NCBI GenBank assembly: GCA_022376925.1
Contig: JAIOJX010000004.1
Span: 173,195,501 to 173,259,500, forward strand
DNA length: 64,000 nt
From: Tragulus kanchil
Lineage: Eukaryota > Chordata > Mammalia > Artiodactyla > Tragulidae
Reading direction: 5' to 3'
This document shows positions 1 through 64,000 of the stretch, in pieces; the first letter of the stretch is position 1; each line of letters starts with the position of its first letter. The notes below the pieces were generated by a model that was not told where the DNA came from, ran no database searches, and worked only from the letters and a program-made list of their open reading frames with translations. The position numbers were made by a program, and so were the translations under genes.

Positions 1-533
1 TCTCAAAAACAAACATTTGAAGCCCCCAGGATCTGGTGATTTACACTACAGAAACCGCTGACTTTCTAGGTCTGATATCTTTGTATTAAAAACAAATCCA
101 AGGGAAGCTTTTAAAGGACCCAAATGTTTTTCAGGAAATATCTTTGTTAAAAAGCACTAATTTCATTTCACTGAGAGATAACTAAAATGTTCTCTTTAGC
201 CTTCTTCTGAAAGCAGCAGCTCTTGTTAAACAAGCAAAGCCCCAAACCAGCTCTCGTCCCTGGGAAGACAGAGAAGCCCATCTCTCCAGGGCACGCAGAG
301 AGCAGAAAGAGCTAAACTAACATCAGACAGCGGGCTTCACCCAGCAGGACAGTGTTGGACCCTATTATTTTCACATAAACGGCCAGGAATTCCTCCTCGT
401 CCCAGTTCTGGGAGCGCATGCAGCCTGACGCCGGGAGGGGCGCGCAGCCGCGCTGCAGGGACGCTGTCTCCTGGGCGTGACCCGCCACGACGGAGGACAC
501 GCTCAGGTGGGGACTCCCGTGGCTCCCACTTAC
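1..533 (-). other. NUP50: NUP50 intron 6 (partial, runs off left edge)
   Basis: This is the sequence downstream of the donor GTAAGT at 533-528 on the minus strand. I searched it for the next NUP50 exon, which should encode the continuation of the Ran-binding domain, and did not find it. The remaining coding exons therefore lie beyond the left edge of the window. No repeat family was recognised here. Confidence 0.7.
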
Positions 534-615
534 TTCTTGGAGTAAAACGCATCCTCTTCCTTCACTTCAGTCACTACTACTTTGGGCGGCTCTTCATTCT
601 CTTCTTCATCTCCAC
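534..615 (-). CDS. NUP50: NUP50 exon 6 (start of Ran-binding domain)
   Basis: The exon encodes GGDEEENEEPPKVVVTEVK and then EEDAFYSKK, the acidic linker and first strand region of the Ran-binding domain. The donor AAGAA|GTAAGT is at 534/533. The acceptor is a tandem NAGNAG (TAGAAG, 621-616). Using the proximal AG gives CK-GGDEEEN, as in human; using the upstream AG starts the exon at 618 and inserts one Glu. Confidence 0.93.
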
Positions 616-3600
616 CTTCTATAAAAACACCACCAGTAAGATTCACATCAAGGACTGGAAAACGTGATGCAAGGAGTCTGTCCCCGCCCCTCACCTGAAC
701 CTAAACGTGCCACGTAAGCCGCTACAGAAACTGAGAGCCCCGCTGGACGGGGAGCGGGGGTACGGCGGCGCGGGCTGGGCTGCTGTTCGGGCTTAGGGGT
801 GTGTCCGGCCTTGTCTTCAGTGTGCCGCAAAGCCACACGGAGAACCACCTGCCAGCACTCACACACACACTCGGAAAAGGAAAATCCCAGACAGGCTTCT
901 AGCATTTCGTCCTCCAAGGTTCCTGTGACCACGTCTGCATCACGCCAAGGAGCACCGCGGCCCAGGAGGACGGAGACAACGGATGTCTCACGGGAGTCGG
1001 CAGAGCCACGAGTCCAGGCCAGGTGGAGGGAACACCAGCCAGGTCCGCATCGCCACGCCTCTGGACGTGCTGGCGCGCCGGGCGGCCTCCCGGCCGGAGC
1101 GTCAAAACCCACGGCACTCCCCTCACCCCAGCGCCCCCACCAGCGGGAGAGGAAGCCCCTGCCAGTCACAGAGGGCCATCCCTTTAAGAGAACGGCACTG
1201 CACAGCTCTCACTGGTGAGTGACTGAGCAAAACAATGCTGCTGCTCAAACAGCTCAGGCCGTGAGAGCTCAACTTTAAGAAGGTGCTCCTGCGCTGGGCC
1301 CTCCAGGTCTTTCCCTGCAGAGAACGCTGCAGCCGCAGCCGCAGCTGCAGCCGCAGGCCGAGGAGTAAGTGCTTCGTGGAGGGGCGCCCTGCTGTGCTGC
1401 AGCCCCCTGCTCCAGTGCCACACCCCGCCCAGAACGGCAGGGTCCTGGGGCTGTGGCCCACCCTAATCTTCTTTGAGGCCGAGAAGGCAAGGGGGCGCTC
1501 TGTTCTCTGCTTTGCCCTGGAGGGCCCTGGCCTGAGGACACAGCTGAAGGCAGGGCAAAGCAACAGAAGGAAAGTTTCCCTGCAGGAAGAAACACAGGGG
1601 ATTTACTGGCAACCACAGTTTTCTTTCTCAAGAACCAATATGCTAGCATCAGGGAGACGCACCTCTCACGGCCTCTAAGTCTCTCCGCAGACAACACGTG
1701 TTCGGGACCGCCCAGACCGACGGGGCCGCGGCACAAGCCCTGCCCGCAGGGGCTGGGCACAGCGAGGGAGGCGGGCCGCGGGCTCGGCCTGGTCGGGCGC
1801 AGGCCCCACACGCCACCGGCACGGCCAGCAGACGGCTGCTGTCCCGCCACACCTCAGGGACACTTTCATCCTGATCGCAAGGCGGGGACGCCCGTCTTTT
1901 TTATTTACAGGACTCTTTCGCTGCGTGACTTTCTAAGCAAATCTCTTAAAAACAATCCAGTGAACATCGACGGTGAATTTTTTTCAATAAAATACAATTT
2001 TCAAAAAACGTTAATTCACTTAGTTCTTCATTTTTCCCCTAATGGAAAGCCGTGTGTTTGATGGCTTTGAAAGTCACTGTGCCAGACGTCTTTATATTAT
2101 TTTTACTTTCATAATCCTTAAAATAACTCTATAAAATAGGTCTTACTTCATTTCACAAATATGGCAACAGACTCGGAGGAGTCACCAGCTCTGTCCAGGA
2201 TGACGGCCACGTCCAGGCAGGGATGGCAGGTCGTGAACCCAGAGCCGCCTCACTCCCAAGAGACTGCGTCCCCCACGGAGCCCAGACCTCCCACGAACCC
2301 ACCACCAAATGCACGGGTGGAACTGTACTTACCTTTGCAGTCGTGACCGCTGCTTTCTGCTTGGCTCTCCAGTGTTTTACTGGGAAATGGTGAAGAAACT
2401 GGTTTATTCTGGGTAACATCTTTGCCAAATAAACTGGAGTTTCCAGAAGAAAACGAAAATCCAGTCAGGGGGCCCGAGCTTAAGGAGCCCAAAACAGAAC
2501 TATCGATCTTCTTGCCGAAATTAAACGAGGCACCTGTGGCTCCCAGCGAGGGGTCCTTCTCCTCTGATCCAGCCTCTGCCTTCTGGTCGGACGCGGCCTC
2601 TGTTTCGTTGCCGTGAAATAAAAACGGCCCCTCCGGCTGCAGCGCCGCTGACCCAAACAGGGAAGGAGGCCGCGCCGGCGCCGAGGCTCTCGCAGCCTCG
2701 CTCTCCGAGTGGCCGCCGCCGCCGCTCCCGTGCTGCTGCTCGATGCTCGCTAAGTACTTCTCGTAGTCTTTAAAGATCGGCGTGAGGTCGCAGAGCGGGT
2801 TCGTGTCCACGTGCTTCACGATCCAGTCCCGCACGGAGCGGTTCAACGCTGCCAGCCGCTGGTGGTAGGCGTTCCCCGGGCGGGCGGCTCCCGCGGCGAG
2901 GCCAGAGGAGGAGGGCTGCTGGCGGTCGCCATTCGTTTTGGGAGTTGAAACCTTTTTATCGACCAAGGAGGTAGGGCCATTTACAGCAGTAGATCCTACA
3001 GGAAATCACATGGTGAAGAATTTATTCAAAGCTGAGTTAATTAGACCACGCAGATCTCCGTACCATCCTGTCCTCATAGTTTCTGCTTTTATTGTATCCC
3101 GTGTTTGTGACAGTTCAAGATGTGCATGGACAGTCTTCAGAAACGAGTCATCACAACAGCACATCAGACCCTCTACATTTACACATGTACGTGTATGTTA
3201 CATGTTTTTAAGATGATCATTTTAAGACAATCTTTTCCTTCAAAAGGATGCCCATGTCACCTGTATCTGTCAAAATATTATGTTAGTATAAAGTTCAATT
3301 TCCAAGGTTACAGGTACATGTATCAATGCAGTTAAAATCTTAACAGAAAACGGTTATCTTAATCACACTACACATTCTGTTTAAATGAAACAGTATACAC
3401 TCTTAGAATAATGAGCTAGTAAGTATGACCCGATGAACCAGGATCCTTTTCAAGAACCAAAGATTTTAACCCACAATCCCACGCTCTGTCCCTGATTCCA
3501 GGGGTTCTTGTCCAATTCCCTCAAAACAGGATCAGACAATCGACACACCCCAAGCGAGGCCAGTCACGCCCGGGTGTGGGAAGAGTAGGTGTGGGGCACG

Positions 3601-6600
3601 CCGGAAGTTCCAGCCACGTGTGTAGTGAGTCAGGGTATGGGGTTTTACAGTGTGGCCACGAAGGGCTTCTTTTCTTCCTCTGATCCTTAGATTGAGTCTG
3701 CGGTCACACTTATTTCCGGGTTGAAGACTCGGAGGCTCGAAGGCTGAGGAACTTTACCGAGTGCGCACTGAGCTGGGAACGGGCGCAACCGAGAGCAGAT
3801 AGTCGGCCGCGCCGAATCGCCCTGCCAGCGCGCTGACCCAAACAGGGAAGGAGGCGGCGCGCCGAGGCTCGCAGCCTCGCTCTCCAGTGGCCGCCGCCGC
3901 TCCCGTGCTGCTGCTCGATGCTCGCTAAGTACTTCTCGTAGTCTTTAAAGATCGGCGTGAGGTCGCAGAGCGGGTTCGTGTCCACGTGCTTCACGATCCA
4001 GTCCCGCACGGAGCGGTTCAACGCTGCCAGCCGCTGGTGGTAGGCGTTCCCCGGGCGGGCGGCTCCCGCGGCGAGGCCAGAGGAGGAGGGCTGCTGGCGG
4101 TCGCCATTCGTTTTGGGAGTTGAAACCTTTTTATCGACCAAGGAGGTAGGGCCATTTACAGCAGTAGATCCTACAGGAAATCACATGGTGAAGAATTTAT
4201 TCAAAGCTGAGTTAATTAGACCACGCAGATCTCCGTACCATCCTGTCCTCATAGTTTCTGCTTTTATTGTATCCCGTGTTTGTGACAGTTCAAGATGTGC
4301 ATGGACAGTCTTCAGAAACGAGTCATCACAACAGCACATCAGACCCTCTACATTTACACATGTACGTGTATGTTACATGTTTTTAAGATGATCATTTTAA
4401 GACAATCTTTTCCTTCAAAAGGATGCCCATGTCACCTGTATCTGTCAAAATATTATGTTAGTATAAAGTTCAATTTCCAAGGTTACAGGTACATGTATCA
4501 ATGCAGTTAAAATCTTAACAGAAAACGGTTATCTTAATCACACTACACATTCTGTTTAAATGAAACAGTATACACTCTTAGAATAATGAGCTAGTAAGTA
4601 TGACCCGATGAACCAGGATCCTTTTCAAGAACCAAAGATTTTAACCCACAATCCCACGCTCTGTCCCTGATTCCAGGGGTTCTTGTCCAATTCCCTCAAA
4701 ACAGGATCAGACAATCGACACACCCCAAGCGAGGCCAGTCACGCCCGGGTGTGGGAAGAGTAGGTGTGGGGCACGCCGGAAGTTCCAGCCACGTGTGTAG
4801 TGAGTCAGGGTATGGGGTTTTACAGTGTGGCCACGAAGGGCTTCTTTTCTTCCTCTGATCCTTAGATTGAGTCTGCGGTCACACTTATTTCCGGGTTGAA
4901 GACTCGGAGGCTCGAAGGCTGAGGAACTTTACCGAGTGCGCACTGAGCTGGGAACGGGCGCAACCGAGAGCAGAGCCCGCCCGCTCGGCCTGTGCGCGGC
5001 TGCCCACTCGCCCTCGTTCCGGGCTCTTCCGCCCGGCCGGCTCCCGCGCCTGCAGCCGCAGGGCCAGGGAGCACACACACGAACACCATGGCGGCAACGT
5101 CATTTTCCGTCGGTTACTTTTACACGAGATGTGAGCAGGAGGGGAAGCACTCACCAGAGGGGGCCTTGGCCCCGGGTGCCGTGCCCACGCTGGGGAAGGC
5201 AGGCGCGCCCGTGACGCTGGTTCCGTTGGACAGCTCTTCCAGAGGCCTCCCTCCAAACCCAGAGAACCTGCCTCCTCCAGAGGGTGCGGCCAAGCCTTTG
5301 AAGCCTTTGAAGGCCCCTCCACTCTCAGACTGAAACAGAAAGGAGGAGCACACATTAGCTAAGTGCTCTGCATCCAAACAAGCAGGTGGACGGCAGCGCC
5401 CCTGGCCAGCCAGCGCCGGGCGCACCTGCGCAGCCAGCACCGGCGCCCGCCACTGGCACGCGGGGAAACGCCGCGGGACTTGACGTGTCGTCACAGCCTT
5501 GAAGCCGCCTCCCTAAAACAGGAGGGGCGGGTGTAATCTAGAGTGAAATTTAAAAACTCTACTTATGATAAAAGGTTCAAAAAATTCAAATAAATTTAGA
5601 GACTCACCATCCAGACACAGAACTGTAAGTAAAACACATTCTCAACAAATTAAAGCCCCCAGTGAAAGACTTCATAGACTATTCAGAGACTGTTTGCCTA
5701 AGGAAGCTCGAGAAGCACAAAGTGAGGCTCACTGAAAGCATTTTATCCACGATTTACCCTCTCCTAGGCGTGCTCCTAGCTCACGGTCGCTTCCAGGGCG
5801 CAGACGGGCCGACGCTCTGGGCAGCCTGGCAGCCGCAGGGACACCGAGGCCGCTCCCCGCCCGGCCGCGGGCTGCGCCGGCCCTGCCTCTGCGCCGTCAC
5901 CCGCCCTCCTCGAGCCGGCCTGCCCGGCTCTGGCCCTCGGGCCTCCTCCCATCAGCCCCTTGGCCTCGACCTGTGGGTGGGAAACCCAGCAGAGCCGCCT
6001 GCCTCCCTCACCCCATTCCTGGTCTGCGTGGCCAACCGGGATACCTGGTGGTTCCCCAGAGGACTCCCCAGGGATGCCCCACAGGCCCCGAGACATGGCT
6101 CTAAAATGGAACCCGTCACTTCTCCTGCGTGAAGCCCTCCCCCCTCGTGTCCTCCCCATGGAAGAGCCGCCGGACGTCACAGGGCCCAGCACCTGTCTCA
6201 GCCAGCCCTCTGTCTCAAGAACGGCATCAGCCGGAGAAAACCTCGGAATGAAAAAAACTGAGCAGTCCCCGGAGAAGGCGCGGTCGAGAGGGTTTCCCCC
6301 GAGGACGCCGCCCAGGCTGCTCAGCCCAGCCGCTCCGCCCGGCAAGAGGCAGCCAGGGCGCCGCTCACAGGGCGGGGACGCGTCTGAGGGAGGCAGGGCC
6401 GCTCACCATGGAGTGATGGCTCAACACGGACCACACGGTCTCAGCTCATGAGGTTTAACTCCTCATTCACCCTTCTGAGCACAGGAACGAAACATGGGAA
6501 CACACTATCCTAGAAGGAACAGCACCATGGGAACCGCTCCTGTTGTTCCCAAAGGTGGTGCCCCGCCCACACGCGACCCAAGGGAGCCAGTGCGGCTGCG

Positions 6601-9600
6601 CGTGTGTCCTGCCCCCCGGGCCTGCCCTCCACCGTCCCCCACGCTCCCCGCGAGCCACCGCAGACCTGCCCACGTCTGCTATCTTATTTCCCCAACTGGA
6701 TAAGCTCCTTTTACGGTACAGATCTCATAGTTATTATCTGTTTTATCTCCTGTGCTCTTTACCAAGGATCTGCACAAGTGGACTAGGAATTTTAAAAAGC
6801 ATTTACCAACAACTCAATCAAAAACTGGACAGATCTAAACAGACATTTCCCCAAGGAAGATACAGAGACGGTCACCAGGCACACGAGAAAGTGTTCCACA
6901 TCTCTAATTATTACCGAAATGCACATCAAAACTGCAGTGAGGCACCGTCTCATGCTTGTCAGAATCGCCATCACCAAAACGTCTACGCGCAGTAAGCGCT
7001 GGCACGTGTGGGGAGAGGGACTCCCAGCGCTGGGGGGACTCGGCATCGGGACAGACACGAGTATGACGGGGCCTTAACAACCCAAACCAGAACCACCCCA
7101 CCGCTGCGAGCCCACTCCCGGCACAAATTCAGACAAGAGGCGACTCCAGAAAGTCACGCGCGCCCCAGCGGTCGCTGCAGCACCGTTCACAACAGTCCAC
7201 CCACGGAAGCCACCGGATGTCCCGAGAGGACGGACAGAGAGGATGACGATGCGCCTGCGCGCTCAGGCGTGTCTGACTCTGCGACCCCGATTCCTCTGTC
7301 CACGGGGCTTCCAGGTAAGAACACTGGTGGGGGTAGACATGTCTTTCTCCAGGGGACCTTCCCAACCCAGGGATCAAACCCAGGTCTCCTGCACTGCAGG
7401 CAGATTCTTTACCGCTGAGCGACTGTGGAAGCCGTGAATAAAGATGTGGTACACACACACACGTGCGTGCGTGCACACACAAGAGTATTACTCAGCCACA
7501 AACAAGGAATGAGACAATGCCATCTGCAGCGACATGGATGAACCAAGAAATTAATCATAATAAGTGAAGTAAAGCAAACACAAGCTTCATGTGATATTGC
7601 TTACATATGGAATTAAAAAAAATGATATGAATGAACTTACTTAGACTCACAGACATACAAAACAAACTTATGGTTACGGAAGGCGAAATGTGGGGGAGGG
7701 ATAAATTAGGAGTTTTGGATTAACATATACAGCACTACTATATATAAAACAGAAAACCAAACAAGGACTTACTGTATAACACAGGAAACTATATTCAATG
7801 ATAAACCATATATATAGGTTCTTAAAAGGCATTTTCGATAGATTACATAACATTAAAAAAAAAAAACAAAGCCATTCACTGATCTGATTGCTGCCAGAGG
7901 CAGACACACTCTACAACTCAAAATGCAAACTGGAAGCTGTAAGAAACACTCACTTCAAATCCAGCATTTCTGCGTTTTGCTTTCTTTATGGCTCTGCTCT
8001 TCAAGACCTCCTCACTGGCCACCGAGAAGGTCCCCACCTGCGGGAAAGCACAGGGTGAATGAACAGGAGTCAGACGCCGAGGGGCCGCCCGAACCAAGGA
8101 GCCAGGCCAGCACACCTGGTCAGGGTCTCCTGGGCTGGAAGGACTGGTCACACAAACCACGGCGAGCCCAGTCGAGACTCAAGCCTACGCTGAGGATCTA
8201 TCTTGCGAATTGCAGCGCTAGTCAGGTGAGCCAGAAATCAAATCAGAAACTACAAATCCAGGTGCTTAATCACAATTCAGGGAGAAAAGTGCATACATCA
8301 AAGTTCAGACCTTCAAAGACCTCGGCACAAAACTGTTCACGATCAATTCTTCAAATGTTTCAAAGACATTCGAAGACATTCCCCGGAGGCCAAATCCAGT
8401 ATCATATTACTACGGTTTTTCAAACATTAAATTCAAAATACACATTATTTTAAAAAACAACTTTGCCCATTTGCTCACCGATCCAGAAGGCCTCGGACTC
8501 TACGGACCTGTTGGAAATGTGCTGAAAAGCTCTGGCTTTACCTCACCCCTCCTTTACCGTGGAGGAATGGCATGAAATACCTGCTGTAAAAAGTTCTCAT
8601 CTGTATTTATTTCAGATAGTGTTAAGCTTTGGGATCTCTGCACCACAGAAGGGACCCTCTGACTACACCTGACTCATATGGAATACCCTTCCACACAGAT
8701 TTCATTAGAATGTATTCAAATGGAAGTTCTTTGGTTCCGGAAATGTTTTAATGTCAAAACAAATCATTATGTGGTAGGCCCAGAATGTGCGCCTGTGCCT
8801 AAGAGCTGGAAAAAACTTAGGTATCAAAGACCTGCTTAAAAAATACCGAGTCGGGGCTTCCCTGGTGGTCCAGTGGGTAAGGACACCGCCTTGCAGTGCA
8901 AGGGGCGCTGGTTCGATCCCTGGCCTGGGAAGATCCCATGTGCCGCGGAGCGGCTGGACCGATGTGTCCAACTACCGAGCCGGAGCTCTGGAACCCATGC
9001 GCCCAGGGCGGTGTTCTGCAGCGACAGAGGCCAAACTGGTAAGAAACACTCACTTCAAATCCAGCATTTCTGCTTTTGCTTTCTTTATGGCTCTGCTCTT
9101 CAAGACCTCCTCACTGGCCACCGAGAAGGTCCCCACCTGCGGAAAGCACAGGGTGAATGAACAGGAGTCAGACGCCGAGGGGCCGCCCGAACCAAGGAGC
9201 CAGGCCAGCACACCTGGTCAGGGTCTCCTGGGCTGGAAGGACTGGTCACACAAACCACGGCGAGCCCAGTCGAGACTCAAGCCTACGCTGAGGATCTATC
9301 TTGCGAATTGCAGCGCTAGTCAGGTGAGCCAGAAATCAAATCAGAAACTACAAATCCAGGTGCTTAATCACAATTCAGGGAGAAAAGTGCATACATCAAA
9401 GTTCAGACCTTCAAAGACCTCGGCACAAAACTGTTCACGATCAATTCTTCAAATGTTTCAAAGACATTCGAAGACATTCCCCAGAGGCCAAATCCAGTAT
9501 CATATTACTACGGTTTTTCAAACATTAAATTCAAAATACACATTATTTTAAAAAACAACTTTGCCCATTTGCTCACCGATCCAGAAGGCCTCGGACTCTA

Positions 9601-12600
9601 CGGACCTGTTGGAAATGTGCTGAAAAGCTCTGGCTTTACCTCACCCCTCCTTTACCGTGGAGGAATGGCATGAAATACCTGCTGTAAAAAGTTCTCATCT
9701 GTATTTATTTCAGATAGTGTTAAGCTTTGGGATCTCTGCACCACAGAAGGGACCCTCTGACTACACCTGACTCATATGGAATACCCTTCCACACAGATTT
9801 CATTAGAATGTATTCAAATGGAAGTTCTTTGGTTCCGGAAATGTTTTAATGTCAAAACAAATCATTATGTGGTAGGCCCAGAATGTGCGCCTGTGCCTAA
9901 GAGCTGGAAAAAACTTAGGTATCAAAGACCTGCTTAAAAAATACCGAGTCGGGGCTTCCCTGGTGGTCCAGTGGGTAAGGACACCGCCTTGCAGTGCAAG
10001 GGGCGCTGGTTCGATCCCTGGCCTGGGAAGATCCCATGTGCCGCGGAGCGGCTGGACCGATGTGTCCAACTACCGAGCCGGAGCTCTGGAACCCATGCGC
10101 CCAGGGCCGGTGTTCTGCAGCGACAGAGGCCACTGTGATGGAAGGCCCACACGGGCCAAAGAGCAAAGACAGATGAAAATAGAGAAATGAAAGACCAATA
10201 GAAGTGGCCCGCCCGCTCCCCTCCCTCCCCAAGCCGACCCCCGCCCAAAATAAATAAATAAATAAATCTTTTAAAAAAAAAAAAAACCAAGTCGATCAGA
10301 ATTATTAAAACAGGTCTTTAAAAGTCCATACTTGTGATTCGGGTTTCCCTAAACATACCAGTGCAGGTATTTGTAAAGGGGAATATTAGTACCAGAGAGC
10401 AGATCGAGCAGGAGGGAAAGAGCAGTCTAGGAATTATGCTGGAAACACTTCTGCAAATTCTTTAATACATATCTCTCTATATATGGATATTCTTTAACTT
10501 CACACACTTCTTTTGACTTGGTGCCGGCTGCCTCCGTGAACTGGCGTGGGAGGACCCAACCGCCGGCGCAGCACTTCAGAAATGCAGCCGTGAGCCAGTC
10601 CCCAGCTTCCTCAGGGAGGCCGCCTTTATTTTGTTAGGAAAGAAACGAGGCCATCTAAATTGTATTCCTATTAACCCAGCTGGTGCTGGGGAATGTCTCA
10701 GATCTTCAAGTAGATGAAATAAAACAGGCCTCCTAGAAGCAGGAAAGGGAGGTGGCCTCAATCTTCTAAAATCTAAAACTGAGAGTGTGGCAAACCAGGA
10801 CGGGGGTGGCACACCAATTTTCAAGTTTTGTTTATGCCTACATCATTTACTCAGGCTTCAATCTGAACTAAAACCATGGGCGGAGCACGTCCAATGAAAT
10901 GCTCCATGAAATTTAGGAGGAAGGTAACTCCACAAAGGAGAAGAATGTTTAAACAGTTGCTAATGGAAAAGCACACCTATTAATTTCTATACCAAGCAAA
11001 GATCACAGGAAGCCATACTATTTTCAGTTCAGGATGCTCTTAAAAAGACCTTTTATGGGCTTCCCCTGGTGGTCCGGTGGGTAAGGACACCACCTTGCAG
11101 TGCAAGGGGCGCTGGTTCGATCCCTGGCCTGGGAAGATCCCACATGCTGTGGAGCGGCTGGACTGATGTGTCCAATCACCGAGCCGGAGCTCTGGAGCGC
11201 ATGTGCCCAGAGCCGGCGCTCTGCAACGACAGATGCCACCACGATGGGAGGCCCACAGGAGCCAAAGAACAAAGATGGATGAAAATAGAGAAATGAAAGA
11301 CCAATAGAAGTGGCCCGCCGTCCCCTCCCCCACCCCGCCCCCTAAAAGATAAATAAATAAAATAAATCTTTAAAAAAAAAAAAAAAGACCTTTTATTTTT
11401 ACCAGAGTCTTCATGAGGAATCCAAAAATGAATTCAAAAAAATGAATTCAAATTGGGTTTTCCCTAAACATACCAGTGCAGGTATTTGTAAAGGGGAATA
11501 TTAGTACCAGAGAGCAGATCGAGCAGGAGGGAAAGAGCAGTCTAGGAATTATGCTGGAAACACTTCTGCAAATTCTTTAATACATATCTCTCTATATATG
11601 GATATTCTTTAACTTCACACACTTCTTTTGACTTGGTGCCGGCTGCCTCCGTGAACTGGCGTGGGAGGACCCAACCGCGCCAGCACTTCAGAAATGCAGC
11701 CGTGAGCCAGTCCCCAGCTTCCTCAGGGAGGCCGCCTTTATTTTGTTAGGAAAGAAACGAGGCCATCTAAATTGTATTCCTATTAACCCAGCTGGTGCTG
11801 GGGAATGTCTCAGATCTTCAAGTAGATGAAATAAAACAGGCCTCCTAGAAGCAGGAAAGGGAGGTGGCCTCAATCTTCTAAAATCTAAAACTGAGAGTGT
11901 GGCAAACCAGGACGGGGGTGGCACACCAATTTTCAAGTTTTGTTTATGCCTACATCATTTACTCAGGCTTCAATCTGAACTAAAACCATGGGCGGAGCAC
12001 GTCCAATGAAATGCTCCATGAAATTTAGGAGGAAGGTAACTCCACAAAGGAGAAGAATGTTTAAACAGTTGCTAATGGAAAAGCACACCTATTAATTTCT
12101 ATACCAAGCAAAGATCACAGGAAGCCATACTATTTTCAGTTCAGGATGCTCTTAAAAAGACCTTTTATGGGCTTCCCCTGGTGGTCCGGTGGGTAAGGAC
12201 ACCACCTTGCAGTGCAAGGGGCGCTGGTTCGATCCCTGGCCTGGGAAGATCCCACATGCTGTGGAGCGGCTGGACTGATGTGTCCAATCACCGAGCCGGA
12301 GCTCTGGAGCGCATGTGCCCAGAGCCGGCGCTCTGCAACGACAGATGCCACCACGATGGGAGGCCCACAGGAGCCAAAGAACAAAGATGGATGAAAATAG
12401 AGAAATGAAAGACCAATAGAAGTGGCCCGCCCGTCCCCCTCCCTCCCCCACCCCACCCCCCAAAAGATAAATAAATAAAATAAATCTTTAAAAAAAAAAA
12501 AAAAGACCTTTTATTTTTACCAGAGTCTTCATGAGGAATCCAAAAATGAATTCAAATTTAAATTTGGAAGTAGCAGAAAACCATTCTTAGGTAAAGTACT

Positions 12601-12675
12601 TTTTACCTCTTCTGCTTCATCTTCTTGATCCCAGTTCCTATCTGTTAACTCCTTCTCGGCAATTCTTTTGGCCAT
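534..12675 (-). CDS. NUP50: NUP50, nucleoporin 50 (5' coding part, five coding exons, C-terminus off the window)
   Basis: NUP50 is a nuclear-basket nucleoporin that binds importin-alpha and Ran and speeds cargo release and importin recycling. Coding exons, all on the minus strand, are 12607-12675, 7954-8037, 5155-5329, 2333-2995 and 534-615. Together they give 1073 nt, about 357 residues of a protein that is 468 aa in human. The first exon starts MAKRIAEKELTDRNWDQ, the conserved importin-alpha-binding N-terminus. Exon 3 carries the basic stretch IKKAKRRN. FG-type motifs follow: FKGFKG, FSGFGG, SLFGS, FNFGKK, FSFSSG and SLFGKD. The last exon seen, PPKVVVTEVKEEDAFYSKK, opens the Ran-binding domain. 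All junctions have GT donors and AG acceptors and the phases agree across exons. Identification comes from recognising the family sequence. Duplicated assembly segments add broken copies of exons 3 and 5. Confidence 0.95.
616..2332 (-). other. NUP50: NUP50 intron 5
   Basis: This intron lies between exon 6 and exon 5. Its 700-1870 part is GC-rich and has open frames on both strands, but none looks like a known protein. I see no repeat family that I can name. Confidence 0.7.
2333..2995 (-). CDS. NUP50: NUP50 exon 5 (large FG-repeat exon)
   Basis: This is the largest exon, 663 bp. It opens with GSTAVNGPTSLVDKKV and runs through VRDWIVKHVDTNPLCDLTP, FKDYEKYLASIEQQHG, the FG motifs SLFGS, SFNFGKK, GFSFSSG and SLFGKD, and ends at CKG. 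The acceptor CTGTAG|GA is at 2996/2995 and the donor CAAAG|GTAAGT is at 2333/2332. The reading frame is intact throughout. Its upstream 355 bp (2641-2995) are repeated in the adjacent tandem copy. Confidence 0.95.
2641..4974. repeat. Tandem duplication A, period about 1175-1185 bp
   Basis: Copy 1 (2641-3799) and copy 2 (about 3826-4974) are direct repeats. The offset is 1185 bp at the left edge and settles to 1175 bp after small deletions in copy 2. About 27 bp of unmatched sequence separates them (3800-3826); it still loosely resembles the true left flank. The right edge falls in a very GC-rich stretch. The unit contains part of exon 5 and intron 4. An assembly join is the favoured explanation. 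Confidence 0.95.
3826..4170 (-). pseudogene. NUP50: Broken partial copy of NUP50 exon 5
   Basis: The sequence repeats 2641-2995, including the splice acceptor (first exon base 4170). It encodes the same VDKKVSTPK to SIEQQHGSGG segment and then loses frame through several short deletions within the GC-rich run near 3860-3900. It has no donor and stops at the duplication junction. It is most likely an assembly copy, not a second exon. Confidence 0.88.
4866..5104. promoter_or_regulatory. CpG-rich block inside NUP50 intron 4 (candidate intragenic regulatory element)
   Basis: About 240 bp of CpG-rich DNA lies just upstream of exon 4 in gene direction terms (between exons 4 and 5). It includes an ACCATGGCGGC motif (YY1-like) at about 5085-5096 next to a CRE-like AACGTCA. 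A short open frame starts at that ATG on the plus strand but matches nothing I know. An alternative promoter is possible; high GC alone could also explain why the assembly breaks here. Confidence 0.3.
5155..5329 (-). CDS. NUP50: NUP50 exon 4
   Basis: The 175-bp exon encodes SESGGAFKGFKGLAAPSGGG and then RFSGFGGRPLEELSNG, ending in AKAPSG. It contains FG-type motifs of the disordered central region. Acceptor TTTCAG|TCTGAG and donor CCTCTG|GTGAGT are both good matches. Phase 0 entry and phase 1 exit agree with exons 3 and 5. Confidence 0.95.
5330..6794 (-). other. NUP50: NUP50 intron 3, unique part
   Basis: Non-coding intron. The 5760-6400 part is GC-rich and has open frames on both strands that I judge to be composition effects. 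No repeat family or further exon was recognised. Confidence 0.6.
6795..7870 (+). mobile_element. L1 LINE 3' fragment, sense on plus strand, interrupted by a Bov-tA SINE
   Basis: The sequence follows the familiar 3' end of artiodactyl L1: the AAAACTGGACAGATCTAAAC region, the AATTATTACCGAAATGCACA region, then ATTACTCAGCCACAAA and GGGAGGGATAAATTAGGAG, ending in an A run near 7855-7867. Many substitutions and lost frames show that it is old and inactive. The element is split by the SINE at 7243-7434. Confidence 0.8.
7243..7434 (-). mobile_element. Bov-tA-type SINE inserted in L1
   Basis: On the minus strand it begins GGCTTCCACAGTCGCTCAGC and carries the tRNA-like B-box region GGTTTGATCCCTGGGTTGG, typical of Bov-tA elements. 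L1 sequence resumes on both sides, so it inserted after the L1. Confidence 0.72.
7954..8037 (-). CDS. NUP50: NUP50 exon 3 (intact copy)
   Basis: 84 bp encode VGTFSVASEEVLKSRAIKK and AKRRNAGFE. The basic run belongs to the importin-alpha-binding N-terminal segment of NUP50. Acceptor CCCGCAG|GTGGGG and donor GAA|GTGAGT are canonical. It is in frame with exon 2 (ending GAAGAG) and exon 4 (starting TCTGAG). Confidence 0.95.
8853..9033 (+). mobile_element. SINE-T, truncated by duplication junction
   Basis: This is the 5' half of the SINE seen complete at 9951-10286. It stops at the junction of duplication B, so the truncation follows the duplication and not retrotransposition. Confidence 0.8.
9054..9136 (-). 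pseudogene. NUP50: Frameshifted copy of NUP50 exon 3
   Basis: It is identical to the exon at 7954-8037 except for one missing base in the lysine/arginine codons (AAACGCAGA reads AAAGCAGA on the minus strand). It is 83 bp instead of 84. Splice sites are kept, so inclusion would break the NUP50 frame. The defect sits within 40 bases of the noisy left edge of the second copy, which suggests a consensus error. Confidence 0.9.
9951..10286 (+). mobile_element. SINE-T (tRNA-Glu-derived), full length
   Basis: The first 75 bases resemble tRNA-Glu: TCCCTGGTGGTCCAGTGGG (A-box side) and GGTTCGATCCCTGGCC (B box). A body with CGGAGCTCTGGAACC and AAAGACCAATAGAAGTGGCC follows, then a C-rich tract and AATAAATAAATAAAT plus poly-A. 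An imperfect target duplication (ACCGAGTC / ACCAAGTC) flanks it. Confidence 0.82.
11057..11386 (+). mobile_element. SINE-T, full length (first copy of duplication E)
   Basis: A complete element with tRNA-Glu-like head, common body, C-rich tract and AAATAAATAAAATAAATC tail. The flanking target duplication AAAAGACCTTTTAT is near perfect, showing a genuine retrotransposition before the 1.1-kb duplication. Confidence 0.85.
12169..12500 (+). mobile_element. SINE-T, full length (second copy of duplication E)
   Basis: Same insertion as at 11057-11386, with the same target duplication and the same substitutions. It is a duplicate of one insertion, not an independent one. Only the length of the C-rich and A-rich runs differs. 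Confidence 0.85.
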
Positions 12676-12685
12676 TTTTCTGAAC
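12607..12685 (-). CDS. NUP50: NUP50 exon 2 with the start codon
   Basis: The exon has 10 bases of 5' UTR (12676-12685), then ATG at 12675-12673 and 23 codons, MAKRIAEKELTDRNWDQEDE followed by AEE. The acceptor follows a pyrimidine run (TTTTCCTTTTAG) and the donor is GAAGAG|GTAAAA. The start is chosen because it matches the conserved NUP50 N-terminus. Confidence 0.95.
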
Positions 12686-12723
12686 CTAAAAGGAAAAGAT
12701 GAGGATGGTAAGTTTCTGCCGCT

Positions 12724-12915
12724 GTTGAGTTGCTCAGTCCCGCTCACTCCGGGAGCCCGCACGCCGCCGTCGCCGGGCGCCCCGTCCAGGGATGCTCCGG
12801 CAGGGACACTGGAGGGGGTGCCACTGCCTGTCCCGGGGGTCCTCCCGACCCGGGGACCAAACACACGTCTCCGGCATCACAGGAAGATTCTTTACCACGG
12901 AGTTACCAGGCAGCC
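12724..12915 (-). mobile_element. Bov-tA-like SINE, diverged
   Basis: In minus orientation it starts GGCTGCCTGGTAACTCCGTG and has GTAAAGAATCTTCCTGTGAT, which matches the tRNA-like head of Bov-tA. The body is diverged and GC-rich. It lies directly upstream of exon 2 inside intron 1. Confidence 0.65.
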
Positions 12916-13303
12916 AGTAGTAAGTTTGCTCTTCTAGAACATGATTTAACTCTTACAACTTATTTTTAAAATTTACTTTAGCCTGAAATGAGGTAGACAC
13001 AGCCCTGACGCCAGCAGACACTACTCTACTGAGAACCACACGGCACCGCCAGGCTCTGGGCTCACGAACCCACCAAACACCACGGGAGGCGGCAAAGCCT
13101 TCTAAGGCACAGCGAAGAACACTAAGCCAACTCCACTTGAAAAAAATGCTAATGAAACACTGACTTTTTAAAAACCACAAATCTAAAGAACTGCATAAGA
13201 GTCAACAAATGTTCAATTACCTTACTCCATGCAAATTATGTACAGCCTTGCTACAGACAAGACATTACTTAGCAAAGGTCAACCTTAGTTAAGAATCTGA
13301 ATG

Positions 13304-13594
13304 AGGCTTCCCTGGTGGTCCAGTGGGTAGGGACACCACCTTGCAGTGCAAGGGGCACCGGTTCGATCCCTGGCCTGGGAAGATCCCACATGCCGCGGAG
13401 CGGCTGGACCAATATGTCCAATTACCAAGCCGGAGCTCTGGAGTGCATGCGCCCAGAGCCAGTGCTCTGCAACAACAGAGGCCACTGTGAACCAAAGAAC
13501 ACAGATGGATGAAAACAGATAAAATGAAAGACCAACAGAAGTGGCCTGCCAGCCCCCCTCCCTCTCCAATCTCACCCCCCCTTAAAAAAAAAAA
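13304..13594 (+). mobile_element. SINE-T with a perfect target duplication
   Basis: The element has the tRNA-Glu-like head GGTTCGATCCCTGGCCTGGG, the common body and a short A tail. The 15-bp duplication AAGAATCTGAATGAG flanks it at 13291 and about 13595. A short internal segment is missing between GGCCACTGTGA and ACCAAAG. Confidence 0.85.
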
Positions 13595-13610
13595 AAGAAT
13601 CTGAATGAGG

Positions 13611-15300
13611 CACTGGAGATCTGTCCCTCCAAGAGCACAGATGGCCCCTGAGTTCAGCGGTTCACCCCTGTAGGCTTGCAAGTTCACGGTGCCGGGAAAA
13701 TAACACTCACTAAGCAGAAACACTTCTTCAGATGCTGACCCTGTCTCAGGCAAGCAATACGCAGTATTCCTCTGCGATGCTGGGCAGTAGCAACAAGCCC
13801 TGCTTCCAGCCAGGGCAGCACAAGCGAGGACACACCCACAGCCGTACTGTGCCTGTGTCATCACTCCTGCTTTCACTTCCAGTACAGTATTCAACTAATT
13901 ACACGAGATGCTCAACACAACTCTAAAATAATCTTTGGATTAGTCAATTCTGCCCAACTGGAGGCTAATGTTAAGTGTTCTGAGCACATCTGGGGTAGCT
14001 GAGCCGTGACGTTCAATGGGTTTGGTGCACTAAATGCTCTTCTGACTTACAGTATTTTCAACTTAGCATGGGTCTATTGTGACCTAAACCCCAACATACG
14101 TTGAGGAACATATGTGTTCCCCTTTAGGCTACAGCCAGTTGACAGTAATATATTTCCCGTGACTGAACATTATCCCCAGTCATATACTGCTAAGCTAGAA
14201 CATTGCTTAAAAGTTCAAAACAAGATTAATATGATGTGTTAACAGCCTTAGAATTCTTAATTCTTCAAAAATAAGCCAGCAGCAGCAGAAACCAACACAA
14301 CATTGTAAAGCAATTTGCCTCCAATTAAAAAAATAATTTAAAAACAACTAAAAGATAGCAAAAAGAAAAAAGAAGCCATCAGCTCAACTCCTGAAAAACC
14401 ATGGTGTTACGGGGAGGAGTAAGAGGCAGGGGATGGACAGTATTCTCTCTACAAGCGCCCGTCCAAGCTGGCGGTTGTTTACTCGCTAAGTGGTGTTGGA
14501 TTCTCTGTATCCACCACCTAAAATTTCCAAATTTATTCTCTGATTCTAAGATACATATCTATTGTTATTAAAACCAGAAATAATCAACGGAGAACTCCAT
14601 TGTGTGCCTGATTCTTCCCCAACTTACCAGATAAATGGGCACGAAAGCTCCTTACCTTGCCCAGAAATTTACTGATTAGCCTGGAACACGAGCCAGGGTT
14701 CCTGAAAACCAGCCTGGCTTCTTTTCTAGTCCTCTCCGCTCTCACTTGCCCTCACACCACCTCAACCCGCCAGAGAAGTTTCTAGAAGCTCGGGGTCATT
14801 AAGATACATACTTACACATCACCTACTGCACATTAAGATCCAGAAAATAAAATTCAAATATGGGCATTCCAAAATCCTGACCACCCCGGTAGGATAATCA
14901 CATAGGACTTTTCAATTTTTAATAATCTCCTAACAATCTCTGCGTGTGTTTTTTGACCAAGTGTTTTTTTCTCATTACAGAGTAAATCGTTTTAAAGTCC
15001 CAGATTCGAAAACATAACTGAGGACTAACATAACTTTCAGTCATTACCTGCAAATCTTCTTTTTTAATGCCTCCCTCCCAAACGCTTGATCAAGTTTCGC
15101 TATTAACCTTGCAGAATCCAGAAGACAACCAAGGTACCCTCCCACACAGATGCTTACTGAACTCGACGCTGCTGGGCGGCCCGTCTCCTTGGGGCCCTGT
15201 TTCTAATTCAGTGACTAGTCCTTCCACCAGAGGGCAGCAGAGGCGAGAAGCGGAAACAGCCCTTTTTTGCTATTAACAATCCACAAAGTAGCAAGTCATT
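13611..15300 (-). other. NUP50: NUP50 intron 1, mostly unique sequence
   Basis: AT-rich intron without a recognisable exon. A short L1 3' end lies at about 14290-14345 (CACAACATTGTAAAGCAATT followed by an A-rich tail). Nothing else can be named. Confidence 0.6.
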
Positions 15301-16290
15301 AACCGGCAAGGAGGGGAGCAGCGGAAAGTGCGACAATGACAGAGGGTAACTAAAGCCGTGCCATCTGCCCCCGGCGCCGGCGGACGACCACGGGCAGAGG
15401 CCGCCTGCGCGAGCACGGCCGGCCCACTGCTGCTCCGCGGCCATCGAGGCCACGGCCGAGGGGCCCCGGCAGGCACCTGTCCCCCCGCCCGGGAGCCTCC
15501 AGTCCCGGCCGCGGCGTTGCTGAAAATCTTGGGCGAATGATCTAACTCTGGGGCCTGCGTGCCTTCCTCCTTTCTCGACAGGGCGGGGATGTGAAACTTC
15601 AGGGCGGTCCCCGCAAAGCTCCGTTCCGCCCGGCGGGCTCGGGAGGCTGTGCGGCAGCAGACGGCCAAACTGTTCCGGGAAGACGAGAGAAAGAGCACCG
15701 CCCGGACCAGAGCGCGGAGAAGGCGCCCGGGGTCACTAAGGGCACCGGGGCCAGAAGCAAAGGCTCAACAAGCTCCTCCTCCGCTCAGACGCGGCGCGAG
15801 GGAAAGGGCCATTACCCGGCACCGCGAGCCGGGCTTTAAAAACGACGGTACCCGATCCCGATGAGATTTCAGCGCAGGACACTCTGCACACTGGGGCTCC
15901 CCTGTTTACGCCGCGGGTCCCCGTAAAGTGCGAGACCCAGCCGCGCCCCAGCGCGAGGGGCCAGGACTCACGCCAGGCGCGCCCGCGGCCCCGGCGGCTC
16001 CAGCGGCCGGGCGGCTCCGGGGCCGGGCGCCGGGACAGGACAGCGGCACTCGGGGCAACCCGACCGGCGGGCTCCGGCCCGACCCTAGTGGACGGCCGGG
16101 GCGCGGGGGCCAACGGAACCCGGAGGCGGGCAGGCTCGGGGAGGCGCGCCCGCGAGCCCGGCTGCTGCGCCCGCCCCGCGTCGAGGCCGAGCGCCGGCCT
16201 CGAGGAGCCCCGGCCCGGCCCGCTGCGCCGCCGGCCCCGACCTCACAGACCCACCCCGCCGCGCGCGCCCGCCCCGGGGCCGCCCCTCAC

Positions 16291-16565
16291 CTCGCCGGTG
16301 GTCGCCGCGGCCCGCGCCGGGATGGGGGCGCGGCGAGGCCGGGGTGCGCGGCGCCGGTCTGGGGCGAGGCCGCGGCGCGCGGGGGTCTCCGGCGTGCTGA
16401 GAGCCTCGAAGGATCCGGTGATCGGCCGCCCCTGAGTCTCAAGCACCATGTCCTTCGGGGTCTCGTTCCTCTGCGCCGGGCAGTGACGGGGAGAGCCGTC
16501 CGTGCAGCGGGAGACGGCCGGGAGAACGGCAGTCCGCACGCCTCAGGCCGCCATTTTGTCACTCG
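16291..16565 (-). other. NUP50: Probable NUP50 exon 1 (non-coding)
   Basis: A strong donor GGCGAG|GTGAGG lies at 16291/16290 on the minus strand. The right limit is a guess from the YY1-like motif at 16546-16557, a motif that usually sits just downstream of start sites. Exon 2 carries the start codon with only 10 bases of leader, so a separate leader exon is required. Other donors in the island cannot be excluded. Confidence 0.45.
16546..16557 (-). promoter_or_regulatory. YY1-like site
   Basis: AAAATGGCGGCC on the minus strand matches the YY1 core (AAnATGGCGGC). Its position and orientation suggest a NUP50 start site within a few tens of bases to its right. Confidence 0.6.
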
Positions 16566-16626
16566 AATCCAGCCCGCACCACTCCGGAAAAAAAAAGGGA
16601 GGAAAGAAACGCCCGCGTGCAGCTAC

Positions 16627-16769
16627 TGCGCAGGCGCACCGGAGGCGCGGTCGGCCGCCGGGAGCCGCGGCGGCTGCCGGGCGTCTCGCTGCGCAGGCGC
16701 CCAGCGGTTTTGACAGCGTCCCCGCTGCCACGCGCACGCGCACGCTCCGCCCCGCCCCGCGCACGCGCA
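16627..16769. promoter_or_regulatory. Cluster of NRF1-like sites
   Basis: Near-palindromic motifs occur at 16627-16638 (TGCGCAGGCGCA), 16690-16701 (TGCGCAGGCGCC), 16731-16742 and 16758-16769 (both CGCGCACGCGCA). The last two fit the NRF1 consensus YGCGCAYGCGCR exactly. A GC-box-like run (CCGCCCCGCCCC) lies between them. This is the likely core control region. Confidence 0.6.
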
Positions 16770-16831
16770 CGTCCCCGGGCTGGTCTCCGCAGGAAGCCGG
16801 CGCGCCGCGGGCGGGGTTGGCGCGCGTCTGT

Positions 16832-16837
16832 CACGTG
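16832..16837. promoter_or_regulatory. E-box CACGTG
   Basis: A perfect palindromic E-box sits in the context TCACGTGCC, favourable for USF or MYC/MAX-type factors. It lies upstream of the NRF1-like cluster relative to NUP50. Confidence 0.45.
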
Positions 16838-17470
16838 CCGGCCGCCGTCGGCGTCCCGGGCTTCCGCTCGCGGTGCGGGGCGCGCGGCAGGAGCTGCGGC
16901 GGCGGGGCAGAGCCGGGTCGGTTGCGGAGCGTGGCGGAACCCAGGGGTGTCCGTGTAGGGTGCCCCAGGGCGGAGAAGGGGCCGGGGTTGAACTCGCGTG
17001 GCCGCAGCCGTCGGCGAGAGCTACCCCGTGGGCCCGCCACGCGCCGGCTGCGGATGCGCGGAAACTCCTGGGGTCGCCGAGCCGGGAGGAGGCCCCCGGG
17101 CGTGCGGGAGAGAACAGACCGCCCGCTCTTCCTCGGCCGGCGTGCATTTGCTTTCCGCGGTGGGTGCCCTGGAGCCGAAGGAACTTGCCACGTTTGCATA
17201 TCGATTCGGTGTCAGCAAAATCTACGGACGCGTTTTTTAACCTTGGGACGGATACGCGTGTCCGGTGTCAGGATTTGTGATCGTGAGCTTTTGCTTGAGT
17301 ACTGCAGCGTTGCATCTCCGATACCAGGGGCAGTAATAGTTTCAGCTGTACGAAGCCGTTTAAAATCTCCCTGCCCAGCGGTTAACAGGACACTCTGGGA
17401 ATTAGGCCCATTGCTAACTAATTAGCGAAACTGGCTTCAGAAAAGGAACGTTCTTAGAGCAGCAGTTCTT

Positions 17471-17806
17471 TTTATTTTTTTTTTTAAGATTTATTTATTT
17501 ATTAATTTTGGGTGGGGGTCGGGTTGGGGAGGGAGGGGAGCAGGCGGGCCACTTCTATTGGTCTTTCATTTCTCTATTTTCATCCATCTTTGTTCTTTGG
17601 CCCATGTGGGCCTCCCATCGCGGTGGCGTCTGTCGTGGCAAAGCACCGGCTCTGGGCGCATGCGCTCCAGAGCTCCGGCTCGGTGATTGGACACATCAGT
17701 CCAGCCGCTCCGCGGCACGTGGGATCTTCCCAGGCCAGGGATTGAACCGGTGCCCCTTGCACTGCAAGGCGGTGTCCTTACCCACTGGACCACCAGGGGA
17801 AGCCCC
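17471..17806 (-). mobile_element. SINE-T, full length, minus orientation
   Basis: The complete element is flanked by the perfect duplication AGAGCAGCAGTTCTT (17456-17470 and 17807-17821). It includes the G-rich run on the plus strand near 17509-17541. It is the first repeat to the right of the promoter region. Confidence 0.88.
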
Positions 17807-18094
17807 AGAGCAGCAGTTCTTAACCTTTTTTTCGGGAGGGGTTTCTGGTTATACTTGAAAATGCAAACGTTTGTGCACACGTTGGTGCATGCAGAAGCAG
17901 AAGAGGTGGGAGCTCTCTCGGTGACCAATGAAGTCTTGGAAGAATACAGCCGCGAAGAAAGCAGATCGTAGAAATGTTGGATCTGAAATGAGTGTTTTCT
18001 TACAGCTTCTGGTACTAATTTGATTTCTGAGTGACAGAGTTAATTCCACCTCTGGGAGCAATTCCAGATCAATAAATGCTTTTTTTTTTAAAAA

Positions 18095-18510
18095 AGTTAC
18101 TGTCTTTTACATAATCTATCAAGAATGCCTTTTATATATGGTATATCATTGAGTATAATCCCCTATATTATTCGGCTTAGTCCTTGGTTGGTTATTTTAT
18201 ATATAGTAGTGCTGTGTATATCTTAATCTCAAACTTCTAATTTATTCGTCCTCTCCCCCAGCATTTCAAACCCCTTGGTAACCCTTTGTTTCCTTTGTCT
18301 GCAAACCTATTTCTGTTTTGTAAGTAAGTTCATTTGTATCACTTTTTAAATTCCATATGTAAACAATATTGTATGATGTTTGCCTTTATCTGGCTTACTT
18401 CACGTAGTATGATCATTTCTAGGTCCATCCATGTTGTTGCAAATGGCATTGCTTTTGTCCTGTCTATACGGCTGAGTAATACTCCAGTGTGTGTGTGTAG
18501 GTGGCCATCG
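18095..18510 (-). mobile_element. L1 LINE 3' UTR fragment
   Basis: On the plus strand it reads the reverse of the L1 end: GGTATATCATTGAGTATA, TTATATATAGTAGTGCTGTG, GTAAGTTCATTTGTATCA and TAGGTCCATCCATGTTGTTG. It is old and non-coding. Confidence 0.75.
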
Positions 18511-18520
18511 TTACCCATCA

Positions 18521-18724
18521 CTTCCCCAGTGGCTCACCGGTAAAGAATCTGCCTGCAATGCAGGAGATGCGGGCTTGATCCCTGGGTCTGGAAGATCCCC
18601 TGGACAAGGAAATGGCAGTTCATTCCAGTATTCTTGCCTGGGAGACCCCCTGGGCAGACGAACCTGGTGGGCCGGATAGTCCATGGGGTTGCAAAGAGTG
18701 AGCAAAGAGACCTGACTGAGCACA
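18521..18724 (+). mobile_element. Bov-tA SINE
   Basis: The head GGTAAAGAATCTGCCTGCAA, the B-box region GGCTTGATCCCTGGGTCTGG and the end GTCCATGGGGTTGCAAAGAG are typical of Bov-tA elements. It lies against the L1 fragment. Confidence 0.82.
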
Positions 18725-20437
18725 CAAGCACATCGTGTAGGAAGCCTGTTTGCATTTAATTTTAGAATGTATGAGCCTTCCCTAAGCGCATGTGTTAAAG
18801 ACTGGATACAAGCATTACATGGTATAAGGATTTAAAGAACAAAGAAACCCCTATCCCTTGCCAGTATGTTTCCTTACCCCAAGCTCGGATGTGGCTAGGT
18901 GTTTGTTGTGTTTCAGGAGATGTATGTGAAAAGAAGTGCCCGGCCAGGATGGAGTGTGGACTGTCTGTCGGGCTGGTCAGAGAATGTTGCCTAACCGTGG
19001 ATTACGAACAGAAGCATGCTCTTCAGTGTTTTTATCAACAGAAAGAGAACGTACAGTACAGACCCTTCGGCACGCTGCGTGACTGGGCAGAGCGAGCCTG
19101 CGTGCCTTTCCGCGGTCACTGAGCACCCATGTCACCGCGGCCGCGCTCAGTCCTTGCCACGTGACCTCTCCCGCCACATTTCTTCTATCCCACTTCAAGC
19201 CTCCAGCCTCCTCTCCTGCCTAACCTTCCTTCACACATAATATGCACCGAACTAGTTACCAGATGAATGAACCCTTGTGTTTCTTCAGCGAGAGAAACAT
19301 ACGGGACATTTCTGGGTTCCCTTCTGACTAGTTTGATTCTGTCTGTGTGAAGCTCATTCAGTCCAAACTTTCACATGGAAGTATAATTACCAGTCAACTT
19401 GCTGTATGTAGTTTCTTCTTCCTTACCATACAAAGGGGCCAGCCTAGGTAGCACTAGGCTCTCTGTAGTCAACGTCGAAATGTGGCTGATTAAAATCACA
19501 ACTTATATTCTTGAAGCAATCCCCACGTTTATCTTGTAAGACTAAGGTGGACTGGTACGTTTATTTCTTAATTACCTATTGTAGCATGAGGTAATGGCCG
19601 CCTTTCTAATGCAAATAAAAGGCTTCTGCAAATAAGCACACCTGCTCTGTAGCTGCCCTGCCGGTGACAGTGTTGGGTTTTAGTGCTCACTGGAGTGGTG
19701 GCTGTGACTCAGGAGACCGGAGACCCTCTGTATGCAACAGCCCCTGGCTCCATTGAATCTGGCTACTTCCATTTGCCCCTCATTTTAGAAAATAGTCCTC
19801 CAACAGCATTAGCTGGTTTTCCTGAAATCTTCCTCAAGAATCTCTTTGCATGTGCTTAGCCTCTGAGGATTTTTAGGTTGCTGGGTCAGGTCTCCTCCAT
19901 CTTTATGTTAAGAAAATAAGTAACCAGACCCGTTGGTTTACCTTTACCTGATTCAAAACCAGTTCATGGTGCTGTAGTCTCGTGTGCTTTCTGCTGCTGG
20001 AGTTCCGTGACGGGGACTACTATTGGCTCAGCTTTGCCACCATGATCCAGTCCTACGTGTCTCGGATAATTCCAAGCCTCGTTTACCCTAGTGAAGAAAA
20101 CTGCAGGATGATATTTGTTGGATTCCAGCTGTGTTCTGGCCTTTGAGGTTGAGAACCTTGAGATTGGAATCGTTCTCTGGACTCCGGGAGACATCCCACC
20201 GTAGACAGGAAGCCTGCAGGAGCACACTGTCTCCTAATATTAAGGAATTGTCGTAAGGACTGCGCTGATGGTCCACCCAGCAGTGGGTCAGCTGTCATGG
20301 AGAGGTATTGCTGAAGAGCGCAACTAACAGAAATCCACACCTCTTGTGCCCCAAGTGATGTCTTTGAATCCAGACATGGAATTGCACCTTCCTCCCTATT
20401 TTGGGTCATTTGTTGACCAAGATCTGTGTCCTGTTCT
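18725..20437. other. Intergenic unique sequence
   Basis: About 1.7 kb without a recognisable gene, RNA or repeat. Short open frames on both strands show no family resemblance. Confidence 0.55.
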
Positions 20438-22608
20438 GGAAGATCTTTTGCCTAAAGACTAAGGAAAACAAGGTTAGGACAGATGGGCGGGTAGCACGCC
20501 GAGCTGAAGAGGATGGCCCCTGCCCTCTTCTCACCCTGCCCTTCGGCTCCTCCTAGGTTTGGGGTTGAACACTGGTGGAACGGTCTCCACAGTCAAGAGA
20601 AGTTCACCCTAAAGGCAGCAGGACAAAGAGTCAGGGCTCATGATCACCAGGTCCCAGAGCACGGAATCCTCACTCCGCTGTGCCGCAGGAACCCGCGGAG
20701 TTTAGCGAGGGTCCCGTTTCCCCAGAGACCACGATGGTCTGAGGACCGGAAGCCTGGCGGATGACGTGTGTGCATAGGCACCGGGAATCTTGTTTTTCTT
20801 CCAGATTCTTCTTGCCTGAATTTGAACCCACTTCTTTCTGTTGTTGGCTGAAGGTTATGCAATCCGGGGGACCGAAGATGGACAAAATAGTAATGTGGTG
20901 ACGGGAGCAAGCCTGGAAGAAACCGTCCGGAGCGGGATTGTTGAGCAGGCTTCCGGCTGAACACGCTGCTGAGCTCGGCTCCGCGGCCTCCGCTAGCCCG
21001 GAAGCAGCAGCACCTTCGGGAGTGGCGAGCCTCCGAGGAGAACGCTGGCATAAAGCACGCAGTGAGGGCCCGGTGAACGGACTGGTATTAAGACAGTAGC
21101 CCCCATTTCTAAGTCTCCTGGAGGTTTTTCCTCCTCAAGCACAATGAAACAATTTTAATTATTTTTTCTAGTAGAATCTGGTTTCAAAAGATTTTGTTTA
21201 CTGTCAAAGACTGTGTGTATGAAATGACAATTCCATTTCCCTTTATTAATTGAAATGTAACTGGCGTGCAGAGGTTTCTGCCTGCTCGCCAGCACTCCTA
21301 CCGCCTCTCTGGACTCTCGCTCTTCCAGCTAAAAGCAAAGAACCGTGCTGTTACGGCTGGAGCGGTTTTAGGATGAGTTGCATTTATGATTTCATGAGTT
21401 GCTGAAGGGTCAGAGAACCCCTGTTCCTCTTCATAGGTTCTAGATTAGGTCTTTCTCGGTCTCAGCACAGTTGATTAACAACAGAAAAATAATGTTAAAC
21501 GGACTCAGGTTCTGAGATTTTCTTTCTCAGGTTCATGGAAGATCTTTTGCCTAAAGACTAAGGAAAACAAGGTTAGGACAGATGGGCGGGTAGCACGAGC
21601 TGAAGAGGATGGCCCCTGCCCTCTTCTCACCCTGCCCTTCGGCTCCTCCTAGGTTTGGGGTTGAACACTGGTGGAACGGTCTCCACAGTCAAGAGAAGTT
21701 CACCCTAAAGGCAGCAGGACAAAGAGTCAGGGCTCATGATCACCAGGTCCCAGAGCACGGAATCCTCACTCCGCTGTGCCGCAGGAACCCGCGGAGTTTA
21801 GCGAGGGTCCCGTTTCCCCAGAGACCACGATGGTCTGAGGACCGGAAGCCTGGCGGATGACGTGTGTGCATAGGCACCGGGAATCTTGTTTTTCTTCCAG
21901 ATTCTTCTTGCCTGAATTTGAACCCACTTCTTTCTGTTGTTGGCTGAAGGTTATGCAATCCGGGGGACCGAAGATGGACAAAATAGTAATGTGGTGACGG
22001 GGAGCAAGCCTGGAAGAAACCGTCCGGAGCGGGATTGTTGAGCAGGCTTCCGGCTGAACACGCTGCTGAGCTCGGCTCCGCGGCCTCCGCTAGCCCGGAA
22101 GCAGCAGCACCTTCGCGGAGTGGCGAGCCTCCGAGGAGAACGCTGGCATAAAGCACGCAGTGAGGGCCCGGTGAACGGACTGGTATTAAGACAGTAGCCC
22201 CCATTTCTAAGTCTCCTGGAGGTTTTTCCTCCTCAAGCACAATGAAACAATTTTAATTATTTTTTCTAGTAGAATCTGGTTTCAAAAGATTTTGTTTACT
22301 GTCAAAGACTGTGTGTATGAAATGACAATTCCATTTCCCTTTATTAATTGAAATGTAACTGGCGTGCAGAGGTTTCTGCCTGCTCGCCAGCACTCCTACC
22401 GCCTCTCTGGACTCTCGCTCTTCCAGCTAAAAGCAAAGAACCGTGCTGTTACGGCTGGAGCGGTTTTAGGATGAGTTGCATTTATGATTTCATGAGTTGC
22501 TGAAGGGTCAGAGAACCCCTGTTCCTCTTCATAGGTTCTAGATTAGGTCTTTCTCGGTCTCAGCACAGTTGATTAACAACAGAAAAATAATGTTAAACGG
22601 GGACTCAG
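20438..22608. repeat. Tandem duplication F, period about 1096-1100 bp
   Basis: Copy 1 (20438-21508) and copy 2 (21537-22608) repeat unique intergenic DNA. Differences are AGCACGCCGAGC against AGCACGAGC and single G or C run changes. The 28 bases between the copies resemble the left flank of copy 1 (GATCTGTGTCCTGTTCTGG) with many errors. No gene lies within. Confidence 0.95.
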
Positions 22609-23074
22609 CTGGATTCTCTCGAGACGTTGAGCAACGCCCGACGTTGTTCTGGAGGTTGGAGCCCATTGACTTGCATTTTCACAGTTCAGGCTTCAGTGTG
22701 AAAGGAAGACTAACGGCTGAACTTTCTAGAGCAGTTGTTCTCTTGAGGCTTTGTGGTCTCAAAAAGCAGAAGCAACATGTCGTCAGTTAAGAAAAAACTG
22801 TCGTTCCACTATGAATTCTGTAAAGTAGCACACTCTTGTCTGCTCCTGGGAGCAAAATGAGCTGATGAGAATTAAATAATAACACCATTGAAGACATCAC
22901 GGGCCCACGAGGACAGAGGCAATGAGTGTTCTGAGGTCCGAGAAGCAAGAAATCAGCGCAAGCAGACATGAGGAAGCACACATCCAGGGCGCTGGGCGAA
23001 ACGCCCCCGAGGGGGAGAGGATCCTGTGTAAGTGGAGAGGAGGGGCTGCGGGGCTTTGGGAGCAGAGCACCTGC

Positions 23075-23272
23075 TCAGTCGCACAGCCACACCAGCTCTT
23101 CCAGGACCCCATGGACGGCAGCCCCCCAGGCTCCTCTGTCCGTGGGGTTCTCCAGGCAAGCGTACGGGAGCGGGTTGCCGTTTCCTACTGCAGGGGGTCT
23201 TCCCGACCCAGGGGCTGAGCCCACGTCTCCCGCACCGTGGGCGGATTCTTTACCACGGAGCCGCCGGGGAAG
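23075..23272 (-). mobile_element. Bov-tA-type SINE (copy in duplication G, first)
   Basis: On the minus strand it runs from GGTAAAGAATCCGCCCACGG through GACGTGGGCTCAGCCCCTGG to CATGGGGTCCTGGAAGAGC. Its order and ends match Bov-tA, although CpG-rich and diverged. Confidence 0.7.
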
Positions 23273-24199
23273 GCTGAGCAGAGCGCACACAGCGATTTAG
23301 GCTTCTGGTCTCAGAGAAGAAGGTACAGAGAGGACACAAGAGCAGACTTACTGTGTCTTTGAGGAGATCCAGCTTGTTCTAGCCTCTCCATGTCCAGGGA
23401 ACACGACCCTGCTCTCCTTGGCGGCTCGTGCCTGTCAGTGGTGACCAGTTTTCAAGGCTGCTGTCTGGGAGTGTCTTTCTAGATGACGGAGTACAGCAAC
23501 GGGACTGGCCGTAAGGACGCACAGGAATAGCCTGGCACACGGCATTTGTGAGAGGTGTCCTAAGCCAGCCCGCACACGTGGCCCTGTTCGTGCCGCTCCA
23601 TTTCTACTGGCTGGCTGCTTCCCCGTGGACCCCGCCCTGCTTCCCGTCGGGCCTGGCCCTCTCTGCCTCTCAGGCTTCTTGCTGCCTGTTCAGCCCTTCC
23701 CTGTCTCCCCTACATCCCTTGCCAAATACTTTTTCTTCAGGTTTGTGACATTAGTGGACCCTTTAGCAAGGAAGAGGAGAGTAGACATATTTGGGTACGC
23801 GTTTAGCAAAGTCCAAGTGCCCAACCAGGATGCCTGCCTTGTGGTCTTAGCACACTCTTGGTTTCTCTTGAGGCTTTGTGGTCTCAAAAAGCAGAAGCAA
23901 CATGTCGTCAGTTAAGAAAAAACTGTCGTTCCACTATGAATTCTGTAAAGTAGCACACTCTTGTCTGCTCCTGGGAGCAAAATGAGCTGATGAGAATTAA
24001 ATAATAACACCATTGAAGACATCACGGGCCCACGAGGACAGAGGCAATGAGTGTTCTGAGGTCCGAGAAGCAAGAAATCAGCGCAAGCAGACATGAGGAA
24101 GCACACATCCAGGGCGCTGGGCGAAACGCCCCCGAGGGGGAGAGGATCCTGTGTAAGTGGAGAGGAGGGGCTGCGGGGCTTTGGGAGCAGAGCACCTGC

Positions 24200-24397
24200 T
24201 CAGTCGCACAGCCACACCAGCTCTTCCAGGACCCCATGGACGGCAGCCCCCCAGGCTCCTCTGTCCGTGGGGTTCTCCAGGCAAGCGTACGGGAGCGGGT
24301 TGCCGTTTCCTACTGCAGGGGGTCTTCCCGACCCAGGGGCTGAGCCCACGTCTCCCGCACCGTGGGCGGATTCTTTACCACGGAGCCGCCGGGGAAG
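24200..24397 (-). mobile_element. Bov-tA-type SINE (copy in duplication G, second)
   Basis: Identical to 23075-23272 and shifted by 1125 bp. It is the same insertion copied with its flanks. Confidence 0.7.
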
Positions 24398-24975
24398 GCT
24401 GAGCAGAGCGCACACAGCGATTTAGGCTTCTGGTCTCAGAGAAGAAGGTACAGAGAGGACACAAGAGCAGACTTACTGTGTCTTTGAGGAGATCCAGCTT
24501 GTTCTAGCCTCTCCATGTCCAGGGAACACGACCCTGCTCTCCTTGGCGGCTCGTGCCTGTCAGTGGTGACCAGTTTTCAAGGCTGCTGTCTGGGAGTGTC
24601 TTTCTAGATGACGGAGTACAGCAACGGGACTGGCCGTAAGGACGCACAGGAATAGCCTGGCACACGGCATTTGTGAGAGGTGTCCTAAGCCAGCCCGCAC
24701 ACGTGGCCCTGTTCGTGCCGCTCCATTTCTACTGGCTGGCTGCTTCCCCGTGGACCCCGCCCTGCTTCCCGTCGGGCCTGGCCCTCTCTGCCTCTCAGGC
24801 TTCTTGCTGCCTGTTCAGCCCTTCCCTGTCTCCCCTACATCCCTTGCCAAATACTTTTTCTTCAGGTTTGTGACATTAGTGGACCCTTTAGCAAGGAAGA
24901 GGAGAGTAGACATATTTGGGTACGCGTTTAGCAAAGTCCAAGTGCCCAACCAGGATGCCTGCCTTGTGGTCTTAG

Positions 24976-25576
24976 GTGGCAGTAATTGTTGATAATATCT
25001 AAAACAAGAGGGGTGGTTCTATGCTGGGAAATTGAAGCCACAGTTGGAGTAGGTACAAGCGGAGGCAGCACAGAGGGCCGAAGGTAAGGGGAGGGGGCTC
25101 TGAAGACAGGCTCTTGGCGTTTTTACTTCCTAGGTCTGTGACTTCGGCAGGGAGCTCCCTCAGCACCCCAACTCCCACTTTGGAAAAGTGAAAACCCGGG
25201 GTCGATTCGCCTGAAGGCGGGGTCTCAGTACACTCAGACAAAGGAAGCCCAGTCCCAAGATTAATTACTTACAGATCCCAGAAGTGGGGTGGGGAGCATC
25301 TGGGCAGGGGAAGGGCAGCCCCTCCCCAGGTCACAGCCGGCAGCACGTGGAGGGCAGGATTCATAAGGTCGCTTATAACTTCACAGGCTCGACTCTCAAG
25401 CGGTTCTTTTCAAAGGTGCCCCAGGAAAAGCAAAGCAGGCGCCTGGGGCAGGAGGCCTGTGCTCGGGCTCTTACCTAACTGTCCAGACCCAGGCGCGAGC
25501 GGGCTGCCTGCGCTGAAGTGCCTCGGCGGCAACTCAGAATAGCTGTTTACTCGTCGCCAGCAAGGGAAACTGAGGC
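24976..25576. other. Intergenic unique sequence
   Basis: No gene or repeat recognised in these 600 bases. Confidence 0.5.
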
Positions 25577-25866
25577 TTCCTTCCCTGGTGGCCCAGTGGT
25601 AAAGAATCCGCCTGCCAACGCAGGAGCCGTGGGTTCGATCTCTGATCTGGGAAGACCCCACATGCCGCAGAGCAACTAAGCCCCTGTGTCACAACTACTG
25701 AGCCCACAAGCCGCAGCTACTGATGCCTGGACGCCCTAGAGCCAGTGCTCCGCCACGAGAGAAGCCACCACGATGCGAAGCCCGTGCACTGCAAAAAAGA
25801 GTAGACTCCCGCTCGCTGCAGCTAGAGGAAGCCAGCACAGCCCGAGACAAATAACACTGCAAAATG
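25577..25866 (+). mobile_element. CHR-2-type SINE
   Basis: The tRNA-Glu-like head (TCCCTGGTGGCCCAGTGGT, GGTTCGATCTCTGATCTGG) is followed by the CHR-2 body: CACATGCCGCAGAGCAACTA, CACAACTACTGAGCCCAC, GAGAAGCCACCACGATG. It lacks the SINE-T body, so it is a different and older family. Confidence 0.78.
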
Positions 25867-26569
25867 AGAAGCACTACTACGAACCTATCTCATGGGACTG
25901 TGGAAGATGAAGTGGAAGTAGCGGAGCGGAAGAGCCTGGACCAGGTCCTGCACACAGGCACTGAGAAAGAGCTGGTTATAATTAGTCAGCTCTGGGACTC
26001 ATTCTTTAAGGAAGCCTACCAACGAAACACAGCAGGTTTAGGGGGTGTGACTGCCAAGCCAAGGAAACAAGTGACGCCATCTAAGTGAGGGATGAAGGAA
26101 TCAGGAATTGAAACTAGAAAAGAAACTGCTCGGAGGAGGGAAAAACTTTTCACAGATTTGGAGAAATTGTATATCATGTTTATATTACATTCTATATGGC
26201 TCATAAGGAAGGAGCTTGTAAAACAAAAATTAAAAAAAATAAAAAGAAAAAAGAAAAGGAAAGGACCTTGTCCTAAAGGAAATGAAGAAGGCAGAGAGAG
26301 TTGAGAATGCATAGTTTTGTAATTGGAAAGACTCGTCTGTCACCTGCTAGCTGTATGACCTTGGAGGTTTACTCAAATTTTTTGAACCTTAGTTTATTTA
26401 TCTGTAAAACGGAAATAATAATAATGCCTTCTATTAATGTTTCGAATGAAAGTGGCGAGAAGATGGCTCCTGGTAAGGCAGAGGATTTCTTAGATGAATT
26501 TACCGTCCAAGATCAGGCCTTCAATGTTGTGGGTCCAAATTTCTCTTGTTAACTTACCTGGGATGATTC
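25867..26569. other. Intergenic unique sequence
   Basis: No gene recognised. An A-rich stretch (26225-26265) is the only compositional feature. Confidence 0.5.
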
Positions 26570-26965
26570 TGGTGACAGACTAACGTTAATAGATCTCTTT
26601 CAGGGTTATAGTAGGTTAAGCGGGGCCACCAAAAGATATGTCCGTGTTCAGTCCCTGAAACCTGGCAATGTTTATTTGGGGAAAGGGTCTTTGCAGATGT
26701 AATTAAGGACCTTGAGATGAGGTGCTCCTGGATTTTCAGGAACGACCCTAAATGCCATGACAGGCATCATTATCAGAGGGAGAAAGAGAACGGCGTGACG
26801 TAGCCACAGGCCGAGGGCCACCTGGAGCCACCGGGTGCTGGGAGAGGCAGAAGGATCCTCCCCAGAGGCTCTGGCGGGAGCCTGACCTTGCTGCGATCTG
26901 GATTTCTGGCCTCTAGAACTGCGAGAGAATAAATTGCTCAATTCAATAAACTGAAGCCTTTTCAG
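26570..26965 (+). mobile_element. Ancient LTR-like (MaLR/MLT-type) repeat, family uncertain
   Basis: It contains AAAAGATATGTCCGTGTTCA, GGTCTTTGCAGATGTAATTA, AAGGACCTTGAGATGAGG and, at the end, TCTAGAACTGCGAGAGAATA with AATAAA-type signal. This order is that of a common old mammalian LTR-like repeat. I am not sure of the exact family name. Confidence 0.5.
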
Positions 26966-27527
26966 TGGTAATTTGTTTGATCATGCTCAGGAAACTGACA
27001 CAGTCATTGGATAAAGTCTCCTTGATTAGGGAAAGCTAATCGATGTGAAGAATAAATCTAACAAAACAATTCATTGACAGAAGTGTTGTTCGTGACGAAG
27101 CCCTTCTCGGCTCTCCCAGGTTCTGGAGGCCCCGAGCAGAGGCTGCCTCGCTGCCGCCTCTGCCCGTGCCCTCCGGCGGCCTCCTCTGTGTCTCTGCACT
27201 CCCAGCCTTCTCTCCTCTCCTGTAAGGACACTGTGCTGGCTGTCAGGACCCTCTCCAACAGTCCACCTGGGTCCTCTTCATCTCCAAGTCCTTGATTTCA
27301 TCATACCTGCAAAGACCTCTTTTCTAGATAAGGTAACATTTAAAAATTCCCAGCGGTAAGACTCTGTGTCTTTGGATGATCATTATTCAGCTGGGTCCAG
27401 GAGACGGGGATATATCCCCCTAAGCTTTTGTTTTTCATTTATGCTTATATTTTCAAATGGATCAATATTGAAAGATATATAAATGCACAGAGAACAGTAT
27501 TTTGATTCTTTTAAAAATTTAATGACT
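26966..27527. other. Intergenic unique sequence
   Basis: Nothing recognised in this stretch. Confidence 0.5.
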
Positions 27528-27790
27528 GGGACTCCCCTGATGGTTCAGTGGTTAAGAATCCGCCTGCCAATGCAGAGGACACGAGTTCGATTCCTGGTCC
27601 GGGAAGATCCCATATGCCACAGGGCAACTAAACCCATGTGCCCATACGCCTGAATCCGTGTGCCACGACTGTTGAAGCCTGAGTGCCCCAAAGCCCATGC
27701 TCCACAACTAGAGAAAACCCACAAGCAGCAATGAACACCCAGGGCAGCCAAAAATAGATAAATTTATTAAAAATAATAATAATAAATAAA
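27528..27790 (+). mobile_element. CHR-2-type SINE
   Basis: The head is GTTAAGAATCCGCCTGCCAA and GAGTTCGATTCCTGGTCCGG. The body has CATATGCCACAGGGCAACTA and CCACGACTGTTGAAGCCTG. It ends AAATAGATAAATTTATTAAA with an AT-rich tail. Confidence 0.78.
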
Positions 27791-28004
27791 ATAATAAAAC
27801 TAAAATAAAAATTTACTGAAAACCATAACGTGTCTTTCAGTCCCTGTATTTCCTCCCTGACTGTTTCCCGCATCTTCCCTACTTACCCGAATTCTCCTCT
27901 GTTCTTTCAAACCTCATCTCATCATCTGTCATAAGTCTGCCTCTGAGAGATCTAGCTTTTGCTGGACCTGTCTTCAGAATCCCACAGCACTTTAAGTTTC
28001 CATT

Positions 28005-28115
28005 TTTTCAGCTGTGCTGCCCGGCCTGTGGGTCTTACTTCCGTAACCGGGGCTTGAACCCTTGCCCCTGCAGTGGAAGCTTGGAGTCTCCGCCTCTGGA
28101 CAGCCAGGAAAACCC
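28005..28115 (-). mobile_element. CHR-type SINE fragment (repeated at 29091-29201)
   Basis: On the minus strand it includes TCCTGGCTGTCCAGAGGCGG and GGGTTCAAGCCCCGGTTACG, a degenerate tRNA-like head, then a short body. The second copy is due to duplication C. Confidence 0.55.
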
Positions 28116-28683
28116 TGCCAGGCTTTCTTCGTCATCTCCGCCTGCGTGGTCTTGGCATTTCTTGGGAGTTTGTGCACAGATGAACGCAAGTGTGTGATCT
28201 CACGTGCAAATAAAACCCTGGAACGTTGGTCTCCAGTTCTGTGGTGCTCTGCTCTCTGGGGTCCTGAAGGCGAAATAGCCAGACAGCTCAGCCCCGTTGT
28301 GTATGTGCTGCGAGAGAGACGCGCGGCGTGCCTCGCGTGCCTGGGAGGATGCGCTTCACCAAGGTTCTGCTTCAAAAGCTTGTCGTCGTCACGTATCTGC
28401 CCCCACGAGTCCTCACAGGTCAGACAAGACGTCACATTTTCCTCTTGGTTGAGATTTTATCAACTTTATACCATGAGTCTAGATGTTACCTGCTGATTAG
28501 GGTTGATATATCGTCTTTGATGTTTAGAAATGAGGAATTTGTAAGTGGATACATATAAAATCCTTCAAAACCTGGCAGTCCATGGTGGGGGCGGGGACGA
28601 ACACGTGGCATCCAAGGAGTCCCCTTCCTCATGGGCTGGATCTTAAGCCTGCTTGTATCATACACATGATAGATGTTCATTGT

Positions 28684-28782
28684 GGGTGGAATGGTGGTTC
28701 CCAAATTTAAATGTTTAAGTCCTAACTAAGTCCTGGCCCCCATCGCTGAGAATGTGACCACGATGGAGATGGGCTATGTGGT
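28684..28782 (+). mobile_element. Ancient LTR-like repeat fragment (copies at 29770-29868 and 30814-30912)
   Basis: GGTGGAATGGTGGTTCCCAA, AAGTCCTAACTAAGTCCTGG and GAGAATGTGACCACGATGG follow the start of an old MaLR/MLT-type repeat. It is split by a Bov-tA SINE. It is present three times because duplications C and D overlap. Confidence 0.45.
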
Positions 28783-28956
28783 GTTGTTCAGGGGCTAAGT
28801 CCTATCTGACTCTTTGTGACCCCATGGAACTGTAGCCCACCAGGCTTCTCTGTTTATGGAATTCTCCAGGCGAGAAGACTAGAGTGGGTTGCCACTTCCT
28901 ACTGCATGGGATCTTTCCAACCCCGGGGCAATAACCTGAATCTCTCGGTCCTCCTG
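28783..28956 (-). mobile_element. Bov-tA SINE, cut by duplication junction C
   Basis: GACTCTTTGTGACCCCATGG and GAATTCTCCAGGCGAGAAGA are the reverse of the Bov-tA end. The tRNA-like head is missing because the copy stops at the junction at 28956. Confidence 0.75.
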
Positions 28957-29868
28957 ACTGTTTCCGCATTTTCCCTACCGTTTCCTGTTCTTTCAAACCT
29001 CATCTCATCATCTGTCATAAGTCTGCCTCTGAGAGATCTAGCTTTTGCTGGACCTGTCTTCAGAATCCCACAGCACTTTAAGTTTCCATTTTTTCAGCTG
29101 TGCTGCCCGGCCTGTGGGTCTTACTTCCGTAACCGGGGCTTGAACCCTTGCCCCTGCAGTGGAAGCTTGGAGTCTCCGCCTCTGGACAGCCAGGAAAACC
29201 CTGCCAGGCTTTCTTCGTCATCTCCGCCTGCGTGGTCTTGGCATTTCTTGGGAGTTTGTGCACAGATGAACGCAAGTGTGTGATCTCACGTGCAAATAAA
29301 ACCCTGGAACGTTGGTCTCCAGTTCTGTGGTGCTCTGCTCTCTGGGGTCCTGAAGGCGAAATAGCCAGACAGCTCAGCCCCGTTGTGTATGTGCTGCGAG
29401 AGAGACGCGCGGCGTGCCTCGCGTGCCTGGGAGGATGCGCTTCACCAAGGTTCTGCTTCAAAAGCTTGTCGTCGTCACGTATCTGCCCCCACGAGTCCTC
29501 ACAGGTCAGACAAGACGTCACATTTTCCTCTTGGTTGAGATTTTATCAACTTTATACCATGAGTCTAGATGTTACCTGCTGATTAGGGTTGATATATCGT
29601 CTTTGATGTTTAGAAATGAGGAATTTGTAAGTGGATACATATAAAATCCTTCAAAACCTGGCAGTCCATGGTGGGGGCGGGGACGAACACGTGGCATCCA
29701 AGGAGTCCCCTTCCTCATGGGCTGGATCTTAAGCCTGCTTGTATCATACACATGATAGATGTTCATTGTGGGTGGAATGGTGGTTCCCAAATTTAAATGT
29801 TTAAGTCCTAACTAAGTCCTGGCCCCCATCGCTGAGAATGTGACCACGATGGAGATGGGCTATGTGGT

Positions 29869-30088
29869 GTTGTTCAGGGGCTAAGTCCTATCTGACTCTT
29901 TGTGACCCCATGGAACTGTAGCCCACCAGGCTTCTCTGTTTATGGAATTCTCCAGGCGAGAAGACTAGAGTGGGTTGCCACTTCCTACTGCATGGGATCT
30001 TTCCAACCCCGGGGCAATAACCTGAATCTCTCGGTCCTCCTGCGTTGGCAGGTGGATTCTTCACTGTAGCGCCCCCTGGGAAGCCCCT
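29869..30088 (-). mobile_element. Bov-tA SINE, complete (copied at 30913-31132)
   Basis: The full element is in minus orientation: tRNA-like head GGGGCTTCCCAGGGGGCGCT and GCCAACGCAGGAGGACCGAG, ending in the CATGGGGTCACAAAGAGTC region. It interrupts an older LTR-like repeat. The copy at 30913-31132 comes from duplication D. Confidence 0.78.
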
Positions 30089-30339
30089 GAGTAGACGTAC
30101 TCAGGCTGCTGTAAGAGCGAGCTGGGTGATTTAAGCTGCAGGCATCTGTGTCCTCACAGTGCCGGAGGCTGGAGGTCCCGGATCAAGCCCTAGCAGGGCC
30201 AGTGTTCTTCCACGCTTGCGTTAATAGATGGTTGCCTTTTCATTAAGTCCTCACGTGGCATTTCCTTGGTGCGTGATGTGCACAGAAGGAGAGAGCGAGA
30301 GGAAGGAGGACAGGGATCTCTCTCTGGGGTTTCTTAAAG
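30089..30339 (-). mobile_element. Ancient LTR-like repeat, left part (copied at 31133-31383)
   Basis: On the plus strand it reads CAGGCTGCTGTAAGAGCGAG, TGTCCTCACAGTGCCGGAGG and TCCTCACGTGGCATTTCC, the reverse of the old repeat described at 26570. It continues after the hAT-like insertion at 31823. Confidence 0.5.
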
Positions 30340-31383
30340 CAGTGGTCCCCAATTTTTTTGGCACCTGGGACCAGTTTTGCGGAAGACAGTTGTAATTCAA
30401 ATGTAAATAAAATGTAATTCAAGTAAATTACACTTATTATGCATTTTATGTCTATTGTTATTATGCTGTGATCTAAATGAAGTAATCACTAACTCTCCAT
30501 AATGTAGAATGGTGGGAGCCCTAAACTTGTTTTCCTGCGACTAGACGGTCCCACCAAAATCCTCCTGAAGAAGGCCCAGCCCAGGTCCCTTGCTTGCGCA
30601 GGTCACAGCAGGACTTGGCTCCTGTGAGAATCTAGTGCTGCTGTGGGCCTGACCGCAGTCCTGGGAGCGATGGGGAGGGGCTGCAGATGCAGATGAAGCT
30701 TGCGCCTTTGGTCGCCTGGGCTCCTGCTGGGTGGCTGGGTTTCTAACAGGTCCATGGTCCAGGGGCTGGATCTTAAGCCTGCTTGTATCATACACATGAT
30801 AGATGTTCATTGTGGGTGGAATGGTGGTTCCCAAATTTAAATGCTTAAGTCCTAACTAAGTCCTGGCCCCCATCGCTGAGAATGTGACCACGATGGAGAT
30901 GGGCTATGTGGTGTTGTTCAGGGGCTAAGTCCTATCTGACTCTTTGTGACCCCATGGAACTGTAGCCCACCAGGCTTCTCTGTTTATGGAATTCTCCAGG
31001 CGAGAAGACTAGAGTGGGTTGCCACTTCCTACTGCATGGGATCTTTCCAACCCCGGGGCAATAACCTGAATCTCTCGGTCCTCCTGCGTTGGCAGGTGGA
31101 TTCTTCACTGTAGCGCCCCCTGGGAAGCCCCTGAGTAGACGTACTCAGGCTGCTGTAAGAGCGAGCTGGGTGATTTAAGCTGCAGGCATCTGTGTCCTCA
31201 CAGTGCCGGAGGCTGGAGGTCCCGGATCAAGCCCTAGCAGGGCCAGTGTTCTTCCACGCTTGCGTTAATAGATGGTTGCCTTTTCATTAAGTCCTCACGT
31301 GGCATTTCCTTGGTGCGTGATGTGCACAGAAGGAGAGAGCGAGAGGAAGGAGGACAGGGATCTCTCTCTGGGGTTTCTTAAAG

Positions 31384-31822
31384 CAGTGGTCCCCAATTTT
31401 TTTGGCACCTGGGACCAGTTTTGCGGAAGACAGTTGTAATTCAAATGTAAATAAAATGTAATTCAAGTAAATTACACTTATTATGCATTTTATGTCTATT
31501 GTTATTATGCTGTGATCTAAATGAAGTAATCACTAACTCTCCATAATGTAGAATGGTGGGAGCCCTAAACTTGTTTTCCTGCGACTAGACGGTCCCACCA
31601 AAATCCTCCTGAAGAAGGCCCAGCCCAGGTCCCTTGCTTGCGCAGGTCACAGCAGGACTTGGCTCCTGTGAGAATCTAGTGCTGCTGTGGGCCTGACCGC
31701 AGTCCTGGGAGCGATGGGGAGGGGCTGCAGATGCAGATGAAGCTTGCGCCTTTGGTCGCCTGGGCTCCTGCTGGGTGGCTGGGTTTCTAACAGGTCCATG
31801 GTCCAGGGGCTGGGGATCCTTG
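31384..31822. mobile_element. MER1-like hAT (Charlie) non-autonomous DNA element; truncated copy at 30340-30769
   Basis: It begins CAGTGGTCCCCAATTTTTTT, includes GGCACCTGGGACCAGTTTTG and ATGCATTTTATGTC, and ends GGTCCATGGTCCAGGGGCTG then GGGATCCTTG. The ends are imperfect inverted repeats of hAT type. An imperfect 8-bp target duplication (TCTTAAAG / CTTTAAAG) flanks it. It has no transposase frame. Confidence 0.62.
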
Positions 31823-32015
31823 CTTTAAAGGACACTAATCCTATCAGATCAAGGCCCCACCCTTGTCTCATTTAACCTTAATTACTTCTGTATAAGCCTC
31901 ACCTCCGAGTACAAAGCCCTGTTTCCAAGTACAGTCACACTGGGGTTTAGGGCTTTGGCATGACATGTGAATTTGGGGCTGGGGACATACTTCAGTCCAC
32001 AACATGGAGTCCATT
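31823..32015 (-). mobile_element. Ancient LTR-like repeat, right part
   Basis: ACACTAATCCTATCAGATCA, AACCTTAATTACTTCTGTAT, AGTACAGTCACACTGGGG and TGTGAATTTGGGGCTGGGGA continue the repeat interrupted by the hAT-like element. Confidence 0.5.
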
Positions 32016-32469
32016 AGGGCTTACAGTGATTTGGGAATAAAAGGCTCAAACGATCGTTAGTGAACACGAGTCTCTGTCCAGACATGAACTATGGACGGTT
32101 CTATTTTAATAAAAAGAATACTTTGAGTGAAGAGTGGATATAGGACATTGAACAAAGAACACAAGTGGAATGAAATGATCTGAGGTTATATGTCTGTATT
32201 GTTATGTGCAGAATACTTGCGCCAAGCTGTCTTAGGCAGAGAGACTCCAATCCTTGGAATCTTTCCCAGAAGAACATGTTGCATTTCAGATATCTATAAT
32301 AGCAATAAGTCACCCAATCGATGATGTAGTTTAATTATTTCTATCATTGCCTCATACTTTAGGTTCTTTCTTGGCCATCAAAACTCACATTTGGCATAGA
32401 CTTCCAAATGCAAAATACATTTTTAATATTTATGATTGGGTAAACTTCATAGCATCTCAGAGCATGTTC
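32016..32469. other. Intergenic unique sequence, AT-rich
   Basis: No gene or repeat recognised. Confidence 0.5.
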
Positions 32470-32776
32470 TTTTTTTGGGGGGGAGGGGGCGGGTTGGGAA
32501 GGGAGGGGGGCAGGCGGGCCACTTCCACTGGTCCTTCATTCATCCATTTTCATCCATGTTCGCTCTTGGGCCCGTGTGGGCCTCCCATTGCAGCGGTCGC
32601 TGTTGTCGCAGAGCGCTGGCTCTGGGCGCATGCGCGCCAGAGCTCCGGCTCGGCAACTGGACGCATCGGTCCAGCCGCTCCGCGGCACGTGGGATCTTCC
32701 CAGGCCAGGGATGGAACCTACGTCCCTTGCACTGCAAGGCGGTGTCCTTACCCACTGGACCACCAGGGGGAGCCCT
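32470..32776 (-). mobile_element. SINE-T, minus orientation
   Basis: The complete body and tRNA-Glu-like head (CAGGCCAGGGATGGAACCTA ... GGACCACCAGGGGGAGCCC on the plus strand), with the G-rich run at about 32477-32511. A second truncated copy follows directly. Confidence 0.83.
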
Positions 32777-32940
32777 CATTCATTCACTTTTGTCCATCTT
32801 TGTTCTTTGGCCTGTGTGGGCCTCCCATTGCAGTGGCCTCTCCCGTTGCAGAGCACAGGATCTTCCCAGGCCAGGGATCAAACCGACGCCCCTTGCACTG
32901 CAAGGCGGTGTCCTTACCCACTGGACCACCAGGGAAGCCC
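32777..32940 (-). mobile_element. SINE-T with internal deletion, abutting the previous copy
   Basis: The element keeps the CATCTTTGTTCTTTGGCCTG body part and the head, but lacks the middle between GCAGAGCACAG and GATCTTCCCAG, about 80-90 bp. Its 3' tail is absent and replaced by the end of the preceding copy. Confidence 0.75.
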
Positions 32941-32959
32941 CAAACTCTCCTTCTTGGTA

Positions 32960-33320
32960 TATTTTTTTAATTTTTAAATTTTATTGAAGTATAGCTAATT
33001 TACAATGTTGTGTTAGTTTCTGCTCTGCAGAAAACTGAAATATATATATATTCTTTTCCATTATGGTTTTTCACAGGCTATTAAGCATAGCTCCCTGTGA
33101 CGTACAGCAGGACCCAGCTGTCTGTCCATCCTGTGTGTAGCAGTCTGCATCTGCTCCCCCAGCCCCCGTCCCTCCCTCCCCACGGCCCCTCCCCGCCCGG
33201 CAACCACGCGTCTGCTCTCTGTGTCTGCGAGTCTGTTTCCGTTTCATAGACGGGTTCCTTTGTGTTGTATTTTAGATTCCTTATATAAGGGATACCGTAC
33301 GGTATTTCTCTGTCTCTTTT
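32960..33320 (-). mobile_element. L1 LINE 3' UTR fragment
   Basis: TTTTATTGAAGTATAGCTAA, TTTACAATGTTGTGTTAGTT, GGCAACCACGCGTCTGCTCT and AGTCTGTTTCCGTTTCATAG are the reverse of the artiodactyl L1 3' end. It serves as target for the SINE at 33321. Confidence 0.82.
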
Positions 33321-33648
33321 TCTTTTTTTTTTAAAGATTTATTTATTTATTTTGGGTGGGGTCGGGTTGGGGAGGGAGGGGGGCGGGCGGGCCACTTCCA
33401 CTGGTCCTTCATTTCTCTATTTTCGTCCGTCTTTGTTCTTTGGCTCCTGTGGGCCTCCCATCGCGGTGGCTTCTGCCGCTGCAGAGCGCGGGCTCTGGGC
33501 GCATGTGCTCCAGAGCTCCGGCTCGGTAATTGGACATATGGGTCCAGCCGCTCCGCGGCACGTGGGATCTTCCCAGACCAGGGATCGAACTGGCGCCCCT
33601 TGCACTGCAAGGCGGTGTCCTTATTCACTGGACCACCAGGGGAAGCCC
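33321..33648 (-). mobile_element. SINE-T inserted in L1
   Basis: The complete element is flanked by TCTGTCTCTTTT on the left and TCTGTGTCTTTTT on the right, an imperfect target duplication. Plus-strand G-rich run at 33353-33390. Confidence 0.84.
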
Positions 33649-33662
33649 TCTCTGTGTCTTTT

Positions 33663-33697
33663 TACACTTGATCTGAGCCAAAGGGCCGAGAAGCGAT
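33663..33697 (-). pseudogene. Truncated U2 snRNA pseudogene (5' end)
   Basis: On the minus strand the sequence starts ATCGCTTCTCGGCCCTTTGG and continues CTCAGATCAAGTGTA. It matches the first 35 nt of U2 snRNA with two differences. The rest of U2 is absent. Similar TCTGTSTCTTTTT stretches lie on both sides, consistent with insertion by LINE machinery. Confidence 0.75.
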
Positions 33698-33711
33698 GGT
33701 CTGTCTCTTTT

Positions 33712-33830
33712 TAAATATATTTTATTTTGTAGAGTATTATACATATATGTGGCGTGTGAGATCTGAGTTCCCAGACCAGGGATCAAACCTGTGCCCCCCG
33801 TATTGGGAGCATGGAATCTTAACCATGGTG
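33712..33830 (-). mobile_element. CHR-type SINE fragment
   Basis: CCAGACCAGGGATCAAACCT and GGAGCATGGAATCTTAACCA are the reverse of a CHR/SINE2-like tRNA-derived head. The outer end is lost. Confidence 0.6.
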
Positions 33831-34336
33831 GGGCCAGCATAGGATCTGAACACGACTCAACACGGGGATGCTCACGCTGATCCCTTGGCTGAGGTTAGGG
33901 TGGTCGCTTCGCACTGCTGCTGTGACGGAACTGTGCTCTCCTCCGGTGCTCCTCTTCGGCTCAGAGGCGCGTTCCTCCTCGGGGGCAGGGCAGGCAATGA
34001 AGCGCCCCTCTGTAGGGAAAGTATCTACACAGCTTGGAATTCTTCCCAAGGAAGACCTGTCTCTTCTCCCACTGTGTATTCGCTCGTCTGTTCACATCGG
34101 TATGCACGCCTGTGGATTTTATTCTTTTGCTATAAGGCAACACCACATCTTTCTTCTGATCTACGTGCCCCATCTCCCCTAGCCCTTCCTTTCTTTCTGA
34201 CACTATGAAATGCTCCTAGCATATCCTGTATTTCTCTGCTGAAGCACTAGAGTCAGCCATATCTCCAAGGAGCTGCTGTAACATTTTATAAACACCGGCA
34301 ACCTTGGGCCACTCAGTTTCAGGGTTTTCTGGCTGC
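33831..34336. other. Intergenic sequence, part possibly L1-derived
   Basis: No gene recognised. I could not assign this stretch to a repeat family with confidence. Confidence 0.45.
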
Positions 34337-34547
34337 GTGTGCATGCTGAGTTGCTTCAGTCGTGTCTGACTCTTTGCGACCCTATGGGCCGTAACCAGCC
34401 AGGCTCCTCTGTCCACGGGCTTTTCCGGGCAAGAATATGGGAGTAGGTTTCCACGCCCTCCTCCAGGGGATCTTCCCAACCTGCATCTCTCAGGTCCCCT
34501 GCATGGGTAGGTGAGTTCTTTACCACTAGCGCCACCTGGGAAGCCCT
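34337..34547 (-). mobile_element. Bov-tA SINE
   Basis: GTTGCTTCAGTCGTGTCTGA, CTCTTTGCGACCCTATGGG and, at the far end, GCGCCACCTGGGAAGCCC show a nearly full element in minus orientation. Confidence 0.83.
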
Positions 34548-34835
34548 GCAGGTGGTGGTAACTGAAGTCACAAACCTGCGTGAAGACTAGTCTGCCGCTA
34601 AGAGTTTCCAGAGCCGCACTCCCCCTGCACCCAGAATTGATGCTGATAGACTCATTTCCTCAGTGACCCCCATTCAGGGCACCTTCGTCCAAGCTCCCCT
34701 GCCAGTGGTTTCTGATGAAAATGCCCCCCTGGGTGCCCCTGAGACTCATCTTCTAAACTTGAAGCTCTTGGTTCTCATGGTTGACAGAGGATGCCCCAGG
34801 GCTAGTTTGTGTGGTAAGCAACTGCTCTCTTTTTA

Positions 34836-34970
34836 AAAAATTATTTTTGCCTATTTACTTGGCTGTGCTGGGTTGCAGTATGTGGATCTAGTTCCCTGAT
34901 CAGTAATAATCCTGGGCCCCCTGCCTTGGGAGCATGGAGTCTTAACCACTGGACCATGAGAGAAGTCCCA
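34836..34970 (-). mobile_element. CHR-type SINE
   Basis: TTGGCTGTGCTGGGTTGCAG, GTTCCCTGATCAGTAATAAT and CACTGGACCATGAGAGAAGT are the reverse of a short CHR/SINE2-like element. Confidence 0.7.
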
Positions 34971-35039
34971 AAGTAATTCCTCTTAACCATGAGCTCCCAT
35001 GCGCTACCACAGATCTGCATGATGAACCAGATAGTTTCT

Positions 35040-35435
35040 ACTTTTAGACGTGCGTTAGATGGCTGAGTGCTAAAGAACTGATGCTTTCGAACCGTGGTGC
35101 TGGAGAAGCCTCTTGAGAGCCCCTCGGACTGCAAGGAGATCAAACGAGGCGATCCTAAAGGACGTCAACCCTGAATACTCACTGGAAGGACAGATGCTGA
35201 AGCTGAAGCTCCAATACTTTGGCCACCTGATGGGAAGATCAGACACCTTGGAAGAGACCCTGGTGCTGGGCAAGGCTGAAGGGGAAAGAAGAGAGGGGCT
35301 GCAGAAGACGAGATGTTGGAGCATCATGGACTCAGTGCACTGAGCTTGGGCAAGCCCGGGGGATGGTGAAGGACAGAGGAGCCTGGCGTGCTGCCGTCTG
35401 CGGGGTCCTGGCATAGCAACTGAACGGCAACAACC
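35040..35435 (+). mobile_element. BovB (RTE) LINE, 3' end fragment
   Basis: The translated plus strand carries ARRSNEAILKDVNPEYSLEG and LKLKLQYFGHLMGRSDTLEE, recognisable as the C-terminal end of the BovB protein. The end (GGTGAAGGACAGAGGAGCCT) matches the BovB/Bov-A tail. The frame is damaged and the 5' part missing. Confidence 0.85.
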
Positions 35436-36406
35436 AGAGGGGCTGTGGAGCTGAGCCGGCTGTTGAAAGGCATCCCTGGCTGATTCTTTGTATATTAAAA
35501 GAAATGCTTTGGCTGAATATCACAGGAAATTCTGCTTAAAGGGGGATGATTTTGGCATTGTGCAGCTGCATGTAGATTTAACCAGCTCACGGTAACTAGG
35601 GGGAGCCTCTGGTATTACCTTACTGGGCAAAGCAATGCCTCTTTCATAATTTACATATTGAACAGTCACCAAACATCCGTCACCCAAACAAAGGGATAGG
35701 TAAACCTATGTTTCTGGCCTCTGAAAAGTTGCATTTGCCTGCTGCCTTTCAGCCCGAATGAGCTGATAACCACGTCAGGCTCCCTGGCCAAGCAGGACGA
35801 TGCTTTTGCTGAAGTCTGGTCCAGCAGGAGGATGATGGGGTGGTTGACTCATAGAACAGCTGCACATCGCTCCTGTTATCTCTAGGAATAGCTACTTCCA
35901 GGGGTCTCCTTCAGCAGTAAGGGAAGGCTCCTAGCATGGAAGGCAACTCAGCAGCCTTGGACACTTATCAGCATCCTCCTTCTGGAAAGCACGGCCAGGA
36001 TGTAGTTTGTTCCTGACGCCCAGAGCAAGGATGCTCATCTTAAGAGAGCAACAGCTTGTTTCCTCGCATGTCTTTTTTCCTTGTGCGGGGAGACTATGAG
36101 GGAGCCTGGGGGGTCCCATAGACAACAGGTCCCAGCATTGTTTAGGAAGTAAGGATTGGAGATGAAGTAACTATTTCCAAAGCTTTGCAAATCACTCTTG
36201 CCAACAATGGACAGTTGAAGAGCGACCAAATGAGAAAGTGTAAGATAATGAAGACCAAGATCAGCCTGGGTGAGAGTCGTCAAAAGGATGACGGTTCATC
36301 TTTGGAATCCTTTAAAGCTATACCTTGCCTTGGTCAGCACCAAAGAGGCCAAGGCAAAGGTGCTCCGTCATCAGCTGTGTTAAGAATTTTTAAAACTGGA
36401 TGCTAT
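35436..36406. other. Intergenic unique sequence
   Basis: About 1 kb without recognised gene or repeat. Confidence 0.5.
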
Positions 36407-38573
36407 GCTTTGCGTTTGAGAAAAGGATGAGCAGAATGATGGTCTTTGTGTGATTTCAGAAACAGCTGACCTGGCTTAGAGCTCCTCGCGAGCACAGCCG
36501 TGCCCACGGTAGCACGGTCAGCAGTGGAGGCAATAGGCAGACGGTTAGACTGTTGGTCGCCTTCTACTCATCCAGCAATGGTCCTTCCCGCAGCGGCTCC
36601 TTTGTGGCCTCTGGTCTCAAGCTGTCATTTCCTCCTCCGTCCCCACCTCCGAGCCTCCGCATGGTGAAAGCACCCTGGCGCAGCCTCTTCCCTGTGCCAT
36701 GCTTGCTGTACTAATTAGCGTGCCCACATCTGTCGGGAAGCATGGCGTCGTGCGGCAGGTGGCCACGCTGATGTGGATCGCGGTCTCATTTCGAGCTGCT
36801 AAATGTCAGGAGAGCAGAGGCCACCCCATTTTTGGACCTCGACTTTGAAGCCGGTCTGGTTGCTAGGCTCCTCATCCCCTCGACCCGCTCCCCCGGAGTC
36901 GAAGAGAAACAGCCCGCAGCTGGAAGGTGTCTGGGCTCACCAGGGCAGCTTCCTCTCACTCCTGGGGACAATGGGTGAAAGCAGCCCTTGTCGACAGCTC
37001 CCGAGGCAGCCATCCTTCCTGGGCAGAAATGAGAGGAGTCCTTTGAGCAGGACCTTGAGATAGAAGTAAACACCATCCAGTATGGAGAGGGGTGCGTATG
37101 TTCAGGGGCCTCTGCTTCTGGCTACGGAGAGTCCTTCCACCAGACCAGCCTTCCCACCACGAGCAGTCGTAAGGGTCAGATACACTACCAAAGACACCTG
37201 TTTGAAGGCACTGGTGAGTAAACAAGGCAACCAGGATGCGGCCACTGCTTCTCATTCCTGGCGTTGATGCTCCGAGGCGTGGAGCCCAGAGGCAGGGCAG
37301 AGTGCTGCCCAGGGCTTCCAGCAGTCTCAAGGTGCTGGGGACACAGTGAAGTCCACTGCCACCAAAGCCAGGAGGACATGACTAAACGTTGTGAATGGAG
37401 ACATACTTTACAATCCCGGCTTATCACTTAATTCACAATCAGAAGTAAAACTGTTCCATAAAGGGCTTGCCAGCAGACCCTGCCTCATTTTTGGCTTTGC
37501 GTTTGAGAAAAGGATGAGCAGAATGATGGTCTTTGTGTGATTTCAGAAACAGCTGACCTGGCTTAGAGCTCCTCGCGAGCACAGCCGTGCCCACGGTAGC
37601 ACGGTCAGCAGTGGAGGCAATAGGCAGACGGTTAGACTGTTGGTCGCCTTCTACTCATCCAGCAATGGTCCTTCCCGCAGCGGCTCCTTTGTGGCCTCTG
37701 GTCTCAAGCTGTCATTTCCTCCTCCGTCCCCACCTCCGAGCCTCCGCATGGTGAAAGCACCCTGGCGCAGCCTCTTCCCTGTGCCATGCTTGCTGTACTA
37801 ATTAGCGTGCCCACATCTGTCGGGAAGCATGGCGTCGTGCGGCAGGTGGCCACGCTGATGTGGATCGCGGTCTCATTTCGAGCTGCTAAATGTCAGGAGA
37901 GCAGAGGCCACCCCATTTTGGACCTCGACTTTGAAGCCGGTCTGGTTGCTAGGCTCCTCATCCCCTCGACCCGCTCCCCCGGAGTCGAAGAGAAACAGCC
38001 CGCAGCTGGAAGGTGTCTGGGCTCACCAGGGCAGCTTCCTCTCACTCCTGGGGACAATGGGTGAAAGCAGCCCTTGTCGACAGCTCCCGAGGCAGCCATC
38101 CTTCCTGGGCAGAAATGAGAGGAGTCCTTTGAGCAGGACCTTGAGATAGAAGTAAACACCATCCAGTATGGAGAGGGGTGCGTATGTTCAGGGGCCTCTG
38201 CTTCTGGCTACGGAGAGTCCTTCCACCAGACCAGCCTTCCCACCACGAGCAGTCGTAAGGGTCAGATACACTACCAAAGACACCTGTTTGAAGGCACTGG
38301 TGAGTAAACAAGGCAACCAGGATGCGGCCACTGCTTCTCATTCCTGGCGTTGATGCTCCGAGGCGTGGAGCCCAGAGGCAGGGCAGAGTGCTGCCCAGGG
38401 CTTCCAGCAGTCTCAAGGTTCTGGGGACACAGTGAAGTCCACTGCCACCAAAGCCAGGAGGACATGACTAAACGTTGTGAATGGAGACATACTTTACAAT
38501 CCCGGCTTATCACTTAATTCACAATCAGAAGTAAAACTGTTCCATAAAGGGCTTGCCAGCAGACCCTGCCTCA
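36407..38573. repeat. Tandem duplication H, period 1086 bp
   Basis: Copy 1 (36407-37487) and copy 2 (37494-38573) repeat unique, moderately GC-rich DNA. I noticed one T-run difference (CCATTTTTGG against CCATTTTGG) and one substitution (GGTGCTGGGG against GGTTCTGGGG). Six bases lie between the copies. No gene or repeat family recognised inside. Confidence 0.95.
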
Positions 38574-38773
38574 CTCTCCTTGGACAGACAAACCTGCTCG
38601 TCATCCGAAAGTTCTTGGTCAGTGTGGAATCTGATTCTCGTGGGGGTGAGGTTAGAGTTGCATGTTTCCAGTGGGATGCAGTCAGCCTGACATGAGCGCC
38701 GGTCACCTTGCGACGGGTGGCTTGAACCCCGGAGCAGGCAGCCTGTCCCTGGACAGTGCCCAGACAGGACTGT

Positions 38774-39110
38774 CTTTTTTTTTTTTTTTAAAGATTTATT
38801 TATTTATTTACTTTGGGCGGGGGTCGGGTTGGGGAGGGAGGGGAGTGGGCGGGCCACTTCCTTTGGTCTTCCATTTCTCTATTTTCATTCGTCTTCATTC
38901 TTTGGCTCCTGTGGGCCTCCCATCGCGGTGGCCTCTCTTGCTGCAGAGCACCGGCTCTGGGCACATGCGCTCCAGAGCTCTGGCTCGGTGATTGGACACA
39001 TCAGTCCAGCCGCTCCACGGCACGTGGGATCTTCCCAGGCGAGGGCTCGAACCGGCGCCCCTTGCACTGCAAGGCGGTGTCCTTACCCACTGGACCACCA
39101 GGGGAAGCCC
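38774..39110 (-). mobile_element. SINE-T array, unit 1
   Basis: Complete minus-orientation SINE-T. It shares with unit 2 the unusual variants CCACGGCACGTGG, CAGGCGAGGGCTCGAACC and AGAGCTCTGGCTCGG, but differs in the body (TCCTTTGGTCTTCCATTTC). Confidence 0.85.
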
Positions 39111-39449
39111 TGTTTTTTTTTTTTTTAAAAAGATTTATTTATTTATTTTTTTTGGGCGGGGGTTGGGTTGGGGGGGGAGGGGAGCAGGCGGGCCACTTCT
39201 ATTGGTCTTTCATTTCTCTATTTTCATCCGTCTTTGTTCTTTGGCTCCTGTGGGCCTCCCATCGCGGTGGCCTCTGTTGTCGCAGAGCACCGGCTCTGGG
39301 CACATGCGCTCCAGAGCTCTGGCTCGGTGATTGGACACATCAGTCCAGCCGCTCCACGGCACGTGGGATCTTCCCAGGCGAGGGCTCGAACCGGCGCCCC
39401 TTGCACTGCAAGGCGGTGTCCTTACCCACTGGACCACCAGGGGAAGCCC
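39111..39449 (-). mobile_element. SINE-T array, unit 2
   Basis: Directly abuts units 1 and 3 with only a T-rich run at each joint. Shared diagnostic variants with unit 1 suggest they are duplicates of each other. Confidence 0.85.
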
Positions 39450-39786
39450 TGTTTTTTTTTTTTTTTAAAAAGATTTATTTATTTATTTATTTTGGGCGGG
39501 GGTCGGGTTGGGGAGGGAGGGGAGCGGGTGGGCCACTTCTATTGGTCCTTTATTTGTCCATTTTCATCCGTCTTTGTTCTTTGGCTCCTGAGGGCCTCCC
39601 ATCGAGGTGGCGTCTGTTGCAGAGCGCTGGCTCTGGGCGCATGCGCTCCAGAGCTCCGGCTCGGTGATTGGACACATGGGTCCAGCCGCTCCGCGGCACG
39701 TGGGATCTTCCCAGGCCAGGGCTCGAACTGGCGCCCCTTGCACTGCAAGGCGGTGTCCTTACCCACTGGACCACCAGGGGAAGTCC
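39450..39786 (-). mobile_element. SINE-T array, unit 3
   Basis: Carries the more usual variants (CTCCGCGGCACG, GCCAGGGCTCG) and so is a different copy from units 1 and 2. The outer flanks of the array (CTGTCTTTTTT at 38770 and CTGTCTTTTTG at 39787) look like one target duplication round all three units. Confidence 0.85.
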
Positions 39787-39854
39787 TGTCTTTTTGTTTT
39801 TGTGGTTTTTTTTTTAACTGTAAGAGCAGGTACAAAGTTTATTATTAGAGACAC

Positions 39855-40003
39855 GCATGCGTGCTGTCTCTTCAGTTGTGTCCAACTGTGCGACGCTATG
39901 GATGGTAGCCGGCCAGGCTCCTCTGCCCGCGGGATTCTCCAGGCAAGAACACTGGCGTGGCCTGCCATGCCCTCCTCCAGAGAATCCTCCCAGCCTAGAG
40001 ACA
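39855..40003 (-). mobile_element. Bov-tA SINE, 3' part (copy at 40976-41124)
   Basis: CATGCGTGCTGTCTCTTCAG, GTTGTGTCCAACTGTGCGAC and GCCATGCCCTCCTCCAGAGA are the reverse of the Bov-tA end. The head is missing. The second copy is part of duplication I. Confidence 0.7.
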
Positions 40004-40044
40004 TAGCACACAGAAAGAAGGAGAGCACACAGAGAAAGAGGATT

Positions 40045-40315
40045 TTTTTTTAAATTTTGGCCTCTTTTATTGGTTTTCTATTTATTTATTTTCATCCATC
40101 TTTATTCTTTGGCCCGTGTGGGCCTCCCATCACAGTGGCCTCTGTCCCTGCAGAGTACCATCTCCAGGCACATGTGCCTCAGAGCGCTGGCTCGGTAGTT
40201 GAACACATCGGTCCAGCCGCTCCGCTGCACGTGGGAGCTTCCCTGGCCAGGGATCGAATTGGCGCCCCCTGAGCTGCAAGGTGAACTCTCTACCCACTGG
40301 ACCACCAGAGAAGCC
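40045..40315 (-). mobile_element. SINE-T subtype 2 (copy at 41165-41434)
   Basis: Shares the head and body of SINE-T but ends on the plus strand with AAATTTTGGCCTCTTTTATT, without the G-rich run, and has AGTACCATCTCCAGGCACAT in place of the usual variant. The same tail appears at 62380-62415. It seems an older or separate branch. Confidence 0.75.
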
Positions 40316-40414
40316 CAAGAGGTTTTTTTTTTTTTTTAATTTGTATTTTACTTTTAACTTCTACAGAGTTTTGTCATTTACAGATATGTGTGTTCCCAGA
40401 TTAGTCAAGAGGTT

Positions 40415-40591
40415 TTTTTAATATTTATTTTTATTTATGTATTTGGATGCACTGGGGTCTTAGTTATGACACGTGCGATCTTCGATCTTCATTTCAGTGT
40501 GTGGAACCTTAGTCCTCTGACCAGAGACTGAACCTAGGCCCCCTGCACTGGGAGCTCAGCATCCTAGTCACTGGACCAGCAGGGAAGCCCC
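40415..40591 (-). mobile_element. CHR-type SINE (copy at 41532-41708)
   Basis: GGATGCACTGGGGTCTTAGT, CCTCTGACCAGAGACTGAAC and CACTGGACCAGCAGGGAAGC mark a SINE2/CHR-like element in minus orientation. Confidence 0.7.
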
Positions 40592-42234
40592 AGGCCGGCC
40601 CTGTTGATTTGATGCTTTGGCCTTCCCTTTTCTCTCTCTTTTTTACAATTATCATTCTTTCAGTTTGCACAGAATTCCTTTAGACAGGGTAAAGTATGAT
40701 GGCTTTGGTTTCTGTTGGCTAACTTCCCCTCACATTGCAGTCCCGGGGCGTGCTGGAGCCAGCTCCTACTGGCTTGGAAGAACTGACTGGGATGGCTCTT
40801 TCCAACCTGCAGCTAAGCTAGTCTCTCGAACAGGCCGTGGTGGAGTGTTTACACAGGGGCTGTAAGCCCCAGGGATCGGGGCTTCTTCCTGGACCACCAG
40901 GGAAGTCCTGTCTTTTTGTTTTTGTGGTTTTTTTTTTAACTGTAAGAGCAGGTACAAAGTTTATTATTAGAGACACGCATGCGTGCTGTCTCTTCAGTTG
41001 TGTCCAACTGTGCGACGCTATGGATGGTAGCCGGCCAGGCTCCTCTGCCCGCGGGATTCTCCAGGCAAGAACACTGGCGTGGCCTGCCATGCCCTCCTCC
41101 AGAGAATCCTCCCAGCCTAGAGACATAGCACACAGAAAGAAGGAGAGCACACAGAGAAAGAGGATTTTTTAAATTTTGGCCTCTTTTATTGGTTTTCTAT
41201 TTATTTATTTTCATCCATCTTTATTCTTTGGCCCGTGTGGGCCTCCCATCACAGTGGCCTCTGTCCCTGCAGAGTACCATCTCCAGGCACATGTGCCTCA
41301 GAGCGCTGGCTCGGTAGTTGAACACATCGGTCCAGCCGCTCCGCTGCACGTGGGAGCTTCCCTGGCCAGGGATCGAATTGGCGCCCCCTGAGCTGCAAGG
41401 TGAACTCTCTACCCACTGGACCACCAGAGAAGCCCAAGAGGTTTTTTTTTTTTAATTTGTATTTTACTTTTAACTTCTACAGAGTTTTGTCATTTACAGA
41501 TATGTGTGTTCCCAGATTAGTCAAGAGGTTTTTTTAATATTTATTTTTATTTATGTATTTGGATGCACTGGGGTCTTAGTTATGACACGTGCGATCTTCG
41601 ATCTTCATTTCAGTGTGTGGAACCTTAGTCCTCTGACCAGAGACTGAACCTAGGCCCCCTGCACTGGGAGCTCAGCATCCTAGTCACTGGACCAGCAGGG
41701 AAGCCCCAGGCCGGCCCTGTTGATTTGATGCTTTGGCCTTCCCTTTTCTCTCTCTTTTTTACAATTATCATTCTTTCAGTTTGCACAGAATTCCTTTAGA
41801 CAGGGTAAAGTATGATGGCTTTGGTTTCTGTTGGCTAACTTCCCCTCACATTGCAGTCCCGGGGCGTGCTGGAGCCAGCTCCTACTGGCTTGGAAGAACT
41901 GACTGCGCATGGCTCTTTCCAACCTGCAGCTAAGCTAGTCTCTCGAACAGGCCGTGGTGGAGTGTTTACACAGGGGGGCTGTAAGCCCCAGGGATCGGGG
42001 CTTCTTCCCTGAGAGCCCTTGAGAAACACTGACCGGCACACCACTGCCCAGCCTCCCTCATCTGGGTCTGGCAGGTACTCCAAATTCTTGGGTCTCACAT
42101 TGCTAGAAATTCTCTGATTATTCCTGAAAATCATTCACACTGCCATCGTCTGAGTTCTAGAGTACACCTTGAAGAGCAGTCCCATTCCTCTTATCTCCGG
42201 GTTCCAGGGGGAACATTTCACTTTTGCCCCAAGT

Positions 42235-42365
42235 ACTGGAGAAGGAAATGGCTACCCGCTCCTGTAGGTATTCTTGCCTGGAGAATCCCATGGGCAGAGG
42301 AGCCTGGTGGGCTACCGTCCACAGAAGAGTCGGGCATGACTTAGTGACTGAACAGCAGCAGCAAC
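42235..42365 (+). mobile_element. Bov-tA SINE, 3' part
   Basis: GGAGAAGGAAATGGCTACCC, TATTCTTGCCTGGAGAATCC and GTCGGGCATGACTTAGTGAC are the usual Bov-tA end. The tRNA-like head is absent. Confidence 0.75.
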
Positions 42366-43898
42366 GACCGGCAGAAGGGCAGCTGTGAAGAGCCTTGACG
42401 AGCAGCCCAGGAGGAGTGACAGGGAGAGAGGTCGCTGCTGAGCTGGCTGACGGACGCCTGGGTGCTCCGTGTCTGCCCCCCGGATGGTCATTTCATTGGC
42501 GAGCAACCCCATTCCACCACGTGCGGACACGCTCTCCCAGCACGACTGAGGGTCTTGAAGAGCCTCAGAATGCCCTCACACCCGTCCATCCCTCACTTCT
42601 CTTTCGACACGGGTCTTTCCAATTAGTCAGTGTTGGGGGGCCCTTGAACCCCAGGAGACAGGTGTTCTTACAAACAGAGCCTCAGGTTTGTTACGCCAAA
42701 AGGACGTCATGTCAGCCATCCAGAGGACAGAAAGTCCGTGGTCATAGAAGGACAACTGTTGATGGGAAGCATTCATGGTTCTACTGAACCTATTTACACA
42801 CAAGCATCTCGGGGCACTGCTCCTGTTGACACACATCCAAAGGCTGTTTCGTGTAACCTGTGGTTCTCCCTCGTTAAGCCCTGTAATGACTGTGCCCTCA
42901 AGAGGGACGTTTCTGTTTTGTCTCTCTTGACTCAGACTGTAGCTTACGGTACAGTTCTGATGGTCTGGTGAACAGCCTCTTCCTCCAGTAATTATCTCTG
43001 TAACCAGGGGCGGTTGTGGGCGATCCAAAAAATGTCCCTTGTGAGGCCGGGTCTGTCCATGCTTCCCATTAAGTCATGAACACCAGCCCAAGAGTGAGGC
43101 TGAATATTTATTCAATATTTACGCAGGGGGAGTTGACGGGAGCAAAGAGAGCTGAGAAAAATAAACAACCATCCGCACGGAAGAACCTCATTAAATCAGC
43201 TGGTGCGTGCTGGGAGTTTCTCTTATTTAGAGTAACATGATGGTGTATAAATCAGGATCCTCCAGAAAACAGACTTTAAAAAGAGGAAGACCTACCGCTT
43301 AAATATTCATATACTTTCTTTAAAAAAAAGACCTACCTGTGCAGTCCTTTAAGCTCTCCCCGAGATTCTCCATGTGTTATTTTATTGCAGTTCTTATAAC
43401 AACACTGTGGGGAGGGGAGGTGTGCACACGGTGTTGTCTTTCTCTCGTCTCACGGCTGCAGAAGGGGACACTGAGGCTCCAACAACGACGATGCCGGCCC
43501 AAAGTGGCCAGCCGGTGGAACCATAGTAATTCGGGTTCGAGGCTCTCGACTTGGCGCCTAGTGTGCTTACCTCTAGGCTCTGGGCCATTTGCTTTTGTGG
43601 GTGAAACTACTTACCTGTAGGGACGCGCTGACTTCTGATTAAGATGGTGATAGAAGTCGCAAGCGGTGGCGGCCAGTGTGGTTGGGGCTGGGCGCTGGCA
43701 CGGAGGCCGGTGTGGGGCTGGCCGCCACCATGGCTCCGAGGGGCCCGCCCTGGAATTCATGCCCCTGGTCTGGGCCCCGCCCACCCGGGCCACGTGACTC
43801 ACTTCAACCAACACATCAGAGCCCAAGGGACGTCGGTTGCACTAGTTCTGGGGCTAAGCTTTCGTTAAAGGTGTTTTTGCGCTTTAGAAAGCCCTGAG
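42366..43898. other. Intergenic unique sequence
   Basis: About 1.5 kb with no recognised gene. Short open frames show no family resemblance. A GC-rich patch at 43650-43800 has several CpGs but no known promoter motif that I can defend. Confidence 0.5.
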
Positions 43899-44226
43899 GG
43901 GGCTTCCCTGGTGGTCCAGTGAGTAAGGATACCGCCTTGCAGTGCAAGGGGTGCCGGTTCGATCCCTGGCCTGGGAAGATCCCACGTGCCGCGGAGCGGC
44001 TGGACTGATGTGTCCAATCACCAAGCCGGAGCTCTGGAGCGCATGCGCCCAGAGCCGGCGCTCTGCGACAACAGACGCCACCGCGATGGAAGGCCCGCAG
44101 GAGCCAAAGAACAAAAGATGGATGAAAACAGAGAAATGAAAGACCAATAGAAGTGGCCCGCCAACCCCTCCCTCCCCAACCCGCCCCCCCCAAATAAATA
44201 AATAAATAAATGTTTAAAAAAAAAAA
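43899..44226 (+). mobile_element. SINE-T, full length
   Basis: Complete plus-orientation element with perfect target duplication AGAAAGCCCTGAG (43886-43898 and 44226-44238). The tail is C-rich, then AAATAAATAAATAAATAAAT and poly-A. Confidence 0.88.
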
Positions 44227-44587
44227 GAAAGCCCTGAGATGCCATGTGAGAAGCCCAGTTACCCGGAGAGACCTCGTGAAGAGGCCGCATTGAGAGAGGG
44301 AAGCCCTGAGGCTCCACCGGGAGAGGAGAGGCAGAGAGAGCAAGATGGCCAGAGAGGAGCGGGAGGGAACCCCAGCTGAGCCGCACCCAAGATTCCAGTG
44401 TCCCAGCCGCGGGGCAGGGGTCGCTGACCCGCAGACTCGGTTCTGAAATACCTGAAGCATACAGTACACACGTTCCCACTCGACGAGTGACTTTTCTGCA
44501 GAAAGGCAACACGTTCCTCAGAGCGGTCATGATTTCTTTCTTTCTTTCGTTTTTTTTTTTTTTTTTTTGGTAAACCAGTGCAGCCAC

Positions 44588-44893
44588 TATTAAATGTTTA
44601 TATTTATTTATGCATTTAAGTTCGGCTGTGCTGGGGCTTCGTTGCTGTGAGCACTTTGCGCTGCGGCGGTGTGCAGCTTCCCGTGGTGGCGGCTCCTCTC
44701 GTTACGGAGCGCAGCCTCCGGGTGCACGGGCTTCAGTAGTTGTGGCTCCTGGCTCTCGAGCGCAGGCTCAGGAGCTGGGGCACTGGGGCTTGGCTCCCCC
44801 ACGGCATGTAGGATCTTCCTGGATGGAGGATCGAACCTGTGTCTTCTGAGCTGGCTGGCAGGCTGTTTACCTCTGCGCCACCAGGGAAGCCCT
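44588..44893 (-). mobile_element. CHR-2-type SINE (copy at 45691-45996)
   Basis: TTCGGCTGTGCTGGGGCTTC, GGGCTTCAGTAGTTGTGGCT, GAGGATCGAACCTGTGTCTT and GCGCCACCAGGGAAGCCCTG are the reverse of a long CHR-2 element. It is preceded by a T-rich stretch with TTTCTTTCTTTC. The second copy belongs to duplication J. Confidence 0.78.
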
Positions 44894-45195
44894 GTCATGA
44901 CTTCTTAAGTAGCTCTTTTGATAGGACTCAATTCTGGACATGCAGGGAATGACTGTGGACTTACCCCCAAGTTTATATTCTCACTGGGAATATTTTAAAG
45001 TGACAGGAGAAGTTCGACAACAGTCTGAGCTGAACAAGGATGGAAGGCAACCTCATAAGCCGTGTCCCCGGACAGCACATGATAAACTTACCAACGGCAG
45101 GGCTGAGACTTCCGAGAACGGGGAAGTGACTTTGGGCTCAGCTTGTTTGGGGAAGCTTCACCCAGAAGAGGACAGTTTTCTTTTTCCTTTTTTTA

Positions 45196-45330
45196 GCCCG
45201 CAGGAGCCAAAGAACAAAGATGGATGAAAACAGAGAAATGAAAGACCAATAGAAGTGGCCCGCCAACCCCCCCCCCCCCAACCCGCCCCCCCCAAATAAA
45301 TAAATAAATAAATGTTTAAAAAAAAAAAGA
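45196..45330 (+). mobile_element. SINE-T 3' part, created by duplication J
   Basis: Begins inside the element at GCCCGCAGGAGCCAAAGAAC and continues to the A tail. It has no own target duplication and is a copy of 44093-44226. Confidence 0.85.
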
Positions 45331-46297
45331 AAGCCCTGAGATGCCATGTGAGAAGCCCAGTTACCCGGAGAGACCTCGTGAAGAGGCCGCATTGAGAGAG
45401 GGAAGCCCTGAGGCTCCACCGGGAGAGGAGAGGCAGAGAGAGCAAGATGGCCAGAGAGGAGCGGGAGGGAACCCCAGCTGAGCCGCACCCAAGATTCCAG
45501 TGTCCCAGCCGCGGGGCAGGGGTCGCTGACCCGCAGACTCGGTTCTGAAATACCTGAAGCATACAGTACACACGTTCCCACTCGACGAGTGACTTTTCTG
45601 CAGAAAGGCAACACGTTCCTCAGAGCGGTCATGATTTCTTTCTTTCTTTCGTTTTTTTTTTTTTTTTTTTTGGTAAACCAGTGCAGCCACTATTAAATGT
45701 TTATATTTATTTATGCATTTAAGTTCGGCTGTGCTGGGGCTTCGTTGCTGTGAGCACTTTGCGCTGCGGCGGTGTGCAGCTTCCCGTGGTGGCGGCTCCT
45801 CTCGTTACGGAGCGCAGCCTCCGGGTGCACGGGCTTCAGTAGTTGTGGCTCCTGGCTCTCGAGCGCAGGCTCAGGAGCTGGGGCACTGGGGCTTGGCTCC
45901 CCCACGGCATGTAGGATCTTCCTGGATGGAGGATCGAACCTGTGTCTTCTGAGCTGGCTGGCAGGCTGTTTACCTCTGCGCCACCAGGGAAGCCCTGTCA
46001 TGACTTCTTAAGTAGCTCTTTTGGTAGGACTCAATTCTGGACATGCAGGGAATGACTGTGGACTTACCCCCAAGTTTATATTCTCACTGGGAATATTTTA
46101 AAGTGACAGGAGAAGTTCGACAACAGTCTGAGCTGAACAAGGATGGAAGGCAACCTCATAAGCCGTGTCCCCGGACAGCACATGATAAACTTACCAACGG
46201 CAGGGCTGAGACTTCCGAGAACGGGGAAGTGACTTTGGGCTCAGCTTGTTTGGGGAAGCTTCACCCAGAAGAGGACAGTTTTCTTTTTCTTTTTTTT

Positions 46298-46402
46298 TTA
46301 GCCACACCATGTGGGATCTTAGTTCCTCTACCAGGGATCGAACCTGTGACCCCTGCAATGGAAGCTCACAGTCGGAACTACTGGACTGCCAGGAACGTTC
46401 CC
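46298..46402 (-). mobile_element. CHR-type SINE fragment (copy at 47415-47519)
   Basis: GCCACACCATGTGGGATCTT, CTACCAGGGATCGAACCTGT and CTACTGGACTGCCAGGAACG are the reverse of a short tRNA-derived SINE. Confidence 0.65.
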
Positions 46403-46986
46403 AGAGGAAGGGACCCTGTGCTGGCCTGTCAGCAGTGGTAGCAGCGGGCCAGCCTCTCGGCACAGCCGCCAGGCCTCGGGTCAGCAGGCCGAAGCCCCTT
46501 AAGCTTGACAGTCAGACATATAGTTATGGCGGGAATCAGTGTCCAGAGTGATTTACACTTTCCATCCCCCAAACCAACTGCCTTCTATTCCTTATCATTA
46601 CGTGATGAATGTATGTGCTAATTAGGAGTTGTTACTTCCTTCTCAGCAGCTTAACCTGCTGCTGAAAATTATGACGGAGCTAAAAATGAATGATTGCCAG
46701 GAGACACTAATTACACCTCAAGGGACATGCCCAAGATGTTTCGACTATCTTTTCTCCTCCTCCGTTGTCTTCCCCTGGCGAGCAAGGTGCCCTAATCACT
46801 CTTGAAGGAAGCAGGTGACATCACCACATCAGCACCTTCGGGTCTGCGTGGGTGAGGGCGGAGAGGGGGATTCCATTCTTTAGCGGAGTGGCTGGCAATC
46901 TTTGCAGCGAGGTGTGTCCAGCTCGTTCACTTCCCCACTTGCTGACTGCACATTTGCACAAAGGATAACATAGAGCAGATGGTAGG

Positions 46987-47353
46987 ATGAGACTTCACTC
47001 TGCCAACACAGGTCCGCATAGTCAACGCTGTAGTTTTTTTCCAGTTGTCATGTACGGGTGTGAGAGCTGGACCATAAAGAAGGCTGAGCACTGAAGAACT
47101 GCTGCTTTTAAACTGTGGTGCTGGAGAAGACTCTTGAGAGTCCCTTGGACAGCAAGGAGACCAAACCAGTCCATCCTAAAGGAAGTCAACCCTGAATATT
47201 CACTGGAAGGACTGAGGCTGAAACTGAAGGAGCAATGCTTTGGCCTCCTGATGAGAAGAGGCGACTCATTAGAAAAGACCTGATGCTGGGAAAGATTAAA
47301 GGCAGGGAGGAGGGGGTGCCAGAGGATGAGCTGGTTGGATGGCATCACTGATT
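46987..47353 (+). mobile_element. BovB LINE fragment, truncated by duplication K
   Basis: GTCATGTACGGGTGTGAGAG, GTGGTGCTGGAGAAGACTCT, CCTGAATATTCACTGGAAGG and GAGCTGGTTGGATGGCATCA follow the BovB 3' coding end. It stops at the junction at 47353; the copy at 48104-48575 continues to the end. Confidence 0.85.
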
Positions 47354-48103
47354 TGGGCTCAGCTTGTTTGGGAAGCTTCACCCAGAAGAGGACAGTTTTC
47401 TTTTTCTTTTTTTTTTAGCCACACCATGTGGGATCTTAGTTCCTCTACCAGGGATCGAACCTGTGACCCCTGCAATGGAAGCTCACAGTCGGAACTACTG
47501 GACTGCCAGGAACGTTCCCAGAGGAAGGGACCCTGTGCTGGCCTGTCAGCAGTGGTAGCAGCGGGCCAGCCTCTCGGCACAGCCGCCAGGCCTCGGGTCA
47601 GCAGGCCGAAGCCCCTTAAGCTTGACAGTCAGACATATAGTTATGGCGGGAATCAGTGTCCAGAGTGATTTACACTTTCCATCCCCCAAACCAACTGCCT
47701 TCTATTCCTTATCATTACGTGATGAATGTATGTGCTAATTAGGAGTTGTTACTTCCTTCTCAGCAGCTTAACCTGCTGCTGAAAATTATGACGGAGCTAA
47801 AAATGAATGATTGCCAGGAGACACTAATTACACCTCAAGGGACATGCCCAAGATGTTTCGACTATCTTTTCTCCTCCTCCGTTGTCTTCCCCTGGCGAGC
47901 AAGGTCCCCTAATCACTCTTGAAGGAAGCAGGTGACATCACCACATCAGCACCTTCGGGTCTGCGTGGGTGAGGGCGGAGAGGGGGATTCCATTCTTTAG
48001 CGGAGTGGCTGGCAATCTTTGCAGCGAGGTGTGTCCAGCTCGTTCACTTCCCCACTTGCTGACTGCACATTTGCACAAAGGATAACATAGAGCAGATGGT
48101 AGG

Positions 48104-48575
48104 ATGAGACTTCACTCTGCCAACACAGGTCCGCATAGTCAACGCTGTAGTTTTTTTCCAGTTGTCATGTACGGGTGTGAGAGCTGGACCATAAAGAAGG
48201 CTGAGCACTGAAGAACTGCTGCTTTTAAACTGTGGTGCTGGAGAAGACTCTTGAGAGTCCCTTGGACAGCAAGGAGACCAAACCAGTCCATCCTAAAGGA
48301 AGTCAACCCTGAATATTCACTGGAAGGACTGAGGCTGAAACTGAAGGAGCAATGCTTTGGCCTCCTGATGAGAAGAGGCGACTCATTAGAAAAGACCTGA
48401 TGCTGGGAAAGATTAAAGGCAGGGAGGAGGGGGTGCCAGAGGATGAGCTGGTTGGATGGCATCACTGATTCAATGGAGCTGAGTTGGAGCAAGCTCCGGG
48501 AGACGGTGAAGGACGGGGGAGCCTGCAGTCCACGGGGCCGTGAAGAGCTGGACACGACTGAGCAACTGAACAACA
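48104..48575 (+). mobile_element. BovB LINE fragment, longer copy
   Basis: Same element as 46987-47353 plus CTGATTCAATGGAGCTGAGT, CTCCGGGAGACGGTGAAGGA and GACACGACTGAGCAACTGAA, the usual BovB/Bov-A terminus. Stops and indels make it non-coding. Confidence 0.87.
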
Positions 48576-49204
48576 GCAACAGGATGACCGTTCCCTCTCC
48601 AGCGCCGTCTTCAGGGCATGGACTCTTCCAGCCTTCAGGATGAAATGGCTCGTGCACCAGCCAAAGCCTGGCGCGCGCCGCCTCTGCACGTGGAGAGCCG
48701 GCCTCTGAGCCGGGCACCCGTGGCCACGCTGGACCTCCGGGTGGATAGTGAAGGATGAGAGACCTCGGGTGTGTCGACGTAAAGGCACAACGCGAGAGGC
48801 ACGAGGTCAGTTTTCCCTGAGGCAGAATACAGACTGCAGGCCTGGAGACAGCGCCTCCGATAGCTCCGAGAGGCTGCGCGGAAGAGGCAGGGGAAGACGG
48901 CGCGTGTGAGGTGTTGGTGAAGAGGGAGCGCACGCCGTCAAGCACGTAGTTTTCGCAGGAAGTGTTTGCTTGCATCGTGAAGCTTCTGCTAGTCACCAGA
49001 AACCACTGTCACCAGGAGGGATGTTAGTGCTTTTCTAGATATGAGGAGGTACAAGAACTGGGCTCAGAAAATCAGCTTCTGAGACCATCTTTCTGGAGAC
49101 CTTTTTTCCCTGAATGCAGAGTGCCGCTCCTCTGCCCTCCGCCCCGAATTCTGTCCAGAGGGTACTGAGTGTCAGCACCTGCCACAGCAGCACACAAGTT
49201 AATC
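48576..49204. other. Intergenic unique sequence
   Basis: No gene or repeat recognised. Confidence 0.5.
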
Positions 49205-49206
49205 CC

Positions 49207-49289
49207 CGTAGAGGTGCACATGTGCTCAGTTGTGTCCGAGTCTCTGTGACCCCCTGGACTGTAGCCCCCCAGGCTCCTCTGTTCATGGG
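49207..49289 (-). mobile_element. Bov-tA SINE, part 1 (split by SINE-T)
   Basis: GCTCAGTTGTGTCCGAGTCT and GACTGTAGCCCCCCAGGCTC are the reverse of the Bov-tA end. The element resumes at 49622. Confidence 0.82.
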
Positions 49290-49297
49290 ATTTTTTT

Positions 49298-49621
49298 TTT
49301 AAAGATTTATTTATTTATTTATTTTGGGCGGGGCTCGGGTTGGGGAGGGAGGGAAGCGGGCGGGCCACTTTCATTGGTCTTTCATTTCTCTATTTTCGTC
49401 CGTCTTTGTTCTTTGGCTCCTGTGGGCCTCCCATCGCGGTGGCGTCTGTTGTTGCAGAGCACCGGCTCCGGGTGCATGCGCTCCAGAGCTCCGGCTCGGT
49501 AATTGGACACATCAGTCCAGCCGCTCCGCGGCACGTGGGAGCTTCCCAGAGTAGGGATCGAACCGGTGTCCCTTGCACTACAAGGCGGTGTCCCTACCCA
49601 CTGGACCACCAGGGGAAGCCC
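49298..49621 (-). mobile_element. SINE-T inserted into a Bov-tA SINE
   Basis: Complete minus-orientation SINE-T. The duplication CATGGGATTTTTT (49284-49297 and 49622-49635) is Bov-tA sequence, so the SINE-T inserted into a pre-existing Bov-tA. Plus-strand G-rich run at 49326-49360. Confidence 0.9.
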
Positions 49622-49760
49622 CATGGGATTTTTTCAGGCAAGAACACTGGACTGGGTTGCCATTTCCTTCTCCAGGAGATCTTCCCGACAAGGAATTGAG
49701 CCTGTGTCTCCTGCATTGGCAGGCAGATTCTTATTCTACCGAGCCACCAGGGAAGCCCAT
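49622..49760 (-). mobile_element. Bov-tA SINE, part 2
   Basis: CAAGAACACTGGACTGGGTT, TCTCCTGCATTGGCAGGCAG and CGAGCCACCAGGGAAGCCC complete the Bov-tA element, including its tRNA-like head. Confidence 0.83.
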
Positions 49761-50724
49761 ACTAAGTGGTTCCTTCCAAATAAAACAGAAGTCAAGGGAC
49801 TGACCCTGTGTCTCCACATGGCAGATGCCCCAGAATGGCTGTCCAGCCTCCCCAGCTGGCCCATCCGGCAAGTGTGAAGGCCAGGGCTTGGACCACAGGG
49901 TGTGGTCTTCCAGGAGCTGAGGGGCGTGCCACTTAGACTGCGATTACCCCTGGGACCCCGTGAGAGCAGGGTGGGCCCCTCACATGTTTCTCACAGCATG
50001 AGTGGTGAGTGTTGTCCCAGGTCCCCGACCAGGAGTGGAACCCGCACCCAGGGGTCTTAACTCAACCTCCAGAGAAGTTCCGGATCCTCTGCCGTGAGCT
50101 CTCGCCCGCCACTGGCAGACGAGCAGAGCCTCCAGCCTCTTTTCTGGTCAAGCGGCTCCCGGGGAGCCCTGCCTCACCACCTAGGCCTTTGTGAAGAGCG
50201 CTCTCTGTGCGCGATGGTCTCCCCGCAACCACAGTGGGTCCCTGAGCGACGGTTCTGGCACGTGCTCGGCCGTTGGCCAGGTGCCCGCCATCTGCTCCCC
50301 GGCGTGAGCGGCCCGGGGGCTCAGTGCCTTCAGGGTGCACATCCGCGCGTGGAGACGGCGCGTGCACGCCGGCGAGGCCCTCAGCGGCACGAAGCAGCTG
50401 CTCACGGCCGTCCAGAGCGCGGAGGCAGGAGAGTAAGGACTCTGCTCGCACGCCTTGGCCCGTGGCCCGTAGCGGACCAGGGGTCCATGGGGTCTTCATC
50501 AAACGGTGACCTCTAAGCAGACCCCATTGGCGTGCTGGGAGGGGCCCAGGAATCTGCTTTAGAAAACTCTGTAGCTGATCCTTACAGAGAAGATGACGCC
50601 TGTGAGGATGAAGAGAGAAAATAAAGACGGAGAATACAATGCTCCGTGAGCTCCGAGCGAAACGATGGATTCCATGTAAGCGGGCTCAGGGGAACCGTCT
50701 GGGCAGCGCTGCCCTCTCTGCTTT
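49761..50724. other. Intergenic sequence, GC-rich in part
   Basis: No gene recognised. 50200-50500 is CpG-containing and open on several frames, which I attribute to composition. Confidence 0.5.
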
Positions 50725-50741
50725 AAAATATGTTTACTCCT

Positions 50742-51068
50742 GGGCTTCCCCTGGTGGTCCAGTGGGTAAGGACACCGCCTTGCAGTGCAAGGGGCGCCGG
50801 TTCGAGCCCTGGCCTGGGAAGATCCAACGTGCCGCGGAGCGGCTGGACTGATGTGTCCAATTACCGAGCCGGAGCTCTGGAGCACATGCGCCCAGAGCCA
50901 GTGCTCTGCGACAACAGACCCCACCGCGATGGGAGGCCCACAGGAGCCAAAGAACAAAGACGGACGAAAATAGAGAAATGAAAGACCAATAGAAGTGGCC
51001 CGCCCGCTCCCCTCTCTCCCCAACCCGACCCCCGCCCAAAGTAAATAAATAAATAAATCTTAAAAAAA
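50742..51068 (+). mobile_element. SINE-T, full length
   Basis: Complete plus-orientation element with target duplication AAATATGTTTACTCCT on both sides (50726-50741 and about 51067-51082). It inserted at the end of the CHR-type SINE that follows. Confidence 0.88.
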
Positions 51069-51069
51069 A

Positions 51070-51290
51070 TATGTTTACTCCTTTGGCTGCCTTGGGTCTT
51101 GGACGCAGCACTTGGATCTTCCGTTGCAGTGAACGGACTCTTGAGTTGAGGCGCGAGGGCTCGGTAGCTGGGGATCGAGGTCTTAGCTGCTCCTGGGACC
51201 TGTGATCTTGGTTCCCTGACCAGGGATCGAACCCATGGCACCTTCATTGGAAGGCAGATTCTTAACCACTGAACCACCAGGAAAGCCCCG
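51070..51290 (-). mobile_element. CHR-type SINE
   Basis: GGCTGCCTTGGGTCTTGGAC, GTTCCCTGACCAGGGATCGA and CTTAACCACTGAACCACCAG are the reverse of a CHR-type element. Confidence 0.72.
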
Positions 51291-51302
51291 AGTCTTTTTT
51301 TT

Positions 51303-51600
51303 TTTTTTTTTTAAAGTAAACAGTTGTACATATTAAAGAAGTATAGTGCCGTGTTTAGATATGTGCAGGAGCAGTGAAATGATCATTACAGTCAGCTAAT
51401 TAACTCACCCATCCATCTCCTAACACATTTAGCGCTTTGTGTGTGGGGGGAGGCACCTGCAGTCTACTGGTTAGCAGATTGCCAGTCTAGAATTCAGCGC
51501 TATTAACTGTAGTGGCCATGCCTACATTAGAGCTCAAGATACTATAGACAATGAATAGTAACCCATTAGATGTATCAATGAACCCATGTTAGCAGCAACA
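51303..51600 (-). mobile_element. Old L1 (L1M-type) fragment
   Basis: ACAGTTGTACATATTAAAGA, GCAGTGAAATGATCATTACA, GTCAGCTAATTAACTCACCC and CTATTAACTGTAGTGGCCAT match an old mammalian L1 3' region in minus orientation. Confidence 0.6.
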
Positions 51601-51673
51601 GCAGGACAATTAAAGTCAATGAACTTTGTAAACAAATTATTATGAGGCCATATTTATACAAGCATGTCTTTAA

Positions 51674-51790
51674 AACATTCTTTTTAATTGAAGTGTAGTT
51701 GATTTGCAATGTTGTGTGGAGGTCAGGTGTATAGCAAAGCGAATCAGTTACATATAGACACACATCCACTGTGGTCTTTCTGGAGAGTAT
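51674..51790 (-). mobile_element. L1 3' terminal fragment
   Basis: TTTTTAATTGAAGTGTAGTT, GATTTGCAATGTTGTGTGGA and GCGAATCAGTTACATATAGA are the reverse of the artiodactyl L1 terminus. Confidence 0.75.
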
Positions 51791-51795
51791 ACACT

Positions 51796-54031
51796 GTGGA
51801 GTGTAAACAGACGGCTGGTGGAAGCCGCCGTAGTGCACAGGCAGCTCTGCTCGGGGCTCTGTGAGGACCTGGGGGGAGACGGCGGGGTGTGGGGGAAGGG
51901 CGGTTCAGGAGGGAGGGGGTGCATGTACACACAGAGCTCATTCCCTTCATCGTACAGCAGAAACTATGACTTTACAGTGCAAAGCCATATCAGTTCAGTT
52001 CGGTGGCTCAGTCGGGTCCGGCTGTGACCCCGTGGACCGCAGCATGCCAGGCTCCCCTGTCCGGCTGCGTCCCCTGGAGCCTGCTCGAGCTTCTGTCCAT
52101 TGAGTCGGTACACTCCTCTGAGCCACTGCAGTCCTCTAAAATAAACTGAAGATTCTTTTCCCATGTAGGTCATTAGCTGATTGTCTATGTTTTTAATTCT
52201 TTTAAGAACCGCGATACCTAACTCTCTTCTTCCCTTCTCAGTAAAATGCTCTGTTTACACGTAGGTTCCTATCTTTCCTCAACTCTCACCTCCTTGGTGA
52301 CAGTTCTGTGGCCACCTCCACCCACGGGGCCCTCATCTGAGCACTCCTCTCTGTCTCCTCAGCTCTAGGTCTGCGTTGAACTGAGTCGGTGGGTCCTTCC
52401 CGGCTTCCGGCAGCTCTGACTCACATGTGCACTAGATGGCGCTGAAGAGTAGTTTGGGTTTTCTCCCTTGGGGAGAAAGACCCTTTTTTTGTTTCCTTCT
52501 CCTTGGGGTAGAGTCTCCGTGCCAGGGCTGGGGGGCTGCTCTGCAGTGTTCCCTGTCTAGGGCCACGCTGACCAGAAAGTTGACAACGCCTTTGCGCATC
52601 TCATGTCTTTAGACGGAGAAGCTATCTTGGGGGGGCTGTCAGATGGCTTGGAGGGAACTGAGAGGCGCACAGCGTGCACAGGGGGTCAAACGTCAGGGCC
52701 ATCCATGCGCCCTGTGGCTGTGGCACCAGCGACCTCAGGCCCTGCAACCTCAGCGACCTTAGGGGACTGGGTGGGAGCAGGAGAGCAGCCTGGAGGTGGT
52801 GGGGGAAGCAGAGGGCAGAGGGGCTGAAGGTCCACAGACTCGGTTTGTTTACTTGGGAACCTAAACCAAGCACCTTAGCCTGGGGTCTTGAACAACAGAC
52901 GTGTGTTCCTGACAGTGGAGTGTAAACAGACGGCTGGTGGAAGCCGCCGTAGTGCACAGGCAGCTCTGCTCGGGGCTCTGTGAGGACCTGGGGAGACGGC
53001 GGGTGTGGGGAAGGGCGGTTCAGGAGGGAGGGGGTGCATGTACACACAGAGCTCATTCCCTTCATCGTACAGCAGAAACTATGACTTTACAGTGCAAAGC
53101 CATATCAGTTCAGTTCGGTGGCTCAGTCGGGTCCGGCTGTGACCCCGTGGACCGCAGCATGCCAGGCTCCCCTGTCCGGCTGCGTCCCCTGGAGCCTGCT
53201 CGAGCTTCTGTCCATTGAGTCGGTACACTCCTCTGAGCCACTGCAGTCCTCTAAAATAAACTGAAGATTCTTTTCCCATGTAGGTCATTAGCTGATTGTC
53301 TATGTTTTTAATTCTTTTAAGAACCGCGATACCTAACTCTCTTCTTCCCTTCTCAGTAAAATGCTCTGTTTACACGTAGGTTCCTATCTTTCCTCAACTC
53401 TCACCTCCTTGGTGACAGTTCTGTGGCCACCTCCACCCACGGGGCCCTCATCTGAGCACTCCTCTCTGTCTCCTCAGCTCTAGGTCTGCGTTGAACTGAG
53501 TCGGTGGGTCCTTCCCGGCTTCCGGCAGCTCTGACTCACATGTGCACTAGATGGCGCTGAAGAGTAGTTTGGGTTTTCTCCCTTGGGGAGAAAGACCCTT
53601 TTTTTGTTTCCTTCTCCTTGGGGTAGAGTCTCCGTGCCAGGGCTGGGGGGCTGCTCTGCAGTGTTCCCTGTCTAGGGCCACGCTGACCAGAAAGTTGACA
53701 ACGCCTTTGCGCATCTCATGTCTTTAGACGGAGAAGCTATCTTGGGGGGGCTGTCAGATGGCTTGGAGGGAACTGAGAGGCGCACAGCGTGCACAGGGGG
53801 TCAAACGTCAGGGCCATCCATGCGCCCTGTGGCTGTGGCACCAGCGACCTCAGGCCCTGCAACCTCAGCGACCTTAGGGGACTGGGTGGGAGCAGGAGAG
53901 CAGCCTGGAGGTGGTGGGGGAAGCAGAGGGCAGAGGGGCTGAAGGTCCACAGACTCGGTTTGTTTCCTTGGGCACCTAAACCAAGCACCTTAGCCTGGGG
54001 TCTTGAACAACAGACGTGTGTTCCTGACAGT
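51796..54031. repeat. Tandem duplication L, period about 1115 bp
   Basis: Copy 1 (51796-52916) and copy 2 (52915-54031) share GT at the join. The first 80 bases of copy 2 lose four Gs in G runs (offset 1119 to 1115). Two substitutions occur near the right end of copy 1 (GTTTACTTGGGAAC against GTTTCCTTGGGCAC). Confidence 0.95.
51988..52130 (-). mobile_element. BovB/Bov-A LINE 3' end (copy at 53103-53245)
   Basis: CAGTTCAGTTCGGTGGCTCA, CGTGGACCGCAGCATGCCAG and TTCTGTCCATTGAGTCGGTA are the reverse of the BovB end. Confidence 0.75.
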
Positions 54032-54156
54032 TCTGGAAGCTCGCATGTGAGATCAGCGTACGGGCGGGGCTGGGTCCTCTTCCTGGCTCACACACGGCCT
54101 CCTTCTGGCCGCGCCCCACCACGGCAGCTGCCTGCAAGCCAGGAAGGAAGTCTGTC

Positions 54157-54222
54157 CTTCCACCCTCCCTCTCTCCCTCCTTTCCTCTCCCTTCTCCCCT
54201 CCCTCTCTTCCCTGTCCCCGAA
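54157..54222. repeat. Polypyrimidine tract
   Basis: About 66 bases are almost purely C and T on the plus strand (CCACCCTCCCTCTCTCCCTC and onward). Such tracts can adopt triplex structures; nothing else suggests function. Confidence 0.7.
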
Positions 54223-54255
54223 CCCATCAAATTATGTACGTTAAATATACGTGCA

Positions 54256-54412
54256 GGGGATTTCCCTGCTGGTCCAGTGGTTAAGACTCTGTGCTCCCAA
54301 TGCAGGGGGCCCAGGTTCGATCCCTGGTCAGGGAACTAGATCCCACATACCACAACTAAGACCCAGTGTAACCAAATAAATACGTAATTAAAAAATAAAA
54401 TTAAATAAATAT
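54256..54412 (+). mobile_element. CHR-type SINE with AT-rich tail
   Basis: GGATTTCCCTGCTGGTCCAG, GTTAAGACTCTGTGCTCCCA, CAGGTTCGATCCCTGGTCAG and then an AAATAAATAC-type tail ending in an (AT)n run. Confidence 0.8.
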
Positions 54413-54549
54413 ATATATATGCATACGTGCAGTTAATACGTGTAGTTTGGGGTATATATCACTTACATTTCAAAAAGCTGTTAAAGACTGTATTTTTGAC
54501 ATTTTTGTCTGCTGTGCTTCCTCTTCTTCTGCACTGTGACTTTGTAAAT

Positions 54550-55560
54550 GTTTTCAATAGTTACCTTTTTGAGGTATGATTTATGCACCATAAGCAGCAC
54601 CTGTTTAAATGATAGGAGCTGATGAGTTGTGACAGATTCCTCGCTTGTGAAGTGACTGTTGTGGCAGAGACAGGACACGTCTCCCGCCCCCGGTGCCCTG
54701 GTCGCTCCCTCTCCTCTCCAGGCTGCCTCCTGTCACTAGAAAGTTGTTCACATTCTCTAGAGCTGCGCGCAGACAAGTTCTTAGAAAATTCAATGAACAC
54801 CCGAGCACCGACTTAGTGAGCTACAACGTACACTCGCTTGAGACTGGGTTCGTTTACGCAGCAGAATGATCTCGAGGTTCATTTGTGTCGTTGTACCAGT
54901 AATCAGTTTCTTCTAACAGCTGATACTATTTCAGCGTGTGGACATCCCATGATTTGATCATCTTTGTTGCTGACGGATGGACCCTTGGGTGGGGTTCACT
55001 CTGGGGCCACGAAGTTGCTCTAAGCGTCCGTGTGCAAGTCTGTGTGAGGAAATGCTTCCCCCTCTCTCAAGTGAGTGCCCAGATAGGGATTCCTGGGGGG
55101 CTGCGGGCGTGAGTTCAGCTGTCCAGGAAGCTGCCAAGCAGCTCTGTGGGGTTGTGCCATTTTACACGCCCACCAGCGACGTGCGAGTGAGTCACTTCTG
55201 CCACGTTCTCTCCCACTCTTGGTGTTGGATTTTACATTTACATAAAACGTTCAGCCATTCTCATGTGCGGATGGCGTCACTGCATCAACAGATGTGAGTT
55301 TGAGGGAGCTCCGGGCGACGGTGAGGGGCAGGGAAGCCTGGCATGCCGCAGTCCGTGTGGCACAGAGTCGGGCACGATTAGTGACTGGACAGCGACAGTA
55401 ACAGTGTGGGTAGTGGCGCAGTCACCACGGTGATCTTAATTTGCGCTTTTCTGGTGACGAATGATGTTGAGCATCTTTTCATGTGTCCATTCATACATGT
55501 TCTCTTGAAAAGCTGTGAGCTCTCTCCCGATCCCTTTAGCTGGTTATATCTTTTTCCCCC
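54550..55560 (-). mobile_element. Old L1 (L1M-type) fragment, split by a BovB tail
   Basis: TTGAGGTATGATTTATGCAC, GATCTCGAGGTTCATTTGTG, TACACGCCCACCAGCGACGT, TCTTAATTTGCGCTTTTCTG and GATGTTGAGCATCTTTTCAT follow the old L1 3' region in minus orientation. Confidence 0.72.
55288..55412 (+). mobile_element. BovB/Bov-A tail inserted in L1
   Basis: GAGGGAGCTCCGGGCGACGG, GGGAAGCCTGGCATGCCGCA and GAGTCGGGCACGATTAGTGA are the BovB terminus. L1 sequence resumes on both sides. Confidence 0.75.
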
Positions 55561-55779
55561 TTAAATTCCCATGACGGGGTTCAAACAAAAGGCTCTTCCC
55601 TGTTTGCGTGTTATCACACCAGACCAGAAAGTTCTTAGAGGTGGGAAGCAGTTCCTCATCACCTGCGTGTGCCCTGCTCTGGCCTGCACCACTGTGCTGT
55701 ACTGTAGGGACGCTCGGGAGGTGACCCCACTGTGTGAGGACGTCCCCAGCCCCCAGGACTCCACGCGGCTGCCCCGGCC

Positions 55780-56240
55780 TGCAGCATGCCCACTTTCTGT
55801 CTCTGAAAGTTTGGTTCCTCTAGGGACCTCATCTAAATGGAATCGTAGTGTTTGTCTTCAGTGGCCGCCTTATTTCACCCAGCTTAATGTTCTCAAGGTT
55901 CGTCCACGTCGTAACATTGAGTCAAAATTCCCTTCCGTTTAGAAGCCGCATTCTCTTGATTCATTCATCTGTTGACGAATGCTTGGGTTGTTTCCACCTT
56001 TTGGCGATTGTCAGTAATGCTGCTGTGAACACAGGCTTACAAATACCTGAGTCCCCACTCTCAGTTCTTTGGGGTGTGTGCTCTCACGTGGAGTTACTGG
56101 ATTGTGTAGTAGCTCTGTGTTCAATTTTTAGAGGACCCACTATACTGTTTTCCACATTGGCTCCACCGTTTGACATTCCCGTACTTGCTTGCGTTCTTCA
56201 ACAGAGCATCCTGGGTAAGATTCCTCTTCTGGTCAGCACC
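55780..56240 (-). mobile_element. Second old L1 fragment
   Basis: ACCTCATCTAAATGGAATCG, GTTCTCAAGGTTCGTCCACG, GTTGACGAATGCTTGGGTTG and CTGTTTTCCACATTGGCTCC are again L1 3' region, out of register with the fragment at 54550, so it is a separate insertion or rearranged. Confidence 0.7.
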
Positions 56241-56404
56241 TTGGAGCCCTGGCCATGCATCTCCTGTTGGCTGGGCTGGTTGGGTTCTCTTCGTGAGGCT
56301 CCCCGGCCACTGTGCAGTAAGATTCCCAAGGATTTTTTCTTAAACAATAAAGCACCGATTTCTTTTGTTGTCAATTTTAAGTTAAAGAACTTTAAGGTTA
56401 GAAA

Positions 56405-56660
56405 GGGGATTTCCTTGGTGGTCCAGCGGTTAAGAATCCTCCTGCCAATGCAGACGACACGGGGTCGATCTCTGGTCCGGGAAGATCCCACATGCCAAGG
56501 GGCAACTAAGCTGTGCTTCACAGCTCCTGAAACCTGAGCGCCCAAGAGAGGAGAAGCCACAGCAACGAGAGGCCTGTGCACGGCATCTAGAGAAAGGCCA
56601 ATGCAGCTACCGAGACTCAGCCCAGCCAACACAGAAATCAATAAGAAAAATTTAAATTTA
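56405..56660 (+). mobile_element. CHR-2-type SINE (copy at 57525-57780)
   Basis: GGATTTCCTTGGTGGTCCAG, GTTAAGAATCCTCCTGCCAA, GGGTCGATCTCTGGTCCGGG and CAACGAGAGGCCTGTGCACG give the usual CHR-2 order. The copy is due to duplication M. Confidence 0.78.
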
Positions 56661-56835
56661 GAAGGAAGCTTAGAAATACGTTTGGATATACTGCCCTTAC
56701 TGTCGGCGCGGTGACCGAGGTCAGAGCAGCCAAGCGGCCCGCCGGCTCTCAGCGAGTTGCCGTGGGCTGGCACCTTCGCTGTGCCTCCCAGCCCCGCCCT
56801 GTTTGGGCGCCGTCACGAGCCGGTGTGAGTGTCTT

Positions 56836-56930
56836 CTCTCCTTAAGGATCCCATGGCCAGAGGACCCGGCGGGCTACGGTCCGTGGGGGTCGCAAAGAGT
56901 CGGACACGACTGAAGCGAGTTAGCACACCT
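56836..56930 (+). mobile_element. Bov-tA tail (copy at 57956-58050)
   Basis: GATCCCATGGCCAGAGGACC, GGGCTACGGTCCGTGGGGGT and CGCAAAGAGTCGGACACGAC are the Bov-tA/BovB end. Confidence 0.72.
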
Positions 56931-58597
56931 GCTGTCCTTGCAGCGCGCCCTTCGAGCGGGTCCCTGCCGCTGCTCTGGCCCTGCCCCGCGGCTTCTCCTG
57001 CTTGCCCGGGCCCTCGCACGCCCGCTCTTTGGGAGGCCCCCCCATCAGCTTCTCGCCTCATGAGGCACCTCGGGAAAGCCTCTGGGGGCTGACCCCTCGG
57101 CCCCGCCCCACTATGAAGGAAGGGAGACGGAGCTGGTTCGGTCCTCATCCTGGTGCCGCGCGGGGGGTGCACACAGCCCCACGGGCTCGTCAGCCGCGCT
57201 CGTGAGCATCTGCTCTGCCCCCCGATGCCACTTTAGGGGGCTTGCACTGAGCCAGACCTGCACCGGCCCTGGAGGTGCCGCCAAGCGGGGGAGTCACACT
57301 TAAAGACAGATAGTTAAGACGGAGATCAGAGGTGAGCAGGGGCAGTGGATTAGGATACCTCTGACGGAGAAGAGACGTCGTAGCTGAATCTGGAGGGGCG
57401 TGCAGGGGCCGGCCGGGGAGAATGTTCCCGCTGGCTCAGCCTCCCGACGGTCCGTCCTGCTCCAGGTCTTCACACCGATTTCTTTTGTTGTCAATTTTAA
57501 GTTAAAGAACTTTAAGGTTAGAAAGGGGATTTCCTTGGTGGTCCAGCGGTTAAGAATCCTCCTGCCAATGCAGACGACACGGGGTCGATCTCTGGTCCGG
57601 GAAGATCCCACATGCCAAGGGGCAACTAAGCTGTGCTTCACAGCTCCTGAAACCTGAGCGCCCAAGAGAGGAGAAGCCACAGCAACGAGAGGCCTGTGCA
57701 CGGCATCTAGAGAAAGGCCAATGCAGCTACCGAGACTCAGCCCAGCCAACACAGAAATCAATAAGAAAAATTTAAATTTAGAAGGAAGCTTAGAAATACG
57801 TTTGGATATACTGCCCTTACTGTCGGCGCGGTGACCGAGGTCAGAGCAGCCAAGCGGCCCGCCGGCTCTCAGCGAGTTGCCGTGGGCTGGCACCTTCGCT
57901 GTGCCTCCCAGCCCCGCCCTGTTTGGGCGCCGTCAAGAGCCGGTGTGAGTGTCTTCTCTCCTTAAGGATCCCATGGCCAGAGGACCCGGCGGGCTACGGT
58001 CCGTGGGGGTCGCAAAGAGTCGGACACGACTGAAGCGAGTTAGCACACCTGCTGTCCTTGCAGCGCGCCCTTCGAGCGGGTCCCTGCCGCTGCTCTGGCC
58101 CTGCCCCGCGGCTTCTCCTGCTTGCCCGGGCCCTCGCACGCCCGCTCTTTGGGAGGCCCCCCCATCAGCTTCTCGCCTCATGAGGCACCTCGGGAAAGCC
58201 TCTGGGGGCTGACCCCTCGGCCCCGCCCCACTATGAAGGAAGGGAGACGGAGCTGGTTCGGTCCTCATCCTGGTGCCGCGCGGGGGGTGCACACAGCCCC
58301 ACGGGCTCGTCAGCCGCGCTCGTGAGCATCTGCTCTGCCCCCCGATGCCACTTTAGGGGGCTTGCACTGAGCCAGACCTGCACCGGCCCTGGAGGTGCCG
58401 CCAAGCGGGGGAGTCACACTTAAAGACAGATAGTTAAGACGGAGATCAGAGGTGAGCAGGGGCAGTGGATTAGGATACCTCTGACGGAGAAGAGACGTCG
58501 TAGCTGAATCTGGAGGGGCGTGCAGGGGCCGGCCGGGGAGAATGTTCCCGCTGGCTCAGCCTCCCCGACGGTCCGTCCTGCTCCAGGTCTTCACACC

Positions 58598-59049
58598 CGT
58601 GAGAACAAGGAGAGGCCCGGCTCCTGGCTCCTCCAGCTCTCCCCGTGGCCTCCACCACTCAGGGGACCGGTTAGCTGGCCGCGGGCCCCGGGAGTCTGCA
58701 CAGACCCTCGGTGATGACTCTCAGGGCGGATCTTGACGCTTAGACACACTCAGGGTGCGACTGCGGTGGGGGGGGGTGGTGTGTGTGCCCACAAACAAGG
58801 AGCGATTGCTGCGGCGACCAGTGTTCGACGTCTCCCCTTCTGACCCCTGAGCAGGCCGAGTGGGAGGGAGCGCAGCTGAGGGGACAGCAGGAGTGGCCGG
58901 CGGAAGCGTGAGCCGGACGGCGGGGTCCACGCGTGTGCACGGGCCCCGTGGGCCCAGGGAGCGAGGCCCCGTGGCGTCGAGCCGGCTGGCGGCCGGCGGC
59001 AGCAGAGCCGCGGAGGGGCCGGGCGCTCCCTGGGAGAGCCTGTCCTTAA
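58598..59049. other. Intergenic sequence, GC-rich
   Basis: No gene recognised. CpG-containing but without a clear promoter motif. Confidence 0.5.
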
Positions 59050-59245
59050 AGACTGTGCTGGGCTCAGTGTCCGACGCCCTGCGGCCCTGTGGACCGCAGC
59101 CCTCCAGGGTCCTCGGGCCAGGGGTCTCCAGACCAGACCCATGTCCTTCTCCAGGGCCTCTTCCCACCCGGGGACTGAACCCGAACCTCCCGGCGTCTCC
59201 GGCTTTGGCAGGCGGCGTCTTTACCGCTGGAGCCTCCGGCACTGG
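59050..59245 (-). mobile_element. Bov-tA-type SINE, diverged and GC-rich
   Basis: CTCAGTGTCCGACGCCCTGC, CATGTCCTTCTCCAGGGCCT, CGGGGACTGAACCCGAACCT and GGCGGCGTCTTTACCGCTGG are the reverse of a Bov-tA element. Confidence 0.65.
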
Positions 59246-59342
59246 GCTTTGCCTAAAGGCATAAACAGGGACTGAGAAATTTCCCAGAAGGAGCGACTTG
59301 GTTCCAAAACAAGAAGTCGACATTTGAGTATCAGAACACACG

Positions 59343-59376
59343 CTGCGTGTGTGTGTACGTGTGTGTGTGTGTGTAA
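59343..59376. repeat. (TG)n microsatellite
   Basis: Alternating GT with one TACG interruption; likely length-variable. Confidence 0.9.
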
Positions 59377-60110
59377 GGGCACTAAAGAGCTCGGGGCAGA
59401 GGAGACGGACATTTTCCTAGGGTCAAATAGTGAAGGGTCATGGAGGGTTCTTCAGTGAGACTGTTCTGCACGGCTGGTTGTGAATAAATGTTTACAATTG
59501 TCTTTTCAGAGTTTGGATTCAGCCAATCTGAGAAAACCCTCTGTCACCTCACAAAGCCTGGGATTAGAGACTCCATCCCCGCCTTAGCTTCTGCATATGG
59601 GGGACAGGATTCCAGTGCTGGAGGCGGAAAGCTGAGCAGACACCACTTTCTCCAGGAGGCGGGTCCAGCGAGGGGCGAGTGCCGCGGGGCGCCCTGGCGG
59701 TCCGTGGGGCCTCGGGCCGCTGGTTTTGCTCTGATCGCCGGTATTTAGCAGAGAGAGCAGATGGCTTTCCAAATCCATCTCCTGCTCCCATTCTCACTAC
59801 TAAGCTTCAGATAGTCTTAATCCCTATAATTGGATTAAGGCAACCTGGGATTTCTAGAGGCCCTAGGTGCCTACCAGAAGCAAAAGTAAATCCTCTGTGG
59901 AGGAATACATCCTTCTGGACCTCAAATTATTTCCATAATTTTTCATATAGAACGATTGCATCTGACCATCAGAAATAACAGAGAATCAAGGAAATAAGAC
60001 CATGTGATCAACCCCCAAGAGAAACAATAAACGATAGAAACAGATTCACAAAGATTCCAGCTAAAGGAAAGAACAGACATAACCTTTAAAACTAATCATG
60101 GTTTGGATGT
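59377..60110. other. Intergenic unique sequence
   Basis: No gene or repeat recognised. Confidence 0.5.
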
Positions 60111-60759
60111 TTGAAGACTTAAGAAAAAGGAGTGTTAGGGCAGATGACTGGACACTATAAGAACCAAACTGAAATTCTGTGTCTGATAATAACCCCAATT
60201 CTATGTCTGTACAGTAACTGAGATTAAACATGAAGGGTTTAAGAGCAGGATGGACATTGCCGAAGAGAGATTTGATGAGCTGAAAATAGGTCACAAGAGA
60301 ATATCCAGATGGAGAGTCAAAAGAACAGGGTATACACAAGAGAGGAAATTCTCCTGCGGGAAGGAAGTCACACCCAGGGGTGCCGTGGAAGAATGCGGAG
60401 CACCAGGGCCTTCTCAAAGAGAAGTGACAACTGACCTCTCAACAGCAACCATGGACGCTAGAAGACAACAGGATTGATATCTAAGATGCTAACAGAAAAT
60501 AAACGCCAGCCTGAAACTTAATACCTTGGAAAATAACCGTCGAGAATGATGGTAACATAAAGATGTTCTCAGACATCCAAAAACTGAGATGATTTATCAG
60601 CAGCAAGTATTAAGTAAGATTCTATAAGGTGACACTTGGCCTAGACCGATGATGCTGGGGAGCCCTGGGGACAGGGGAAAGGACAGAGGAGGAAGGGCCC
60701 ATATCCCACGTCAGGAGGGAAGGCGGGCATCAGAGAAGACGTCACGAACAAAACGCCAC

Positions 60760-60893
60760 GACTGGTGTCGTTTGCCGTTTCCTTCTCCAGGGGATCTTCC
60801 AGACCCAGCGACGGAACCCACGTCTCTTACGTCTCCTGCGTTGGCAGGTGAGTTCTTTACCACTAGTGCCGCCTGGGGGGCCCCTAAAATGTC
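60760..60893 (-). mobile_element. Bov-tA SINE, 5' half (copy at 61859-61992)
   Basis: TTTGCCGTTTCCTTCTCCAG, GACGGAACCCACGTCTCTTA and GAGTTCTTTACCACTAGTGC are the reverse of the Bov-tA head and centre. Confidence 0.72.
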
Positions 60894-61062
60894 AGTAAGT
60901 ATGAACATTTAGAAAAAAGTTCCTAGAAATACAGAATTTATCAAAATTGACAAAAGAAGAAATAGAAAATATGAATAATCTTTTAAACAATTTGTAATTA
61001 AAGCCCTCTCAGGTAACGAGAAAGCTCTTATAACCAAACGTAAAAGAAGAAATAGAGCTTCC

Positions 61063-61182
61063 CAGGTGGTCCAGTGGGTAAAGAGTCTACCTTGCAGTAC
61101 AAGGGGCACCAGTCCAATCCCTGGCCTGGGAAGATCCCACATGCTGAGCGGTAACTGGGCCAGCGTGTTCAATTACGAGCCA
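61063..61182 (+). mobile_element. SINE-T subtype 2, truncated by duplication junction
   Basis: GCTTCCCAGGTGGTCCAGTG and CAGTCCAATCCCTGGCCTGG form the head; the element stops at 61182. The full version is at 62152-62415. Confidence 0.75.
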
Positions 61183-62151
61183 TAAGTAGAAAGGCACATT
61201 TTGGGTTTGTTGAAGACTTAAGAAAAAGGAGTGTTAGGGCAGATGACTGGACACTATAAGAACCAAACTGAAATTCTGTGTCTGATAATAACCCCAATTC
61301 TATGTCTGTACAGTAACTGAGATTAAACATGAAGGGTTTAAGAGCAGGATGGACATTGCCGAAGAGAGATTTGATGAGCTGAAAATAGGTCACAAGAGAA
61401 TATCCAGATGGAGAGTCAAAAGAACAGGGTATACACAAGAGAGGAAATTCTCCTGCGGGAAGGAAGTCACACCCAGGGGTGCCGTGGAAGAATGCGGAGC
61501 ACCAGGGCCTTCTCAAAGAGAAGTGACAACTGACCTCTCAACAGCAACCATGGACGCTAGAAGACAACAGGATTGATATCTAAGATGCTAACAGAAAATA
61601 AACGCCAGCCTGAAACTTAATACCTTGGAAAATAACCGTCGAGAATGATGGTAACATAAAGATGTTCTCAGACATCCAAAAACTGAGATGATTTATCAGC
61701 AGCAAGTATTAAGTAAGATTCTATAAGGTGACACTTGGCCTAGACCGATGATGCTGGGGAGCCCTGGGGACAGGGGAAAGGACAGAGGAGGAAGGGCCCA
61801 TATCCCACGTCAGGAGGGAAGGCGGGCATCAGAGAAGACGTCACGAACAAAACGCCACGACTGGTGTCGTTTGCCGTTTCCTTCTCCAGGGGATCTTCCA
61901 GACCCAGCGACGGAACCCACGTCTCTTACGTCTCCTGCGTTGGCAGGTGAGTTCTTTACCACTAGTGCCGCCTGGGGGGCCCCTAAAATGTCAGTAAGTA
62001 TGAACATTTAGAAAAAAGTTCCTAGAAATACAGAATTTATCAAAATTGACAAAAGAAGAAATAGAAAATATGAATAATCTTTTAAACAATTTGTAATTAA
62101 AGCCCTCTCAGGTAACGAGAAAGCTCTTATAACCAAACGTAAAAGAAGAAA

Positions 62152-62415
62152 TAGAGCTTCCCAGGTGGTCCAGTGGGTAAAGAGTCTACCTTGCAGTACA
62201 AGGGGCACCAGTCCAATCCCTGGCCTGGGAAGATCCCACATGCTGAGCGGTAACTGGGCCAGCGTGTTCAATTACGAGCCAGCGCTCTGGAGCACATGCG
62301 CCCAGAGAAGGTGCTCTGCAACGAGAGAGGCCACTACAATGGGAGGTCCACACGGGCCAAAGAACAAAGATGGATGAAAATAAATAAATAATCAATAAAA
62401 GAGGCCAAAATTTTA
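62152..62415 (+). mobile_element. SINE-T subtype 2
   Basis: Same head, then CAGCGCTCTGGAGCACATGC and a short tail AATAAATAATCAATAAAAGA with GGCCAAAATTT. It lacks the C-rich tract of the main SINE-T, like the element at 40045. Confidence 0.77.
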
Positions 62416-62591
62416 AAAAGAAGAAGAAGAAATAAAGTCAGTATCTCTGCAGAGTTTTCCTGAGGGTCCTCACACCCTGTCTGAACCCGTCAGTAGTGAT
62501 TAGAATCGAGTCCATGCTCCTCAGCTTGGAGCACGAAGCTCAAGATTTGACTCCTGTTTCCTGTTTTTTGTTTTTTAATGAAGGGCTTCTT

Positions 62592-62795
62592 GTTTTATGT
62601 TTTAAATACCTTCTTATTTATTTTTAACATTTCTTTGACTGTGTCATGTGGGGTGTTTCATCGCAGCGGACTCCCTAGCTGCAGCGTGCAGGCTCAGCTG
62701 TTCCGCGGCGTGCGGGATCTTCCCAGACCAGAGATCAGACTCGTGTCCTCTGAACTGGCTGGTGGATTCTTAACCACAGAGCTTCCAGGAAGCCT
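62592..62795 (-). mobile_element. CHR-type SINE
   Basis: TTGACTGTGTCATGTGGGGT, AGCTGCAGCGTGCAGGCTCA, TCCCAGACCAGAGATCAGAC and CTTAACCACAGAGCTTCCAG are the reverse of a CHR-type element. Confidence 0.68.
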
Positions 62796-63499
62796 TGGCC
62801 TTTACCCTTGATGTAGACAGGGGAGGGATTGTGCTCTATAAATAAATTTCTAGCCAAACAGGTTAAGAAATACTTGCACAGCCCGGCCGAACCCCCCACA
62901 CCCACATAAGGGGGGCGTGGGCCGTGTGACGCCGTCTGGCATCGCTTGGGAGCCACGTCAGAGAAGAGGAAGAGTCAGGCTAAAGCAATGGTCCTCTCGC
63001 TCTTGTCTAACCCAGCACTTCCAAAGCATGATGCGTTCAACACGGGATCCACAGAGAAGTGCTTCCTGGGATACCTACCTTCTTCTTGTCATGCTTCCCG
63101 AGTCCCGTGGCACAGCAGTGACTGCTGACAAAGACGTCTCGTCTCTGTCACTAGGCGGGAAGGGGGGGTACAGGCGGCAGTGTCCCTCTGTCCCTCACTG
63201 ACAGGGACGCCACCCCCAGCTCAGGCACTGGACGCCCCTGTCCCCAGGAGCCAGCCTCGTGGGGGGCTCTGGGGTGCAGCTGGCACACGGGCGGTGCCGC
63301 GGGCCCCCTCGGACCTGGGGGCCAGAGTCCCTGAACTCGTGTCTTGTTCACTCAGCCAGCGTTTGCTGAGCACCCTGCTGCCAGCGTTGCCCGCGCCACA
63401 TTCGGCGCGCCGGCGCCCCTCCGCCTGAGTGCTCGGGCCTCCGGCTCTGTCTCCTTCCCCCTCCTGGCCGTGCTCAGAGAATCCCTGTATGCGGCTTTC
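62796..63499. other. Intergenic unique sequence
   Basis: No gene or repeat recognised; GC-rich at 63160-63480. Confidence 0.5.
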
Positions 63500-63958
63500 T
63501 TTTCTTTGTATTTTTAAACATTCAAGTATAGCAGGCTTAGAATGCTGTGCTAATTAATGCCGTACAACAACGTGACTCAGACACACACACATCTTTTCAC
63601 ATGCGTTTCCATCATGGTTTATCACAGACTATTGAATATAGTTCCCTGCGCTACTCAGCAGGACCTTGTTTATTCTACGTGCAGTCGTTCACGTCTGCTA
63701 ATCTCAAACTCCCAGCCCATGTCTCTCCCATCCGCCTGCCCCTTGGCAACCGGGTCTGTTCTCTGTGTCTGTGTGTCAGTTTCTGTCTCATCGATATGTT
63801 TATTTGTGAGTGGTTTAGATTCCACATGTATGTAATGTCATACGTTTGTCTTCCTCTTTCTGACTGACTTCACTTAGGATGATCAGCTCCGGGTCCACCC
63901 GTGTTGGTGCAAAGGGCATTATCTCATTCTTTTTTATGGCTGAGCAAGATTCTATTTG
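63500..63958 (-). mobile_element. L1 LINE 3' UTR fragment
   Basis: CATCATGGTTTATCACAGAC, TATTGAATATAGTTCCCTGC, CTTGGCAACCGGGTCTGTTC and TTTTTTATGGCTGAGCAAGA are the reverse of the artiodactyl L1 3' end. Likely continues to the window edge or ends just before. Confidence 0.8.
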
Positions 63959-64000
63959 AGGACTGAGATGAGTAAATGTATATAAAGTGCTAGAGAATGC

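Follow-up and report, generated by a model that had tools for sequence, protein, structure and literature searches.

Head-to-tail duplicate pairs of near-constant length in a Tragulus kanchil contig: a putative gapless variant of homotype false duplication

The Vertebrate Genomes Project described homotype false duplications at contig boundaries, which arise when overlapping contig ends are both retained (PMC8081667), and subsequent work quantified both false duplications and false gene gains in assemblies (PMC9516828). Here we analysed a window of 64,000 nucleotides from Tragulus kanchil (assembly GCA_022376925.1, contig JAIOJX010000004.1, positions 173,195,501 to 173,259,500 of the forward strand), in which self-comparison revealed 14 head-to-tail near-identical duplicate pairs. 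Compared with the homotype cases, as portrayed in the passages of PMC8081667 considered here, the window shares the tandem order of a locus that would be present twice because adjacent contigs overlap unmerged, the unequal consensus quality of the two copies, and a length apparently set by the assembly process. The tandem near-identical pairs are observed directly; that each represents a single locus is suggested by the polarity of errors described below. The same passages also mark out differences. Homotype duplications often have the size of a corrected read whereas those seen here hold steadily to about 1.1 kb, scaffolding leaves a gap between the copies whereas the window contains neither an N run nor any other sign of joining, and the density of about one pair per 3.5 kb of collapsed sequence is unlike that of the homotype cases. 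In the parts of PMC9516828 considered, sequencing errors are a minor source of false duplications and both copies may lie on one scaffold, as they do here; between the copies there is mostly an assembly gap and sometimes an unsupported join, whereas all 14 joins of the window lack N. Given the same apparent working but no gap, a constant length and a high density, we call the window a putative gapless variant of this known artefact and not a plain member of the class. The exact pattern of about 1.1 kb was not found described in the literature searched, mostly titles and abstract openings.

Size, position and extent of the duplicate pairs

Self-comparison of the window (matches longer than 100 bp, at least 85% identity) supplied the copy boundaries of all units, except for the left boundary of unit 3, which was taken from an earlier sequence-only reading of this DNA. 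That reading had listed 14 tandem duplications with a period of about 1.1 kb, all of which were recovered at the places it named. Its individual periods depart from ours by 0 to 12 bp, a consequence of indels at the ends of the copies, and its estimate of about 15.5 kb (24%) of added length is borne out by summed periods of 15,537 bp, or 24.3% of the window. Periods lay between 1044 and 1185 bp (mean 1109.8, SD 30.1, CV 0.027, n = 14).

Numbered from the left, the first three putative false duplications lie within the first 13 kb. Unit 1 (2637..4974, period 1185 bp) consists of copies at 2637-3799 and 3822-4974 with a 22-bp spacer, unit 2 (7939..10132, 1100 bp) of copies at 7939-9033 and 9039-10132 with a 5-bp spacer, and unit 3 (10341..12556, 1118 bp), which contains a SINE, of copies at 10341-11438 and 11459-12556 with a 20-bp spacer. 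Spacers of 22 and 12 bp separate the copies of unit 4 (20433..22608; 20433-21508 and 21531-22608; period 1098 bp) and unit 5 (22738..24975; 22738-23850 and 23863-24975; 1125 bp). Unit 6 (27851..30042; 27851-28956 and 28949-30042; 1098 bp) and unit 7 (29716..31813; 29716-30769 and 30760-31813; 1044 bp) have 8 and 10 bp, respectively, shared by both copies. The two units overlap by 327 bp, and that stretch is therefore present three times. Further to the right are unit 8 (36407..38573; 36407-37487, a 6-bp spacer and 37494-38573; 1087 bp), unit 9 (39766..42008; 39766-40889 and 40889-42008, 1 bp shared; 1123 bp), the start of which coincides with the end of a SINE, and unit 10 (44093..46297; 44093-45194, a 1-bp spacer and 45196-46297; 1103 bp), which starts inside a SINE. 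Unit 10 overlaps unit 11 (46230..48470; 46230-47353 and 47349-48470, 5 bp shared; 1119 bp) by about 68 bp. The remaining three are unit 12 (51793..54031; 51793-52916 and 52912-54031, 5 bp shared; 1119 bp), unit 13 (56353..58597; 56353-57476 and 57473-58597, 4 bp shared; 1120 bp) and unit 14 (60102..62281; 60102-61182, a 17-bp spacer and 61200-62281; 1098 bp). Overall, 8 of the 14 junctions carry a spacer of 1-22 bp and the other six have 1-10 bp common to both copies.

The fixed length is real and does not result from selection out of a wider spread. This follows from a self-BLAST scan of the whole window (at least 95% identity, at least 40 bp, E up to 1e-6) together with a Tandem Repeats Finder search limited to periods up to 500. 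The BLAST scan returned 16 rows. Thirteen were tandem pairs, with identities of 98.8 to 100%; two were by-products of the mutually overlapping units (327 and 68 bp); and the last was an inverted pair of 84 bp inside SINE sequence. At this cut-off, the scan showed no tandem duplication of any other length in the window. The pair at 10341 is missing from these rows because BLAST fused it with a SINE match (93.9%). The self-comparison does show this pair, and its global alignment has 7 difference events. Tandem Repeats Finder gave nine short rows plus three copies of a SINE of about 340 bp at 38770-39801, arranged head to tail and all in one orientation, about 93% alike, with a period of 339 bp. 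This triple may be genuine or may likewise be a product of assembly.

Parts of this one SINE family occur in 4 of the 14 units (those at 7939, 10341, 39766 and 44093). The sequence-only reading had stated that the units share no sequence with each other, a statement that must be qualified for these four and for the two overlaps of neighboring units. Duplication driven by the SINE was considered and rejected, as only those four of the 14 units carry parts of the family and the junctions of units 2 and 10 cut through SINEs.

Differences between copies

Aligned over 14 pairs (15,465 bp), copy 1 and copy 2 differed by 42 indel events and 19 mismatches, with 22 of the indel events in homopolymers. 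Substitutions outnumber indels in mammalian divergence, and the differences left by a biological tandem duplication are dominated by substitutions and indifferent to the junction. Here, differences were concentrated at the tips of the units, the density being 16.7 per kb over the first 150 bp and 6.2 per kb over the last 150 bp, against 1.2 per kb in the middle, and only 5 mismatches lay more than 150 bp from both ends. The indels were also polar with respect to the junction. Deletions in the first 150 bp of units numbered 24 in copy 2 versus 3 in copy 1, while those in the last 150 bp numbered 7 in copy 1 versus none in copy 2, such that 31 of 34 end-zone deletions sit in the copy end that adjoins the junction (Fisher p 2e-5, with events inside a unit not independent of each other). 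Counted by unit, polarity was positive in 10, negative in one (unit 14, where it runs opposite to the other informative units) and without events in three (sign test p 0.012, exact sign-flip p 0.0024). The three comprise unit 5, the copies of which are identical, and units 7 and 8, which have no end-zone deletion.

This pattern would be expected of overlaps kept twice. Under such a reading, copy 1 is the tail of one consensus piece and copy 2 is the head of the next, and the tips of pieces are the least supported parts; errors are therefore expected on both sides of the junction. Errors at the end of copy 1 and at the start of copy 2 are both present. A real duplication provides no reason for junction-side errors. 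We put the probability that the pairs are an assembly artefact, with an overlap retained twice at whichever step of assembly, at about 96%. The unequal quality of the copies, seen in the junction-side deletions and in the frameshifted NUP50 exons described below, is here judged from the sequence whereas the source on homotype duplications uses read coverage.

A heterotype (haplotype) false duplication, with maternal and paternal alleles placed in tandem, is very improbable. The handful of substitutions in unit middles is what allelic pairs might contribute. Yet the middles carry as few as 1.2 differences per kb, most differences are indels near the tips, the copies of unit 5 are identical, and pairing of alleles gives no cause for a fixed length of 1.1 kb. 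Haplotype variants spread along the copies were not seen, with the proviso that low heterozygosity could still yield a few differences in the middle.

NUP50 exons and SINEs as yardsticks for the erroneous copy

NUP50 is encoded on the minus strand within the first 13 kb of the window, and it offers a means of telling which copy is at fault. Exons were mapped with 4 of 120 listed proteins, and the matches given here come from two of them, in rows with E below 0.5. Protein matches on the minus strand place exons at 12675-12604, 8040-7930, 5335-5153, 2996-2331 and 637-533, with second copies at 9139-9074 and 4174-3893. Coding matches fall in 2 of the 14 units, and in both the interior copy keeps the reading frame while a frameshift affects the junction-side copy. 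In unit 1, which includes part of the large NUP50 exon, the exon reads through in the interior copy; several deletions within the first 80 bp of the junction-side copy render it shortened and out of frame. In unit 2, the exon match at 7930-8040 is in frame and the second copy lacks one base at unit position 36, with its match ending at 9074.

Collectively, these data leave little room for real tandem duplications in the animal made by a length-fixed mutational process, which we regard as extremely unlikely. In its favor, the head-to-tail copies are intact, and the short shared bases or short spacers at their junctions resemble those at some duplications made by repair. Against it stand the dominance of indels, the junction-side polarity and the loss of frame in the junction-side copy of each coding unit. 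Fourteen events would be needed in 48 kb of collapsed length, and, SINEs aside, the self-comparison contained no more diverged pair down to 85% identity (matches longer than 100 bp). NUP50 would moreover bear one exon that is doubled and frameshifted and another that is truncated. Equally slight is the probability of a germline process by which unrelated DNA is duplicated head to tail at a nearly fixed length of about 1.1 kb and error-prone synthesis near the junction leaves the junction-side deletions. Indel dominance, polarity and the NUP50 frames count against the new mutational pattern that the sequence-only reading had held open, and this pattern is not supported. Its simplest explanation, contigs with overlapping ends of about 1.1 kb concatenated without merging, gains support from the tip errors on both sides of the junctions and from the NUP50 frames in the two coding units. 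An artefact is most likely, and a biological feature, in the form of a new kind of mutation, is not.

The SINE family allowed a second comparison, as about 12 distinct full or partial copies, 85-94% alike, occur in the 64 kb. We compared alignment columns for three of the four SINE-bearing units. Among 18 discordant columns, the majority state was that of the interior copy in 13, that of the junction copy in 3 and that of neither in 2; unit 3 supplies 14 of the 18, several of which are one gap counted repeatedly. In unit 10 one column favored the interior copy versus two for the junction copy. For unit 9, a run length was compared by eye with 13 other SINE rows in a comparison of 15 SINE stretches chosen by hand from the self-comparison, of which 8 equaled the interior copy, 4 the junction copy and 1 neither. 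The SINE comparisons would thus appear mostly in agreement with junction-side error, with one unit partly against.

Among the matches listed (120 of 505), the best protein relatives of NUP50 came from Dama dama (76% identity across 91% of the query), Bos taurus (75%) and whales (73%), which places the window in an even-toed ungulate, probably a ruminant. Identities of 73-76% to deer, cattle and whales, over the parts compared and in the matches listed, seem low for a pecoran ruminant, and the lineage may be an early-branching one, although this is a guess. A search of the NUP50 exon against PDB gave no match at E 0.001. Copies of the NUP50 exon present as contaminants were sought in viral contigs and genome contigs, and none was confirmed. 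On the plus strand at 17894-17987, the N-terminus of NUP50 also has weak, short matches in two frames (E 0.07), which may represent a fragment of a processed pseudogene or chance similarity. At 54263-54335 there is a tRNA match (Rfam RF00005, 42.9 bits), which may reflect a tRNA gene or else a repeat derived from a tRNA; an Rfam search of the window at the gathering score gave no other match.

Origin of the retained overlaps

The retained-overlap reading would render the window as 15 separately built consensus pieces, each overlapping its neighbors by about 1.1 kb in the genome. The pieces would have been written one after another with the overlap untrimmed, and each overlap therefore shows twice. 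The noisy tips of the pieces, when joined in this way, would become the junction-side errors. We infer noisy long reads as the source and an assembler that joins by a unit of fixed size, about 1 kb, with a failed join leaving the shared node in both pieces. To judge from unit 5 with its identical copies, a failed merge need not bring errors inside the overlap. Piece lengths span 1821 to 10,050 bp (the window ends truncate the first and the last piece), whereas overlaps remain steady near 1.1 kb, and the 1821-bp piece is overlapped from both sides, by units 6 and 7. Near-constant overlap suggests a fixed unit of the assembler, and the geometry suits an assembly graph of fixed-size units joined by shared units.

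Overlap starts are spaced 767 to 8974 bp apart in collapsed coordinates and therefore fit poorly with a tool that cuts at fixed steps. This bears on the alternative that a later gap-filling or polishing tool inserted repeats of about 1.1 kb of flank, a form of artefact that falls within the 96% given above and that we consider unlikely. It fits tandem pairs, a fixed length and noisy tips equally well, and the window holds no N. Polishing in windows, however, predicts even spacing of junctions, and gap filling with repeated flanks should, by our reasoning, produce paired duplications around inserted sequence. Spacers of at least 5 bp (7 of 14 junctions) were compared with the flanks expected on each side; 1 of 14 tests fell below 0.05 (right flank of unit 4, p 0.042), which is the level of chance, and we make no claim that spacers are degraded copies of the flanks. 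At 5 to 22 bp they may be too short and noisy to align with the flanks.

A node of the wtdbg or wtdbg2 type is a possible cause of the retained overlaps, at somewhat less than even odds. Nodes of wtdbg2 are 1024 bp long and made of 256-bp bins, with consensus built edge by edge. The nominal node length is close to the overlap length seen here, and a consensus made per unit and then joined resembles the pieces proposed above. Phasing at 256 bp, expected from the bin design, was sought among the unit starts but not found; at 230-300 bp the maximum R was 0.63 (p 0.27, 14 points), and phase may vary between reads. An overlap of fixed length in homopolymer-compressed sequence was tried and rejected, as compression widened the spread of copy lengths (CV 0.041 versus 0.024). 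With no phasing found and a compressed length that is less constant, the choice of tool is conjecture. Among the titles and abstract openings searched, and in the passages of PMC12037172 and PMC9240058 considered, no paper was recognised that connects this pattern with wtdbg2 or with false tandem duplication.

The pairs are of no importance as biology; they do serve as a warning. If the rest of the assembly resembles the window, roughly one quarter of the assembled length may be spurious, models of genes (NUP50 for one) would gain doubled, frameshifted exons, and counts of tandem duplications made from the assembly would be wrong. The polarity of junction-side deletions constitutes a read-free test with which assemblies might be screened for overlaps left unmerged. 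Unit starts are denser in differences than unit ends (16.7 versus 6.2 per kb), an asymmetry that hints at the consensus step behind them.
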